Shown here: positions 1-64,000 of the stretch, in pieces
Layout: the number at the start of each line of letters is the position of its first letter
Numbering within the stretch: position 1 is the first letter of the stretch
NCBI GenBank assembly: GCA_963930775.1
Contig: OZ005702.1
Location: forward strand, 2,418,001 to 2,482,000
DNA length: 64,000 nt
DNA from: Cliona cf. orientalis
Lineage: Eukaryota > Porifera > Demospongiae > Clionaida > Clionaidae
Direction of reading: 5' to 3'
Notes under the pieces: model-generated
The model's input: the letters and a program-made list of their open reading frames with translations, nothing else
Database searches by the model: none
What the model was told of the DNA's origin: nothing
Translations under genes and position numbers: made by a program

Positions 1-145
1 GTATTAAAATTAATAAGCTCCTTCATGCACACTTTTATCACTTTCAGGATCCTATTTGTATTATCAAAATAGGACTATTTTAATACATATTTATATACTT
101 CAAGGATTTCATTGCTTTCTTCACACTGGGGCATGCATGACCTAC

Positions 146-288
146 CAGAGAAGGCTTCCACAAACGCCACAGAAAGTTGGCTGCTTAAAGTTGTGGAGTG
201 AAAAGTTGTGATTCTTGATGTCGCTGGAGCTTCCCTGGTGGTCGGCGCGGGCCGATCCACTCACCAAAGGATCAGTTTCTCTCGACAT
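146..288 (-). CDS. First coding exon of a C1-domain (diacylglycerol/phorbol-ester-type zinc finger) protein, partial
   Basis: Read on the minus strand, an ATG at 288 opens 47 codons plus two bases and ends at a GT donor at 145-144 (TG|gtaggt). The peptide starts MSRETDPLVSGS and contains HNFSLHNFKQPTFCGVCG followed by SLLW. This is the N-terminal half of a C1 domain: the first His, then PTFCxxCG, then LLW. C1 domains bind diacylglycerol or small GTPases and recruit proteins to membranes. The rest of the domain (remaining Cys/His ligands) and the body of the protein would lie to the left of the window; nothing resembling it appears in 1-145. The C1 begins near residue 28, so it is N-terminal. 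PKC-like, chimaerin-like, RASSF-like and GEF-type proteins are all possible, and I cannot choose between them. An earlier GT donor after DPL (gtgagt) would remove the C1 motif and is unlikely to be used. Confidence 0.72.
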
Positions 289-2252
289 GACCACACGACA
301 CTAGCCTGATTTGATAGCAACTTGATGAGTTTACATTAAACCCGTACTCCGGGCAGAGTGCAAAGTACTGTAAACAGGAAATTTGTAATACTAGACCCTA
401 GTAGTAACATCTGCGCATGCGCATGTGCAGATGAAAAACTACAAGTGTCTCTTGGGGTGTCATTAAAGTTGTCATGGTATAAAACCATTACTGATTCCGA
501 GGACACTGTGTATGTCGTAAAAAAGCAAAATCAAACTCAGACGCACGGTACTGATGCAGATGGCCTTGGACTAGCGATTACGGACCTCCAAATTTCACCA
601 GTTTTTCCGCGGAACTTCTCCCAGTGGTATATCAATGTTCGAGTATCAGAAGGTAGCTCTCCACGAGCTCTATCCAACGGCGCTTGTAACGCGATCGTAG
701 GTAAAATCGTTACGAAGCCACGCCCACCTAAATTTTCTCCATAGAAACTTAATACAAGCAAAAATGAAGCTAGCGGTGATTCCGCGTAACCGATTTGCAA
801 GGTTAAGACCTCGGTAGATAGCTTTTTCATTGAGCTATCTACTGCAATTTGTTTCATGAAAGTACTCCTAGCCAGAGCCGAGATATTCACGATCTACTGC
901 AGGCCCTTGGAGGTCCGTAATCGCTACTTGGACTCTTAGTGGATAACTGCATGCAGCTAGGCCACTGTATGACATATCGAGAAGAAAGTGATGGATTGTA
1001 CTAGAGCATGTATCCATGCTATAGTAGCAGAATTATTCAAGATAAATAAAAAAAATGGTTGGCTCCTGCCCTATGCCAATCAGTGTGGTGGTGTTGCAGA
1101 TGATGATGGTGGTTATGTTGCTCTATACCAGATAACGTGTCTGAGCTCAGCTTCTACCAGTGTTGTCCATTGAATAGGACAGGGCCCATGTTTCATCTGG
1201 ATTTGGACCATCTTAGACTTCAATCAATGCACTCACTCACGGTGGTGATTTTTGGCATAGACCATTGCTCTACCTTCTAACTGAGTTTGTTCCAATCACA
1301 TTATTTTATGCATTATTATTGATCCTAGACAGACTCTTTCAAATGAACTTCACCTCGGCACCTATGATTTGTGTATATATATCCTGTACAGCAATAATAC
1401 TGTTTGAGCTAAACCACAACCAAGACAAAAATTAGGCTAATTATTTTTTAACCATCCCGAGTGCCAAGTGTGGGAGAATCATTCAGATCCTGCTTGCAGT
1501 GTGTGACTTTATAAACCTTGAATTTCTTCACCATGTTATCCGACTTCCATTTTGCATCGATCAGTAATAAACTTTATGATATTCATGCACATTATTCTTT
1601 TAGAACATCTCCCTGCATTCAGAATGCACATTTGAAATTTTATTATCCTTTGTTATTACCATGGAAACCATTTCACAGAATCAATGCATATGTTGCGTCT
1701 AGCCATGCTTAAAATCCAAAAGGGATCTCATAGAATCTGCAATCTTACAGCAAGATCCCCTATCAATCATTAAATTTTTCTCCTGAGTATTGATTGGATG
1801 TTGTAGACAAGAAGCTTAAGGTGGAAAAAAACTCAGAACCCTTCGATCACAGCATGTATATCATGTGTGGATCTATCTAATTCGAAAGTGCATGATACTA
1901 CAATGTCATGTATGAGTTTTAACAGCACTACAGACATCTATTATTATTATTAGCTATATAGGTGTGTTTCTTAATGAGTAATAAGTCTGACTCAGTGTAC
2001 TGCATTACTCAGTTTGGGGTGTGGAAGTCTATGGAAATCCCTACAGCAATGAGAAGAATAATAATATTATTATTACCCCCACACATGCTATAACAACAAT
2101 AATTTTAGTACTATTTTCCCTGAATGTAATCTATCCATGGAAATGCCTACAGTAATGAGAATAGTTATACACCCCCACACACGCTAGTCTCATTAATGTG
2201 TTCTAGCATGCAATACTGTTGAAAAGCAGGCCGGCCTGGAGATGAGGCTAAA
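289..2252. other. Intergenic stretch between the C1 gene and the R3H gene
   Basis: I see no convincing gene here. Positions 350-940 are less AT-rich and open in several frames, but with no recognisable domain. An 18-base perfect inverted repeat pairs 574-591 with 907-924 (gcgattacggacctccaa and its complement), so 560-935 could fold and may be a repeat unit. A TGCGCATGCGCA site, matching the NRF1 consensus, lies near 412-423. The rest is AT-rich, with short TTATTA runs and no other pattern I can name. Confidence 0.4.
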
Positions 2253-3442
2253 TTAATGTAGTCTGCATAGTTTTCCAGTGTAGTCGTACCTGTCAACAGT
2301 AACTCTTACAAATCTGTCTGGTTCTGAACCATGGCTCAGAGACGTGCATCCATAGTGAACACAAAGTTCATGGATTATCTTTCGCTTTATTGCTGGCATT
2401 GGTCGGAAATCATAGTCGCTTGCGTTCATGTGCTCAATGAAATGCTGTAGGCTGTCCTCGATGAACTTCACAAAATTGATGTCATACCTGATTCGGAAAT
2501 AAAATGAAGCTGCATGATTGTGTACCTTTTACTAATAATAATAATTGCACTATACACCTGATTCAAATGCAGCATGCATATTAGCAAAAGTATGGATTAT
2601 AATGACTGAATATTGACTGAAATCATAAGCTATATATATACAGGTCTGTTTGCAATCTTGATGGCTGGACCATCATGTTTACCTACATTGTACCTTGCTT
2701 GCTGCAATAGGAAGTCACAGTAGAAGTCATCCAAATCATCTGAGCAATCTTTCATTCCAAATTTGAATGCTATAATTCTTTTGACAAGTTGAGGAGATAA
2801 TGAATCGTTAGAAATCACTTCAAACAGATCTCTCACTTCAGCACCGAAGTCATTGCTGTAGCAGTGATTCAGAATCTGATAATATTGTATTATGCATTGA
2901 TTAATAATTTCATGAATTCATAGAAATTCCAAGCTGATATGATTACACTATGACTGTGATGGGGTCAAGGTGTTGACTGTATTGGTAGCTGCTGGTGTGT
3001 ATGTATAGGTTGCATAATAATATAATCTTACAAGTCCCTCTTGGGCACAGCTTGTTCCTCACGATCAGTGGCTTCTGCAGCTGCAACTGAAATAAACAAT
3101 AATCCGTAGTTATCTAGCCATGGTGGCTAGATGTCTACCTACTGCTATATTAATAATTATAATATTATAGCTAAACCATCATGGTGAAAAATATCATAGC
3201 GCTAACAAAAGTTATTAAATATTAATATTTAACAGTCATGTAGAGGTAGATCTGCTTTGATGTACATTATTCTGAATCATCATAATAATATCATGCAATG
3301 GTAGTGTTCAAGAGATGTAGTGTCCTTTTTAGTAGATTAACCACAAAACTACCGCCACACCTTTCCATGATCATTTTGAGCACCATAATTAAAATTAAAT
3401 AAGCAGGTGGATCTTTATCGTACCTTCGTGATCTTCTTCCAT
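2253..3442 (-). CDS. Small R3H-domain protein, 4 exons, 156 aa
   Basis: Proposed exons on the minus strand are 3442-3424, 3086-3032, 2855-2694 and 2487-2253. They total 471 nt in one open frame with GT-AG junctions throughout. The ATG at 3442 follows an in-frame TAA. The protein starts MEEDHEVAAAEATDREEQ, continues with a conserved-looking helical segment (DLFEVISNDSLSPQLVKRI, then FKFGMKDCSDDLDDFYCDF) and ends in an R3H domain over about residues 90-145. The diagnostic R-x3-H is in KRKIIHELCVHYG, followed by SLSHGSEPDRFVRVTV. R3H domains bind single-stranded nucleic acid; the domain resembles those of NF-X1-type factors, but no NF-X1 zinc fingers are present. The last exon has a possible donor (GACAG|gtacga) before the stop, so the gene could continue in a splice form I did not find. 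The exact orthologue is not recognised. Confidence 0.72.
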
Positions 3443-3477
3443 TATCACTGATTAGTGGCCACGGACTTTGCCACATA

Positions 3478-3560
3478 CCAGCCCCACCCCCTTTATGCGC
3501 AAAACAAACGACCTTTTCCCAACAAGCAGCAAGCGTGACGACCATTACCGATACAAATAG
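3478..3560 (-). repeat. SINE 3'-part fragment shared with 19481-19570
   Basis: The stretch around 3490-3558 (aaacgaccttttcccaa, then gcgtgacgaccat and gacaaatag) matches the 3' part of the tRNA-derived element at 19375-19570, which has aacgaccttttcccaa, gcgtgatgaccat and gacaaatag in the same order and spacing. It lacks the A/B-box head here. It lies just upstream of the R3H gene's start codon, so it occupies the presumed promoter or 5' leader. Strand is uncertain. Confidence 0.45.
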
Positions 3561-4120
3561 CGCGGGGAAATTTCGGATGACCCAGCGTGTGGCCACGTAT
3601 TGAACTTGCAGGAAGCATTGAATTTCTTCTGTCTGTGATATACACAACTGTACAGGGACGTAAGGGTAGATGACCATCTCTTTTTCAGACACTCAAGTCG
3701 GCTTCTACTGGACTGACGCGACTAACAAGTATTGCGACCCCTTACCAGTCCATGTATTCATGTATACGTATGTACTGTAGCTATGTACATGTCGGTTTAC
3801 TCACGCAGTACAATAGTCTAAGCATACATAAGCAAACTAGGGAATTTATAATTAGGTTTCTCACAACTACAATGTAGTCATACCGAGCCTGTGAGACTAG
3901 GTCACAACATATTGGTACTTGAGCAAACCAAGGCAAGCACCTTATGCTGAGTGGATAACTTATAATGGATAATAATATAATAATTATTATAATAAAGGTC
4001 GTTGGAGGATGGTCAAAGGAATAGATTCTGCATGGTTGAATTCAGTCTGTTTTTGTGTATGTGTAGTTGTGAGCAGCTCACTAAAAATTTAATGGGTTCA
4101 TGTGATGTTGGTGTTTGCTC
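3561..4120. other. Intergenic stretch upstream of the R3H gene
   Basis: No gene is seen. The left part is the likely promoter side of the minus-strand R3H gene. From about 4030 the sequence begins to match the region downstream of the intact FBXO3 gene (about 19810-19907), marking one edge of the segmental duplication. Confidence 0.45.
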
Positions 4121-7100
4121 TCACCGCCACTGCACTTGAGGGTGAGGCATGTGGAACTTCGGAACAGTCACACGAAAACTCTTATCTGTGAGGAGATACA
4201 TGTACATTAAGTTAAACATTGATTGCTAAGTAGCTAGACTCGAGGGATAATTATTATAACATGCACAATCATTCTGCATTGTGTGTGGTGCCAGAGAAGA
4301 AATATTGGTAGCATGAAAAACTGGGCAAAAAAATTACCACTTGATAAAGTACATATGCATGACATTGTATCACACTGTCAAGTTAAAGCCTTCACAGTTT
4401 TTGCAAAATTAATGACCTCAACTTTACTGGCATACACAACAATATTATCTGCTTACCAATGACCATTATTGTAGCAATATAAACATAACTCACTTCTGTT
4501 GAGGTATTTCATCAAGAAGTAGCCCTCCATTTGACAGTAGTCCTCCTCGTCAAACATGGTGCAGCTGGAGTACTGGTAGAGGTCGCCGGGGTTAAAGATC
4601 GGCTATTCTCCTATTACACCCTCCCCATCCACATCCTCTGTTCGACCGTCGGAGAAGGTGATTGACCAATGACGACGCAATAGCTGACAGCTCTCTGCAA
4701 AGGTGAGTAATTTTGTATAATATTATGATTTTTTTGTGATATATATATACACGTGTGCATACAATTAGGAGTAAATAATAAGGAGGGGAAGAGAGTATTG
4801 AATGCGCTATATGCTCTGTATAAGATATTCTTGGAAAGTCACATGCCAGGAATTCAAAAATTGACCAATGGAACACTTGCTTTATATGGCAAGTTGTGGG
4901 CGTGGCCTCGAGTGCAAGCTAATAATATTATGAGCTCAATTTCGACTGAAAACACTAGTAGATCATGATAATTGCATTCGTGAAGAATCTTGCATGAAAC
5001 TCATGAAAAACACCTCTATTCTTCACAGTCCTGAGAAAAATCAAGTATTTAGCCCCTTGGGCTAGTCGCGCAAGGCGGGTAGTCGCGTTATGGCGTTGGA
5101 CACTCTCTTCCCCTCCTTATTATTTACTCTTGGTATATACAACGTATGATGGGATAGGTGAAAATACTCATAAAATATCGTAAGTTTGTAAAGTTTATAA
5201 TTTGTAGTTGGTGATAGTTATGAAATCAATCTTATGTGAACTATAATATAGTCACCGGTATAATTTCCTGAACTGTTTCATGCAAGTGGTAAGTACTATC
5301 ACATGACATGTATTATCATTAAATACCTCGAGAGTATAATATTATGTTACCTTCCTGAGGGGCATCTTCATCCATCTTGATACTACATGTACATGTAAGA
5401 GAGAAAATTAATACGATGGTTAGTTGTAACACGTGGACTGTGATCGTCTTCCGTGTGTACCTCATCCAGTAGGAGTAGCTGGCTCCCTGGAGCATCTGCT
5501 GCAGTCGATGGGGAATGTCAAAATGATTGAAGACATAGCGAGTATTCCACATCCCAAACGAGGGATCTAGTGCCACACCCACATTCACTGTCATGTGACG
5601 AGTCGTCGCTACACAGTCTGGGTGGTTGTTGAATTTACATTGAAGAAAATAATAATTTTAACATGTTTGCCATAATGATTATACCTCATGGTGAATGTGC
5701 TGTCCATGACGGGACAGGTCTTGATGTACTTGGCCTGTTCCAACAGCCAATCACTGAAGCACTGGGCTGCAAAATAAGTACATGTAATTATTGTTAAGTG
5801 CAATATAGGACTCATTACCAGTACCATAATTATGCACTGTATATGTATACCGTATGGTGGGTAATTTTCGTGTGCTAATTTTCGTGGAAAGTCCGAAAAG
5901 GCGTTCAAAATTAATTTTCATGATTTTAAATTTCGTGACAGCAACCGTGGCACTGCTGCACAAGTGATGATGCAATTGATACACGTGCTCGCAATCTTCT
6001 TCGTTACTAAGGCATACCTACAGAGACTTGGACAAATAGCATGAGATAGAAGAATATTACGCTAATCAACTGGATGACAGTGGCTACTGTTGCTTGCTAA
6101 CACCGGTACTGGAAAGTGTTGGCTGTGCTACCACGATGTTTGTGGCCACGTCCATCATCATGCTGGTACACACGGTAGCCCAGACCCTCAATGTAGCATG
6201 TTGACATTTCAACATGCATACACATGTATGTATACCTTCTCCCACTAAACCAACTGAGCAGTCCTCGATGATTTTGCTGTGACCCACTCGCAGTGATAAA
6301 GGCTGGAAACCAAGCCTTTTCCATGGCCACAAGGAAAGGTAATTATAACAGAAGTAAATTTAATAATTATATACTCATGTGCATGTGTATGCATGTTCCT
6401 TTTCACTGGGCTATCATTTTCAAGTTAAAGTAGCCTGGATTGGGATGATCTTGTTCCTAGGCTCTCCCCTCCTCTTCGTCTTTGTACTCAGTAATTGTGT
6501 GAATTAATTTATATAAAACCCTATATCAAAACAAAAAGGGCTTCAGAAACAAGACTGTATGTGAACTGGTTCTGTTTTAATATAATTGAAGTAGCTACTT
6601 TCATAAGTGTTAAATACCCATAATGAATGAACTACATGTACATGTACAATGTATCGCATATCGGCATGTGCACACTTACCACCAACGATGCCTGTATCAC
6701 ATGACCAAGAGGAGTGAACTGACAGGAATCCAGTGCCAGTACATAGAAACGGTTTCTCTTCAGACTTCCCACAATCTCCACGCAGGTACTGCTTGTTCCC
6801 TCCAAATGGGTGCAACATGACTGACTTGTTTTCAGGATTATTGAAGGCTAACCTAGCTACATACATTGTACATGTGCGCTGTACTACTTCACAATTCATA
6901 TAATTCCAAATATATTATGGATGGTTATGTGTGCATGTCTTGACTTGATCGGGCCTTGAGGATAAGTACATACATGTACATGTACATGTTGAGGTGGCTG
7001 GCCTGCACTGCACTGATGAGGCCCTATAGATTAGGCCAAAATAGCGGTCTGCAGTTGCACTTTTGGCACCTACGTATATATATGTTTTTTTTACAAATAG

Positions 7101-7450
7101 TTAGTTGATAGCCTATCCCAATGCCTCCAAGTATATGGAATTGTCAGTATTTTTACTGAATTCTGACCATAAAATTAATACTGATAAAATTGGGGGAAAT
7201 TCAGTACATACTGCATAATTATATGGAGCTCTTTGTAAAATACTGAAAATGCCAGTTTGCGAAATACTGAAAAATGGGAATGTTTACTGAAAGACTGCTA
7301 TCCATATGCATGGAGGGAAACCATAGTTCTTGTACAATCCTAACTGGCTTGAAAATAATCTATTCTAGCAGGATTACAAACTTGATGATGGTATACACAC
7401 ATACGTACATGATATTGTACATGTACTAGCTCACCATGAAGTCAATGTCA
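4121..7450 (-). pseudogene. Truncated duplicate of the FBXO3-like gene (pseudogene)
   Basis: Six exons matching the intact gene at 19908-25718 are seen at 4121-4185, 4494-4694, 5351-5382, 5461-5634, 5685-5766 and 6236-6326, with the same lengths and splice sites. A seventh is at about 6680-6852. The copy is broken in several ways. The ApaG exon has TAG where the intact gene has CAG (…GVIGE, stop, P). The 6680-6852 exon carries an extra four bases after the codons for NKQYL plus one further extra base. The next upstream exon (SUKH part) survives only as its two ends joined near 7433-7450. The F-box exons and the rest of the 5' half are absent. It looks like a partial segmental duplication. A transcript from it could not encode a complete FBXO3. 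Confidence 0.88.
4768..5131. mobile_element. MITE, copy A (pre-duplication insertion)
   Basis: The ends are inverted repeats of about 27 bases: gagtaaataataaggagggg at the left and the complement cccctccttattatttactc at the right. The element is about 365 bp with no transposase. A closely similar copy sits at the matching intronic place in the intact FBXO3 gene (20815-21169), so it was present before the duplication. It contains a short stretch open in frame (4753-4968) that I do not regard as a gene. Confidence 0.75.
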
Positions 7451-7609
7451 CTCTGTAATCACGTGCATACATGTAACACGTACTACAGTACATACGTGTG
7501 TTCCTCCCAGCAACTGGCTATCCCTACACTCAGTCTGCTTGTTTGCTGACAGCTCCTTCAGACTGTGTAGCTACATATACACATTGTAGTTTTCAGACCT
7601 TTTCTACTA

Positions 7610-7820
7610 CCTTAAAGTTAACTGCACTTTAATTTAGCGATTTTCAGGAGAGAGGATTTAGCTGCACTTTAATTTAGCGATTTTGCATATACCACAATAC
7701 AATGTCATGAATAATACATCTCGAAAAATATTTGGCCTCATCTTAATTTAGCGAATTGGGTAAAGATCGCTAAATTCGCTAAATTAAGGTGTAATTAACT
7801 TTAGTGACACTAAGGTAAAA
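7610..7820. mobile_element. Short TIR element (MITE-like)
   Basis: The left end has taaagttaactgcactttaa followed by tttagcga. The right end has the near-complement: cgctaaattaaggtgtaatt, then aactttagtg. The unit ttaatttagcga is repeated several times inside. It is about 200 bp with no coding capacity. Confidence 0.6.
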
Positions 7821-7943
7821 TTGTTCATGATGTTTTCAGACATTCAAATCCACTCATTTTATGTGCAAATTAGCTATAAGGTATGACTGTGTCATAATTC
7901 CGCCTCATTTCAAGCCTTCACCAGCCAGTAGTGTTAAACAAAC

Positions 7944-8251
7944 CAAGCAAAGACTAAGATAGGCACAGGCACCATGATGGATCATAGACCACTGAGAATG
8001 CCCATTGGGCTGAAGGTAGGCCCACTCCAGAAAAAGATAGCCTGCCATAACTGGGACTCGAACCACAGATCTCTCGCTTGCCGGGCGAGTATGCTACCGT
8101 TACACCACCATTACACCACCGTGACAGCTGGCCCCTCTCTGGAGTAGGAAGTGCTCATAACTGAGCATGATTTGCACTTATAGCCACGATGGGTGTTCAC
8201 ATAAGTGACCTATGCCTGGAGGTGAATCAAGCAAAGACTAAGATAGGCACA
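7944..8251 (-). repeat. tRNA-derived SINE-like unit flanked by 24-bp direct repeats
   Basis: On the minus strand, 8112-8043 has the RNA polymerase III boxes of a tRNA. The A box tggtgtaacgg is at 8107-8097 and a perfect B box ggttcgagtcc at 8064-8054. A stem-loop in the anticodon position (ctcgc-ccggcaa-gcgag) lacks the usual U33, and no clean acceptor stem is seen, so this is a tRNA-derived repeat rather than a working tRNA. The 24-base sequence starting caagcaaagactaagatagg lies on both sides (7944-7967 and 8228-8251) and could be an unusually long target-site duplication. Confidence 0.55.
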
Positions 8252-8460
8252 ATCTACCATGCTGCAGTATGAGAACCAAATCAGTAATATTGCATATAAG
8301 CATCCACTACCACAGCATCGACATGTAGATAATGAGCCACAGGAACAGGTTATATTGAAACAGGAACAAAGTAAACGTTGAATTCATGTTCCTTGCTATT
8401 AATTGTGGTATATGCTATGGAATTGTACAACCTTGGCCATGCACTCATTCAGTCTATGAA

Positions 8461-8911
8461 CATGCACTTAAATGCCAACTTATTCTTTAGTTCTGACAGC
8501 ATAATTTAGAAATTCCACGTCTATTCACTGACGGACATTGTCAAAACAAACAGGAATAGAGAATCTTATAAGGATGCATTCCCATTACCATAGTGTCCCA
8601 GGTAGCTAAGTGCTCATGGGTGTTTAAACACAAATCGTGATTTTGGCCTATATGGCATCCCTACTTATATAGAGTCCATTGACTTAGATCCATGCACTTA
8701 AATGCCAACTTACTCTTTAGTTCTGACAACATAATTTTAGAAATTCCACGTCTATTCACTGACGGACATTGTCAAAACAAACAGGAATAGAGAATCTTAT
8801 AAGGATGTATTCCCATTACCATAGTGTCCCAGGTAAGTGCTCATGGGTGTTTAAACACAAATCGCGATTTTGGCCTATATGGCATCCCTACTTATAGAGT
8901 CCATTGACTTA
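8461..8911. repeat. Direct tandem duplication, two units of about 225 bp
   Basis: Unit 1 (8461-8690) and unit 2 (8691 to about 8911) both begin catgcacttaaatgccaact and both end in cctacttata, then agagtccattgact. They differ by a handful of substitutions and small indels, for example a gctaa insertion in unit 1 after tcccaggta. Inside each is tagtgtcccaggta, which resembles the ends of the foldback element at 22578-22675. Confidence 0.85.
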
Positions 8912-10605
8912 TGATACCTTAATTGCTAGTAATTTGTCGTCCACAATAAATTCCATATCTTTTACAATAATATATCCAAGGTAATGCCATAGTATCCCGG
9001 GCAAGCGCCCACTCCTGCATGGGTAAGCACCCATGTACCTCATTTCAAGTAGTCAGAATCTATACAAACGTATTATTCCAGGTCAGTCGCGGCCCCCAGA
9101 TATGCCATGTATGCAATACATTACAAAAACGTTACATAATAAAGTCAGAGCAAGTGATTTTTATTTATACTCTATCTATCAAGTTCCCAAGCATCCAATC
9201 AGGCATGCCTGAATAAGCTAGCTGGGCACAGAAGTGCTAATTTCTCAATCTTTTTCTTCCAGGGCTAATTCAAGACTGCATGCCTTGATCATGACCTGAT
9301 AATTCCACTCCATTTCATAGCGTGTGCATCGGTGCCACGCTGGTTTTGAGTTATCATGACAGGTATTTTAATCGTGGATTTGTATGGCCAAGCTAGCATT
9401 CTCAGGTCTGGGTAGTTAGAATGCATGTGTGCTTAAAACTTATCCTATGAAGTATAACCTACGTAGTCATCTTATACCTTAACTTTGTCATGTGTTTCTT
9501 TTTTGTTGTCTTTCTGGGTACATGCATGTTAGCAAATCATCATACTTGGCAATGCTATTTTATATTGGATTCCATGCTATATAGTAGCAGAATTATTATT
9601 AACAAATGAGCATAGTAGAAAGCTTAAAAACTTATCCTATGTACAGTATACTAAATATTATTCCTGAGTGCACATCAATTTATGCAGAAGTAACCAAATT
9701 GCCACATTCCGTTCATGTAGCCTCTTTAGACAATAGCTTGGGAATGGGGCTGACCTAGCTGAGTGAATTGAACTTCAGGACATTAAAGAGAGTTACTCAA
9801 CGAAAGGGTCGGGGAATGTGGGTAGGTCAGTCTCATGCTGATAGTAATAATTGCAGCACCTTTTAGTTACAGTTATAGCTAGTGCATTCTTGGTACATGA
9901 AGCAAGAGTATATCCCAAGGCCTGATATATCAAAATCCAGTATGCAACATTATGAAAACTGGGAATGAGACCTGCAGGTATAGCCTAGTCTAGCAAGCTA
10001 AAACAAACATTCCATGAAGTTGTATAACCCTTTTATGTGTACCATCACCCCTGTAGTGCACCCTTGGTGAAAGGCTGCTCTAGAGGGGTTGCACCTGATA
10101 ACCTGCATGCCCTCCTTTAGCTAGTGTCCTTTCATTGTTCAGCTTGTGATGCAGTAGCCCCACAATGAGTGGCATATCTCTGTCTCCAGCATTTAATTTA
10201 TCAGAGATGAATATAAACTGTATTATTAACTACTTACTAGTAGTATAGGGCTTATATATAATATTATATAATTATTATTATTATGCATGCTATTGGGGGG
10301 AAGGCTCCCACACTATTGATCGATGACATTTGTGTGTTGTTTGTGGCTGGGGCCAAAGCTTTGAAGCTTCGTGATTGTACCCTGTATGTATCTGCATCCC
10401 TATAAGAGCATCACTGTAGCCATGGACACACCTGCTGCATGGTTTCATAATTTTATCAAAGCATGCCTGGCCTATACCAGCTGGATGATGAAAGCTAAGT
10501 ATATGATGATAATAGTATGCATTCAAATTTTAGGAAAGATATTGTGCCACAGAAATTATAATAGCCACATTTTTAGCACGGAATATTATGTATGTGCATG
10601 CATGC

Positions 10606-10628
10606 ATATATATATATATATATATATA
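10606..10628. repeat. (TA)n microsatellite
   Basis: An uninterrupted run of about eleven TA units follows a gcatgcatgc stretch. It is non-coding. Confidence 0.9.
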
Positions 10629-10934
10629 GGCCGGCATGCTGATCTTTTCTCATTTGCCAGGCAATACCATGTTGTTCATATGACTTGTCAATGTGAAGCA
10701 ATCCACTTGGTATGTTGTATGAGTCATTGAGCTGTGGTCTCACAATTAATTCAGATGTTAAGATTGCCATCAGTGTTTGCTTCCTAAGCTGATCATGTGA
10801 GTGGTGAATCATGGGAAAAGATACAAATTGCATCATCATCAGTTTTGATGATTAATCCTCTTCTTAGAATTTAGCCTCTGTCGTTGCTCAGCTATAAACT
10901 GTAATCTTTGGGGTGTACATGTGATTGACTGCAT

Positions 10935-10958
10935 AGAGAGAGAGAGAGAGAGAGAGAG
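10935..10958. repeat. (AG)12 microsatellite
   Basis: A pure AG dinucleotide run of twelve units with no associated gene. Confidence 0.9.
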
Positions 10959-11757
10959 TGGTGTATAGGAGGATGCTGCTGTACAGCATATATAAAAGGG
11001 TGTGCATGCACATAATAATTATTAAATTTTACATACTTGGAGTTTCGAGCATTACGACATGCAGTGATAAAATTTTAAAGGTGACCTTCAGATTCATGGC
11101 TATATATCAGTCATGACTGCACTAGAGTGAAGGCTATTCATGCACAATTAGATATGGGAATAACCCAGGCCAGGCCAAATCAAGGAATTTGACAAACAGC
11201 TAATAATTATGTTATATGATTATATGTGTTTATATGATGACTATATCGTTTTATATTAGTAGTCCAAGCTAGGAGGTATTAATAAAATTTAAATTAATGT
11301 TATGGTGACTTGCATATATAGGTTTATGTGGTGTACATGAATACAGCAGGTGATGGACATGCATGCTCAATAATAATGATAATGATTCGTGCTAACCTTG
11401 ATCTTGGAGTTTTTAGTTTTTTGGGGGTAATATGTACGTCTGATATAATTGTGCATTTAATGTTGACTTTGTAAACATCAGCCTCATTTCAAACCTTCAC
11501 CGGCCAGTAGTGTTATAACATTAAGTAACCATGTGGCCAAAATTAATGATCATGTAAATACTCTAATAATGCATAATTATATATATAATATAGCTACTAA
11601 CAGCAAGAAGTTAATGCTTAGCCTAATAATTACATTGTTCAGTACTCAGTGCAGAAATTCTGACTATGATAAAATCTACAAAATTAATATACAAAATTCA
11701 TGACTATAATATGCATAACTAGCTATAGCTACTAACAGCAAGGAGTTATTGCATTGT

Positions 11758-12651
11758 TCACTGAACATAAATCTCCAGTAGTTCAATTGGTGTATTTTCA
11801 TTGTCTATGCCTTCATTGCCACAAATATGCACCTCTATATCATCAACTGTTGGTGTAGGAATGTCAATAGAAAACCAAGGGGGAGACTTATTGGTGCAGC
11901 AGGTACCTTCGTTATCACATTGCTCACCATCCCACAATTTATCGCTGGTATATATATGGTTGTGTCTGTAGTGCTCATCCTTATTTGCTGATTCACAGAA
12001 GTACCTATCACCAACAAATGATGGTGGAGGGGTAGTGCCGGGAGAATCTGAACAAGGACAGTTGTATATATTTGAATTAGGGTGGCTTATCTCACTCCAA
12101 CCGCCGGCAAACGTCCATATGTGGTTACGAGGGTTACCATACGTCATGCTTATGCCATCAACATATGCACCATCAATCGACCCATGACCAGACTGGAATG
12201 CATCTGTACTCGACAGTTGATAGCCAATGATTCTCCCACACACTTTGCTATACTGACGACTGGTAGGAAACGTTTTACGCGAACAAGTTGCAGTTCGACC
12301 GCAAGCCCTGATAGTATTGGCTCTGTATTCCTGCCATTCAACTGGGCAGTTTTGCTGTGGATCGGTCATATTAATGTAGGCAACTTGATGTCACTGACCT
12401 GGCCCACAATAATCACTTATAGCTGCTACTTGCAGGTAGTTTATTAGTAACATTTGGATGTCATTTTTAATGCTCTCTAAACCAACCTGTCTGGCCTCAT
12501 CAGATGGACACATACTGGAGCTCTCTCCAGGTATGATCATAGGACTCAGTGCAGCTCTATCAATTCCCATAACCAGCGATAAAGACAGCAGCAAGGCTAC
12601 TGAAACAGTGAAGAAGGCTTTGTTATATCCTTCAATGTTGAAGCTGGCCAT
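11758..12651 (-). pseudogene. Cys-rich secreted/anchored protein of a sponge-type family, one in-frame stop
   Basis: From ATG 12651 to TGA 11758 there is one frame of 298 codons, interrupted only by a TGA at 12393-12391. The N-terminus MASFNIEGYNKAFF, then a hydrophobic run (SVALLLSLSLVMG), is a signal peptide or signal anchor. The rest holds paired Cys motifs: NCPVEWQEYRANTIRACGR, KVCGRIIGYQLSSTDAF, SIDGAYVDGISMTYGNPR, HIWTFAGGW, NCPCSDSPG, FVGDRYFCES, LWDGEQCDNEGTCC, DIEVHICGNEG and the C-terminal PIELLEIYVQ. I recall this arrangement (CPCxx…PPFVGxDYFC…DDIEVRIC…ELVEIYVQ) as a multigene family common in sponge and cnidarian genomes, function unknown. The stop falls where family members have Trp after CGPGQ (TGG to TGA), and the conserved VAYINMTDPQQNCP follows in the same frame. 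It is thus a recent null allele, a new pseudogene or a sequence error. No introns are needed. Confidence 0.7.
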
Positions 12652-13413
12652 GACTTCAGGGTAGTGAGATCGATGTTGTATGCACTTCGTGTTGTTTGAT
12701 TTGTCGAGTGCTACTTGCTTCAAGCAGAAATCTGAAAGTCTCAGGTCAAGACTACTCTATTTATAGATTTCCTGTACATATTATTAGTATTAAATTTGCA
12801 GTGCATGCATATTACCTATATATCTAACTAGTTAGCGTGTATGCTGTAAAAATAAAATGGGCTGTATCAAACCAATAGTTATCATGGGATGCCTCATGCA
12901 GTTACGAGCCTGAATGTCTTATGACAGTTAATCAAATTAGTATGGAGTAAACAAGGCGGCTGAAAGTTGTACATTATGATGTCCTCCCCTACACTTGGTC
13001 TATAGGAATTTGAGGGGAGGTAATTAATTATTTTACCTGAGAAAATTATGCAGTGCATGCATATTACCTATAGCTAACCAGCTAACTAGCACTCGCACAT
13101 TGTAAAAATAGAATGGGTTATTAAAAAAGGTATGGGTTGCCTCAGTTAATTGCAAGAGCGTCTCTGCGTGACTGTCATGACAGTTAATATAATCATAGAG
13201 TCGGTAGACTCTATAAGTAGGGATGGCCCGGATATGCCATATATGTAATACATTACAAATACCCAAATATCTCAAAAAAGGTACTTTTGTGAAATTTTTA
13301 AGTGTGAAAATCAGAATCTCCAGTGAATTATCTATCTAACAAGACCAAGACCATCCATCAGTTCAATTGTACATGCCAGAACCAGATGTTTAAAAAATAG
13401 CCATTTGTCAAGG

Positions 13414-13449
13414 TTTCTTTCTTTCTTCTTTCTTTCTTTCTTTCTTTCT
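13414..13449. repeat. (TTTC)n microsatellite
   Basis: A run of tttc units with one imperfection (ttcttc), inside a diverged repeat also seen near 9250. Confidence 0.85.
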
Positions 13450-13852
13450 AGTTTCTTCGGATAGCTCAAGATTTCCTTGACCTCTCATCTTAGCTTAAAC
13501 ATAAATCCATTCCATTTAGTAGCGCGCAGTGCAGTGGCACGCTAATTTTGCGTTATCTTGATAGTTACGTAATAGTGGGTGTGTACGGTTCATTGACAAT
13601 AATTGGGCGTATCTGACACGCCATTTTGTGATATAATGCGCATGCTCAGAATGTGTTGCCACGAAAGAGTCTCATAATTTGCTACATCGATATCGGCCGC
13701 CTAACGCTGTCAACCTCTTCAGGAACGCAAGCCTTTAACGAGGGGCGTGGCTAAGAATTTTGCGCAGATATGATCTTCATTCTTCTACACTGGAATATTG
13801 ACAGCAGATTATGAAAGATGAATTATTCTGAGAGCAATAAAAAAGAATAGAG

Positions 13853-14167
13853 ACAAGTATAAAAACAATATAAAATTGAAGGATGAAGTAGGGATGGCAG
13901 GGTCAAAAAGTACACAAACAAGATTTGTAGGGATAATCACATCCAAATCCCTACACTTACTTTTAGAGGGGTGCAAAACAGTAATATCTTCCATAATTAT
14001 GCAAGTCAAGAGTGCTTAACGAAGAAGTTAGGTGCATGATAATCGAGAAAGCAAGTGTAGGGATGTATAGTGGACGTGATTATCCCTACAAGTCTTGTTT
14101 ATGTAGCTACTTTTTGACCCTGCCATCCCTACTTCATCCTTCAATTTTATATTGTTTTTATACTTGT
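13853..14167. mobile_element. Foldback element with arms of about 110 bp
   Basis: The left arm starts acaagtataaaaacaatata and includes aaattgaaggatgaagtagg, gatggcagggtcaaaaagta and gtagggataatcac. The right arm (about 14055-14167) is its complement, ending in gtttttatacttgt. A short unpaired centre lies near 13970-14050. No coding sequence is present; it is a non-autonomous foldback/MITE. Confidence 0.8.
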
Positions 14168-14586
14168 AATACTAGAATTATAGAATGTGAATTAAGTGAA
14201 GCTGGTCTTTCAAGCCAGACCCTCCTACAAAAACTGTGGCTTGCGAGACTTGATAGCGGAAGGACTGTTACTAGAACCGACGATCCATAGCTGCAGCCTG
14301 ACGAACACTAAACTATAGCAGATGATACACTAATGAATTAAAGAAACATCACATGCCATGGAGATGAAGCAGGATTTAGGTTGTGGGAAGCAACTGTGAC
14401 AAGGATATGAAAAGATTGTATGTACAGTGACTATTGTGGTTGTTACTGTAACAGTAGGAATGAAGGCTCAAAGATGGCATTAGGTCAATGGGAGGCAGGG
14501 AGGTCCAGGAGAGGGCCAAGCAAACTTGCCTGGAAAATACCTGAGATTAGTGGTAGAGTTGAAGAGTTGCTGTTATTATGGACAGG

Positions 14587-15024
14587 TACCGTATTTTCCC
14601 GCTATTAAGCGCATGCGCTTATATCTCCACAGGAAGAAAACCTGCGCTTAATAGCGAAGTGCGCCTAATAACGAGATGCGCCTAACAAAGAATAGCTGCA
14701 TCCAAGATCATTTAGGGGCGTGGCCAATCGATCGATCGCACAATCATTCGTGTTGCTGCATTCCGTCCAGCTCGAAATGGCGCTCATAGCTCGAAGAACC
14801 TGAGAATCGATAGTAGCCATCGTGATTTCGAGTAACTTGAAACGGCTGGAACCTTGGGCTAGCAAGAAAGTATGCAGATATCGAGGTCAAGGGTCACATA
14901 TGCGCTTATACGCAAAATGCGTCTGACAGCGAGTACTTAGGTCAGGAAAATGGCATGCGCTTATTTGTAAATAAAGAATATGCGCTTATAAGCGAGATGC
15001 GCCTAATAACGAGAAAATACGGTA
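14587..15024. mobile_element. TIR element with CCGTATTTTC…GAAAATACGG ends and TA flanks
   Basis: The left end is taccgtattttcccgctatt and the right end cctaataacgagaaaatacg, then gta. The outermost TA on each side looks like a TA target duplication, as used by Tc1/mariner-type transposases. Internally it repeats short modules around gcgcttat and aagcgagatgcgcctaa. No transposase is present. Confidence 0.75.
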
Positions 15025-15167
15025 TATTCATGGCCTGAACCATCTCCGTAATATTATACTGTAATAGTAAAAGCATGATATAATATGCGTTCTATAGGCT
15101 TATCACTGCTATCAATGCCTGGGCCTTGCAGTAGATACCAGTATGAGATTGACACGCTGGAGGGGAG

Positions 15168-15505
15168 AGTCAGAGGTCGACTACATGGAGTTCATAAATA
15201 ATATTAGGAAGAGCTGTATATAGAATCCCGAGCGAAGTGAGGGTTCTAGCTACTGAGCCCTGAGATAAAGCTGCTAAAAACATTTGTTGGTATATTTGGA
15301 TTGGTTGGCCACTTGGTTTCGTTTTCTTTTGCACACATTCCAGTGGGTTGACAGTATCAGCAACAAAAGGAGGTCTATATTAAATCAATTGTCTATTTTA
15401 TGACAATAAAATCTAAAGATACTATGCATGCCAATTGGCAGGCCACAGCGAGCAATATCGCTCACCATCAGCCTGCAGTGTGTGTGTCCGATCCCCCCGC
15501 CCCAA
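15168..15505. repeat. Dispersed repeat, copy 1
   Basis: It matches 18295-18715 over several blocks: gagctgtatatagaatcccg then agcgaagtgagggttct; ctgagccctgagataaagct; attggcaggccacagcgagc; and ctcaccatcagcctgcagtg. Both copies run into a C-rich tract at the same end. The type of element is not identified. Confidence 0.75.
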
Positions 15506-15656
15506 TAGGGGTAGTGGCCTGTCACGGACAGGTTATTCCTGTATAATATTTTTATGATCACCTAGAACTGTGCAGTACAAGACCTTAATTGGAGATGTAT
15601 GGTCGAATGCATCCCAATTAGGGTTTTGCAACTTGCTTGTAGGCCAGTGACCTGCA

Positions 15657-16557
15657 TACCGTATAGCGGGAAATTTTCGAGGGAGAAAACTTTCACGAAT
15701 TTTGCAATTTTTCAGCCATCCACGAAAATTTTCTCCATACCACACGCATTAAGTGACCAGTTTTAACATTCCGCGAAGGTTTTCTCCACAAAATGCTACG
15801 GTGGGGGCCATTCCAAACTTCCAATTTCTCGATTTGCATTTCTGAATTGGTCATTTCCAAATTCGTTTTTCATTTCAAAATCTTTACTTAGCTAAACCTT
15901 TATTTTAGCTAGCAATTAGACTGACTGTGCTCAATGGCTTCTGCGAACTGTGCGTACCCGTCTTTGAACATAGATAGAGCGAGCACTCAAACCAGATAGC
16001 ACACCGCGTCATAGTATCGGCGCGCGCACTTGGGGGTCAAAGGTCAACACTACGTGGTTCTCGATTTCTATTTCTGAACTGACGATTTCCAATCCTGCAT
16101 GGGCATTTCTAATTTGGTAGATTTCCTATTTCATTCTAGCTACATAGCGTTTGTATCCTTCCCTCCATTTAATCCTTCAGAAACAGATATCGACTCGACG
16201 AGAACACGTCACTGTTGACCTTTGACTCCTAGCCTGCGCGCCAGCATTAGAGTATGACGCGGTATGCTATCTGGTTTGAGTGCTCGCTGAGCTCTATCCT
16301 CTATCTATCCTCAAAGACACAAAGTTCGCGGAAGCTACCATTAAATACAGTAGTCTAGCTGCTGGCTAAAATGAAGGTTTTAATAAGTAAAGATTTTGAA
16401 ATGACAATTTTAGAAATACGAGTTTGGAAATGATCAATTCAGAAATGAATATCGAGAAATTGGGAGTTTGGAATGGCCCTTCTCGGTCACCGTAAAATGC
16501 TCCCTTCCTACCAATTTGCGAAAGTTTTCTCCCTCGAAAGTTTCCTGCTATACGGTA
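15657..16557. mobile_element. Large foldback (palindromic) TIR element, about 900 bp
   Basis: The ends are taccgtatagcgggaaattt with cgagggagaaaac at the left, and the complement near 16525-16557 (ctccctcgaaag, then tttcctgctatacggta). Further in, a second pair of arms faces each other. The pairs are ggccattccaaacttccaat (about 15807) with attgggagtttggaatggcc (about 16456), and gagcgagcactcaaaccaga (about 15977) with tctggtttgagtgctcgctg (about 16270). Nearly the whole element can thus fold on itself. TA flanks both ends. No transposase is present. Confidence 0.8.
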
Positions 16558-17106
16558 ATTATGATCATCTATATCCCTCATGATCAGATGGTAATAGCCA
16601 CACTCACTCACACACACACAGTACTAGAATCACTAGATGCTGGAAAGCTTGTACAGTCTGTCAAAAAGACAATGCAAGGTTTTTGTGACTTCTGTAAAGT
16701 CTATACATGTGCTACTACAGCTACCAGACAATAGCCACATGTTGAACAGACACCAGAGCCATTGATATCGTCTCCCTCTCCTTCCCCGTCTCCCTCTGCT
16801 GCCACCACTATTGCTACTGCTACTGCTACTTCTACTTCTACTGATCCCTTGACCACTCTGAGACATTTGATCATTATTGAGGGCACAATGATTCTCAACA
16901 TTAGGTACTGAGGTAGAGTGCACTCACGAACAACGAGATAAGTTTTTAATACAAATGTGTGTACTAGAGAATAGAATGGATTTTTAAAATGCATGTAGAC
17001 GGCACCAAACTACTACCCTCAGTTTATATTCATGCTGGAGCCAGAGATATGCCACTCATTGTGGGGCTACAGCTTCAGAAAGGAAGTTGCCCGTGCCCAA
17101 GCTGGA

Positions 17107-17228
17107 CAATTCACTCAGCTATATAGGTCAGCCCCATTCCCAAGCTATTGTCTAAAGAGGCTACACGAACGGAATGTGGCAATTTGGTTACTTCTGCATA
17201 AAATTGATGTGCACTCAGGAATAATATT
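17107..17228. repeat. Inverted copy of 9654-9770
   Basis: The sequence caattcactcagct … gtcagccccattcccaagct … cacgaacggaatgtggcaat … gtgcactcaggaataatatt is the reverse complement of 9654-9770 with few changes. The two copies lie 7.4 kb apart. No ends typical of a known element were found. Confidence 0.8.
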
Positions 17229-17473
17229 AAGTATTATTGAGCCAACTGGCTGTAGGTGGGGAGAGGAGGGGAGTCCATTAACGCACTCAGCTGATCAGCT
17301 GCTAGTCAAAACTGACTATCATTGATCATGAGGATACAGCTACGTTTGGTAAGTGACAACCAATGAAGAAGTGTTTTTGGGCGAGGCTATGTATGACACT
17401 GGTATTATAGTGATGGATGTAAGGGCTTTTAATTAAAATGAAAAGAAGAGATGTGTATCATTAACCACTTAGT

Positions 17474-17593
17474 GGTATAGGGCTTATATTATGCATGGGG
17501 GGAAGGGCTCCCACACTGTTGATGTGTGTTGTATGTGGCTGGGGCCAAAGCTTTGAAGCTTCGTGATTGTACCCTGTAATTACCTGCATCCCT
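17474..17593. repeat. Direct copy of 10243-10402
   Basis: Shared blocks include gtatagggcttatat, gctcccacact, and gtggctggggccaaagcttt with gaagcttcgtgattgtaccc. The copy at 10.2 kb carries an extra AT-rich tract. It forms part of the same set of paired repeats as 9654/17107, but in direct orientation. Confidence 0.75.
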
Positions 17594-17995
17594 GTCTCAA
17601 CACATTCTCTTTAATTTCATCCAATTCTCTTTTGCAAGACTTGGGCTAAAATTGGTCATTTTCACAGCAATTTTTAATGAAATTAGTAAAAATCATTCGT
17701 TTCTTTAGCATGGATGCTGGACAAATGATGTAAAGTAATAGTAATTCAACAAATTGTCAAAATAGGAATGATTCTTCTCAATTCTTCAGGAACACTACAA
17801 TCTAAGAGAATACAAAAAATACCTTAAATTTTTAGTATAGCACCTAAAAAATCAACAAATATTTCTCAAAAAGGAAAACATCCATTAGTTTTTACACTCC
17901 ATGTCCTCCCTTGAGCATCACTGCTTGAAATATCAGACAGTGAGTAGAATTTAAGTGCCAAGGCAGCTCAGAGTCATCGATATTGAGTGTAGGTG

Positions 17996-18052
17996 TCATT
18001 TAATATCCAGGAACTAGCTAGCTGAGCTAGCTAGTTCCTGGATATTAAATGA
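17996..18052. repeat. Perfect palindrome, 28-base arms with a 1-base centre
   Basis: Reading outward from the central g at 18024, both arms match with no mismatch: tcatttaatatccaggaact then agctagct, and the exact complement. Transcribed, it would form a perfect 28-bp hairpin with almost no loop. No flanking target duplication was seen. Confidence 0.9.
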
Positions 18053-18082
18053 AGCACTAAAAACGGACAGGCTTACCAAATA

Positions 18083-18127
18083 GCATAGATAATTAAGACT
18101 GCGTAACGCAGTCTTAATTATCTATGC
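18083..18127. repeat. Perfect palindrome, 22-base arms with a 1-base centre
   Basis: gcatagataattaagactgc gt, a single a, then the exact complement. It lies 30 bases beyond the palindrome at 17996-18052 and is unrelated to it in sequence. Confidence 0.9.
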
Positions 18128-18294
18128 AAATAGTAGGTGCAGATAATCATCCTTTTGAATCCTCTCTTTCTGCCGTCTACCGGATCTCGAGATACCACCA
18201 TCGCGCTGTGACACTGAAGATACACAGTAGCCCTCGAACCCAGATTCACTGTGAGAAAGGCAGCTGCTTCCAAGATCACACGTTTGTAATATAT

Positions 18295-18715
18295 AGTCAG
18301 AGATCGACTGCGTGGAATTCATAAAATTTTAATAATAGTTAGACACTGTTTAGGAGGTTTCTACATGATTTAGAAGATCGAAGAGCTGTATATAGAATCC
18401 CGAGCGAAGTGAGGGTTCTACTGAGCCCTGAGATAAAGCTGCTAGCTAAACACTGTTTTTGTTGGCTGGCCCACTTGGTTTCATTTTCTTTTGTGTTCAT
18501 TCCAGTAGGTTGATTTATTGCTGTGTTGTCTAAATTAAATCTGTGCTCTAATGCAGTATTAGCAACAAAAGGGGATCCATTAAAATTAATTGTCTGTTTA
18601 AAATCTAGAGATAGCTACAGTAACTCTGCCAATTGGCAGGCCACAGCGAGCAATTTTGCTCACCATCAGCCTGCAGTGTTTGTGTTCCCCCCCCCCCCCC
18701 CCCCCCCCCCCAGCC
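18295..18715. repeat. Dispersed repeat, copy 2
   Basis: The partner of 15168-15505, with additional sequence in the middle. It ends in a run of 25 C residues (18687-18711), which is a likely sequencing and assembly weak point. Confidence 0.75.
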
Positions 18716-19013
18716 CCCAGCAGCTAGGGCCTAGGGTAGTGCTTTAATGTACATGAATGTAGTATCTATGACGCAATCACGCGTGTGTAAATGCATAATA
18801 ACAGTAAACAAGTAAACAAAAGTTTCCCCTACCTGACTGATATTGATAAATGGAGATTTATATCACTTTCTAATGACACTTAATCTACTTGCTCAGCAAA
18901 TTTATTTCTGTAGCTTTTGAGAAAAGATCACATTCTCATTAACTTCCATTACTTCCTCTTTTATACTGCTCTGACTATTGGGCCTCCTGGCCTCTACTAT
19001 TAATACCGTATAT

Positions 19014-19231
19014 CTGGAAATATTGGCGGGAATTAAATTTGGCGGTTGAGCCCAAAATCGCTATTGCAAGAATATTGGTGGATTTAAATTTGGCGGTTCA
19101 GTACGGGATCATCATACGTATATTATATGTGAGTAAGAAATTTTGGCGGATTTTAATTTGGTGGTTGTAATAATAATGGACCACCAAACCGCCAAATTTA
19201 ATTCCCTGCTAAATTTTCTGGCTATAGGATA
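19014..19231. mobile_element. Short TIR element with ACCGTATAT end
   Basis: The left end taccgtatatctggaaatat, then tggcgggaatt, faces ccgccaaatttaattccctg and aaattttctggctatagg at the right. Inside, tttggcgg and aatttggcgg modules repeat. The right end is less perfect than the left. No coding sequence is present. Confidence 0.65.
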
Positions 19232-19374
19232 ATAATAATAATAATTATTATTAGTATTATACGCGGTATGGATGGGAGGGGCTGGGGCTTTGGGGATGGA
19301 TTGCCAATGGAGCAGGATTAGTCTCTTAGACTAGGGCTTGTCTATGAAAGGGGTAAAAATTACTAATGGTTGGC

Positions 19375-19570
19375 AGCAGCGGTGGTGTAGTGGTTGGGGC
19401 TCTTGTGTGCTGAACAGAGTGTAGCAGGTTCAAATCGCGCTTTATACTTTGATTTTTTTTCTTCTCGAAGTTTTAAGTTCTCGTGCTAAACGAACGACCT
19501 TTTCCCAATTAATGTACCCGTGTCGCGGTTATCTTAAAGCGTGATGACCATAACCACGACAAATAGGCTG
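19375..19570 (+). repeat. tRNA-derived SINE
   Basis: An A box (tggtgtagtgg, 19382-19392) and a B box (ggttcaaatcg, 19428-19438) are spaced as in a tRNA. They are followed by a T-rich stretch and a tail with aacgaccttttcccaa and gcgtgatgaccat. The tail matches 3490-3558, which supports a dispersed SINE family in this genome. Confidence 0.6.
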
Positions 19571-19907
19571 AGCAATAGTCAGTACATGATAATTAATAAT
19601 AAATTTAATAATGGTGGCTGTATTATAATAATAGACTGAGTCAGTGGAATATTTATAACTTTCAAGGGAATGTGTATTATATTATAATAATTATTATAAT
19701 ATATTATAAATATCAAAGGGTCACATTACACTGTTTATTGAATAACAGTAATATGAAGTACAAAGAATAGAAGAGATCATGACACTGAGAGAGATACTGA
19801 TTGAATTTCAGTCCCAGGCTGTGGTTGTGCATGTGTAGCTAGATAACACTTGTTATGAGCAGCTCACTGCTCACTAAAATGGGTTCATGTGATGTTGGTG
19901 TTTGCTC

Positions 19908-22900
19908 TCACAGCCACTGCACTTGAGGGTGAGGCATGTGGAACTTCGGAACAGTCACACGAAAACTCTTATCTGTGAGGAAAAATATACATGTATGTTC
20001 ACGTTGATTGGTAAGTGGGATAATTATGCAAAGTCATTCTGCATTGTGTATGGTGCTAGAGAAGAAATATTGGTAGCACAAAATTGGCAAAGAATGACCA
20101 CTTGATAAAGTACTGTCAAATTAATTAATGATCTCCATATACAATAGTTATCTGCTTATTTGTACCAGTATAAGCATAACTCACTTCTGTTGAGGTATTT
20201 CATCAAGAAGTAGCCCTCCATTTGACAGTATTCCTCCTCGTCAAACATGGTGCAGCTGGAGTACTGGTAGAGGTCGCCGGGATTAAAGGTCGGCTGTTCC
20301 CCTATCACACCCTCACCATCCACATCCTCTGTTCTACCGTCGGAGAAGGTGATTGACCAATGACGACGCAATAGCTGACAGCTCTCTGCAAAGGTGAGTA
20401 ATTTTATATAATAATAAGGCCACTTCAACTGCTATTGTTGTTTCACGGGCCCGACCGACCCTCTAATTTGCAGATTTGAAAATAAAATAAAAATGATTAA
20501 ATGCATAAGTGCGCATGCGCAATGGCGTCGATGAATGCTTGGCCCAGTGTATCTATTAAACGAGGTGGATCGCCGGTCATTTCTCATAAGATTGTTAAGT
20601 GCGAGTGGACAGATACACTTGGGGCGATCATAGAGAGGGTGGACCCGAGTTTGAGCCACAAGAAATCAGCAACTTTAATTGCTCTTTTTTTTTCAAACCA
20701 ACCTACCGACCCTAAACTTTTGTCTGGTATGCCCGTGAAACAACTACTGCAGTTGAAGTGGCCTAATTATTATGATTTTTTTGTGATACATACATGTGTA
20801 CATACAATCAATCAAGAGTAAATACTAAGGAGGGGAAGAGAGTATGGAATGCGCTATAATTATGCTCCATATAAGATATTTTTGGAAAGTCATATGCCAG
20901 GAATTCAAAAATTGATCAATGGAGCACTCGCTTCATATGGCACATTGTGGGTGTGGCCTCGAGTGCAAGCTAATACGAGCTCGATTTTGACTGAAAACGC
21001 TAGCAGATCACAATATACATGTAAAATGAGCATTCTTCACAGTCCTGAGAAAAATCAAGTGTTTAGCCCCTTGGGCTAGTCATGTGCACAAGGCGGGAAG
21101 TCACATTACTCGCCAAAAACATAGTACACGGCGTTTGACACTCTCTTTCTCTCCTTATTAGTTACTCTTGGTACAACATACATGTATGATGGGATAGGTG
21201 AAAATATTCATAAAATATCGTAAATTTGTAAAGCTTATAATTCGTAGTTGCTGATAGTTAACCCTCGGCGCATGCGCGAGGGTTACGGTAGTCGTTCTGT
21301 GTGTGAGTGAGTGAGTGAGTGTGTGTGTCTGTTACCACGCTAGCTGCTACATACCTGTTTTATACGTTGAAAACAAGGTGCCATTAGGCTTTTCGTCGTA
21401 GATACAATATATGCATTGTGTGAATTTCGTTGAAAATGCTTTGTTCAAAAGTTCTGGCAACATTTTCTGACCACCACGGCCTTCTTCGCTTCTTGTCGAG
21501 TTCTCTCTCGATGAAAGAGATAGTAGCCGCTTCATTTCAAGAAGATTAGTGTGTAGCTCAAGCGATAGTTCTTGTAACTCGACTGACTCATCACTAGTCA
21601 CAGTAGGCTGTCAACTACGCTTCTTGGCTTTACTGTATACTAGATCTGCTGATCTGGCATGCACGTGGTACTATTGCGTAATACCTTGCAATCCGTAATG
21701 CATTCTTGTGGTCATAGTTTCTCTCTACAACACTGCTAACAGCAACAGAGTGTTGCAGGGCTTAGCTTGCAATGTAGACTAGTCACTACTGCAATAAATC
21801 TCACAGCGCCGAGGGTTTAGCACCAATGGTGTTCATTATGAAATCAATCTTACGTGAATTAGTAACCAGTATCTTTCCTGAACTGTTTCATGCAAGTGGT
21901 AATTAAGTACTATCACATGACATGTATTATCATTAAATACCTCGAGAGTATAATATTATGTTACCTTCCTGAGGGGCATCTTCATCCATCTTGATACTAC
22001 ATGTACATGTAAGAGAGAAAATTAATACAATGGTAAGTTGTAACACGTGGTCTGTGATCGTCTTCTGTGTGTACCTTATCCAGTAGGAGTAGCTGGCTCC
22101 CTGGAGCATCTGCTGCAGTCGATGGGGAATGTCAAAATGATTGAACACATAGCGAGTATTCCACATCCCAAACGAGGGATCTAGTGCCACACCCACATTC
22201 ACTGTCATGTGACGAGTCGTCGCTACACAGTCTGGGTGGTTGTTGAATCTACATTGAAGAAAATAATAATACTATTATTTTAACATGTTTGCCATAATGA
22301 TTACGAATCCTTCATGTCTATATTATACCTCATGATGAATGTGCTGTCCATGACGGGACAGGTCTTGATGTACTTGGCCTGTTCCAACAGCCAATCACTG
22401 AAGCACTGGGCTATATAATAAGTATATGTACATGTAATTATTATTATTAAGTGCAATTAACTATGCACTGTATAATAATGTATACTATAGTACAAGCCTT
22501 GTAACAAAGGCTCATAAAAGTTGGCGTAATGTCAATCAGTAGCCCAGACCAGAATATGCACTGTATAATATTAATGCAGTGTCCCAGGCAAGCACCCACT
22601 CCCAGGGTAAGCGCCTATGCGGGCCAAAATCGCGATGTATGTTTAAGCGCCCATGGGTGCTTACCCGGGACACTACGGTATGTATACTGTAGCCCAGACC
22701 CTCAATGTAGCATGTTGAAAAGATTTTCATTTCAGCACACAACATTGAATAGCTGGAATGGCCCGGGGAAAAGGAACATGCATGCACATGTACATGTATG
22801 TACCTTCTCCCACTAAACCAACTGAGCAGTCCTCGATGATTTTGCTGTGACCCACTCGCAGTGATGAAGGTTGGAAACCAAGCTGTTTCCATGGCTACAA

Positions 22901-25718
22901 AGAAAGTGTAAAACAGAAGTTAATAATTTTGCAGGTATGTACATGTACATGTGTGCATTTGGACACATACAATGTACATGTACATGTGTCGTAAATAATA
23001 GCATTATACTCAAATTATTTTCAGTTATAAGTTATGGTACTGTATATTTGGAGGTGGTTGGACCATTCAAGTTAAGGTAGCCTGGATTGGCTGTGTCAAA
23101 ACAAAGAGAGTTTCCGAAACAAGGCTGTATGTGAACTGATTTGGAGTACTAAGTCTTTCATAAGTGTGTCTTGAATAAATGAACTACTGTAGATCGGGAT
23201 ACTTTTGCCGGTAATATATTTTGCTTGTAAATATTTCATGTAATTTAAATTTTGTCGCCAGACTTTAGTGTCCAAAATAGGTATAGGTTGACATACGTTG
23301 CACAAAATATTTCACATGTTTAATTTTCGTCGGAAAAGGTCATCAACGAATATTTTTTAACAGCGAAAACTTCGCGATCTACAGTACATGTACATGTACA
23401 TAGGTATGTGTGCACTTACCACCAACGATGCCTGTATCACATGACCAGGAGGAGTGAACTGACAGGAATCCAGTGCTAGTAGGTAGAAACTGTTTCTCTT
23501 TAAGCTCCCCACAATCTCCAGGTACTGCTTGTTCCCTCCAAATGGATGCAGCATGACCGACTTGTTTTCAGGATTATTAAGACTAACCTACATACATTGT
23601 ACATGCACATGTGCATTATTATTTTCAAAATGCCATATTTAGGAATGCAGGATTCATGTATATCCAGAGTACACACTATTGCTTATACATGTACATGTAC
23701 ATTTTTTGACTCGGGCTTGATTCAGAAAATTACATGTACATGTTGAAGTGGCTGGCCCATCTAGTGCTGCCCTACACTTTTGGCACCTAAGTCTTTTTAG
23801 TTTCATGATATTGTGCAAACTGTTAGTTGACAGTCTATCCATGGAGGAAACCTTGGTTCTTGCACAACTCAAACTGCTAACTGGCTTGGAAGCAGTTTAT
23901 ATATACACGTAGATTCTAGCATGATTATATACAAATCTGATAGTGATGTACAAGCTCACCATGAAGTCGAGGGGGTGAAACTGGAGGTAAGCCTCAAAGG
24001 AATAGAATTTGAGACCACCCATGAAGGTTGGTATAACGTCCAGGTTCTGTCCGTTATGAATTCTCAAGGAGCAGCGATACTCATTTGGAAATGTCACTCT
24101 GCATGTACAATACCATATTATGCAAGTTTATTGGTGGTGGTTGGGACAGAGGGTACTTCCATCACTCCCCACCCCAGCAATTGGCTTTCAATAATAATAT
24201 TGTGTGAATGCCTTTTGGCTGTTGGTGTTTGACCTGTCTCGAGCAAATCCTGACTAATAATATTTATACATACATGTATTTTGCTTAAGTTAGTCAATAT
24301 GCTGTATGATAGCCTCGTACATGGATCCAGGCCATCTCATGTTTTTCAATGCTGCTGCTGCAAAATTTCTGTATGATAGTGATTGACTTACCCAAGCTTT
24401 GCTTCAGCTGCAGAAATGTCTTCTTCTTTTAGACCAGCTCCATCTATATGTATCCAAAATTTATGCAATTCGCAAGTACATACACGTGAACCTGGTTGTC
24501 ATATACAGTCATGTATATGTACAATGAATAAGTAAAAGACTGGATATTACCAAGAGTTACACGCCATATAATAATGTTATTGTGTACCTTTTATTGCTTT
24601 GGATATATCAAGGCGTTCATCCAAATCATCTATTGTCAGAAAAAGTGGTGTGTGTACCAGGTAGAGTGGTAGTTATGCAGGCCAGGATGAGTGAACATGT
24701 ACATATGTATAATATGTATGACAATGACACTGTAGAGCAAAGGATTATTACACCGTGTGGATGCATGCCAGAGTTGGATGCATGCATAATTAAAGGATAA
24801 GTTTGTTATCATCTTTGGTTTCCAACCACTTCAAACTTATTCCTTGGTGAGAATGGTGGATGTCAGCGGCTAGAGCCACTCCCCCTTCCTGGAACGTCAC
24901 TGATGTACCTACCTGGCTGACTCTTGGCCAGAGTTGTGATGAACTCTTCAAAGATGTTCCATGCCATCTTCACCTTGGCATAGCAGTCTCTGTAGCGACC
25001 GTAGCACTGCACATACTTGATCCACTGATCCCTCCACGTGGAACAGTCATCATCCAACCTGGTCAAAAGTAAAACTGCTGTATACATGTAACTCTCGCAA
25101 AGTACTACAATATTAATAATTTTAGTAGGAGGTAGTTGTCATAATTATTGCCTAATGCTTCCATCTACATGTATAACGGATCCAGGGATGTAATCGATCA
25201 TGTAATAATTATTACATGTATCTGTTCATTTATTTCAACATATGTATATATGCTCTAGAAAGTGTATTAAATTGTAACTCGAATATCACCAAGCGTTAAG
25301 GGATGAATAGAGTGATCAAGTGTTAAAATCACGATCTGTGTCCTTATGGATGCCGGGTAGTATCATAGCACAATATCATTATTAGTGTGCCAGACTACCA
25401 TAGCCCTTTAGTACCGCAAACCCAAACCATGCCAGTAGAGAGCTCACTTGTCGCAGAGCCACACTTTTCTGCAATGGATCTTCCACAGTCTTTGTGAGGT
25501 ACTGATAGCTGAATGGAGCTTTTTGCAAACCCTCTGCAACCTATGCATAAAGGTGGAATTGACTCAGTCAGATTGGTGACAGGCACGATGCAGTGAAAAG
25601 TATTAAAGCCTAGTTGCCTCTGTATTAAAATTGTACCGGTATACTTTTACCTTCCCAAGTCATCAGTGCTGATATATGAGGCAATGTGCTCCAAGACTTC
25701 CAGAGGGAGCACTTCCAT
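19908..25718 (-). CDS. FBXO3: F-box only protein 3 (FBXO3) orthologue, 12 exons, 436 aa
   Basis: Exons: 25718-25651, 25540-25448, 25058-24913, 24443-24392, 24098-23960, 23587-23420, 22894-22804, 22410-22329, 22248-22075, 21996-21965, 20385-20185, 19972-19908. They total 1311 nt in one frame with all GT-AG junctions. The ATG at 25718 follows an in-frame TGA. Domain order: F-box at residues 1-50 (MEVLPLEVLEHIASYIS … LQRVCKKLHSAISTSQRLW); SUKH/SMI1-KNR4-like region at about 105-160 (LGVTFPNEYRCSLRIHNGQ); a middle segment with HPDCVATTRHMTVNVGVAL; then a C-terminal ApaG/DUF525 domain (RRHWSITFSDGRTEDVDGEG … SFRVTVPKFHMPHPQ). This is the FBXO3 order. FBXO3 is the substrate-recognition subunit of an SCF (SKP1-CUL1) ubiquitin ligase. 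Compared with the human protein it lacks the acidic C-terminal tail, ending soon after the ApaG domain. Confidence 0.93.
20418..20763. mobile_element. MITE with TAA target duplication (Harbinger-like), intronic
   Basis: The ends ggccacttcaactgctattg and caactactgcagttgaagtg, then gcc, form inverted repeats of about 33 bases (they continue as gttgtttcacggg and its complement). TAA lies on each side. It is absent from the matching intron of the duplicate at 4.7 kb, so it inserted after the duplication or was lost there. The 3-bp TWA-type target and GG… ends fit PIF/Harbinger-derived MITEs. It contains TGCGCATGCGCA at about 20510. Confidence 0.78.
20815..21169. mobile_element. MITE, copy B (same insertion as 4768-5131)
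   Basis: The ends agagtaaatactaaggaggg and ctctccttattagttactct are slightly more diverged from each other than in copy A. It lies in the FBXO3 intron between the ApaG exon and the 32-base exon, the same place as copy A in the pseudogene. Confidence 0.75.
21259..21820. mobile_element. TIR element with AACCCTCGGCGC ends, intronic
   Basis: taaccctcggcgcatgcgcg at the left faces cagcgccgagggttta at the right, about 560 bp apart. The matching intron of the duplicate copy reads straight across (gatagtt then atgaaatc), so this is a later insertion. An open frame on the minus strand (21601-21347, 84 codons) shows no domain I know. A gagt/gtgt simple repeat lies at 21303-21330. Confidence 0.68.
22578..22675. 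mobile_element. Foldback MITE of about 100 bp, intronic
   Basis: agtgtcccaggcaagcaccc faces gggtgcttacccgggacact, with an inner ggtaagcgc/gcgccca pair. Related end sequences (tcccaggta…gctcatgggtg, and tcccgggcaagcgccc near 8993) occur in the 8.5-9.0 kb region. Confidence 0.72.
23185..23386. mobile_element. Short TIR element, TA-flanked, intronic
   Basis: tactgtagatcgggatactt at the left and cgaaaacttcgcgatctaca, then gta, at the right, about 200 bp, in an FBXO3 intron. No coding sequence is present. Confidence 0.65.
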
Positions 25719-26157
25719 ATCTCTCTGCAGTGATGCTATTCCTTTTAATGCTCACCTAGTGGAGCCCCACCCCAAAGCCTAACCATATATACCACAGCAA
25801 AATTTAATTAGCACGTATATGTAGCACGCTTTGTCCGCGGTTTGTGGAAAAGTATTTATTGAGTCACATGTTTGCCTAGTTTGGTGTGCGCCGCAGAGCT
25901 GGGTCAGATTTCATCACCGCAACTACACTAATCGCTGAAGCCCAAGGTTGAAGTGCTGCCAGTACTGAAAATAAGTTACAGCTTTTCGTAGTAATTCGCG
26001 GAGGTAAGCCACCGTGCCAAGAATTGTGGGTGGGGCTTGTACTAAACTGTGTGCGTTTTTGTTTCTATTCTATCCAGCTCGCCAAGTTTAGAATCAAGGC
26101 CACCCACCAGTGAACCAGCTCAGACTTCAGAACTTTCACAGTTTGATTGCTGCAGCA
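25719..26157. promoter_or_regulatory. Shared divergent promoter region, FBXO3 / first beta-helix gene
   Basis: FBXO3 starts at 25718 leftward and the intronless membrane-protein gene at 26158 rightward, leaving 439 bp for both promoters and leaders. I see no clear TATA box. A relatively GC-rich patch with gtccgcggtttg lies at about 25832-25845. Regulation is inferred from layout only. Confidence 0.5.
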
Positions 26158-29100
26158 ATGCATACTTCATTCAAAGTCTCTGTTAGGCTGGTGCTTGCTT
26201 CAGTTCTGCTGGGTTTGCTCAACTACCGGCACGTGGAGTGTAGAGTGGTGCATCCAAAGTCATGTACCAACATATCATTTATCATGGATGCTCAAAATGA
26301 ATCTTTACTAAACAATGCCCTGATGAATCTATCGAATCATACTGTTCTTGACCTTCAACCTGGAGAGCACTGTATCTGGAATAATACACCGATTCGTAAC
26401 CTGGCGATGGTGACTATTCATGGCGAGAATAATAATACTTTTATCAAGTGTAAACCTGGCAAAGGACTTGCTTTTTATGACGTAGAAAATCTCACTATTG
26501 AAGGAGTGACGATACTACAGTGTGGACTTGATAGTAGTGCTATTGAAACATTCAAGGATCTCGTAAGAACCACTATTGATTTTTTCTTTGGCATATCCAA
26601 TTCTTCTGACAACTACATTGCCGTAGCATGTGCTAAATGCACTAATTTCCAGATAAAAAATTCCGTGATTACCAATACTTCTGGTTTGGGGTTTTTGGGG
26701 ATCAATCTGGTCGGAGACTCCTGGATTGAAAATACTAGCTTCACTGGTAATGTGCCCAAGGGCTGCTTTCATCTCTCTGTAGATGACATCCAACAGAATG
26801 AAAACACTGGTGGGGGTGCTTTGATAATCTATCATGATGCACATGACAAGCTATCTGATGAATATCCTGATTCCTCTCTACACATTAACAACTCGTTCTT
26901 TTACAATAACTCCTATTGTGGACTTCAAGGTGTCTATGAGATATACTCTCACTTTTCCGAAGAGTTTTCCACCAAAAATTTCCTCTTGGGCGGAGGTGGG
27001 GGACTGTCAATTCTTCTTACGCAAATCCACTACCGTGTGAACGTTACTGTTGAGAAATCCACTTTTGTGAACAATACAGCTGGATACGGGGGTGGGGCCA
27101 ATGTTGAAATCTTTACTGCCGTATTTGATTCACATGTCTCATTCGAGGATTGTAACTTCAACAAGAACGGGATCGCAGGTAATCTAGTGCTAAATCTCGA
27201 CTATGCTACAGCTGGGTCTGGGCTTCTGTTTATCACAGATATTCTACAACCTACTTTCAATCGCAGTGTGGACATAATTCCAGAAATTGAACACGTACCG
27301 TGCACTTTAAGTATATCTGGAACAAATTTTACCGAGAATCGTGGTTTTAGTGGTGGTGCTATCCTTATCATATCCCTCTATGCCCCTCTACTTGGCGGGA
27401 CTCTGCAGGAAGAGCTTCACATCTCATCATGTCGCTTTGTGAGCAATTTCGGAGTGCTTGGTGCTGCTATCTATGCTCAAGAGTGGAAGCAGTCCATAGT
27501 CCAACGTGGCCTGGACATTATCTTCTATAACGTTACATTTGACAACAATATTGTGTACAGCCTCAGTGACCTTACGACCTCCACTCAGACCTCTGCTGTT
27601 ATTGAACTAATAACACTCAACGTGACCTTTTCAGGAGACAGCGTAATAGCTAATAGCACTGGAACGGGACTCCGAACCACAAGCAGTGTACTCATCGTAA
27701 TGGATGATCTCACTTTTTATAACAATAGTGGATCCTTTGGTGGGGCACTGAGATTAGAGACTGGAGCACTGATGGTACTCAGGAACAATACTAATGTAAC
27801 CTTCTCCAAAAATACAGGCGCCGTATATGGTGGTGCTGTTTACTCAAGCACTGTAGCTACTTTACCTTCTATATCCCAAGTCGATTGCCCTATTTATTTT
27901 GGACATTTGAATCTACTTTGCTTCTCCACTACACATTCTGATTGTAATGACATCACTGAATTCAATACCAATGTGATATTCGAAGGAAATTCAGCTCCAC
28001 TTGGTAGTATGGTTTATGGTACAACCCTCGAGACTTGCCCTTGGGCTTTACAACTGAGGAATAAATATGAACTTCAGAATAGCAATCTCACCCTATTCGA
28101 ACTTCTCGCTGATGAATTACTGTGGAATGAGAGCAGTTTTTCATCACCTTTTGTCTTTGACAAGCCTCCCAACAACATAACCCAGGTATCGACAGGGACA
28201 GCGAGGATTATCTCAAATAAATCAGAAATCATTGCTATTCCTGGAGAAACGATCACAATTGGAATTCAGACTCTTGACCAATTCAATCGAAGTGTACCTA
28301 CTGTATTAACATCACTGGCATCTTCTGATGCGCGAAATGTACATGTTTCTACTCTTATTGGCGGCAGCAAATACTTCCTTCTACAGCAGAGCAACGACCC
28401 AGACAATCTCACCGTGGAAGCTAACATCACTTTCTATGGTGAAAAAGGTGTGAACAGTTCAAGCGTGTCTCTCTTCTCACTTGTATCTTTAAGTCAGTCG
28501 GAGATCACCGTAAACTTGACCAGTTGCTTAGATGGCTTCACGTATAGGAATGCTAGTCACTCGTGTGAATGTAGTGATCTGATAAATGCCCAAACTTCAA
28601 GGGTGGAATGTGATCACCATGATTTCACACTTCATGTTTCCCAAGATAGGTGGATTGGCCTTGGGCCAAATGATGAATTATTTATTGCAGATTGCCATTT
28701 TGACTATTGCCTTGGAGGGACAAGGATAATAAAGCCTCCTGACTTTGATAAGCAGTGTCAAGAAGGCTACAATCGTAGTGGCATTGTCTGTGGTAATTGT
28801 ACAGAAGGCTATAGTACAGTATTTGGCTCCAATCGCTGTCTGAAGTGTTCGAATAAGTACGTTTCGATGATCATTGTATTTGCTCTATTGGGAATCGCCC
28901 TTGTTTCTGCAATATCGTTTTTGCAGATTACGATTTCAGAAGGCTATCTGAATGGAATGCTTTTTTACGCTAATGTTTTAAACCTTTACTTGCCGTTATT
29001 GACAAAATCTGGATCCAACATAGTTCATATATTCTTTTTAGTGTCCCTGCTGAACCTAAACTTGGGATTTGAATCTTGCTTCTATGATGGTATGAATGCC

Positions 29101-30204
29101 CTGGCACGTACTGGTCTTAACCTAGTGTTTCCATTTTACATCTTCTCGCTGATGTTTATCATCATTCTCTTGGTGAAATGGTCAAACAGATTCTCAATCT
29201 GGTTTACTCGCAATGGTTTCTCCGCCGCAAAAGTGTTTGTGACATTGCTAGTAATGTCCTATTCCAGCCTATTGGAGACATGCATTGAGATTCTTGGAGT
29301 TGATACAATACGTGCAGGCAACCATACGCATATTCGGTGGAGAATTGATGACAATCAGGCATACTTTCATGGTGGTCATGCCGCTCTTGGCTTTGTTGCT
29401 ATTATTTTGATTATTTTCCTTTTACCAATACCCTTCCTTTTGCTCTTTGAAGGACGAATATTTAAGTTTCGTATTTTTCATCGCTACAAGCCCCTTTATG
29501 ACGCTGTCTGGGCTCCCTTTAAGCCCAAATTCCGCTTTTGGGTAGGTTTACGTCTAATCTTGCGTGGACTTCCTTTCATATTTGTCAATACCATGCCCCA
29601 TCCACTCAACATTCTATTCCTAGCAACGTTCCTTGTCGCTCTGCTGTGGATACAGGGTATGCTGCAACCATTCCGTGGATTTGCACGCAATGCTTTCGAT
29701 ACCTTTTTTATTGCCGACCTACTGATTGTCATCCTACTAGCCCTTTATTTCTACATCTACTTAGCCCAATTTGAAATTACTGACAATTCAAAGCAAGATG
29801 CACTCTTTCATCGATACCAGGTTGGCTTTTACTCCGTTGTCGTAGGTGTGGCCTATATTGGGTTCCTGTTAATTATTCTTTGGCACCTAGCTTTGCGATT
29901 TCCCCGCCTGATGAAATTTCTCAATAGTTTGAAACGATTCAAGAACACAGCTTCAATCATATCCGAGAGAAAACTTGTGGCATTCGCTCATAGTGAGCAG
30001 AAGCCCACTCGATCCGAGTATGGATCCCTCAACAGTGAGGGAGTCACATCTAGCGACAGCTCGGACGAAGGAACACCACAGAACTATGACTCGGATAATG
30101 TTGTTCACGAAAGAAAGAATGTGATAACGTATTCCCAGTGGCGTGAACCCCTCCTTGAATCCGGATCATTGGAAATCGAGACTAGAGATGGTTCAGACGC
30201 ATAA
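26158..30204 (+). CDS. Beta-helix ectodomain multipass membrane protein, copy 1, intronless, 1348 aa
   Basis: The frame is open further upstream, but the first ATG is at 26158 and gives a good signal peptide (MHTSFKVSVRLVLASVLLG). Residues about 30-620 are a parallel beta-helix of the pectin-lyase/Pmp type. Short turns repeat the pattern NxxxxxGGA(L/I), for example NTAGYGGGANV, NRGFSGGAILI, NNSGSFGGALRL and NTGAVYGGAVY, with many N-x-S/T sites. A second, more compact region follows. Then comes a Cys-rich collar near residue 865: CQEGYNRSGIVCGNC and GSNRCLKCSN. About 8-9 hydrophobic helices run from residue 900 to 1250. They carry LNLGFESCFYDGMN and KPLYDAVWAPFKPKFRF between helices. The cytosolic tail of about 95 residues is Ser-rich and ends near REPLLESG. 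I do not know its function. Receptor, adhesion or transport roles are guesses. Confidence 0.9.
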   Translation: MHTSFKVSVRLVLASVLLGLLNYRHVECRVVHPKSCTNISFIMDAQNESLLNNALMNLSNHTVLDLQPGEHCIWNNTPIRNLAMVTIHGENNNTFIKCKPGKGLAFYDVENLTIEGVTILQCGLDSSAIETFKDLVRTTIDFFFGISNSSDNYIAVACAKCTNFQIKNSVITNTSGLGFLGINLVGDSWIENTSFTGNVPKGCFHLSVDDIQQNENTGGGALIIYHDAHDKLSDEYPDSSLHINNSFFYNNSYCGLQGVYEIYSHFSEEFSTKNFLLGGGGGLSILLTQIHYRVNVTVEKSTFVNNTAGYGGGANVEIFTAVFDSHVSFEDCNFNKNGIAGNLVLNLDYATAGSGLLFITDILQPTFNRSVDIIPEIEHVPCTLSISGTNFTENRGFSGGAILIISLYAPLLGGTLQEELHISSCRFVSNFGVLGAAIYAQEWKQSIVQRGLDIIFYNVTFDNNIVYSLSDLTTSTQTSAVIELITLNVTFSGDSVIANSTGTGLRTTSSVLIVMDDLTFYNNSGSFGGALRLETGALMVLRNNTNVTFSKNTGAVYGGAVYSSTVATLPSISQVDCPIYFGHLNLLCFSTTHSDCNDITEFNTNVIFEGNSAPLGSMVYGTTLETCPWALQLRNKYELQNSNLTLFELLADELLWNESSFSSPFVFDKPPNNITQVSTGTARIISNKSEIIAIPGETITIGIQTLDQFNRSVPTVLTSLASSDARNVHVSTLIGGSKYFLLQQSNDPDNLTVEANITFYGEKGVNSSSVSLFSLVSLSQSEITVNLTSCLDGFTYRNASHSCECSDLINAQTSRVECDHHDFTLHVSQDRWIGLGPNDELFIADCHFDYCLGGTRIIKPPDFDKQCQEGYNRSGIVCGNCTEGYSTVFGSNRCLKCSNKYVSMIIVFALLGIALVSAISFLQITISEGYLNGMLFYANVLNLYLPLLTKSGSNIVHIFFLVSLLNLNLGFESCFYDGMNALARTGLNLVFPFYIFSLMFIIILLVKWSNRFSIWFTRNGFSAAKVFVTLLVMSYSSLLETCIEILGVDTIRAGNHTHIRWRIDDNQAYFHGGHAALGFVAIILIIFLLPIPFLLLFEGRIFKFRIFHRYKPLYDAVWAPFKPKFRFWVGLRLILRGLPFIFVNTMPHPLNILFLATFLVALLWIQGMLQPFRGFARNAFDTFFIADLLIVILLALYFYIYLAQFEITDNSKQDALFHRYQVGFYSVVVGVAYIGFLLIILWHLALRFPRLMKFLNSLKRFKNTASIISERKLVAFAHSEQKPTRSEYGSLNSEGVTSSDSSDEGTPQNYDSDNVVHERKNVITYSQWREPLLESGSLEIETRDGSDA

Positions 30205-30990
30205 TGGAGGTGTAATTTTTCTGTGTGCACATTGCCATGGTTTTGTGGTATTCATTAGCTTACACTTAATGTTATTCATAATGTGTTTCTGGTCATCAGT
30301 GTGTAATAATTATTGTGATTGGCCATCACATGATTGTCAATAGTTGTCCTTCTGGTGTCAATGTGACCTTTAATATAATTACTCATGCACACATACTGGA
30401 CTAATTGTACAGTGTAAGCACTATTATGCTATAATAGAATTGTGCATGAAAGCTGTATTATTATCTTTGTATGAACCCTTGACCACATCCCCAGTGGCTG
30501 CATAGTTCTAATGGTGCATGTGGTAAAGGTCGTCAATACACACATCGATGCCGGGGCCTTAATCGTAGAGATGGAGTCTAAGATCAACTTTCGACTTCGA
30601 ATTTCGATGCTTCAATCGAAAGAGATGAACTCGACAGCACAGTACAGCTTCCAAACTTCAGATCGGTCGTGACATGACGCGTGCTATAAATAGCGCAAGG
30701 CTAGCTTTATTTATCCACAGGATTACGTCAGCCAAGAGAACGCGTGAAGTTCGGCCAGCATTGCTTGTCGGAGAAAGTAGCGCTCAGCTTTTAATGTATT
30801 CGCTGGATATGTATGTAAGTTAATACATGATTCTGTGGATTTTCAGGTCTCAGAAGTGTTCTATAAAGGCTCTGAATTTTAGCGCTATGACGACATAGGT
30901 TACATCATAATTACAACATAATTACCTAATAACCGCAAAAAAGTAAATTTATACTGGGGATGTAACAAGGAATACATGTATAACCACAAG
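30205..30990. other. Intergenic stretch after copy 1
   Basis: This is a tail-to-tail gap: 3' ends of the plus-strand membrane gene and the minus-strand reductase array converge here. It contains ggtaaaggtcgt near 30523, a motif also found at several other places in the window. No gene is seen. Confidence 0.45.
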
Positions 30991-32028
30991 TTAGGGAATA
31001 ATGTGTGGATCAGGGCATACTTTGGGATGGATCGGTTTTGGATTGATGTTCGAGATCTGTTTCATTTCATCATCTGAGAGCTGAAAATTGAAATAGTTTA
31101 GATTCTCCTTCATGTGGTCTTGATTGAGCGTACGTGGGTTCACCACTATGCCCTGCTGCCATTCCCAGCGCTGGACCACCTGGGCAGCCGAGTGGTTATG
31201 AGCCTTGGCTATGTCTTGGATAACGGGCAACTGTAGGATAGTGCCGTTCCAATGGTGAGCGGCTGGTGCCCAGTCCGGAGTACCCAGTGGGGCGTAGCTG
31301 TTGAAGGTAATGTTCTTGGACTTGCAATAGGCAACTAGGTCGTCCTCATGCCAGTATGGATGATATTCAACCTGGTTCACCGAGGGAATGGAACCATTTA
31401 GCTTGATAATGTCTTCTATATGGTTTTGCTCAAAGTTGGAGACTCCAATAGCCCAAGCCTTGCCAGAGCTGTACAGTTGCTCCATTGCTTTCCACACTGA
31501 CTGGCGACATGCTGCATAAGATTTTATGTCGAGGAGTTTGCAGGCAGGATCCTTGCTTCCAGGAGCAGGAGGTCCTGGCCAGTGGATTAGAAGTAGATCA
31601 ACATAATCCAATTGCAGATCACTTAAGATCGTGTCCATCTGCTCGAATGTCTCGTTGTATCCGTTTGGCGACAGCTTTGACGTCATAAAGAGGTCCTCTC
31701 GGGCGATTCCACTAGCCTTGATGGCCTTTCCGACGCCAACTTGGTCCATGTAGCCGAAAGATCCGTCAACTCGACGTCCTCCAAGCGCGAGCCACTGCCC
31801 GACAACAGTTTCAGCAATTGAGTCGTTCCATACCTCTCCAGGGACGCCCGTGTTCTCTTTATGCACGTAGCCCCAAGTGCCGATCCCAGCAACTGGCATC
31901 TTCATCCCTGTCTTTGCGGCGTTCATCAGAGGCACGCTGGGGTCATCAGCAACGAGGGAGTAGGGAAGAAGTGTCAGAACGAACACGGCCTGTAGTAGCG
32001 CCATCGTTACCAATGCAGCATGCAGCAT
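30991..32028 (-). CDS. Secretory aldo-keto reductase, array copy 1
   Basis: ATG 32028 (MLHAALVTMALLQAVFVLTL) gives a signal peptide; an internal ATG at 32004 would too and looks more like the other copies. The frame is open further upstream only with non-ATG starts. The (beta/alpha)8 aldo-keto reductase fold is indicated by MPVAGIGTWGY, the catalytic Asp and Tyr in RRVDGSFGY, Lys in FMTSKL, His in LLLIHWPG, GVSNFEQNH and the C-terminal NPRTLNQDHMKENL. AKRs reduce carbonyls with NADPH. Cys at DPAC, ACRQS, YCKS and KVCPDP are shared by the whole array. N-glycosylation sites (NETF, NGTI) fit a secretory route. There is no KDEL-type retention signal. It is the most diverged member of the non-7/8 group and the last gene of the array in the direction of transcription. 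Confidence 0.9.
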   Translation of the reverse strand: MLHAALVTMALLQAVFVLTLLPYSLVADDPSVPLMNAAKTGMKMPVAGIGTWGYVHKENTGVPGEVWNDSIAETVVGQWLALGGRRVDGSFGYMDQVGVGKAIKASGIAREDLFMTSKLSPNGYNETFEQMDTILSDLQLDYVDLLLIHWPGPPAPGSKDPACKLLDIKSYAACRQSVWKAMEQLYSSGKAWAIGVSNFEQNHIEDIIKLNGSIPSVNQVEYHPYWHEDDLVAYCKSKNITFNSYAPLGTPDWAPAAHHWNGTILQLPVIQDIAKAHNHSAAQVVQRWEWQQGIVVNPRTLNQDHMKENLNYFNFQLSDDEMKQISNINPKPIHPKVCPDPHIIP

Positions 32029-32137
32029 GCGTATTGTGAGCCACGCCCCTTTGCAGCCCCACCCTCTTTGCAAATTTAATAATGTAAACCACAATAAAAA
32101 AAAAACTCAAATACTAACAAATATAGCTATTAGTATT

Positions 32138-33154
32138 CTATTTAATATCATGTGGATCAGGACACACTTTGGGATTAGATGGTGGCTTAATGCTGGAGAT
32201 TTGCTTCATTTCATCATCTGACAACTCAAAGTCGAAGAAATTCAGATTCTCCTTCATGTGGTCCTGGTTCATGGTGCGTGGGTTCACCACTATACCTTGC
32301 TGCCACTGCCATCGCTGAATGACTTGGCCTGCTGAGCGTTGGTGAGCTTTGGCAATGCTCTGTATCACAGGGAGCGCTAGAATTGTTCCATTCCACTGGT
32401 GTTGAATGGGGGCCCAGTCTGGTGCACCGAGTGGTGAATAGCTATTGAAAGTAATGTTTTTTGATTTGCAATACTCCACCAAATCATCTTCATGCCAATA
32501 AGGATGATACTCAACCTGATTCACCGATGGTATCATACTGTTCATCATGAGGATGTCCTCTAAGTGATTCTTTTCAAAGTTGGAGACGCCAATAGCTAGA
32601 GCTTTGCTTGAGTTAAACAACGTCTCGAGAGCCTTCCAGACCGACTGGCGACAGCTGCGCCACGTTTGTGGGTTGCCTTGACACGCTGGGTCACTGCTAG
32701 AGTGTGGTGTCCCAGGCCAGTGGATTAGAAGTAGATCAACGTAGTCCATTTGCAAGTCACTCAAAACTCTATCCATTTGTGTGAAGGTTTCATTATAACC
32801 TTGTAGTGAAATCTTGGAAGTCATAAAGATTTCTTTTCGGGCAATTCCAGACGATTTTACTGCATTCCCCACTCCTACTTGATCTCCATAGCCCATAGAG
32901 CCGTCAATGCGACGACCACCAAATGAGATCCACTGGGATATGGCTTTTTCTGCTACATCATCATTCCAGACCTCACCTGGTTTACCTGTTCCTGGCGTAT
33001 GGACATAGCCCCATGTACCAATGCCAGAGACTGGCATCTTGGTACCTGACTTTGCTGCATTCATCAACGTCACACTAGGCACATCTGCTACCACTGGCTT
33101 CAGTGGAAGAATGACAAATAGAAACATAGCTATAACTATTGTGAGTGATGCCAT
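32138..33154 (-). CDS. Secretory aldo-keto reductase, array copy 2
   Basis: ATG 33154 (MASLTIVIAMFLFVILPL) opens a signal peptide. The upstream extension of the frame has only a TTG start. The tetrad is Asp/Tyr in RRIDGSMGYGDQ, Lys in FMTSKIS and His in LLIHWPG. Cofactor-site motifs are GVSNFEKNHLEDI and NPRTMNQDHMKENL. Its C-terminal third (from LPVIQSIAKAHQRSAGQVIQ to KVCPDPH) is almost identical to copies 5 and 6, even at silent sites, whereas the N-terminal half is clearly different. The start of copy 1 is about 110 bp downstream of its stop. Confidence 0.92.
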   Translation of the reverse strand: MASLTIVIAMFLFVILPLKPVVADVPSVTLMNAAKSGTKMPVSGIGTWGYVHTPGTGKPGEVWNDDVAEKAISQWISFGGRRIDGSMGYGDQVGVGNAVKSSGIARKEIFMTSKISLQGYNETFTQMDRVLSDLQMDYVDLLLIHWPGTPHSSSDPACQGNPQTWRSCRQSVWKALETLFNSSKALAIGVSNFEKNHLEDILMMNSMIPSVNQVEYHPYWHEDDLVEYCKSKNITFNSYSPLGAPDWAPIQHQWNGTILALPVIQSIAKAHQRSAGQVIQRWQWQQGIVVNPRTMNQDHMKENLNFFDFELSDDEMKQISSIKPPSNPKVCPDPHDIK

Positions 33155-33533
33155 GTTCAATAGCAATTTTTGTAGAGAGTGAGACTGTTGAAGTTAATTT
33201 CTAAAAAAGATGCACTAATAATATGCGGTCTGTGGGAGGGTGTGACTCGTGGTTGATCATATGAACCAAAATAATGAGCAGGTGGTGTGCATGTGGTACT
33301 TGTGGCTATGATTTTATTTAGTAATAAGTATCTTATGATAATGCTATAACATTGTGATTCATAACTGCCTTAAATTCTCTGCATGTATAATTATTATGGT
33401 TGTCTGCTACCCATTCCTCATACCGGTATTACTATGTTGTAACAAATTGGGGTGCAATAATAAGTCAATAATATTATGTGTAGTCTAACTTAATAAAAAA
33501 GGACGAAAGTATTGTTATAGCTACCATCCAGTT
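33155..33533. other. Spacer between reductase copies 2 and 3
   Basis: An AT-rich spacer of about 380 bp, presumably the promoter of copy 2. No motif or gene is recognised. Confidence 0.4.
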
Positions 33534-34547
33534 TTATTTTACATTACGTGAATCACCACACACTTTTGGGTGATCTGGAGGCTTAATCGTTGACATCTTC
33601 TTCATCTCATCATCCGAGAGCTCAAAGTCAAAAAAGTTTAGATTCTCCTTCATGTGGTCCTGATTCATGCTGCGTGGGTTCACCACTATACCTTGCTGCC
33701 ACTGCCATCGTTGAATAACTTGTGCTGGTGTACATTGATGAGCTTTGGCAATGCTCTGTATTAGTGGTAGCTCTAGAATAGTTCCATTCCATCCTCGTGT
33801 AGCAGGGCCCCAGTCAGGAGCACCTAGGGGGGAGTATCCATTGAAGAGGATATTATGAGTTTTGCAGAATGCTACTAAGTCATCTTCGTGCCAGTATGGC
33901 TGGTATTCAACTTGATTCACTGATGGAATCATGCTGTTCATCATTAAGATGTCCTCTAAGTGTTTTAGTTCGAAATTAGATACGCCAATAGCGAGAGCTT
34001 TTCCGTTGTTGAATAGCTCTTCAAATGCTTTCCAAACTGATTGCCGGCAACCACGCCATGTGGGTAGATCCCTTTTACACGCTGGATCAGTTGAATTCCC
34101 TACTAGTGCAGGTGAATGAATCAACAACAAATCAACATAGTCCATCTGAAGATCACTCAATAAATGTTTCATGGAGTCGAATGTTTCATTATATCCCACC
34201 AGTGGTATCTTTGATGTCATGAAGATGTCCTCACGTTTCATACCACTGGCTTTGATGGCATTTCCTATGCCAATCTGGTCCCCATAGTCGACACAGCCAT
34301 CAACACGACGCCCTCCAAGAACTATCCATTCCTTAATGGCTTTCTCAGCAATAGTATCATTCCAGACCTCACCTGGTTTGTCTGAACCAGGGTGGTGGTT
34401 GTAGAATCCAGTACCAATGCCAGTCACAGGCATCTTAGTGCCTGGCTTTGCAGCATTCATCAAGGTTACACTTGGTGCTTCTGCAGTGAGGCAAGTTGGC
34501 AATAGAGCCAAAGTGCACACTAGAGCAATTTGAAAGAAATTCTTCAT
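33534..34547 (-). CDS. Secretory aldo-keto reductase, array copy 3
   Basis: 337 aa from ATG 34547 (MKNFFQIALVCTLALLPTCL, signal peptide). The tetrad is Asp/Tyr in RRVDGCVDYGDQ, Lys in FMTSKIP and His in LLLIHSPA. Ser replaces the usual Trp right after the catalytic His, and the substrate-side segment (TRGWNGTILELP) differs from its neighbours, so its substrate range may differ. The shared Cys set is present, with an extra Cys in CVDY and others. It ends KVCGDSRNVK. Confidence 0.92.
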   Translation of the reverse strand: MKNFFQIALVCTLALLPTCLTAEAPSVTLMNAAKPGTKMPVTGIGTGFYNHHPGSDKPGEVWNDTIAEKAIKEWIVLGGRRVDGCVDYGDQIGIGNAIKASGMKREDIFMTSKIPLVGYNETFDSMKHLLSDLQMDYVDLLLIHSPALVGNSTDPACKRDLPTWRGCRQSVWKAFEELFNNGKALAIGVSNFELKHLEDILMMNSMIPSVNQVEYQPYWHEDDLVAFCKTHNILFNGYSPLGAPDWGPATRGWNGTILELPLIQSIAKAHQCTPAQVIQRWQWQQGIVVNPRSMNQDHMKENLNFFDFELSDDEMKKMSTIKPPDHPKVCGDSRNVK

Positions 34548-34868
34548 GTTCAGCTAGCTACAATGATAGCCACAGTTGAGTTTGTGTGGTGTTTGTTATG
34601 CTATTTATGGCATTCCTTACTCTCATGATTATTGTATCATTCTTAGATGACGTTGTGAATTTTATCCAGCTAGCTAGCTACACAATAGTATCATCAGTGC
34701 ATGTTATTATCACACTGATTGCATAGCCCTGATGGTTATGAATTCTAGGCTAGGAATAGCCAACCCTTTATTTTACTATGGCAAGAGACCATAAAATTTT
34801 ATTATCTCAACACAAATGTTCCATAATAATAGTAGTTCACATGATACAGTTTATGCTGTATGCTCTCA
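34548..34868. other. Spacer between reductase copies 3 and 4
   Basis: About 320 bp of AT-rich DNA with a tagctagctagct stretch near 34670. No gene is seen. Confidence 0.4.
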
Positions 34869-35873
34869 TTATTTAATACTACGTGGGTCTGGGCAAACTT
34901 TTGGATCAGATGGAGGAGTAATGCTGGAGATTTGCTTCATTTCGTCTTTGGAAAGTTCAAAATCGAAAAAATTCAAATTCTCCTTCATGTGGTCTTGGTT
35001 CATGGAGCGTGGGTTGACCACTATACCTTGCTGCCACTGCCATCGCTGTAGGATCTGAGCTGCTGATCGTTGATGGGTGTTAGCAATACTCTGTATTACC
35101 GGCAAGTCCAGAATTGTTCCATTCCATCCACGTATGATAGGTGCTCCATCAGGACGACCCAGTGGGGCATAGCTATTGAAAAGAATATTGTTTTGTTTGC
35201 AATATTCAACTAACTCATCTTCGTGCCAGTATGGGTGGTACTCTACTTGATTCACTGATGGAACCATGCTCTTCATCATCAAAATGTCCTCTAAGTGATT
35301 CTTTTCGAAGTTGGACACTCCAATGGCTAGTGCTGTGCCGTTCTTAAATATCTCCTCTAGTGCTTTCCAAACAGATTGACGGCAGCTGCGCCATGTTGAT
35401 GGATTTCCCTGGCATGCTGGATCTGTGGTGTTATTTGGTGGATTACCAGGCCAGTGGATCAGCAAAAGGTCAACGTAGTCCAATTGAAGTTCACTCAAGA
35501 TTTTGTTCAACTGAGTGAAAGTTTCGTTGTACCCGATAAACGTGACCTTAGAAGTCATGAAGATATCTTTTCTTGGTATTCCACTCTCTTTGATTGCATT
35601 TCCTACTCCTATCTGGTCTCCGTACTCTATTGCACCATCAATTCGAAGCCCTCCAACAGCAAGCCACGTCTTGATGGCTTTCTCGGATACAGTATCGTTC
35701 CATACCTCTCCTGGACCAACTCCAGGTCGACGATTGTAACCACCAGTGCCAATGCCAGAGACTGGCATCTTAGTGCCCGGCTTTGCAGCATTCATCAGGG
35801 TTACACTTGGTCCAACTGCTGTCATACACAATGGAAGTAGAGTCAAAAAGCACAATATTGCTAGTGGATCCAT
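34869..35873 (-). CDS. Secretory aldo-keto reductase, array copy 4
   Basis: 334 aa from ATG 35873 (MDPLAILCFLTLLPLCMTAV, signal peptide). The tetrad is Asp/Tyr in LRIDGAIEYGDQ, Lys in FMTSKVT and His in LLLIHWPG. The insert carrying the Cys pair has two N-glycosylation sites close by (PNNTTDPAC). Cofactor motif: NPRSMNQDHMKENL. It ends KVCPDPRSIK. Intact, intronless and in line with the rest of the array. Confidence 0.92.
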   Translation of the reverse strand: MDPLAILCFLTLLPLCMTAVGPSVTLMNAAKPGTKMPVSGIGTGGYNRRPGVGPGEVWNDTVSEKAIKTWLAVGGLRIDGAIEYGDQIGVGNAIKESGIPRKDIFMTSKVTFIGYNETFTQLNKILSELQLDYVDLLLIHWPGNPPNNTTDPACQGNPSTWRSCRQSVWKALEEIFKNGTALAIGVSNFEKNHLEDILMMKSMVPSVNQVEYHPYWHEDELVEYCKQNNILFNSYAPLGRPDGAPIIRGWNGTILDLPVIQSIANTHQRSAAQILQRWQWQQGIVVNPRSMNQDHMKENLNFFDFELSKDEMKQISSITPPSDPKVCPDPRSIK

Positions 35874-36220
35874 AGCCTTGGTTATAGTGAACGGTTGGGT
35901 TTAGCTACAATTATTATGAAATTCATTCTTATCATGTGACCTGTGTGGTAGCCATAGCCTGTGCATTCTTGTGAATAGAGACATGAATCTATGCTGAGGT
36001 AATTAATTTTAGTAGCCTAGTCCTAGATCCATTCCCAGTTTTTTCGTGCTGAATATTAATACTCTTATAATCACATTGATTGATTTACCTTGTGTAACTT
36101 ATTAGCTACATGTACTATAATTCCCAAATTGCACTCCAATTTAAACTGTACGTATAACTACAGACCACATGCAATTTCTATTATTAATGAAGTGGAACTC
36201 AACTACTAACAAAACATAAT
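35874..36220. other. Spacer between reductase copies 4 and 5
   Basis: About 350 bp of AT-rich spacer. No gene or repeat is recognised. Confidence 0.4.
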
Positions 36221-37207
36221 TTATGGAATACTATGTGGGTCAGGGCACACTTTAGGATTAGATGGTGGCTTAATGCTGGAGATTTGCTTCATATCATCAT
36301 CTGAGAGCTCAAAATCGAAGAAGTTCAGGTTCTCCTTCATGTGGTCCTGGTTCATGGTGCGTGGGTTTACCACTATACCTTGCTGCCACTGCCATCGCTG
36401 AATGACTTGGCCTGCTGAGCGTTGGTGAGCTTTGGCAATGCTCTGTATCACAGGGAGTGCTAGAATAGTTCCATTCCAGTTATGAGTCGAAGGTGCCCAG
36501 TCTGGACATCCTAACGTTGAGTAGCTGTTGAATGTGATGTTTTGTGATTTGCAATAACTCAGCAAGTCATCTTCATGCCAGTATGGGTGGTACTCAACTT
36601 GGTTAACAGAAGGAGCCATGCTTTTCAGCATGAGTAGATCTTCAAGGTGATTTTTTTCAAAATTTGACACACCAATGGCCTTTGCCTTTCCGTCTTTGAA
36701 TAGCTGCTCCAGTGCTCTCCACACTGATTGTCGGCAGCTGCGCCATGTTGTTGGGTTGCCTTGACAAGCTGGATCGCTGCTTGAGGATGGGGTACCAGGC
36801 CAGTGGATCAGTAGCAGATCAACATAATCCATTTGAAGGTCACTTAAAACTGTGTCCATCTGTGACATCGTTTCATTGTAACCCTCTAGTGAGATCTTAG
36901 ACGTCATAAAGATTTCACTTCTTGGAATTCCACTAGACTTGATAGCTTTTCCCACTCCAACCTGATCTCCGTAGCCCAAGGAACCATCGATGCGACGACC
37001 TCCTAGTGCAAGCCACTGTCCTACTGCCTTTTCTGCTATGTCATCATTCCAAACCTCTCCTGGCTCACCATATCCCCAGGTTCCAATTCCAGCAACTGGC
37101 ATTTTAGTGCCCTGCTTTGCTCCATTCTGTAGAGTTACGCTTGGAGCATCTGACAGGACAGCAGATGGGAGTAGTACCATGAGAAGGTAAAGAGTCAATC
37201 TAGCCAT
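36221..37207 (-). CDS. Secretory aldo-keto reductase, array copy 5
   Basis: 328 aa from ATG 37207 (MARLTLYLLMVLLPSAVL, signal peptide). It is the shortest member and has lost part of the loop after GIGTWGY (GEPGEVWNDD directly). The tetrad is Asp/Tyr in RRIDGSLGYGDQ, Lys in FMTSKIS and His in LLLIHWPG. The C-terminal third is nearly identical to copies 2 and 6. Confidence 0.92.
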   Translation of the reverse strand: MARLTLYLLMVLLPSAVLSDAPSVTLQNGAKQGTKMPVAGIGTWGYGEPGEVWNDDIAEKAVGQWLALGGRRIDGSLGYGDQVGVGKAIKSSGIPRSEIFMTSKISLEGYNETMSQMDTVLSDLQMDYVDLLLIHWPGTPSSSSDPACQGNPTTWRSCRQSVWRALEQLFKDGKAKAIGVSNFEKNHLEDLLMLKSMAPSVNQVEYHPYWHEDDLLSYCKSQNITFNSYSTLGCPDWAPSTHNWNGTILALPVIQSIAKAHQRSAGQVIQRWQWQQGIVVNPRTMNQDHMKENLNFFDFELSDDDMKQISSIKPPSNPKVCPDPHSIP

Positions 37208-37494
37208 CTTTGTTGATTTGGCTGTTATGGCTTTGTAAATTTAGTGCTGTGTTGTCACTGACTCAGCTATGGATAATTATCTGTGAATATTGTCAACGAG
37301 TGTACATGATTTGAGTTAGCAGAATTTGACATCTGCTGCATGAATTAAATTAATATGGAGGATTCACATCAAACGAGTACAACAGAATAATAGCTAGCTA
37401 CTTGAAAATAGAATAACTATTACACAGCAGCTCATAAATCTCAGCTATAGCTACAACACGACATTATATGTACTATGTTAATGTCAACAGTGAA
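37208..37494. other. Spacer between reductase copies 5 and 6
   Basis: About 290 bp, AT-rich; nothing recognised. Confidence 0.4.
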
Positions 37495-38493
37495 TTATTT
37501 TATGTTGCGTGGGTCTGGGCACACCTTAGGATCATCTGGGGGTTTGATGCTTGACATCTGCTTCATTTCATCGTCGGTAAGTTCAAAGTCAAAGAAGTTT
37601 AGATTTTCCTTCATGTGATCCTGGTTCATGGTGCGTGGGTTCACCACTATGCCTTGCTGCCACTGCCATCGCTGAATGACTTGGCCTGCTGAGCGTTGGT
37701 GAGCTTTGGCAATGCTCTGTATCACAGGGAGCACTAGAATTGTTCCATTCCAGTGGTGTACGGTTGGAGCCCAGTCTGGGCAACCCATTGGAGAATAGCT
37801 ATTGAAAATGATGTTTTTTGATTTGCAATACTTCACTAAATCATCCTCATGGAAGTATGGGTGGTGTTCAACCTGATTCACCGAAGGAATCATGCTGTTC
37901 ATCATTATTATGTCCTCTAAGTGAGTCTGTTCAAAATTGGACACGCCTATTGCTAGAGCTTTTCCATCGTTGAAGAGAGTCTCCACAGCCTTCCACACAG
38001 ACTGGCGACAGTTTCTCCACGAAGTCAAATTAGGCTGGCAAGCAGGATCAGTACTTGATTGCCTAACACCGGGAAAATGGATCAAGAGAAGGTCAACATA
38101 GTCCATTTGGAGGTCACTCAGAATCTCAGTCATTTCCGTGAATGTCTCATTGTATCCTACGAGTGAGACTTTTGACGTCATGAAGATCTCTTTGCGTGGA
38201 ATCCCACTTGCTTTGATGGCATTTCCCACACCAACTTGGTCTTCATACCCCAAGGAGCCATCGATGCGACGACCACCAAGAGCCAGCCATTCTTTCACAG
38301 CCTTCTCTGCAACCGTGTCATTCCATACCTCACCAGGTCTACCTGTTCCTGGTTCATGAACGTATCCCCACGTACCAAGACCAGTGACCGGCATCTTGAC
38401 TCCTGGCTTTGCACCGTTCATCAAGGTTACACTTGGAGCCTCTGCAGTCAGGCAGACTGGGAGTAGAGCTAAAATGATTAAGAATCTCTCCAT
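37495..38493 (-). CDS. Secretory aldo-keto reductase, array copy 6
   Basis: 332 aa from ATG 38493 (MERFLIILALLPVCLTAE, signal peptide). The tetrad is Asp/Tyr in RRIDGSLGYEDQ, Lys in FMTSKVS and His in LLLIHFPG (Phe after the His). Motif HHPYFHEDDLVKYC replaces the YHPYWHEDDL of the others, so two aromatic positions by the active-site loop are changed. The C-terminal third is shared almost exactly with copies 2 and 5. Confidence 0.92.
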   Translation of the reverse strand: MERFLIILALLPVCLTAEAPSVTLMNGAKPGVKMPVTGLGTWGYVHEPGTGRPGEVWNDTVAEKAVKEWLALGGRRIDGSLGYEDQVGVGNAIKASGIPRKEIFMTSKVSLVGYNETFTEMTEILSDLQMDYVDLLLIHFPGVRQSSTDPACQPNLTSWRNCRQSVWKAVETLFNDGKALAIGVSNFEQTHLEDIIMMNSMIPSVNQVEHHPYFHEDDLVKYCKSKNIIFNSYSPMGCPDWAPTVHHWNGTILVLPVIQSIAKAHQRSAGQVIQRWQWQQGIVVNPRTMNQDHMKENLNFFDFELTDDEMKQMSSIKPPDDPKVCPDPRNIK

Positions 38494-38652
38494 ACTTCAG
38501 AACAATTCCTAGAACAGGTTAACCGTGCTCACATGTACTGAGATTTGCAAGCTCCAGGGGGTGTGACTCTTTTTAATTGATGCATAATATATTCAATAAT
38601 TGTCACAATAATATTAATCATGATGTATGTACAGTCAGCACAATGTATACTC

Positions 38653-39702
38653 TTAAGGATATTGGTGAGGGTCTGGACAGACCTTTGGTTTGGGTGGTGG
38701 TACTATGCTTGAAATCTGTTTCATTTCATCATCACTGAGCATAAAGTTGAAATAGTTGAGATTCTCCTTCATGTGGTTGGGATTTACAGTGCGGGGGTTG
38801 GTCACCACTCCCTGCTGCCACTCCCAGCGTAGCACCACTTGTGCTGGGCTATGATTGTGCTTCTTTGCAATACTTGTGACTGTAGGCTCTTCTAGAAGGG
38901 TATGCGTCCAGTTATGGGATGTGGGAGCCCAATCTGGACATCCGAGTGGAGAGTAACCATTGTATGTGATGTTATATGTTTTGCAAAAGGCAAGAAGGTC
39001 GTCTTCGTGCCAGTATGGATGAAACTCCACCTGGTTCAGAGCTGGGAGGGTGGAGTTCATAGCAATGATATCCTCCAGGTGATTCTTCTCAAAGTTAGAC
39101 ACTCCAATTGCCTTGGCCTTTCCACTCTTGAATATTTCCTCCATTGCTCTCCAAGTGGATTGTCGACAGGCTCTCCAAGTTGTTGGTTTTCCCTGGCAAG
39201 CAGGATCTGTGGAATTTCCTGGTGGTCCTGGCCAATGAATGAGAAGTAAATCCACATAGTCAGTTTGCAGTGAGTCCAAGATTGGTTGCACTTGTACTAG
39301 TGTATCGTTGTAGCCGAGAGCTCCTCCGGGCATGTTCGCGAACGGTCCTTCACTTCCTACCTTGGACACCACGAAGATTTCTTCGCGTGGAACTGAGCTT
39401 GCTTTTATCGCTCTACCCACACCAGGCTCGTTACGATAATTTAGAGATGCATCAATGCGTCTACCTCCCATGTTCAGCCATTGCCCGACGGCTTTTTCGG
39501 CCACGTCTTCCGTCCATATTTCCCCAGGCCCAGTACGAGGTTCGAACTCGTACCCACCCGTGCCTATTCCGATGACTGGTATCTTTGTGCCTGGAGCTGC
39601 AGAATTCATCAAAGTCACAGTGGGTACTTCGACTGCCTTGCAGTCGTTGATAATTAATATTGTAAAAGCCAGTACTAGATGCGCAACGATGGATAACGCC
39701 AT
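38653..39702 (-). CDS. Secretory aldo-keto reductase, array copy 7
   Basis: 349 aa from ATG 39702 (MALSIVAHLVLAFTILIIND, signal peptide). The longer open frame upstream runs into promoter sequence. It forms a pair with copy 8. Both have Asp/Tyr in RRIDASL(N/S)YRNEPGVG, Lys in FVVSKVGS, an extra Gly-rich insert before LGYNDTL, and His in LLLIHWPG. Cofactor segment: NPRTVNPNHMKENL. The insert in this copy is longer (SEGPFANMPGG). An NRF1-like site lies 38 bp upstream of the ATG. Confidence 0.92.
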   Translation of the reverse strand: MALSIVAHLVLAFTILIINDCKAVEVPTVTLMNSAAPGTKIPVIGIGTGGYEFEPRTGPGEIWTEDVAEKAVGQWLNMGGRRIDASLNYRNEPGVGRAIKASSVPREEIFVVSKVGSEGPFANMPGGALGYNDTLVQVQPILDSLQTDYVDLLLIHWPGPPGNSTDPACQGKPTTWRACRQSTWRAMEEIFKSGKAKAIGVSNFEKNHLEDIIAMNSTLPALNQVEFHPYWHEDDLLAFCKTYNITYNGYSPLGCPDWAPTSHNWTHTLLEEPTVTSIAKKHNHSPAQVVLRWEWQQGVVTNPRTVNPNHMKENLNYFNFMLSDDEMKQISSIVPPPKPKVCPDPHQYP

Positions 39703-40210
39703 TTTTCTCCCTCTCACCGAGTCGCACAACGTAACTGTTCGCGCATGCGCATTACATTGTTCGCAGTGTGGCTTCAAGTTTGGACAGAGATTATTATGAT
39801 ACCATGCACATGCACCACTATAGATGATCATGAGCTCAAGCAAATAACATCTACACCGAACAGCAAGAAGCTTAGATATTAGATATGATCAAGGTAATAT
39901 CATTCAAAGTACTAGTGCCTCAATTGATCAAGTTGCTGAATAATATTAAATAATTATTATAACAATGTTCCTCCAGCATGCCAGTTTGTTGACACATATC
40001 TAGTAGGAAACTTTGAAATTTACTGTTTGACAGCCACCCCTCAGTGCCTCACAGCTCAGATACTCGCATGCAAGGAAGTATTTTAGAGATCACATGACAA
40101 TCACATAATGACTAGTTAGCCAACTACACTATAGTTACATAACTCAATAAGGCTTAGAATGATAATCATAAGTACAGTCAGCACAATTTATGCAACATTG
40201 TGCATACTGC
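39703..40210. other. Spacer between reductase copies 7 and 8, with an NRF1-like site
   Basis: About 500 bp. Besides the CGCGCATGCGCA site at 39740-39751, I see only AT-rich sequence and no gene. Confidence 0.45.
39740..39751. promoter_or_regulatory. NRF1-like palindromic site upstream of reductase copy 7
   Basis: CGCGCATGCGCA fits the NRF1 consensus YGCGCAYGCGCR exactly and lies 38 bp upstream of the copy 7 start codon. A similar site lies at the matching place before copy 8. The same 12-mer also occurs in repeats in this window, so a role is inferred from the shared position only. Confidence 0.45.
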
Positions 40211-41245
40211 TTAAATAAACTTATGAGGGTCTGGACAGACCTTTGGATTGGATGGTGGTGTTATGCTCGAAATCTGTTTCATTTCATCATCACTGAGCAC
40301 AAAATCGAAATAGTTGAGATTCTCCTTCATGTGGTCGGGATTTACAGTGCGGGGGTTGGTCACCACTCCCTGCTGCCACTCCCAGCACAGCACCACTTGC
40401 ACTGGGCTACGATTATGTGTCTTTGCAATACTTGTGACTGTAGGTTCTTCTAACAGGGTATGAGTCCAGTTATGGGATGGTGGAGCCCAATCTGGGCATC
40501 CGAGTGGAGAATAACCATTGTATGTGATGTTGTATGTTTTACAAAAGTTAAGAAGGTTGTTCTCGTGCCAGTATGGATGAAACTCCACCTGGTTCAGAGC
40601 TGGGAGGGTGGAGTTCATAGCAATGATATCCTCCAGATGATTCTGTTCAAAGTTAGACACTCCAATTGCCTTGGCCTTTCCACTCTTGAAGATTTCCTCC
40701 ATTGCTCTCCAAGTAGATTGTCGACAGGCTCTCCAAGTTGTTGGTTTTCCCTGGCAAGCAGGATCTGTGGAATTTCCTGGTGGTCCTGGCCAGTGAATGA
40801 GAAGCAAATCCACATAGTCAGTTTGCAGTGAGTCCAGGATTGGTTGCACTTGTACTAGTGTATCGTTATAGCCGAGTGCTCCTCCGGATACTAGACCTCC
40901 ACTTCCTACCTTGGATACCACGAAGATTTCTTCGCGTGGAACAGTGCTAGCTTTTATCGCTCTGCCCACGCCAGGCTCGTTGCGATAGCTTAGAGATGCA
41001 TCGATGCGTCTTCCGCCCATGTTGAGCCATTGTCCGACGGCCTTTTCGGCCACGTCTTCCGTCCATATTTCCCCAGGTTCAGTACGAGGTTCGTACACAT
41101 AGGCACCCGTGCCTAGTCCGATGACTGGCACCTTTGTACCTGGTGCTGCAGCATTCATCAGAGTCACAGTGGGTACTTCGACTGTGTCATAAGCGTTAAT
41201 AATAGTGAGAGCCAACACTAGATGCGCAACAACGGACAACGCCAT
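40211..41245 (-). CDS. Secretory aldo-keto reductase, array copy 8
   Basis: 344 aa from ATG 41245 (MALSVVAHLVLALTIINAYD, signal peptide). It is the close paralogue of copy 7 and the first gene of the array in the direction of transcription. The tetrad is Asp/Tyr in RRIDASLSYRNE, Lys in FVVSKVGS and His in LLLIHWPG. WHENNLLNFCKTYN replaces the WHEDDLLAFCKTYN of copy 7. In the loop near the C-terminus it has an extra Cys (QVVLCWEWQQ) where the others have Arg. It ends KVCPDPHKFI. Confidence 0.92.
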   Translation of the reverse strand: MALSVVAHLVLALTIINAYDTVEVPTVTLMNAAAPGTKVPVIGLGTGAYVYEPRTEPGEIWTEDVAEKAVGQWLNMGGRRIDASLSYRNEPGVGRAIKASTVPREEIFVVSKVGSGGLVSGGALGYNDTLVQVQPILDSLQTDYVDLLLIHWPGPPGNSTDPACQGKPTTWRACRQSTWRAMEEIFKSGKAKAIGVSNFEQNHLEDIIAMNSTLPALNQVEFHPYWHENNLLNFCKTYNITYNGYSPLGCPDWAPPSHNWTHTLLEEPTVTSIAKTHNRSPVQVVLCWEWQQGVVTNPRTVNPDHMKENLNYFDFVLSDDEMKQISSITPPSNPKVCPDPHKFI

Positions 41246-41311
41246 TTTCTTCCCTGCTGTACATACAATCTAGCATATCCCATTGACGAAGGACGTGGGC
41301 GTGGTTACATT

Positions 41312-41323
41312 GGCGCATGCGCA
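41312..41323. promoter_or_regulatory. NRF1-like site upstream of reductase copy 8
   Basis: GGCGCATGCGCA, one mismatch from the NRF1 consensus, lies 67 bp upstream of the copy 8 start. It is the counterpart of 39740-39751. Confidence 0.35.
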
Positions 41324-41447
41324 TTAGGTCGTATGGGTGAACTGGCTTCGAGTTTGGAAATCTGAGGATATTATGAATAAACTTTATTAGCACCCCACTC
41401 AGTTATGGAATATTTACCTTTGGGGGAAAATGGAACAACACCATGTC

Positions 41448-41745
41448 TTATCTTCTTGGTCAATCTGCTTTTTCTGTCTTCTGGGTCCATTTTTCAGGGC
41501 TGAGTACAGTGGTGTAGCTCAGAGCCATTGAAATCTAGTCACCCAAAAATGACCAAATTTCTACCTCTTCCACTTTGAATAATGCAGAGAATGCTGAAGA
41601 AGCTCCTATTTCCAACACATACGATACGGATAGCTACATCAGACAAGCACAGCACTGCTAAAAATCAACCTTCAGTTAGTGAGCTAAGAGAACCACTTGG
41701 AATCTGGAACGGCGGATATTTATGATATTGGTTCATCATTCATGG
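41448..41745 (+). pseudogene. Decayed 3'-end remnant of a beta-helix/multipass membrane gene
   Basis: The segment aligns with the 3' part of the gene at 42460-46494. gggctgagtacagt with gtagctcaga and ctagtcac matches the ggtcagagtacagc, gcggctcaag, ctagtcac region (about 46060-46105). aatgcagagaatgctgaaga and gtgagctaagagaaccactt match about 46300-46420, including the REPLLE tail codons. The last membrane helix between these blocks is missing, and frames are lost. It is a fifth family member, reduced to a stub between the reductase array and copy 2. Confidence 0.75.
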
Positions 41746-42459
41746 CTTCTCAAATATCCCACTAACTACAAAAATATGTAATACAAAAATTAATTTCTCC
41801 ATAGTTAGTAGTTAGTCTATTTCTTGATTACATTAATTTTTCTAATTTAATTATTGTGGCCCTGTACTATTGTCTTTAATATTTCTATTCTAATAAGCAT
41901 AAATTTTATGCTATATCTTGCATGGATGTACGTATAATAATAGTATAGCTATACAGCAATGATTCACTGCAACTGCATGGTCCAGGATTGCTAAAATTAA
42001 TACAGTTGACTAAGCATGTACCGATATGTCTCACTGATGAGCAAAATTGTAATTTTTCTATCGACTTCACATCTTAGGTATCCAAGAATTGATCACTATT
42101 ATATTATAGACCCTAATAAGCTACACAACTCATAGACTAAGTATTAAACATGATTACAACACCCGGAACTAATTTCAAAATATCGAGGAAGAAGTAGTGA
42201 TGACTGCAGCTCAATGCTTTTCCATAATATTATATGGTGCAACTTTTTGCATGGATATTTAATATGAACACTGTTACAGTAGAGTTGTTACCACAAAATG
42301 GGTGATATGCAATGAATATCATTTACAAACATCAAATTAGTATTTCTGCCATGCCATGGTAAGGGTTGTAGCAGTGTATGTTCAGGCTATGAATATTGGC
42401 ATAATTAGCAGGACGCGCCTACACCGACACGGTATTGTAAAGATCTAGGTCAAGTAAAA
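41746..42459. other. Spacer upstream of membrane-protein copy 2
   Basis: About 700 bp of AT-rich DNA, presumably the promoter of copy 2. No gene or repeat is recognised. Confidence 0.4.
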
Positions 42460-45400
42460 ATGAATCTATGGCCAGCTTTTCTTCTACTTGTCAGTCTTCA
42501 AAGTCACATTACTTTCGCCGACGAAATAGCCGACGATGATAGATATTGGATAGTCAAGCGTGACGCTTCCGAGCAAGAATCAGAGGGGAGTGGCTCGTTC
42601 GTCAATGTCAGCGACGACAGCGCTACAAATCTCATATCAGCCCTGTTAAATATCACGTCTCACTCCACGATCCGTTTGGAACCTGGAAACTATACAATTG
42701 ATCGGTTCGTGTTGGTTCAAAACGTTACAAATGTCAGCTTGGAAGGCAGTGGCAATGAGAGAGGTGTGTCCATCCTCTGTGATGATGGTGCTGGATTAGC
42801 GTTCATCGGTGTTTCTTACCTAACAATCCGCAACATTACCGTAGATGGGTGTGGCTTCACTGGAGGCGATATTGAGAACGTAATTGATATTCTGAATGAT
42901 ACGGTGAACATCTTTTATGTCATTCCTCCAGTGGTGCGTATTGGTATGCTTCTTGGACACTGTGAGAACTTGATAATGGAGCACGTGACAGTAAAGAATA
43001 CGAGAGGTTTTGGCCTGGTGGGCATCAATGTGATTGGAATTTCTCAGTTGAGAAATGTTTTATTCTTTAATAACACAAACTCTGGAGTCTGCAATGTAAC
43101 AAAGTATTCTGTCCCTAATAGTGAGCTTATTCCCTACGACTCTGCTAACCAGTTAGGAGGGGCATCTGTTTTCATGTTTTTTGATTATCATAACCAGACA
43201 ATCTACCGAGGAAGCAAATTTATGCTGAGCCTTCAAGAATGTTCGTTTATTTCCAATGCTGAGTGCAGTTTAGTCTATCTCAATCTCTTGCGTTCACCTG
43301 GAAGGGGGGAGTCAAGGTTTGTGACTGATGTAGGGTATAGACTGGGAGGTTCCGGAGCATTTGCACTGGCCTTAGCTCAACGTCAGTATGGAGTTAATTT
43401 GAATGCAACATCATCGTTCTTTTACAATAATTCAGCAATTTTTGGAGGTGGAGTTCTGATTACTTTGTTTGCCGGAGTTCATGATACGCATGTTACATTC
43501 AATAACTGCTGGTTTAATGCAAGTACTGTATCAATCTATAGTGATGTCCGCCAACCTGCAAGCATTGGATACGATCCCTCTTTGCCCTTCCAAAACACTG
43601 CTATCTCTATGCTAAATTCAAACTTTACTAACAGCACAATACTGAACACCGGAAGTATGTTCATATATTCAAACTACTACACTGCAGTAGGAAACAATGA
43701 TGAAGTGGTAAAATTTTATATAGAAGGATGTGTGTTTGCCGAAAACCTTGCATTTATTGGTTCTGCCATAGTGATCTATGAATTCAAAATCAACGGTTTT
43801 GCAGTTGGAATTCAGGTATCTATCAAGGACACTCATTTCATTGACAATCAAATCATTACTGCTGATCGAGATGCTGTCATTACTGTTTCTCAGAGTGCTG
43901 GAACAGTTGACATCAGAAATGTTAATCTTACTCTTCATGGTAACTGCTCATTTGTAGGAAATACTGGAACTGGACTTCGAGCAGAATCAAGCCTGGTAGG
44001 AGTGAATGGCAATATCACCTTCCTAAGAAATACTGGAATCCTTGGAGGAGCGCTATATTTAGTGACGTACGCCTACCTGATAATGAACAGAAATTCTTCG
44101 ATTTACTTTATCGAAAATGAAGCAAGAATAGGAGGTGGTGCAATATACGTCAACGAAAATGGTCTCAATTCTTACCTTGTTGGAGGCTTTCAAGACTGTT
44201 TCATTCATTTTGCATATGATAATTTCAATTTATGCGAAGATTGCTCAGATTTGGACAGATATAACGTGTTTATAAAATTCTCAGGAAATACTTCACCCAG
44301 TGGGGGAAGTATGGTGTCAGGCTCCTCTCTCTTTACTTGCCCCTGGGCCTATGATTTGATTGTTAGGGATAATATGATTATTGATCAATCAGTATTTGAA
44401 ATCCTTGATCAAAACTTTACAAACGTTTTCAGCTTTGATGAGCCTCCAAATAGACCTGCTTTGGTTCGCTCGACTGCAGCAAGATTGATAGTTGATCATC
44501 TCTTTGAGACCAATTTAAACGTCATTCAAGTTTTTCCAGGTCAAATATTTTATGCTAACATCTCGGCAGTTGATGATTTTAACAACACTATTGGAAATGT
44601 TATTGCTGCATATGCTACATCAAATACACCCACCACCGATAGAAATACAGTAACACCACTCTTGGGTTCAAATGCTTTTGGAGTATTATCTGACAATGTA
44701 CCAACAATGATTCCCATTAGAGTTCTTGGTATTGAAAATCAGAGCGTTAGCCTCGTGGTCTATTCTACTGATCCAGGTGGACGAGCTCAAGAACAGATAA
44801 ATATCAGTCTTTATTCATGTGGATTTGGATTCGTATTCAATACACAGGTGCAGATTTGTGCATGTGATGCCAGACTGGAGAGTCTAGGTATCTCGTGCAA
44901 TAATGAAACCCAAGAAATTGTTGTTCCAGATGGCCTGTGGATAGGACCATTTTCTGACGAAATTGTAGTTCATGGTTGTATCTTCAGTTACTGCCGACCA
45001 GGAGAGAAGGATATTCTCATCTTGACCCCTGATGATGCAGATGTTAATTTTGACGTACAGTGTGATGCCAGCGTGAACAGAATAGGATTTCTTTGCAGCA
45101 GCTGTGCACCTGGCTATAGTTCTGTGCTGGGCTCAAGAAGATGCAGACAGTGCTCTAATGCATACATTCTGCTCTTTCCAGTGTTTATAGCAATCGGAAT
45201 CTTGGCTATTTTTATGATAAGATACTTAAACATCACAATTACTGCTGGATTCGTCAATGGAGCAATATTTTATTCCAACATTGTTTCACTCTATGGATCT
45301 GTTCTAGTGCCTGGTGATACACTGACTAATGGGGCCATTGTTCTTATCTCATTTCCCACTCTTAATCTGGGCTTTGAGACTTGCCTTCATGATAAGATGA

Positions 45401-46494
45401 GCACACTGGAGAAGGTATGGTGGCAACTCAGCTTTCCTCTATATCTCTTTGTGCTGATGGGTATCACTACTCTCCTTGCTAGAACAAAGTATTTAAAATT
45501 TGACCGATCGAGTGGACTCAGCACTATTCAAGCATTTGCTACTCTCCTAATACTGTGCTATGTGAGTGTTCTTGAAGTCTGCATTGAACTTGTGGGATTG
45601 AGGAAAATTTATTCAATTGATGGTGTTCGTCATGTTCAGTGGATAAGTGACCCTGTTGTGAAATACTTCGGACGTGAACATGGAACTCTTGGTTTTTTGG
45701 CTTATGTGATACTGGCTATCTACATCATTCCTCTGCCTTTCTTCTTACTGTTTCCTTCTTTTCTTTATCGAAATAGGCATTTGAACAAATTCAAACCTAT
45801 CTACGATGCTTTCTGGGATCCATACAAACCAAAATATCGTTTTTATCTCGGCTTTCGCTTGATATTTCGTTGGATTCCTTTTGCTTTGGGTATTTTCGTT
45901 CGTCCACCAATCAGTATTTTTGTGACAAACTTCCTTCTTATAATTCTTGTTGCTGTTCAGGTTGACATTCAACCATTTCGAGAGAAATGGACAAACAAAA
46001 TTGATGCTATCTTTTTATATAGTCTGGTTCTGCTTTTTTCAGGATCCACCTTTTTCTGGTCAGAGTACAGCTTTGCGTCGGCTCAAGACGATCGAGACCT
46101 AGTCACTTATCTTAGTCTTGCGTATAGCACCATTTTTATAGTTTTCGCATTTTTGGTGATGCTCGGTATCTTTGGCTATCACATTATAGTGCGATTTCCA
46201 AAATTACATGCGCTTTTTGGACGCTGGTGGAACAAAACTCCAATACAGAAGATATACACTATTCAGCCTCCCAGGAATGGCTATGTTGCTACCTCCTCTA
46301 ATGCTGAGAATGCTGTAGAAGCCATTCCCTCTGAGACAAGCAGAAATACAACCAATAACGGCAGTACTGGTAGTACACAGCCTCTAGTTATTTCTGCCAG
46401 TGAGCTGAGAGAGCCACTTTTGGAATCCGGAACTATTGATGTTTATGATGTTGACCCCTCATCAGTGCCTACTCGAACGCAAACAACATACTAA
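42460..46494 (+). CDS. Beta-helix ectodomain multipass membrane protein, copy 2, intronless, 1344 aa
   Basis: ATG 42460 gives a signal peptide (MNLWPAFLLLVSLQSHITF). KRDASEQESEGSG just after it could be a basic cleavage site. The beta-helix ectodomain (to about residue 620) has turns such as NNSAIFGGGVLI, NTGILGGALYLV and NEARIGGGAIYV, with many N-glycosylation sites. The Cys-rich collar near residue 866 reads CDASVNRIGFLCSSC, GYSSVLGSRRCRQCSN. About 8-9 membrane helices follow, with LNLGFETCLHDKM and KPIYDAFWDPYKPKYRF between them. The cytosolic tail is Asn/Ser/Thr-rich and ends with ELREPLLESGTIDVYD and about 15 more residues. It is closest to copy 3. Function unknown. Confidence 0.92.
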   Translation: MNLWPAFLLLVSLQSHITFADEIADDDRYWIVKRDASEQESEGSGSFVNVSDDSATNLISALLNITSHSTIRLEPGNYTIDRFVLVQNVTNVSLEGSGNERGVSILCDDGAGLAFIGVSYLTIRNITVDGCGFTGGDIENVIDILNDTVNIFYVIPPVVRIGMLLGHCENLIMEHVTVKNTRGFGLVGINVIGISQLRNVLFFNNTNSGVCNVTKYSVPNSELIPYDSANQLGGASVFMFFDYHNQTIYRGSKFMLSLQECSFISNAECSLVYLNLLRSPGRGESRFVTDVGYRLGGSGAFALALAQRQYGVNLNATSSFFYNNSAIFGGGVLITLFAGVHDTHVTFNNCWFNASTVSIYSDVRQPASIGYDPSLPFQNTAISMLNSNFTNSTILNTGSMFIYSNYYTAVGNNDEVVKFYIEGCVFAENLAFIGSAIVIYEFKINGFAVGIQVSIKDTHFIDNQIITADRDAVITVSQSAGTVDIRNVNLTLHGNCSFVGNTGTGLRAESSLVGVNGNITFLRNTGILGGALYLVTYAYLIMNRNSSIYFIENEARIGGGAIYVNENGLNSYLVGGFQDCFIHFAYDNFNLCEDCSDLDRYNVFIKFSGNTSPSGGSMVSGSSLFTCPWAYDLIVRDNMIIDQSVFEILDQNFTNVFSFDEPPNRPALVRSTAARLIVDHLFETNLNVIQVFPGQIFYANISAVDDFNNTIGNVIAAYATSNTPTTDRNTVTPLLGSNAFGVLSDNVPTMIPIRVLGIENQSVSLVVYSTDPGGRAQEQINISLYSCGFGFVFNTQVQICACDARLESLGISCNNETQEIVVPDGLWIGPFSDEIVVHGCIFSYCRPGEKDILILTPDDADVNFDVQCDASVNRIGFLCSSCAPGYSSVLGSRRCRQCSNAYILLFPVFIAIGILAIFMIRYLNITITAGFVNGAIFYSNIVSLYGSVLVPGDTLTNGAIVLISFPTLNLGFETCLHDKMSTLEKVWWQLSFPLYLFVLMGITTLLARTKYLKFDRSSGLSTIQAFATLLILCYVSVLEVCIELVGLRKIYSIDGVRHVQWISDPVVKYFGREHGTLGFLAYVILAIYIIPLPFFLLFPSFLYRNRHLNKFKPIYDAFWDPYKPKYRFYLGFRLIFRWIPFALGIFVRPPISIFVTNFLLIILVAVQVDIQPFREKWTNKIDAIFLYSLVLLFSGSTFFWSEYSFASAQDDRDLVTYLSLAYSTIFIVFAFLVMLGIFGYHIIVRFPKLHALFGRWWNKTPIQKIYTIQPPRNGYVATSSNAENAVEAIPSETSRNTTNNGSTGSTQPLVISASELREPLLESGTIDVYDVDPSSVPTRTQTTY

Positions 46495-46866
46495 TGAATA
46501 CTGACTAATGGATGTGCTACACTGCATATCCGCTGCCCTAAATCTATTCTATTTCCTGTACTTATGTTCATTAATAATTATTATTATTTTGGTCATTAAT
46601 TAAAAGTGTGGTTTGTGCACATGCTACTTTTGCTGTCAAGTAAGGATATCTTCATTGTTTATTGTACTACATGTCTTGCTATTATAATAATTTTAATTAT
46701 ACTGCTTGTTATGGAAATCTCATTGTTCACAGCTGGTTACACTACAAGCCATATCTAGAATCTGATATCAGTTGCATAGTATTGCATCAGAATCCGATAT
46801 CAGTGTGTATTGCACAGGTACTGTTCAGTAACTAGCTACATGTGCTCATAGTGACAGCAGTGAAAG

Positions 46867-49800
46867 ATGTGGTGGCCGATTGCTCTGCTGCTTCTGTACA
46901 CTAGTTTGCATGTGCCTGAGTACAGTGGTACTTTTGGCTCTCAAGTCTTTATTCAGCCTAACGGATGTGATGAATCAAGCGGACGTGGTGGATTTGCTCC
47001 AGACGATTCTTTGCCCAAAGATGAAAATGCCTCATATTATGGTACTCCATACAAGAATTATTGTACAGAGGATCTCACAGCTGCCCTGAATGCAGTGGTA
47101 TCTCATACCACAGTCCACTTGGAAACTGCAAACTACTCAATTGATCGATTCATTTTGATTCAGAATGTTATTAATATCACTTTGGAAGCTGAACTCGAGG
47201 GTGTGTCCATTCAGTGTACTAAAAACGCTGGGTTAGCCTTTGTCAATGTATCCCAGCTATCAGTATTCAATATTGTCATTGACAGATGTGGCTTTACGGG
47301 AATAGATATTGAGAACACATTGGATATCATGAAAAATATTGTGAATGTATTCTACATTATTCCTAAGGTTGTGAAAATTGCTATGCTATTTGGACATTGT
47401 GAGAATGTAACATTGGAGAATGTGACAGTCATGAACACCAGAGGCTTTGGTCTAGTGGGAATCAATGTGATTGGATCCTCACAGCTAAACAGTGTCCTTT
47501 TCTTCAACAACACACACCCTGGAACATGTGTATCACCACATTTCCTTGGGATTTTTCCCAGTAAGTCCATTGACTTTGACTCCCGTAACAGGTTAGGAGG
47601 AGCTGCTGCTTTCATGTACTTTGACTACCATGATCAAACACTCCATCGTGGGAACTGGTTCACCTTAAGAATTCAGAACTGTAACTTCACATTCAATGCA
47701 GAGTGTAGCATTGTCTATCTTAATCTTTTGCGCATACCTGGTAGAGGGGAGTCCAGCTTCATAGCAAACACTGGGTATAGATTAGGAGGTTCTGGAGCAC
47801 TATCATTAGCACTAGCTCAGCTTCAATACAGAATAGACATTGTTGTCAAGGAGTCAACTTTCAATACGAATAATGGGAGCAGTGGGGGTGGAGTTTTGAT
47901 CTCACTGTTTACAGGAGTTCGTAATACCCATGTGACCTTTGATGACTGCCAGTTTGAAAAGAGTGCTGTGGCATTTTTTAACGACATTCGTCTACCACAA
48001 AATATAGCACATGCTGTTAATCTTCTCAACAGAGACACCTCAATCTCTCTACTCAATTCTAATTTTACCAACAACGTAGCACAAGGTTTAAACAGTACTT
48101 TAATTTTGTTCTCCAACTATTATTCTGCTGTCAATAGCATCAGTGAGGTTGTACGCATCTACATCGATAACTGCAGTTTCAAGGAAAATCGAGCATTTGT
48201 TGGTTCTGCTATAATAATCTACGAGCGTAAATTTAATGGTCTTGACGTTGGGATGCAGGTATCCATCAAGGATACAGACTTCATCAATAATGAGATCCTC
48301 AATGCTGATCAAGATGCCATTGTCACCATTTCCCAGAGTGCTGGCACAGTCGACATCAGAAATGTTAACCTTACTTTTATCGGCAACTGTTCGTTCATCA
48401 ATAACGTGGGAACTGCACTTCGCACCGAATCAAGCATGATCGGAGTCCATGGAAACATCACATTTTTGAGAAACATTGGAATCTATGGAGGTGCATTGTA
48501 TTTGGTGGAATTTTCCTATTTGATAATGAATAGAAACTCTTCAATTTATTTTTTAGAAAACGAAGCAAGAATAGAAGGTGGTGCCGTATTCGTCAATGAA
48601 AATGGTCTTAACTCCCACCTTATTGGTGGTTTTGTAGACTGCTTTATCCACTTTGCTTACGACAACTTTGTTCTGTGTGAGAACTGTTCTGATTTAGAAA
48701 GCTTCAATGTGTACATTCAGTTTTCTGGTAATAGAGCACCCGGTACTGGAAGGATGGTATCTGGATCAGCCCTCTCTACATGTCCATGGGCCTTTGGTGT
48801 TTTAAATCAGAGTACGAATCCCGATAAATCTCTGTTTGAAATTCTAAGTAAGGAGTATTCGAGTACTTTTAGCTTTGATGAAGTTCCAGATAATCCCACC
48901 TTAGTCCGTTCAGCTTCTGCAAGATTAGAAATCAAGCACTTGGATTCATACCAGTCTAAAATTACTCAGGTATTTCCAGGACAAGTGTTTCATGTAAATA
49001 TTTCTGCAATTGATGATTTTGAAAATACCGTATCGAACGTTGTAGCAGCTTTTGCTTCTACTGATACACCTATCAACTTAATTGAACAGAACACCGATTA
49101 ATCCATATTTGGGCTCAAATAGATTTGCGGTACTGGAAGAGAACAAACCAACAACAGTGCCAGTTAAAATCACCGGAAAAGAAAGCCAAAATGTAAGTCT
49201 TGTGATCTATTCTACTGATACTGCTGGAAGAGCTCAAGAGCATATTGACATTGAGTTATTCTCCTGTGGCTTTGGATTTCAATTCAGTACCCAAGAAGGA
49301 ATCTGTGTGTGCAACCCTCAACTTACTCAGCGTAGCATAACATGCAAAAATTCCCGAGAACTAGTAGTACCAAATGGCATTTGGATAGGACCATTTATTA
49401 GGAAGGGAATAATAACTGTTGATCAATGTATACATGGATATTGCAGGGCTGGAGAAAAACTCATCAGAGTTCCAACTCCTAATGATAACAAAATTGATTT
49501 TGATATTCAGTGCAATCCTGAGATGAACAGAGCTAGATTCCTTTGTGGCAGCTGTAGAGCTGGCTATAGTGCTGTGCTCGGCTCTAGACGATGCAGGCAG
49601 TGTTCTAACTGGTACATCCTGCTCTTCCCTGTCTTTCTTATGGTTGGAATATTAGCAATTCTTCTCATAACACACCTGAATGTTACCATCACTGCTGGAT
49701 TTATCAATGGAGCTATCTTTTATTCCAATATTGTTTCAATATACGATTCAATTCTAGTCCCTGGAGGCACATTGACAAATGGAGCAATAGCTCTTGTATC

Positions 49801-50871
49801 ATTTCCTACACTCAACTTAGGATTTGAGACGTGTCTTCATGATAAAATGACAGCCTTGGAAAAGGTTTAGTGGCAATTGAGTTTCCCACTTTATCTGTTT
49901 CTTTTGATGGGTCTTACAACATGTTTAGTCCGTAACAAATGCCTTAAGGTCAAGCAATCAACCGGATTCAACACAATTCAGGCATTTGCTACCCTCCTAA
50001 TATTGTGCTATGTTAGTGTTCTTGAAGCCTGCATTGAACTTATTTCTCCTAGAAAAATCTTTACTATTGACGGCAGTGACCATGTTCAGTGGATAAGTGA
50101 CCCATCTCTTGATTACTTCGGTGCAAGGCATGGTATTTTAGGGTTCTTAGCATATGTAATCATTCTCCTATATATCATCCCTTTACCAACCCTATTGCTG
50201 TTCCCATCAGTACTGTACAAGAGTAGGTATTTTAGCAAGTTCAAGCCTATCTACGATGCCTTCTGGGACCCTTTCAAGCCAAATTATCGATTTTATCTTG
50301 GCTTTCGCCTAATCCTTCGATGGATTCCTTTTGCTTTGGCAACCAATGTGCGAGCTCCTATTAGCGTATTTATAACAAATATCCTTTTAGTTCTTCTTAC
50401 TGTTCTTCAAATCAGCATACAGCCATTCGAGAACAAATGGGTGAACTATATCGACTCTGTCTTTGTACTCAATCTCGTACTACTCTTTTCAGGATCCCTT
50501 TTCTTTTGGTCAGAGTACAATTATAGTTCGGATCAAGATGCTGTCACCTATTATGCTCGCATCTATAGTGGCATTATCATTATCTTTGGATTTCTGATCT
50601 TGCTAGGTCTATAGTATTTATTTACCACGTTATCGTACGGTTTCCTCGGTTAAATACATTCATTGAACATTGGCTTAAAGATCCAACTTTGATAGTACGC
50701 TATCACCAAAGGAAAAAGAATGCTCAATCTGATATTCCTGTAGCCATCAAGCAAGAAGATCAAAGTCAGCAGACTAATAAGCCTGAAGTTGTTCAAGTCA
50801 CTGTCTTCAGAGAGCCACTTTTAGAGTCAGGAGTTGTAGAACTCTCTAGTATTAGCCCTCATCCTAAATAA
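46867..50871 (+). pseudogene. Beta-helix multipass membrane protein, copy 3, recently broken
   Basis: ATG 46867 (MWWPIALLLLYTSLHVPE) begins a frame that follows copy 2 closely over its whole length, but it is broken three times. There is a frameshift near 49085 between STDTPIN and PYLGSN. A TAG at 49868 stands where copy 2 has TGG (EKV, stop, QLSFPLYLF against EKVWWQLSFPLYLF). A second frameshift near 50612 comes just before the part encoding YHVIVRFPR. All other landmarks are present: the collar (GYSAVLGSRRCRQCSN), LNLGFETCLHDKM, KPIYDAFWDPFKPNYRF and the tail REPLLESGVVELSS. The excellent preservation between lesions suggests recent loss, or errors in the sequence. Confidence 0.82.
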
Positions 50872-52177
50872 GCACTGCATACTGGGAAATATTCTCTGAG
50901 TTGCTACTGTATTGCCACTGAAATAGATCAATTATCTGCTGCATGATTGCTTTGTGTGTATCTTACCTTGCCATGACATTATGATAGTAATATGGTTGCT
51001 TTAGTATGTTTATTGAGCAGTATCCACCTCACACATAATCCGAGCATGCATGAACAAGCACTTGCACAAAAATGGAATACATGTACATGAAACAATCATA
51101 ATATTATGGTACCGGTAGTCAGGCCATGCAGTGGCTTGCATATTTGGTCATCTGAATTGTGTTCAGCTACCTTCTGAAATATTGGGAGTGATATCCCGAG
51201 TTTAGAATACCTCAGGGCTATTTCACTCACACTCATTGCTAAGAGTTTTACAGTGTGTATGGTTATTGTAGCAGAGAATTCACTTAGCGTTGCTACTGCT
51301 TTATGCACCTTTTATATCAATGTCAACAGCTTAACATGGTTGTAGAGCTTCATAAGGTTCCAATTCAGTAATGAATTTTGGAGCCAAGTTAATTGATTAC
51401 AGTGGTCTAATGAAATTCTATAGTGAGATAGCTAATGGTCGCAATGGTTGTAGCTTAGTGCTAATGCTCAAAGAGCCTTGGTGCTTAATAATGTTGATGT
51501 TGCTTATTAATTCCTCTCCAAGCTGACCCTCCCACTAAATCCTGAGGAGAATGTTGAGTTGGAATGCTCACTGCAGCCTGGAGATTTTTGTGCTTACTCT
51601 TCAAGAGGTCTTCAATAAATTCATACTTACCTAGCTTATAGACTGACCACGTCAAGTATGGTAATCTTTATTGTCTAAGCAAGAAACATAATATCTATCT
51701 ACATGTGGCTATAATAATATGATAGTCCACAATCATCATACAGTGACACAATGAAGATGTGGCATCCAACTTTATTGCCTATCTCCTTCTATTACAACCT
51801 TCGAAATAACAAGCTAGGAGTACAAACAGCTGAACTATTTTTACTCTTTATGAAGACCATGCTTACTTATTGAGTGTATGTATTAAAACGGTTCATTTAC
51901 TGAAAGTATTATAAAAACAGTGTCAATGCCCACTTTGAACAATCACTAGTACAAACAAGGAATTGATCATGACATGTGGAACAATCATGTTGCCATCCCA
52001 CGATAGCTACAATTGTGCAGTGCTTCATCAAATTTGGCCACCATCACCGTGACCAAGAAGCATAACAATTATTACAACCATGGCTAGTACGGTATTTTTA
52101 AATACAATAATAATATTATCACATGATCTGCTAATGAATAAAAGTCTTGCATTGTATTGTGCCACTTATGCAATCGT
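50872..52177. other. Gene-free stretch between membrane-protein copies 3 and 4
   Basis: About 1.3 kb. No open frame with a domain was found, and I saw no remnant of the neighbouring family. The DNA is AT-rich, with a single tacatgtaca near 51080. The right end should hold the promoter of copy 4. Confidence 0.4.
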
Positions 52178-55100
52178 ATGGTCGAAGCAGTCATGGCTGT
52201 CACTGACCCGAGCAACATGCGATGGATAGTGCCCTTGCTGATGATTGTGAGTTCTCAAGTTCCAACCAATCTTTGCCAGGTAGCTCGAGAAACTATCACA
52301 GTGTACACAGACTGTAGCAATTCTTCCGTCAATATTGATAGTGGAAACTCACAGTGTGTGGAGCTGGATGAAGCACTATCCTCTGCTGATTCAGGGATGG
52401 TCCTGTACCTGCAATCTGGAGTGCATACCATTCACAACACAACTACCATTAGTGGACTAACTAATATCTCGATCGTTGGAATGAGTGAAGTGTCCAGGGA
52501 CAAGGTGGAGATAACTTGCAGCCAAGGACAGGGGCTCTCCTTCATTAACGTATCAGGATTGTTTCTAACAGACGTAACAATTTCCAATTGCGGTCTCAGT
52601 GGGGAGCCACTCAGCAGCCAAGTTGATATCCTGCGCAAATATATAGAACTGTTTCTTTACTTTCCACCTTCCACTCAAGTTGCTGTCTTTTTGGGATTAT
52701 GTGAAAATGTGTCGATCGTGAATACAACCATAACTAATACAACAGGGATAGGGCTCATTGGTATAAACGTCCTCGGAAATTCAGTGATATCTGGTATGAA
52801 CTTCACTAACAATCGCTACCCATTAACCGGCACCATAGTATTTCGGAGCAGAGTTGGTGGAGGAGCGTACTTTTTCTATGGTGACCTCCACCCCAATGTC
52901 AGTGATACTTTCTCTATGAAAAAGAGCTCGACACTCACTCTGGCTCAGTCACGATTTGAATTTAATTCTGACAGCAGTAGTGTGGCCCTGGTGGAGGCAA
53001 ACTATCAGTATATCCTATATGGTTCAGGTATAGCCATCTATCCTGTGGGGGGTGCAGGAGGTCTGGCAATAATGCTAGCTCAAAGAAATTTTCCTTCCAT
53101 CGTTCGTGTCATTTCTACTTCATTTACTAAGAATAGTGCAGCATTTGGTGGTGGAGCTCATGTGGGAATATTCTCTGGTATTGAGCACAGTCATGTTTCG
53201 TTTCAGGACTGCATTTTTGACTCAAATCACGTTGATGATCGTTACGGTTCGTCAAATGGTGGCGCTGGATTGGCCGTATTCACAGGACTCTTCAATCCAC
53301 TGCAAAGTAACTTGGCCATTGCTACTGAAAACGTTAGTGTAACAATTTCTGGAAGCTCATTCGTTGGCAATAATGCAACCAAAGGTGGTGGCCTTTTTAC
53401 GTTCTCCCTATACAATGGATTGGTATCTGTGATTGCTTCAATTAATTCAGATAGCTCCAGTAATAGTCCAGTCATCCGCCTCATAAATTGCATTTTTATG
53501 CATAATACTGCACGCTATGGTGCTGGGTTATCATTGGAGCAGAGAATCGACCATGGCTCCAATGGAAATGTTGGCGTAGAGATAAACAATGTCACAGTAG
53601 CTGAAAATGCGCTGACTGGCCAGCGAAGCTCATTTGCTAACATGGACTCTTCTGCTATGCATCTTGAAGGTATTAGTGTGACTGTTAGTGGCAAACTGTG
53701 CATCAGTGATAACACAGCTACCGGCTTGTATTTATCCGCTGGTTCGTTGACCCTCTCGAGTGGAGCAACCATCACATTGAGTAGGAACTATGGCATACTA
53801 GGAGGAGGAGTCCATCTTACTGGAAGACTTCCAATAATCATTGCCATGCCTAATTCGACACTGCTGTTTAGAGAGAACAGAGCTGCACTGCAAGGCGGTG
53901 CTATTTATGTAACCCCCAAACAGGTGACTACAACTGACGTATTGATGCCACTTAATGATGAGTGCTTCTTTTTGCCTCTATCTAGAGAGACTAGATGCCC
54001 CCCAGGAAATCTTAGTTGTTACGATCTGCAAAATCTAAACATTTATGTCTCTTTCCAAGGCAACGAAGCTCCCTTGGGTGGTGCGTTGTATGGCTCTAGC
54101 CTTGAGACCTGCTTGTGGACTACTCGTTTAAGAAGAATAAGAGACGAGGTAGCGCCTGGTCTGCAAATCTTGCAGTTCTTGGCCATTTGGTATCCAGATA
54201 GCTTGGACTTTGATCAGACCTTGGATAACCCTTCGGTTGTTAGTACAGTGCCTTCTGCAATCTCAGTCAATGTTCTTCAAGCCAAACTGATGCCAGGACA
54301 GCAAACGAGACTGAACGTTTCCATCATGGATGACTACAACAATGAAATTCCTGCTGTAATATCCTCTCTTATATCATCCGATTCAGATGATGGCTCAAAC
54401 ATAACTTCCACATTAGGCGAGTCAGGCTATTGGTTTGCAGATACGGACACATCAAATGCCACGTTTAGGATCACTGGACTGGAGAACACGCAAGTAAATG
54501 TAACTTTCTTTACGACTGATACTTTTACCACTAAAGAAGTGGTGTTCGTATTAAGTTCATGCCCACTTGGAATCATATATGATACTAGTACATCAAGGTG
54601 TGTATGTGATCCTCGTGTGAACACGAATGGAGTAACCTGTGACAACCTTACACTTGATATCAACCTTCCTAATAACATTTGGATGGGTACACTAGTTGGT
54701 GGTGATCTAGCTACTGATGGTGATGTAATAATTCACCAATGTGGTCCTGGATGCGTGCATGGCTCTAAGATGTTCAATTCCAGTGATTTCGATACCCAGT
54801 GTTCAAAAAGCCTGGGGCGATCTGGTGTCCTATGTGGTGGATGTGCACCCAGACTGAGTGCCACGTTTGGTAGCTTAGGCTGTCTAAGATGTTCCAACTA
54901 CTCATTGTTTCTCATACCCATTTTTATTTTGGCTGGCATCCTCCTCTTTGTCATGATCGCCCTTTTGGGGTTTACCATCGACAAAGGCTGGATCAACATT
55001 ATCCTATTCTATTGTAATCTGCTCAGCATATATGGGTACATAATATCAGTGACGTATGGAGGTACCGGGCTCTTTGTTCCAGCGGCACTACTCAGCTTGC

Positions 55101-56092
55101 AAATCGGCACCAATCTTTGTTTTTACGATGGAATGACTGCCCTTGGTCGAACCGGGCTACAGCTAATCTTTCCTGCTTACCTCTTTGCACTGATGGGTGT
55201 GTTCACTCTCCTTTGTCGAAGGTATTCGTGGCTTAGCAAACGATTTTCCCCAACCACTACCCTTGTCACACTCGCCATTATGTGCTATGTCAGCACCCTC
55301 AACACAATCATAGACATACTTGGAGGGATTACGCTGGTGACTCTTGAAGGGAGCAGTTCCGTACGTTGGCGAATTGATCCCAATCAAGAGTACTCTAATG
55401 GTTACCATCTGTTCCTAGTTCATGTAGCGGTTATACTGCTAGTGATCTACATAATCCCATTTCCAATCATGATGCTGTGTCCAAGCCTACTCTATCGATA
55501 TTTGAAGAGGTTTAAGCCTTTCTACGATGCTCTTTGGGCTCCTTTTAAGCGCAAGTATCGATTTTGGCTTGGTATACGACTAATACTCCTAGTGATCCTC
55601 TTTTCCCTGCCAAGGATCTTTGAAATAACTTTTATTATTCCCGTATTGATTATCTACATCATGCAATACCTGCAACTGATTCTTAGGCCATTTACATCAT
55701 CAAGTGTTAACTATGTGGACAATTTTCTGCTTATGCTTCTCTCTGTGGTGTTGCTGGGTAGTGTGTACAAGGAGCTCTTCAGCAGCACATTGTCTAGCCC
55801 CGCAATATTGTGGGTTGAGTACGTTCTCCTGGTTTTGATAGTCGTGGCAGGATATGTGACTATTGCTGTGATATTTTACATGCAATTGAGGACAAAATTT
55901 TCCATTTTGAAACGTATATGCCATGGACGTTGTATTCGAGAACCCAAGAAGACTCCTGCTGACACAACAGTGGTTACACACTCGGAAGTAGGTCTAGACG
56001 ATATCCCCTCACCGACTAGGGTTAGCTTGAACTTTGAACCAAGCAGTGACCCTGCACAATTACGAGAGAGCCTTCTTGAAAACAACTTTTAG
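52178..56092 (+). CDS. Beta-helix ectodomain multipass membrane protein, copy 4, intronless, about 1304 aa
   Basis: In-frame ATGs lie at 52178, 52193 and 52217. The last gives the best signal peptide (MRWIVPLLMIVSSQVPTNLC); I list the first. Beta-helix turns include NSAAFGGGAHVG, NNATKGGGLFTF, NTARYGAGLSLE and NRAALQGGAIYV. The collar is CSKSLGRSGVLCGGC then GSLGCLRCSN. The membrane part keeps KPFYDALWAPFKRKYRFW and a weaker form of the LGFE motif (IGTNLCFYDGM). The tail ends LRESLLENNF, a variant of the REPLLESG ending at the very C-terminus. It is more diverged than copies 2 and 3. Confidence 0.9.
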   Translation: MVEAVMAVTDPSNMRWIVPLLMIVSSQVPTNLCQVARETITVYTDCSNSSVNIDSGNSQCVELDEALSSADSGMVLYLQSGVHTIHNTTTISGLTNISIVGMSEVSRDKVEITCSQGQGLSFINVSGLFLTDVTISNCGLSGEPLSSQVDILRKYIELFLYFPPSTQVAVFLGLCENVSIVNTTITNTTGIGLIGINVLGNSVISGMNFTNNRYPLTGTIVFRSRVGGGAYFFYGDLHPNVSDTFSMKKSSTLTLAQSRFEFNSDSSSVALVEANYQYILYGSGIAIYPVGGAGGLAIMLAQRNFPSIVRVISTSFTKNSAAFGGGAHVGIFSGIEHSHVSFQDCIFDSNHVDDRYGSSNGGAGLAVFTGLFNPLQSNLAIATENVSVTISGSSFVGNNATKGGGLFTFSLYNGLVSVIASINSDSSSNSPVIRLINCIFMHNTARYGAGLSLEQRIDHGSNGNVGVEINNVTVAENALTGQRSSFANMDSSAMHLEGISVTVSGKLCISDNTATGLYLSAGSLTLSSGATITLSRNYGILGGGVHLTGRLPIIIAMPNSTLLFRENRAALQGGAIYVTPKQVTTTDVLMPLNDECFFLPLSRETRCPPGNLSCYDLQNLNIYVSFQGNEAPLGGALYGSSLETCLWTTRLRRIRDEVAPGLQILQFLAIWYPDSLDFDQTLDNPSVVSTVPSAISVNVLQAKLMPGQQTRLNVSIMDDYNNEIPAVISSLISSDSDDGSNITSTLGESGYWFADTDTSNATFRITGLENTQVNVTFFTTDTFTTKEVVFVLSSCPLGIIYDTSTSRCVCDPRVNTNGVTCDNLTLDINLPNNIWMGTLVGGDLATDGDVIIHQCGPGCVHGSKMFNSSDFDTQCSKSLGRSGVLCGGCAPRLSATFGSLGCLRCSNYSLFLIPIFILAGILLFVMIALLGFTIDKGWINIILFYCNLLSIYGYIISVTYGGTGLFVPAALLSLQIGTNLCFYDGMTALGRTGLQLIFPAYLFALMGVFTLLCRRYSWLSKRFSPTTTLVTLAIMCYVSTLNTIIDILGGITLVTLEGSSSVRWRIDPNQEYSNGYHLFLVHVAVILLVIYIIPFPIMMLCPSLLYRYLKRFKPFYDALWAPFKRKYRFWLGIRLILLVILFSLPRIFEITFIIPVLIIYIMQYLQLILRPFTSSSVNYVDNFLLMLLSVVLLGSVYKELFSSTLSSPAILWVEYVLLVLIVVAGYVTIAVIFYMQLRTKFSILKRICHGRCIREPKKTPADTTVVTHSEVGLDDIPSPTRVSLNFEPSSDPAQLRESLLENNF

Positions 56093-56275
56093 TATTATTT
56101 TGAAGTACTTTCTTGTGCAAATATTATCCTATCCTAATGAAAAAGAAACTTTTTATACAAAGCGCCTTAAGCACTATTATACTACTGTTTGTTCCTAATT
56201 GCCTAATATAGAGAAATCATTAAAGTTTGTTCGAATTCATAGTGTGGCCATAATCCAGAAAGAATAGCAATCAAA

Positions 56276-59200
56276 TTAAAGCTTTCCATACTCGTAGAGA
56301 GCTGGTGCTTCGCCATCATCATGGTAGACATCCTCTGCGTCATACGAATTGAGATCAAACTCATCATTCTGCTTCATCACCTCCCCAGTGAGCTGGTATT
56401 CATCCAGATCAGGCTTAAGTTGTGGTTTGTCATCATCACCCGGAATCTCGGGTTTGGTTTCATAACCGACCAACTCCACTTCTGCTGGGGTTAGGGTGGT
56501 GCTATCATAGACGGGGTTATCAAAGGCTGACATGTTGGCCACAGAGCTGCCTGGCTTCTTTGCGTCTCTTCCACCTTCAGTCGTGATGTCTCCCTCCGTT
56601 TCCACTCCAAGAGCATCATCCTTTGTGTAGCTACCAGTTCGCTTGCGCCACACATATCTGTGATAAAAAAGGATAGAATCATATAATTTCTATTTGACGT
56701 ATTCTTCATAATTACCATACATTTTCTAGGCCCATCTAATCATTTAGCACCCTTTACCGAATGAAATATTTCGGTAAAGGTCGTTACGTGTATATGAATG
56801 CATAGTCTGATGTACATGTACTTGGACATAATCAATGGGAATGAATAATAGTGGTCCTCTGGACATGCAGTACTGCTCAATTCATGCACTTGTGAGGGTT
56901 TTGCACCATAGTGATTCATTGACTTCTGAGCCTGTCATACCCCACCATCACTGACATGGATACAAATTAGACAGACTTACACAACAATGCCAATAGCGAC
57001 GAGGACAACGAGGAGTGCTGCCAGGGACAGCACCACCACTATCCCTGCAATCAGTCCAGCATTGTTCCGTTGGTTTGAACTCTGGGGCTTTGGAACTGGA
57101 CCTGTACCAACAGAGTATCATCAGAAAATATTATTGTAAGCAAGCGTATAATAATATTATACTCTCTGAATAAGGTATTTACCAGAAAGTACATACTATC
57201 AACATGTAGCTTTTGTTATTCGAGGTATAAGCCCCACGTGTTCTATTGACATGATTCTATGACGACCCTTTACCAGAAAATATGACTATGACTAGGGGTA
57301 CAGATGTGATGGGCAGATGCAGAAATCACCAGTCGCCCATCCTCCTGCACTCTGTAATAATTAGAGGAATGGTTGTGCAAAAGTAGACAAGGAAGGATAA
57401 TAGCTAGTAAGAATGCTAACACAAATTGGTATCAGCTGGCTAGTTCAGCGTTGCCAGGCTTGCTGGCGACTTATCAACCGAGTTAGTGGTGTATGGTGCT
57501 TAATCACCTTCAGTTGGTGCATACTCGATTAGTTTATGTATAACTATTATGTATCCATTGCATACTGTAATGCATAAAGTATTATAGACAGGGGTGTAGC
57601 TAGCATAGGGCTCAGCGAGCTCGAGCCCCTCCCCCCTCTGTCTTCCCAAAGTTGGCTCAGTGAGTGGGCCCACTGTCTATGGATATACAATAGCTTGGCC
57701 TGACAAGCTGAAGCTGCATGACAAACTATATAAAGTTTGTACATGTAACTAAAATGATATAAAACACTAAGGATAAATTCTATACTCACTATTTTAAGCT
57801 TGTTTAGACACGCAGCTGCTAAGCGAGGCAGCTACCGCTCCAAGATACGAGAGTTCGAAAGGTCAAACGATGGGCATGGTCAACTGCAGTACTAGTATAC
57901 TGTAATAACGAGCAATTAACCATGGTCACATGACATAATTAGTGGGCATGGTCAATTGAAACTTTTTTTTCGCGCGCTTTGCGCGCACTCCTTTTTTGTA
58001 CTCAACCGCCCTTTCTATAAATCCCTGATAGAGAAAAATTAGAGTGTCCTATATAGCAATGTTACCTACCAGATTTGGGACATCCTGAATCTGATGGACA
58101 GGGGCAAAGGCGAGGATTTTCCCCACACCGCGGCTGTATGCTGATGCTCAGGTTGAATTCCCTCTGATCTGTGAATTCCAAGACCAAGTCATCATAACAT
58201 CAGTGTGGTGTACATGTAGCATACTGCTAATAGGGTTCTGCCCACACTGGACGGGAGTGATGGGCCCTAACCACCACTCACAGAGTGTAAAAAGTGCTAA
58301 AATGCTAATGCAATTTGACAGCACTTTAGCTAACTCGGGTTATCCTGCGCAGAGCCTTGGTAAGCTTACCAAGCTCTTCTTTAGCAGAAGTGATGGTGGT
58401 TCCACGTACAGTAATGGAACGAACTGTGATGCTCTCATTAGCTTTCACGAAGAAAGTTGACCCCTGCAATAATGATAACTTGATCAATGATTGGACTATT
58501 CAATGAATAGTAAGACATCTGTTGTTACTAACTGTAGCTGTCCAAAAGGTGTACATGTACATGACACACAAACTAGATTTGAACAGTTCCAGGAAGTACC
58601 TGATATGCATACTATACTAGAAACATACAACAACACATTTGCAAGTACATGTACATGTACATCTTATCCCTTAAGTTATACAACTTATACCAACCTCTTC
58701 AAAGATAGCATTGTCATCTCCACACGGAGGGTGCTCTACCGGAGAGCTGTCCTTGGTGAGCCAGTTTGATGCACATTCCCACCAGCGGGGAGGGGCTAGA
58801 AACTCATTCTCCTGCATGAGTGTGTGCGTGTTTTAGCCAAGTGCACACTTAGTCTATTGTAAATATATACAGTATCTTAATATTTTGTGACTATCAGTTC
58901 AGTCTAGTCTCGTTCGTAGACACTACTCCTAGCTTTTCAATGTTATATGTATGCACTGAAAAGATTAGAGAGTCTGGACAAAGCCAGATTTGGTAGTGGG
59001 TGAACCTAATGGTAGAGCAAAGTAATAGCAGCAAAAACAGAGGAAGGAAAAAAATGACATTCCCTTGCTTTTAAACACCTACATGTACATGTACTTCAGG
59101 CCATGATTGTTATTGCGCATCGATCACGTTCTCTTACATATTATTCGAGCCAAGTCTATCTTCTTACATGTACAGGTACATGAAAATAAACACGCCAATA

Positions 59201-62200
59201 GGGTTGTATAAATAAATTGGGTGTGTGTTTTGTGAGGTACTGTGTATTTATGGTGATTACACTGCACATGATGCAGTCATAATACTAGGGTGATGTAAAT
59301 CATCGAGGGGGCGAGCCTTCGCTCATAATATATATAGACTTTAATAGTAGAGGGGGAGGATTGGGATGCCCCCTCTACTACCTTCAATCCATAGTATATA
59401 CAGTACTTATATCCCGTTACTATGTTGTTGCTATGTAAAATATACACCATAATGCACTTCCTAGAGACAAGCAGTGCAATATGAACACCCTCAGGTAAGC
59501 CACAGTGCAATATGAACAGCTCCAGGAAACCCACAGTGCAATATTAGTGGCCCAAGGGAAGTCAAAGTGCAATATTGAATACTGCAGGCCTTGAACAATA
59601 AACATGTTGGTAGCAACAAAAGTAAAACTATCAATGGAGCGTCTCGCGAGACTGAATGGAGCGTATGCATGGCGGGAAAGGAGCGGGAGATCGCCAGTTC
59701 GATCGAAGCGATGGGCGGAGTCGTCGATCGATCGATCGCGTATCTAGGTAAGCTTACCGCGTAGGCACGTAGCCTTGCTTTTAGGACAGTTAAAAGCCCG
59801 AGCTTCGTTTCTTGGCTTCCGAGCTCGCCGTTGCAGGTCACGCTAACGATGATAGTTCATCGTCAAGAGTCGGATGGCTGTAGCTACGTAGCCAGAGCTG
59901 TGTGTGTGGAATTGACCACACCCTTCGGTCACGAGACGTTCAGATGTTCGATTGACGTTCGACAACTTTTCTCAGAGAGCGACCTTGTGTGTCCGTTTCG
60001 ATTAAGATAAGCTTATCTTTTCTTTTTTTTGAATTAGTATTCTATGCGTATCTACGGTAGCTATGCCCACGGGATATACATGTAAACTAGTTATATCACG
60101 CGCACTCGGGATGCATGGCATTTATTGCCCTCAACCCTCGGGCACAAGGCCCTCGGGCTTCGGTGCAATAAATGCCATACATCCATCGCGCCCGTGATAT
60201 AACTATTACAAACAGCTATCTGTTGCTCAGCTGATTCAGTCTATTGTCACTATAAAGACCAAGGGGATGAGGACAGTTACATACCATGCATGATTCATCC
60301 CCAGTACATCGGGAGTTTGCCACTGATCTGCTAGCTACTGAAATTAGTAGTCATTGCACCCAGACTATATATAGGCCTAGCCTTCAATTTTGCTGTAGAT
60401 ACTTGTACTGATGCCTTACCTTTTGTTTTCTAGCAGCCTACTCAATTGAATGGATGCGAACTGCAACTTTTTTTTGGTGAGCTACCGTATTCACTCGATC
60501 AAACGCCGCGGCTACTATTTATTTCATCGCCCGAGTTTGTGCGGCGTTTATTCGAAAGTGGCGTTTATTAATACCAGTAGCTAGCTGCCAGAGAGGCAAT
60601 CCTTAGAGAAATAGTCGATTGACGCCACTGATCATAGGAGCTTCTGGCCCCTTTGCTGATGTAGAAGAAGGTAAGAACTTGTTCTAGACTGCTTATCGTG
60701 TAGCTACCTGCCATCGAAAACGAATCGCGAGGCATGTCCACGTGCTGGTATTCTCGAATAGTAGGTGTGGCACGGCTACTATTCGAGAGCGGCCACTATT
60801 TCGTTCAGTACTTCCGGAGGTGCGGCGACTATTCGAGAGCGGCATCTGATCGAGCGAATACGGTATATTTAGAGTTAAAACGCGGCCACCGTTGACGATC
60901 TTTACCGCAATAATTATGCACATGCGCTATAAGCTAGCGAGCACATGTTTGACGTATCACTACATACATGTACATACATACATACATACATACATACATA
61001 CATACATAAGTACAGCGACTTTCTCGGTAGTACTGACTAGTGTAGGGCTTGCTCAGGCTCGCCCCAATTAACCTCAAACCCCACATGGACACATACATAT
61101 GGCTTCTGTTGTTTACTAACATACCTGGACATCTGCTGCCATTGGAGCCATGTCAGCAGGCACTGTAGGGAACAAAGAGCACACAAAAGTCCTCATAGAG
61201 ATCACTCACATCCAGATCAGCAAGAGTCAATTAATTTTCCCACCAGAATGATACTATCAAGTTAAATACCATAATCCCCATCCCAAGTTACCCCAACCCC
61301 TAATCCAGTGCAACATGTGTACTAGTGAGCACACCAGTTTTGTAAGGGTCAGGTGAATCTGAGGGGAAAATCTGAGTGTACTACTGATCACACGATATGA
61401 GTAGCTATATGTGCAGCCATGAGCACACCAAACAAGTTAGTTTGAAGAGTCAGCCTTACATGTGCAGCTGTGTGTGTGATGATGGATACACATGTTGAAA
61501 GGAAAACAGTCCTAAGGGAAATGGTGGTGGGAAATCCCAGGCCACTCTGATCCCAGGCCATGCACCTGTGAAACACCCCCTGGATAATATGTGTACATGT
61601 ATCTGGCTAATGCTGACCTTCGCATTCCTGTTCTTCGGAAAGTCGAATAGTGACTGATGGCTGAAGAATGAGTTCACCATCTTCAGGAAGAAGGATGGTC
61701 CCAACACTGATGTCCTCGCTAATGGTAGTTACAATGTTGTTGGGTAACTGCAAAGAAATCAATTATTGATAATGATTATGGCCACAATCATCACCTTCTT
61801 AGCTAGTTAAGTGAAACTCAATGGACACTTGAACAAAAGTCATTGTGAAGAGCTGTTAGGAAACGCATTCTAAATTAATTTGGAGTAAAGTGTGGATAAT
61901 CACTATTGAACTCTTGCTTGGGCATCACGGACAACTACTGGCATGTTCCATTACTAACTAGTGATTGCCCACCACGATTTACTTCGGTGATCAACACAAC
62001 TTTCAGACTGTCGCACGGGACAAGCAAGTCCGTGACCTTCTCGACAATTAGTTTTAAAAAAAAAACGTTCCTCTTTGGTTTATTGATCTTAGCTATATAA
62101 ATTATTTATTAATAGCTAGCACAGAATGTACATGTATGGTCATTGAATATTAATTTTAATAAATGACTATGAATTCAACCTCAACAGGGTACTTTTCAAG

Positions 62201-62424
62201 GGGGTATCCAATTGAATCCAGGGAAATTTGTTATCATGTCCAGCAAATCCTAAGCAAAGCTACCAACTTACTCTCACTGTATCGCCTCCACAAGGAACGC
62301 GTTTGAACGCCCAGTTTGACGGTTTATTCCAGTTAGTATTGTACGACCAGTAGAGATCTTCACCATCAGTCAGCGGCACTGTGACGAGTACAAAAGCGAG
62401 AAGTAAAACTGCTTTCCAAGCCAT
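56276..62424 (-). CDS. AMN: Amnionless-type endocytic co-receptor, 8 exons, 377 aa
   Basis: Exons: 62424-62272, 61747-61618, 61162-61125, 58811-58695, 58463-58370, 58168-58070, 57101-56981, 56657-56276. They total 1134 nt in frame with GT-AG ends (the 58695 donor, GAG|gttggt, is weak). The signal peptide MAWKAVLLLAFVLVTVPL is followed by SYNTNWNKPSNWAFKRVPCG, then ISVGTILLPEDGELIL, PPRWWECASNWLTKDSS and a short Cys-rich part (CGENPRLCPCPSDSGC). One membrane helix (GLIAGIVVVLSLAALLVVLV) precedes a cytosolic tail with the endocytic motif FDNPVYD. These features match amnionless in order, including the NPxY/F box. In vertebrates amnionless anchors cubilin and drives its uptake (vitamin B12-intrinsic factor, filtered proteins). 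The Cys-rich part is shorter than in mammals. The long third intron (61124-58812) is filled with repeats. Confidence 0.88.
56751..56777. repeat. Short inverted repeat with tttaccgaa arms
   Basis: ctttaccgaa and tttcggtaaag face each other around tgaaata, then ggtcgt. It sits in the last intron of the amnionless gene. The ggtaaaggtcgt half recurs at about 30523 and 62463, and reversed near 57262. Confidence 0.6.
59466..59592. repeat. Degenerate tandem repeat, unit about 32 bp
   Basis: Four imperfect units begin agtgcaatatgaacacc, agtgcaatatgaacagc, agtgcaatattagtgg and agtgcaatattgaatac. It lies in the long intron of the amnionless gene. Confidence 0.7.
60089..60204. mobile_element. Foldback MITE of about 115 bp
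   Basis: agttatatcacgcgcactcg with gatgcatggcatttattgc faces gcaataaatgccatacatcc and cgcccgtgatataact. The centre holds ccctcgggcac/ccctcgggctt. It is intronic, with no coding sequence. Confidence 0.8.
60483..60865. mobile_element. TIR element with ACCGTATTC…GAATACGGT ends, TA-flanked
   Basis: taccgtattcactcgatcaa, then acgccgcggctac, at the left faces tctgatcgagcgaatacggt at the right. Inside, ggcgtttattcgaa-like and ctattcgagagcggc modules repeat in both directions. It is intronic. It shares only the terminal ACCGTAT with the elements at 14587, 15657 and 19014. Confidence 0.75.
60966..61008. repeat. (CATA)n microsatellite
   Basis: A run of about ten catacata units in the amnionless intron, starting from a tacatgtacatacata stretch. 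Confidence 0.9.
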
Positions 62425-63127
62425 GCTGGTATTCAAAAGCTCGAGTGCTCAGCGATATCAATGGTAAAGGTCGTCAAAGATTCACACTACATGAAAAAAA
62501 TCGATGGGTATTACCTGGTTGGTATTACCTATACCACAAGGGCTTATAGACCCCAAATACACATTGTATGAAAACATTGAGGTGCTCCAATATTGTTGGG
62601 CTGGGGGCCCTGGGGAGAGGAGAGGGCCGGATTGAGTAAATTACATCCCTAGTAGCAATTTACTTTTCTGAAACAGTATTAGCTATATTTATACGATCGA
62701 GTCACGTGCAATATGGTTACTCCATGAAGTTTGGCTCAGTCCAGCTATGTATTGAAATAGCTACTTGCACCCATGTATATAGCTATGTGAGGAATTTGCA
62801 GTTGTGACTGCTGAGTGAGTGAGAATCAAGGTTGATTCATCAGGTGCCTAATCAGCTGCATGGCCCTTTGGGAGCCTATAAGCCTTTGCCAACAATGTAT
62901 ATATCCCACCTCCTATACCTTTGCAATAGAATTGACTGGACAATAAATCTCATAAATTATTTGGGCCTTGAGGGCTACAAGGCCGATATGGTTCATATTT
63001 TGTGTCCTCAAGCCAGTCACATCATCATGCTCAATACACATTTGCGTGTGCACCAGCACTATTGTCTATGGCACCATGGTTGCATACACTGTGTGCATAC
63101 AACATAGGCAGTAGACATTGTTTACAC
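62425..63127. other. Intergenic stretch upstream of the amnionless gene
   Basis: Promoter side of the amnionless gene. ggtaaaggtcgtcaaag is at about 62463. Open frames at 62832-63107 and 63002-63331 show no domain, and the second runs into the element that follows. No gene is supported. Confidence 0.4.
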
Positions 63128-63910
63128 CAGGGACTATACATTATCTTTCAGATGGACTGGAAACGCGCGCGCCGCCCTATTACAAAGTACACATTTCCGT
63201 TTCTGCAATCATCGTTACGGGTAAAAAATATCGCGAGCGGTAAGAAGCTACAAAGGCTGCTTGGAAACACCAACGGTGGTCGACCTGACAACGGAGTCAG
63301 CGTCTGTGAGGGCTTCTACAGTAGACCATAGTCGTAATACAATGTGCTGAAAGCCATTTTGTGGTGAGTGTGCTTCTGAGTGCGCTCTCTATGAGTGAGA
63401 AAGTTCAGTATGGCTACTTTTCATGTCCTGGCAATACTTTGTGCTGGATTAGCTCAGAAAGTGAAGCTCTCATAGGATTCTATACAGCGCGAGTAGTAAG
63501 CCCCAATCTTGCTTGACTGGGTGCACAGTATTCTTTTGAGCTGGAAGGTACTCTAGGAGCACAAGACCCCCTAAGTTTAAATTTATTTGACAAAGATGGA
63601 CACCTTTGTGCTGGATAATCTCACGAACTAAAACAGACATGAGCATTATTCAAACGTAAAAAGTAACTTTACCCGTTGCTTCACTGGGTAAACAACATTT
63701 GGTGTGCTAAACATTATCTAAGAGTTTCCTACAAGCCTTCATAGAAGTACTAGACGGCCATATTGACTGTCTTGGCACCCTAGTCCAGTATAGTAGCAAT
63801 ACTATCAGACATTTCCGGGTACACTTCCGGGCGTAACGATGATTGTAGAATTTTCGCGAGCGTAATAATGTAGCGTTTCCAGTCCATCTGAAAGATAATG
63901 TATAGTCCCT
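63128..63910. mobile_element. Non-autonomous TIR element, hAT-like
   Basis: cagggactatacattatctt, then tcagatggactggaaacgc, at the left is matched by its complement ending gatagtccct-like sequence at 63872-63910 (about 39 bases). Looser matching continues inward (atcatcgttacg on both sides). The CAGGG terminus and an imperfect 8-bp flank (gtttacac and gtttacgt) fit the hAT group. No transposase is seen in the roughly 780 bp. Confidence 0.68.
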
Positions 63911-64000
63911 GTTTACGTATTTACACAGACACGGAAACTCACGCGCACTAATTGACACTAATCAGGTACCAATTAGCTATCGCTCAATCTGGCAGTACTG

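Follow-up and report, generated by a model that had tools for sequence, protein, structure and literature searches.

To our knowledge, few receptors for microbe sensing or for the distinction of self from non-self are known from sponges. Beta-helices of the Pmp type are best known from bacteria, and the beta-helix fold is often that of a binder or cutter of polysaccharides. One account describes the chlamydial Pmp proteins as autotransporters with a C-terminal beta-barrel (PMC11166332). Trichomonad Pmp proteins have been described as having C-terminal endocytic motifs and as raising adhesion (PMC6701047).

Here we investigate a 64-kb window, the whole stretch of DNA analysed, from the genome of the sponge Cliona cf. 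orientalis. The initial annotation had recognized four full-length members of one family, one of them broken, and a stub; this count holds, with three intact open reading frames, one broken copy and a relict tail (Table 1). The three intact genes are intronless, with 1311–1364 open codons across the frames given in the table, and P0002 is 32% identical to P0001 in the family alignment. The broken copy has one in-frame TAG and two frame changes and retains the tail box described below. The stub aligns with residues ~1282–1328 of P0009 (tblastn, E 2.9e-08). Six-frame Pfam searches of three flanks (12.4–17.3, 21.0–25.9 and 56.1–61.0 kb) returned nothing at E<=0.01.

Table 1. Family members in the 64-kb window and predicted domains of P0001
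Feature	Position	Strand	Remarks
Intact member 1, P0002	26158..30204	+	ORF open from 26110; in-frame ATG 26158
Relict C-terminal tail of further copy (stub)	41563..41698	+	tblastn, family proteins against window
Intact member 2, P0001 (1344 aa)	42460..46494	+	ORF; protein taken for structure prediction
Right-handed beta-helix ectodomain of P0001	42664..44154	+	about residues 69-565
Ig-like domain of P0001	44482..44811	+	about residues 675-784
Cys-rich collar of P0001	44818..45153	+	residues 787-898
Nine-helix membrane module of P0001	45157..46194	+	residues 900-1245
C-terminal box ELREPLLE of P0001	46402..46425	+	residues 1315-1322
Broken member	46867..50871	+	two frame changes (~49.08 kb and ~50.61 kb); TAG 49868-49870
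Intact member 3, P0003	52217..56092	+	ORF open from 52157; ATGs at 52178 (first) and 52217

We favour the view, to which we give about an even chance, that the intact genes encode cell-surface recognition receptors which form a repertoire and whose trafficking is regulated. The predicted plan runs from a signal peptide through a glycosylation-rich beta-helix, an Ig-like domain, a disulfide-type collar and nine helices to a short cytosolic tail with its box. The members had been said to share a fixed plan, and this is borne out by 11 collar cysteines and C975, which are 99–100% conserved in 241 relatives that were retrieved with the collar/membrane region itself as the query. Because of this conservation, the common plan is not a matter of chance.

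The signal peptides of the intact members were assigned by eye; at its threshold a hydropathy scan flagged the N-terminal segment of P0002 alone among the three proteins. Structure prediction of P0001 with AlphaFold2 gave a right-handed beta-helix for the ectodomain. Foldseek's own scores for this model are weak, with two matches at E<=0.001 and a best match to 8yk1_A (E 5.8e-5, probability 0.66), so the beta-helix call rests on a second look with VIA-align and on the strand pattern. The top chains in VIA-align were phage tailspikes, PL6 lyases, GH110 galactosidases, the pertactin complex 2iou_G and PfbA. The model of the whole protein has a pTM of 0.65, and the arrangement of the domains is therefore uncertain. 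The beta-helix had at first been described as built of GGA-type turns; the fold stands, but such turns are sparse, and Chlam_PMP (PF02415, cut-off 20.6 bits) passes in only one of the three intact proteins, P0003, at 22.9 bits. P0002 reaches 14.7 bits, under the cut-off, and P0001 is not listed. A beta-helix of this kind may bind glycans or particles outside the cell, whether of microbes, food or other cells.

Between the beta-helix and the collar the predicted structure places an Ig-like domain of ~110 residues that was absent from the earlier plan. The collar of P0001 scores 20.3 bits against DUF7630 (PF24633), and the piece comprising collar and TM region scores 21.5, both under the cut-off of 27. 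At lax limits DUF7630 was listed for 7 of 22, 7 of 8, 19 of 30 and 3 of 78 relatives, with no cut-off shown for those members. In a structure search with the model of residues 660–1290 the top rows match the Ig-like domain only, and the silence of that search on the membrane part does not amount to a new fold. The collar would serve to hold the beta-helix on the membrane module.

That module was previously given 8–9 membrane helices and is best read as nine, the second of them broken, with the N-terminus outside and the C-terminus inside (AlphaFold2 and the charge pattern of the family). The inner side carries on average 15.4 K+R and 3.2 D+E per protein, and the outer side 4.7 and 6.9 (n=121). 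The C-terminal part is predicted to be helical with a mean pLDDT of 90.9, in keeping with the proposal that the base is helical and multipass rather than a beta-barrel. Residues G930, N933, G934, F937, Y938 and N940 of the broken TM2 are conserved. A check of the module against known families had been suggested; profile scans of family members found no established Pfam family over it, weak exceptions aside, and no sequence match was found in the PDB.

Is the module, then, a channel? Faint hints under the PF06011 cut-off suggest a TRP-like module. It might be distantly related to the fungal-type TRP proteins, as a TRP-like or other channel or transporter in which the beta-helix would be a ligand- or force-sensing lever; we regard this as unlikely. 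In the sponge's own genome there are two PF06011 matches at E<=0.01, both to solo proteins of collar and nine helices, at 22.5 and 21.8 bits, but these scores fall under the cut-off of 28.5, and hmmscan of the same two proteins returned no family at E<=1. PF06011 was not listed for sets of 9, 22, 8 or 78 sequences, nor, for 30 members, among the 25 families shown out of 38. Three giant-virus (Megaviridae) proteins ranked 1, 3 and 6 in a viral structure library (BFVD) with a probability of 1.00 and TM-scores on the target of 0.51, 0.45 and 0.47 over 380, 332 and 418 columns, the last being named 'Transient receptor potential ion channel'. However, the rmsd of these matches is 9.5–11.7 A, with the aligned ranges not shown. 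The broken TM2 with its conserved polar residues would suit a channel, while the lack of a PDB sequence match for the module counts against it. As part of a recognition receptor the module may signal, gate or transport.

The best-conserved stretch of the tail is (L/F)REPLL(E/D), a box left unnamed in the initial annotation. Of 121 family proteins, 93 carry RE[PS]LL within their final 120 residues, against 0.06 expected from shuffles, and the motif is found nowhere else in these proteins. Between proteins 60–80% alike, the identity of the box is 0.83–0.89 and that of the remaining tail 0.23–0.38. The canonical acidic dileucine [DE]xxxL[LI] was rejected as an explanation for the window branch, where it occurs in the last 40 residues of 0 of 92 proteins (6.5 expected); a role of this box in trafficking is for that reason only a guess. 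The tails of the solo form have the dileucine in 57 of 102 cases, against 5.9 expected. In the cytosol the box may be bound by a partner protein, probably a regulator of trafficking; the trichomonad Pmp proteins, with their C-terminal endocytic motifs and their effect on adhesion, offer a published analogy (PMC6701047).

A microbial or viral origin was rejected, as a scan with a few short patterns found no relative in prokaryote genome contigs or viral contigs. Wnt matches at three places in the own genome of 217 Mb also count against a microbial or viral gene. No silicatein, which was considered as a mark of a sponge host, was seen; the exons inspected at C19 (two places) and C12 (one place) keep QCGSCWAFS.

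The family is very large and receptor-like, with much gene gain and loss. One search gave 119 proteins at E<=1e-3 and another at least 2348. Window-type matches in the own genome cover at least 39 stretches at 33 or more places, and in at least 28 of those 33 places a frame stays open for at least 1200 codons (best 35 of 1811 candidates scored). The genome also holds a sister branch rich in Pmp repeats and a solo form with the collar and nine helices and no beta-helix, with at least 74 matches, 34 of them with internal stops (best 73 of 1827 candidates scored). Pmp-type relatives are arrayed on C6 (best 27 of 2111 candidates scored), and the eight loci of this sister array have open frames of 1534–1933 codons. 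Broken copies are found within the tandem arrays. In the sister branch PF02415 is above its cut-off in P0111, and TIGR01376 is above its cut-off in P0111, P0116 and P0115, not in P0001; NCBIfam gave the Pmp repeat alone, in P0111, P0116, P0120 and P0115. PF02415 was listed for 11 of 22 relatives at E<=0.01 and 20 of 30 at E<=10. The family had been called undescribed, and the literature searched holds no description of an architecture of beta-helix, collar and nine helices; its scope is wider than was supposed, the window proteins being one branch of a superfamily whose module also occurs solo.

Could the proteins simply be rods at the cell surface with a structural or adhesive function, in which the beta-helix acts as a passive spacer or a homophilic adhesin on a membrane anchor? 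Published models stack Pmp beta-helices end to end (PMC11166332), and N-glycosylation motifs are dense in the three intact proteins (28, 34 and 21). A mere anchor, however, would need neither a rod-less solo form nor nine helices that are conserved and include a broken TM2, and we consider such rods improbable.

The initial annotation also guessed at a self/non-self, adhesion or sensing role, and here the branches differ. In the window branch the identity of the beta-helix is at most 0.09 below that of the TM part in every class (0.63 against 0.69 for pairs of 60–70%). The beta-helix omega is 0.26 and 0.39 in the two paralog pairs with unsaturated dS, which shows purifying selection on them. 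An ectodomain nearly as conserved as its base, with purifying selection in these two pairs, argues against a hypervariable self-marker. Across the sister array, dS is higher for the ectodomain than for the collar and membrane part in 26 of 28 pairs; the base is homogenised while the ectodomains diverge, which suits a recognition repertoire. Diverging ectodomains over a homogenised base are seen in known allorecognition loci. This likeness and the tandem arrays with broken copies would agree with allorecognition receptors of the animal, but the window values do not, and we think that role very improbable. The window branch has no excess of ectodomain diversity, and the sister array has a pattern fitting recognition. 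As recognition receptors, the genes would serve as a repertoire, arranged in tandem and shaped by the loss of copies and by gene conversion, the sister branch setting varied ectodomains over a uniform membrane base.

More broadly, we tentatively suggest, with more doubt than conviction, an unrecognised nine-helix receptor superfamily in an early-branching animal, with more than 100 loci in a single genome (broken ones included), a collar and nine helices either solo or under beta-helices of variable length, and one array kept uniform by gene conversion. Such a repertoire would be analogous to the chemoreceptor and immune-receptor sets and would have none of their folds. The arrays offer a ready list of candidate receptors in a sponge host, and the collar with its nine helices is a defined module whose fold, partner and location are directly testable.

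How do these proteins compare with known systems? Adhesion GPCRs likewise carry a large extracellular part above several membrane helices, but have seven helices rather than nine. A seven-helix receptor was rejected on the helix count and because Pfam listed no 7tm model (7tm_2 included); no GAIN/GPS match was listed either. The fungal-type TRP-like proteins (PF06011) and those of giant viruses are also multipass; the solo relatives have sub-threshold PF06011 scores, and the matches in the viral structure library hint at a weak likeness of fold. We know of no beta-helix with a window-type collar in PF06011 proteins. Trichomonad Pmp proteins, as described, often have a single TMD, unlike the nine helices here (PMC6701047). 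The chlamydial Pmp proteins (PF02415, TIGR01376) likewise have a beta-helix ectodomain with GGA/FxxN-like turns but end in a beta-barrel, where the window proteins have an Ig-like domain, a collar and nine helices; a Pmp autotransporter was rejected on the helical C-terminal part. The comparison suggests that Pmp-like beta-helices can act as ectodomains of animal membrane proteins.

The window corresponds to C14:2418001-2482000. Its three intact open reading frames, which encode family members, span 1311–1364 codons and are all intronless. The aldo/keto reductase-type genes (Pfam E values of 2.8e-33 and 1.5e-42 for the two of the eight that were run) separate the first member from the second. 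A tRNA at 8043-8114 on the minus strand scored 41.6 bits with Rfam and was not called by ARAGORN.

Members of the family, their neighbours in the window and related loci elsewhere in the genome
Feature	Location	Strand	Remarks
Intact ORF (P0002)	26110-30204	+	no introns
Aldo/keto reductase-type genes	30991-41245	-	eight in tandem, single-exon, 328-396 codons
Short relict of tail	41563-41698	+	
Intact ORF (P0001)	42460-46494	+	no introns
Fourth copy, broken	46867-50871	+	two frameshifts, one in-frame TAG
Intact ORF (P0003)	52157-56092	+	no introns
Pmp-type array (L034-L041)	C6:7.63-7.96 Mb		eight loci
Solo collar and nine-helix gene	L022:1429-3237	-	
Solo collar and nine-helix gene	L023:1426-3189	-	

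Across the sponge's own genome (216.8 Mb, 149 contigs searched), matches to P0001 make up at least 39 stretches, or 33 places by hand count, on 13 contigs, with 35 of 1811 first-look candidates scored. At 28 of these places there is an open frame of at least 1200 codons. The weaker matches, at 25–33% identity, may belong to a wider superfamily. Wnt matches were found in three places, on contigs C4, C8 and C19, marking the genome as that of an animal. Cathepsin-like cysteine protease genes form two arrays of single open frames (C16:190354-197654 and C16:4848102-4863163). A further array of them, near 4.51-4.58 Mb of C19, seems to be split into exons.

How far does the membrane part extend beyond these genes? 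With residues 780-1290 of P0001 as the query, 119 proteins matched at E ≤ 1e-3. A distant hit, P0111, is encoded in the sponge's own genome (100%, C6:7630168) and as a query matched at least 2348 proteins at E ≤ 1e-3, with 7999 candidates scored; PF02415 is present in all but two of 120 proteins among the matches listed. A profile search of the genome with PF06011 (TRP family) gave two sub-threshold hits. Each is a short protein, its stop-to-stop frame 602 or 587 codons long, in which a signal peptide (recognized by eye), the collar and the membrane module are present and the beta-helix is absent. Judged by alignment, such solo proteins are homologous to the collar and membrane module: hhalign gives Prob 99.7 with E 5e-27, and a comparison of profiles gives Prob 100 with E 2.5e-39. 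The solo family numbers at least 728 proteins at E ≤ 0.01. The sponge itself has at least 74 matches, many arrayed on C3, C15 and C5, with internal stops in 34 of the 74. A dense tandem array of solo genes at C3:3.34-3.53 Mb, in which many copies bear stops, shows a birth-and-death pattern.

No established Pfam family covers the nine-helix module, and PDB sequence searches gave nothing for it, a TMIE match at E 0.26 being non-significant. At lax limits, part of the broken copy scored 15.4 bits with DUF2721 against a cut-off of 28.3, DUF7789 matched one of 78 solo proteins (E 2e-4, by E value alone), MOLO1 five of the 78 (best E 0.004) and DUF1600 one of 30 relatives (E 0.006). The collar was touched by DUF7630 below the Pfam cut-off. 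A viral structure library returned three long matches, all giant-virus proteins and one named a TRP ion channel; since their rmsd is 9.5–11.7 Å, they are a lead only. We place the module in no known family.

The model has nine membrane helices, the second of them broken. Over 121 proteins the inner loops average 15.4 K+R and 3.2 D+E per protein, and the outer loops 4.7 and 6.9, respectively. These charges fit a predicted orientation with the N-terminus outside and the C-terminus inside. The start of the broken helix is strongly conserved (G930 100%, N933 94%, G934 87%, F937 88%, Y938 92%, N940 93%) and would be the leading candidate for a functional site.

The tails also carry conserved motifs. 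In 93 of the 121 proteins RE[PS]LL lies within the C-terminal 120 residues, against 0.06 expected from shuffling, and the rest of these sequences has no instance of it; a looser pattern occurs in 95 (5.1 expected). In pairs 60–70% identical overall, this box is 83% identical and the remaining tail 23%. The canonical acidic dileucine [DE]xxxL[LI] is found in the last 40 residues of none of 92 window-branch proteins (6.5 expected) and of 57 of 102 solo proteins (5.9 expected). In the Pmp-rich branch, [YFHR][ST][VILE][VILF]E[ILVMF] occurs in 44 of 119 tails, against 0.1 expected. The tails of P0123-P0241, from that branch, end in a conserved T(Y/F)SVVE(I/V)-type box that is ITIM-like in form and differs from the window-type box. 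Because the boxes differ, every branch seems to retain its own tail signal.

In two window-type paralog pairs with unsaturated dS, omega is 0.39 and 0.26 for the helix and 0.43 and 0.18 for the membrane part. Of eight identity classes, seven have a helix identity 0.02–0.09 lower than that of the membrane part; in the lowest class it is 0.01 higher. Among three window-type copies clustered on C11 (L024, L025; C11:2626500-2639800), identity is 76% in the collar, against 33–36% in the helix and 46–64% in the membrane part. The greater likeness of the collar suggests gene conversion, as if confined to it.

In the C6 array, where five of the eight ectodomains compared are partial because the fetched stretch ends inside them, ectodomain dS exceeds that of collar and membrane part in 26 of 28 pairs, the exceptions being L037-L039 and L039-L040. 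Identity among L037, L038 and L039 is about 99%. For the seven pairs with L034 the values are 0.231–0.507 and 0.071–0.291. No comparison gives an omega as high as 0.9, and most values are 0.3–0.5, so gene-wide positive selection is not indicated in this array. Its open frames measure 1534–1933 codons, suggesting that the loci may differ in their number of beta-helix turns.

How might such proteins work? Most likely, the beta-helix would bind a glycan or particle, the Ig-like domain and disulfide-type collar would hold it above the nine-helix base, and the tail box would recruit a cytosolic partner. The order of parts, folds, charge-based topology, conservation, arrays and broken copies are observed or predicted; binding, signalling or transport, and trafficking are inferred.

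A literature search, with most subscription papers outside its scope, found no published description of this architecture. Public databases may name such proteins 'outer membrane protein pmp'. In chlamydial Pmp proteins the GGA/FxxN residues face inward and have a structural role, and PF02415 is carried by almost 200 non-bacterial proteins, according to one report (PMC11166332). The membrane module may form a separate category, although this is the less probable reading. We rate the family as a variant within an already-known kind, in which a large repeat ectodomain is set on a multipass base.
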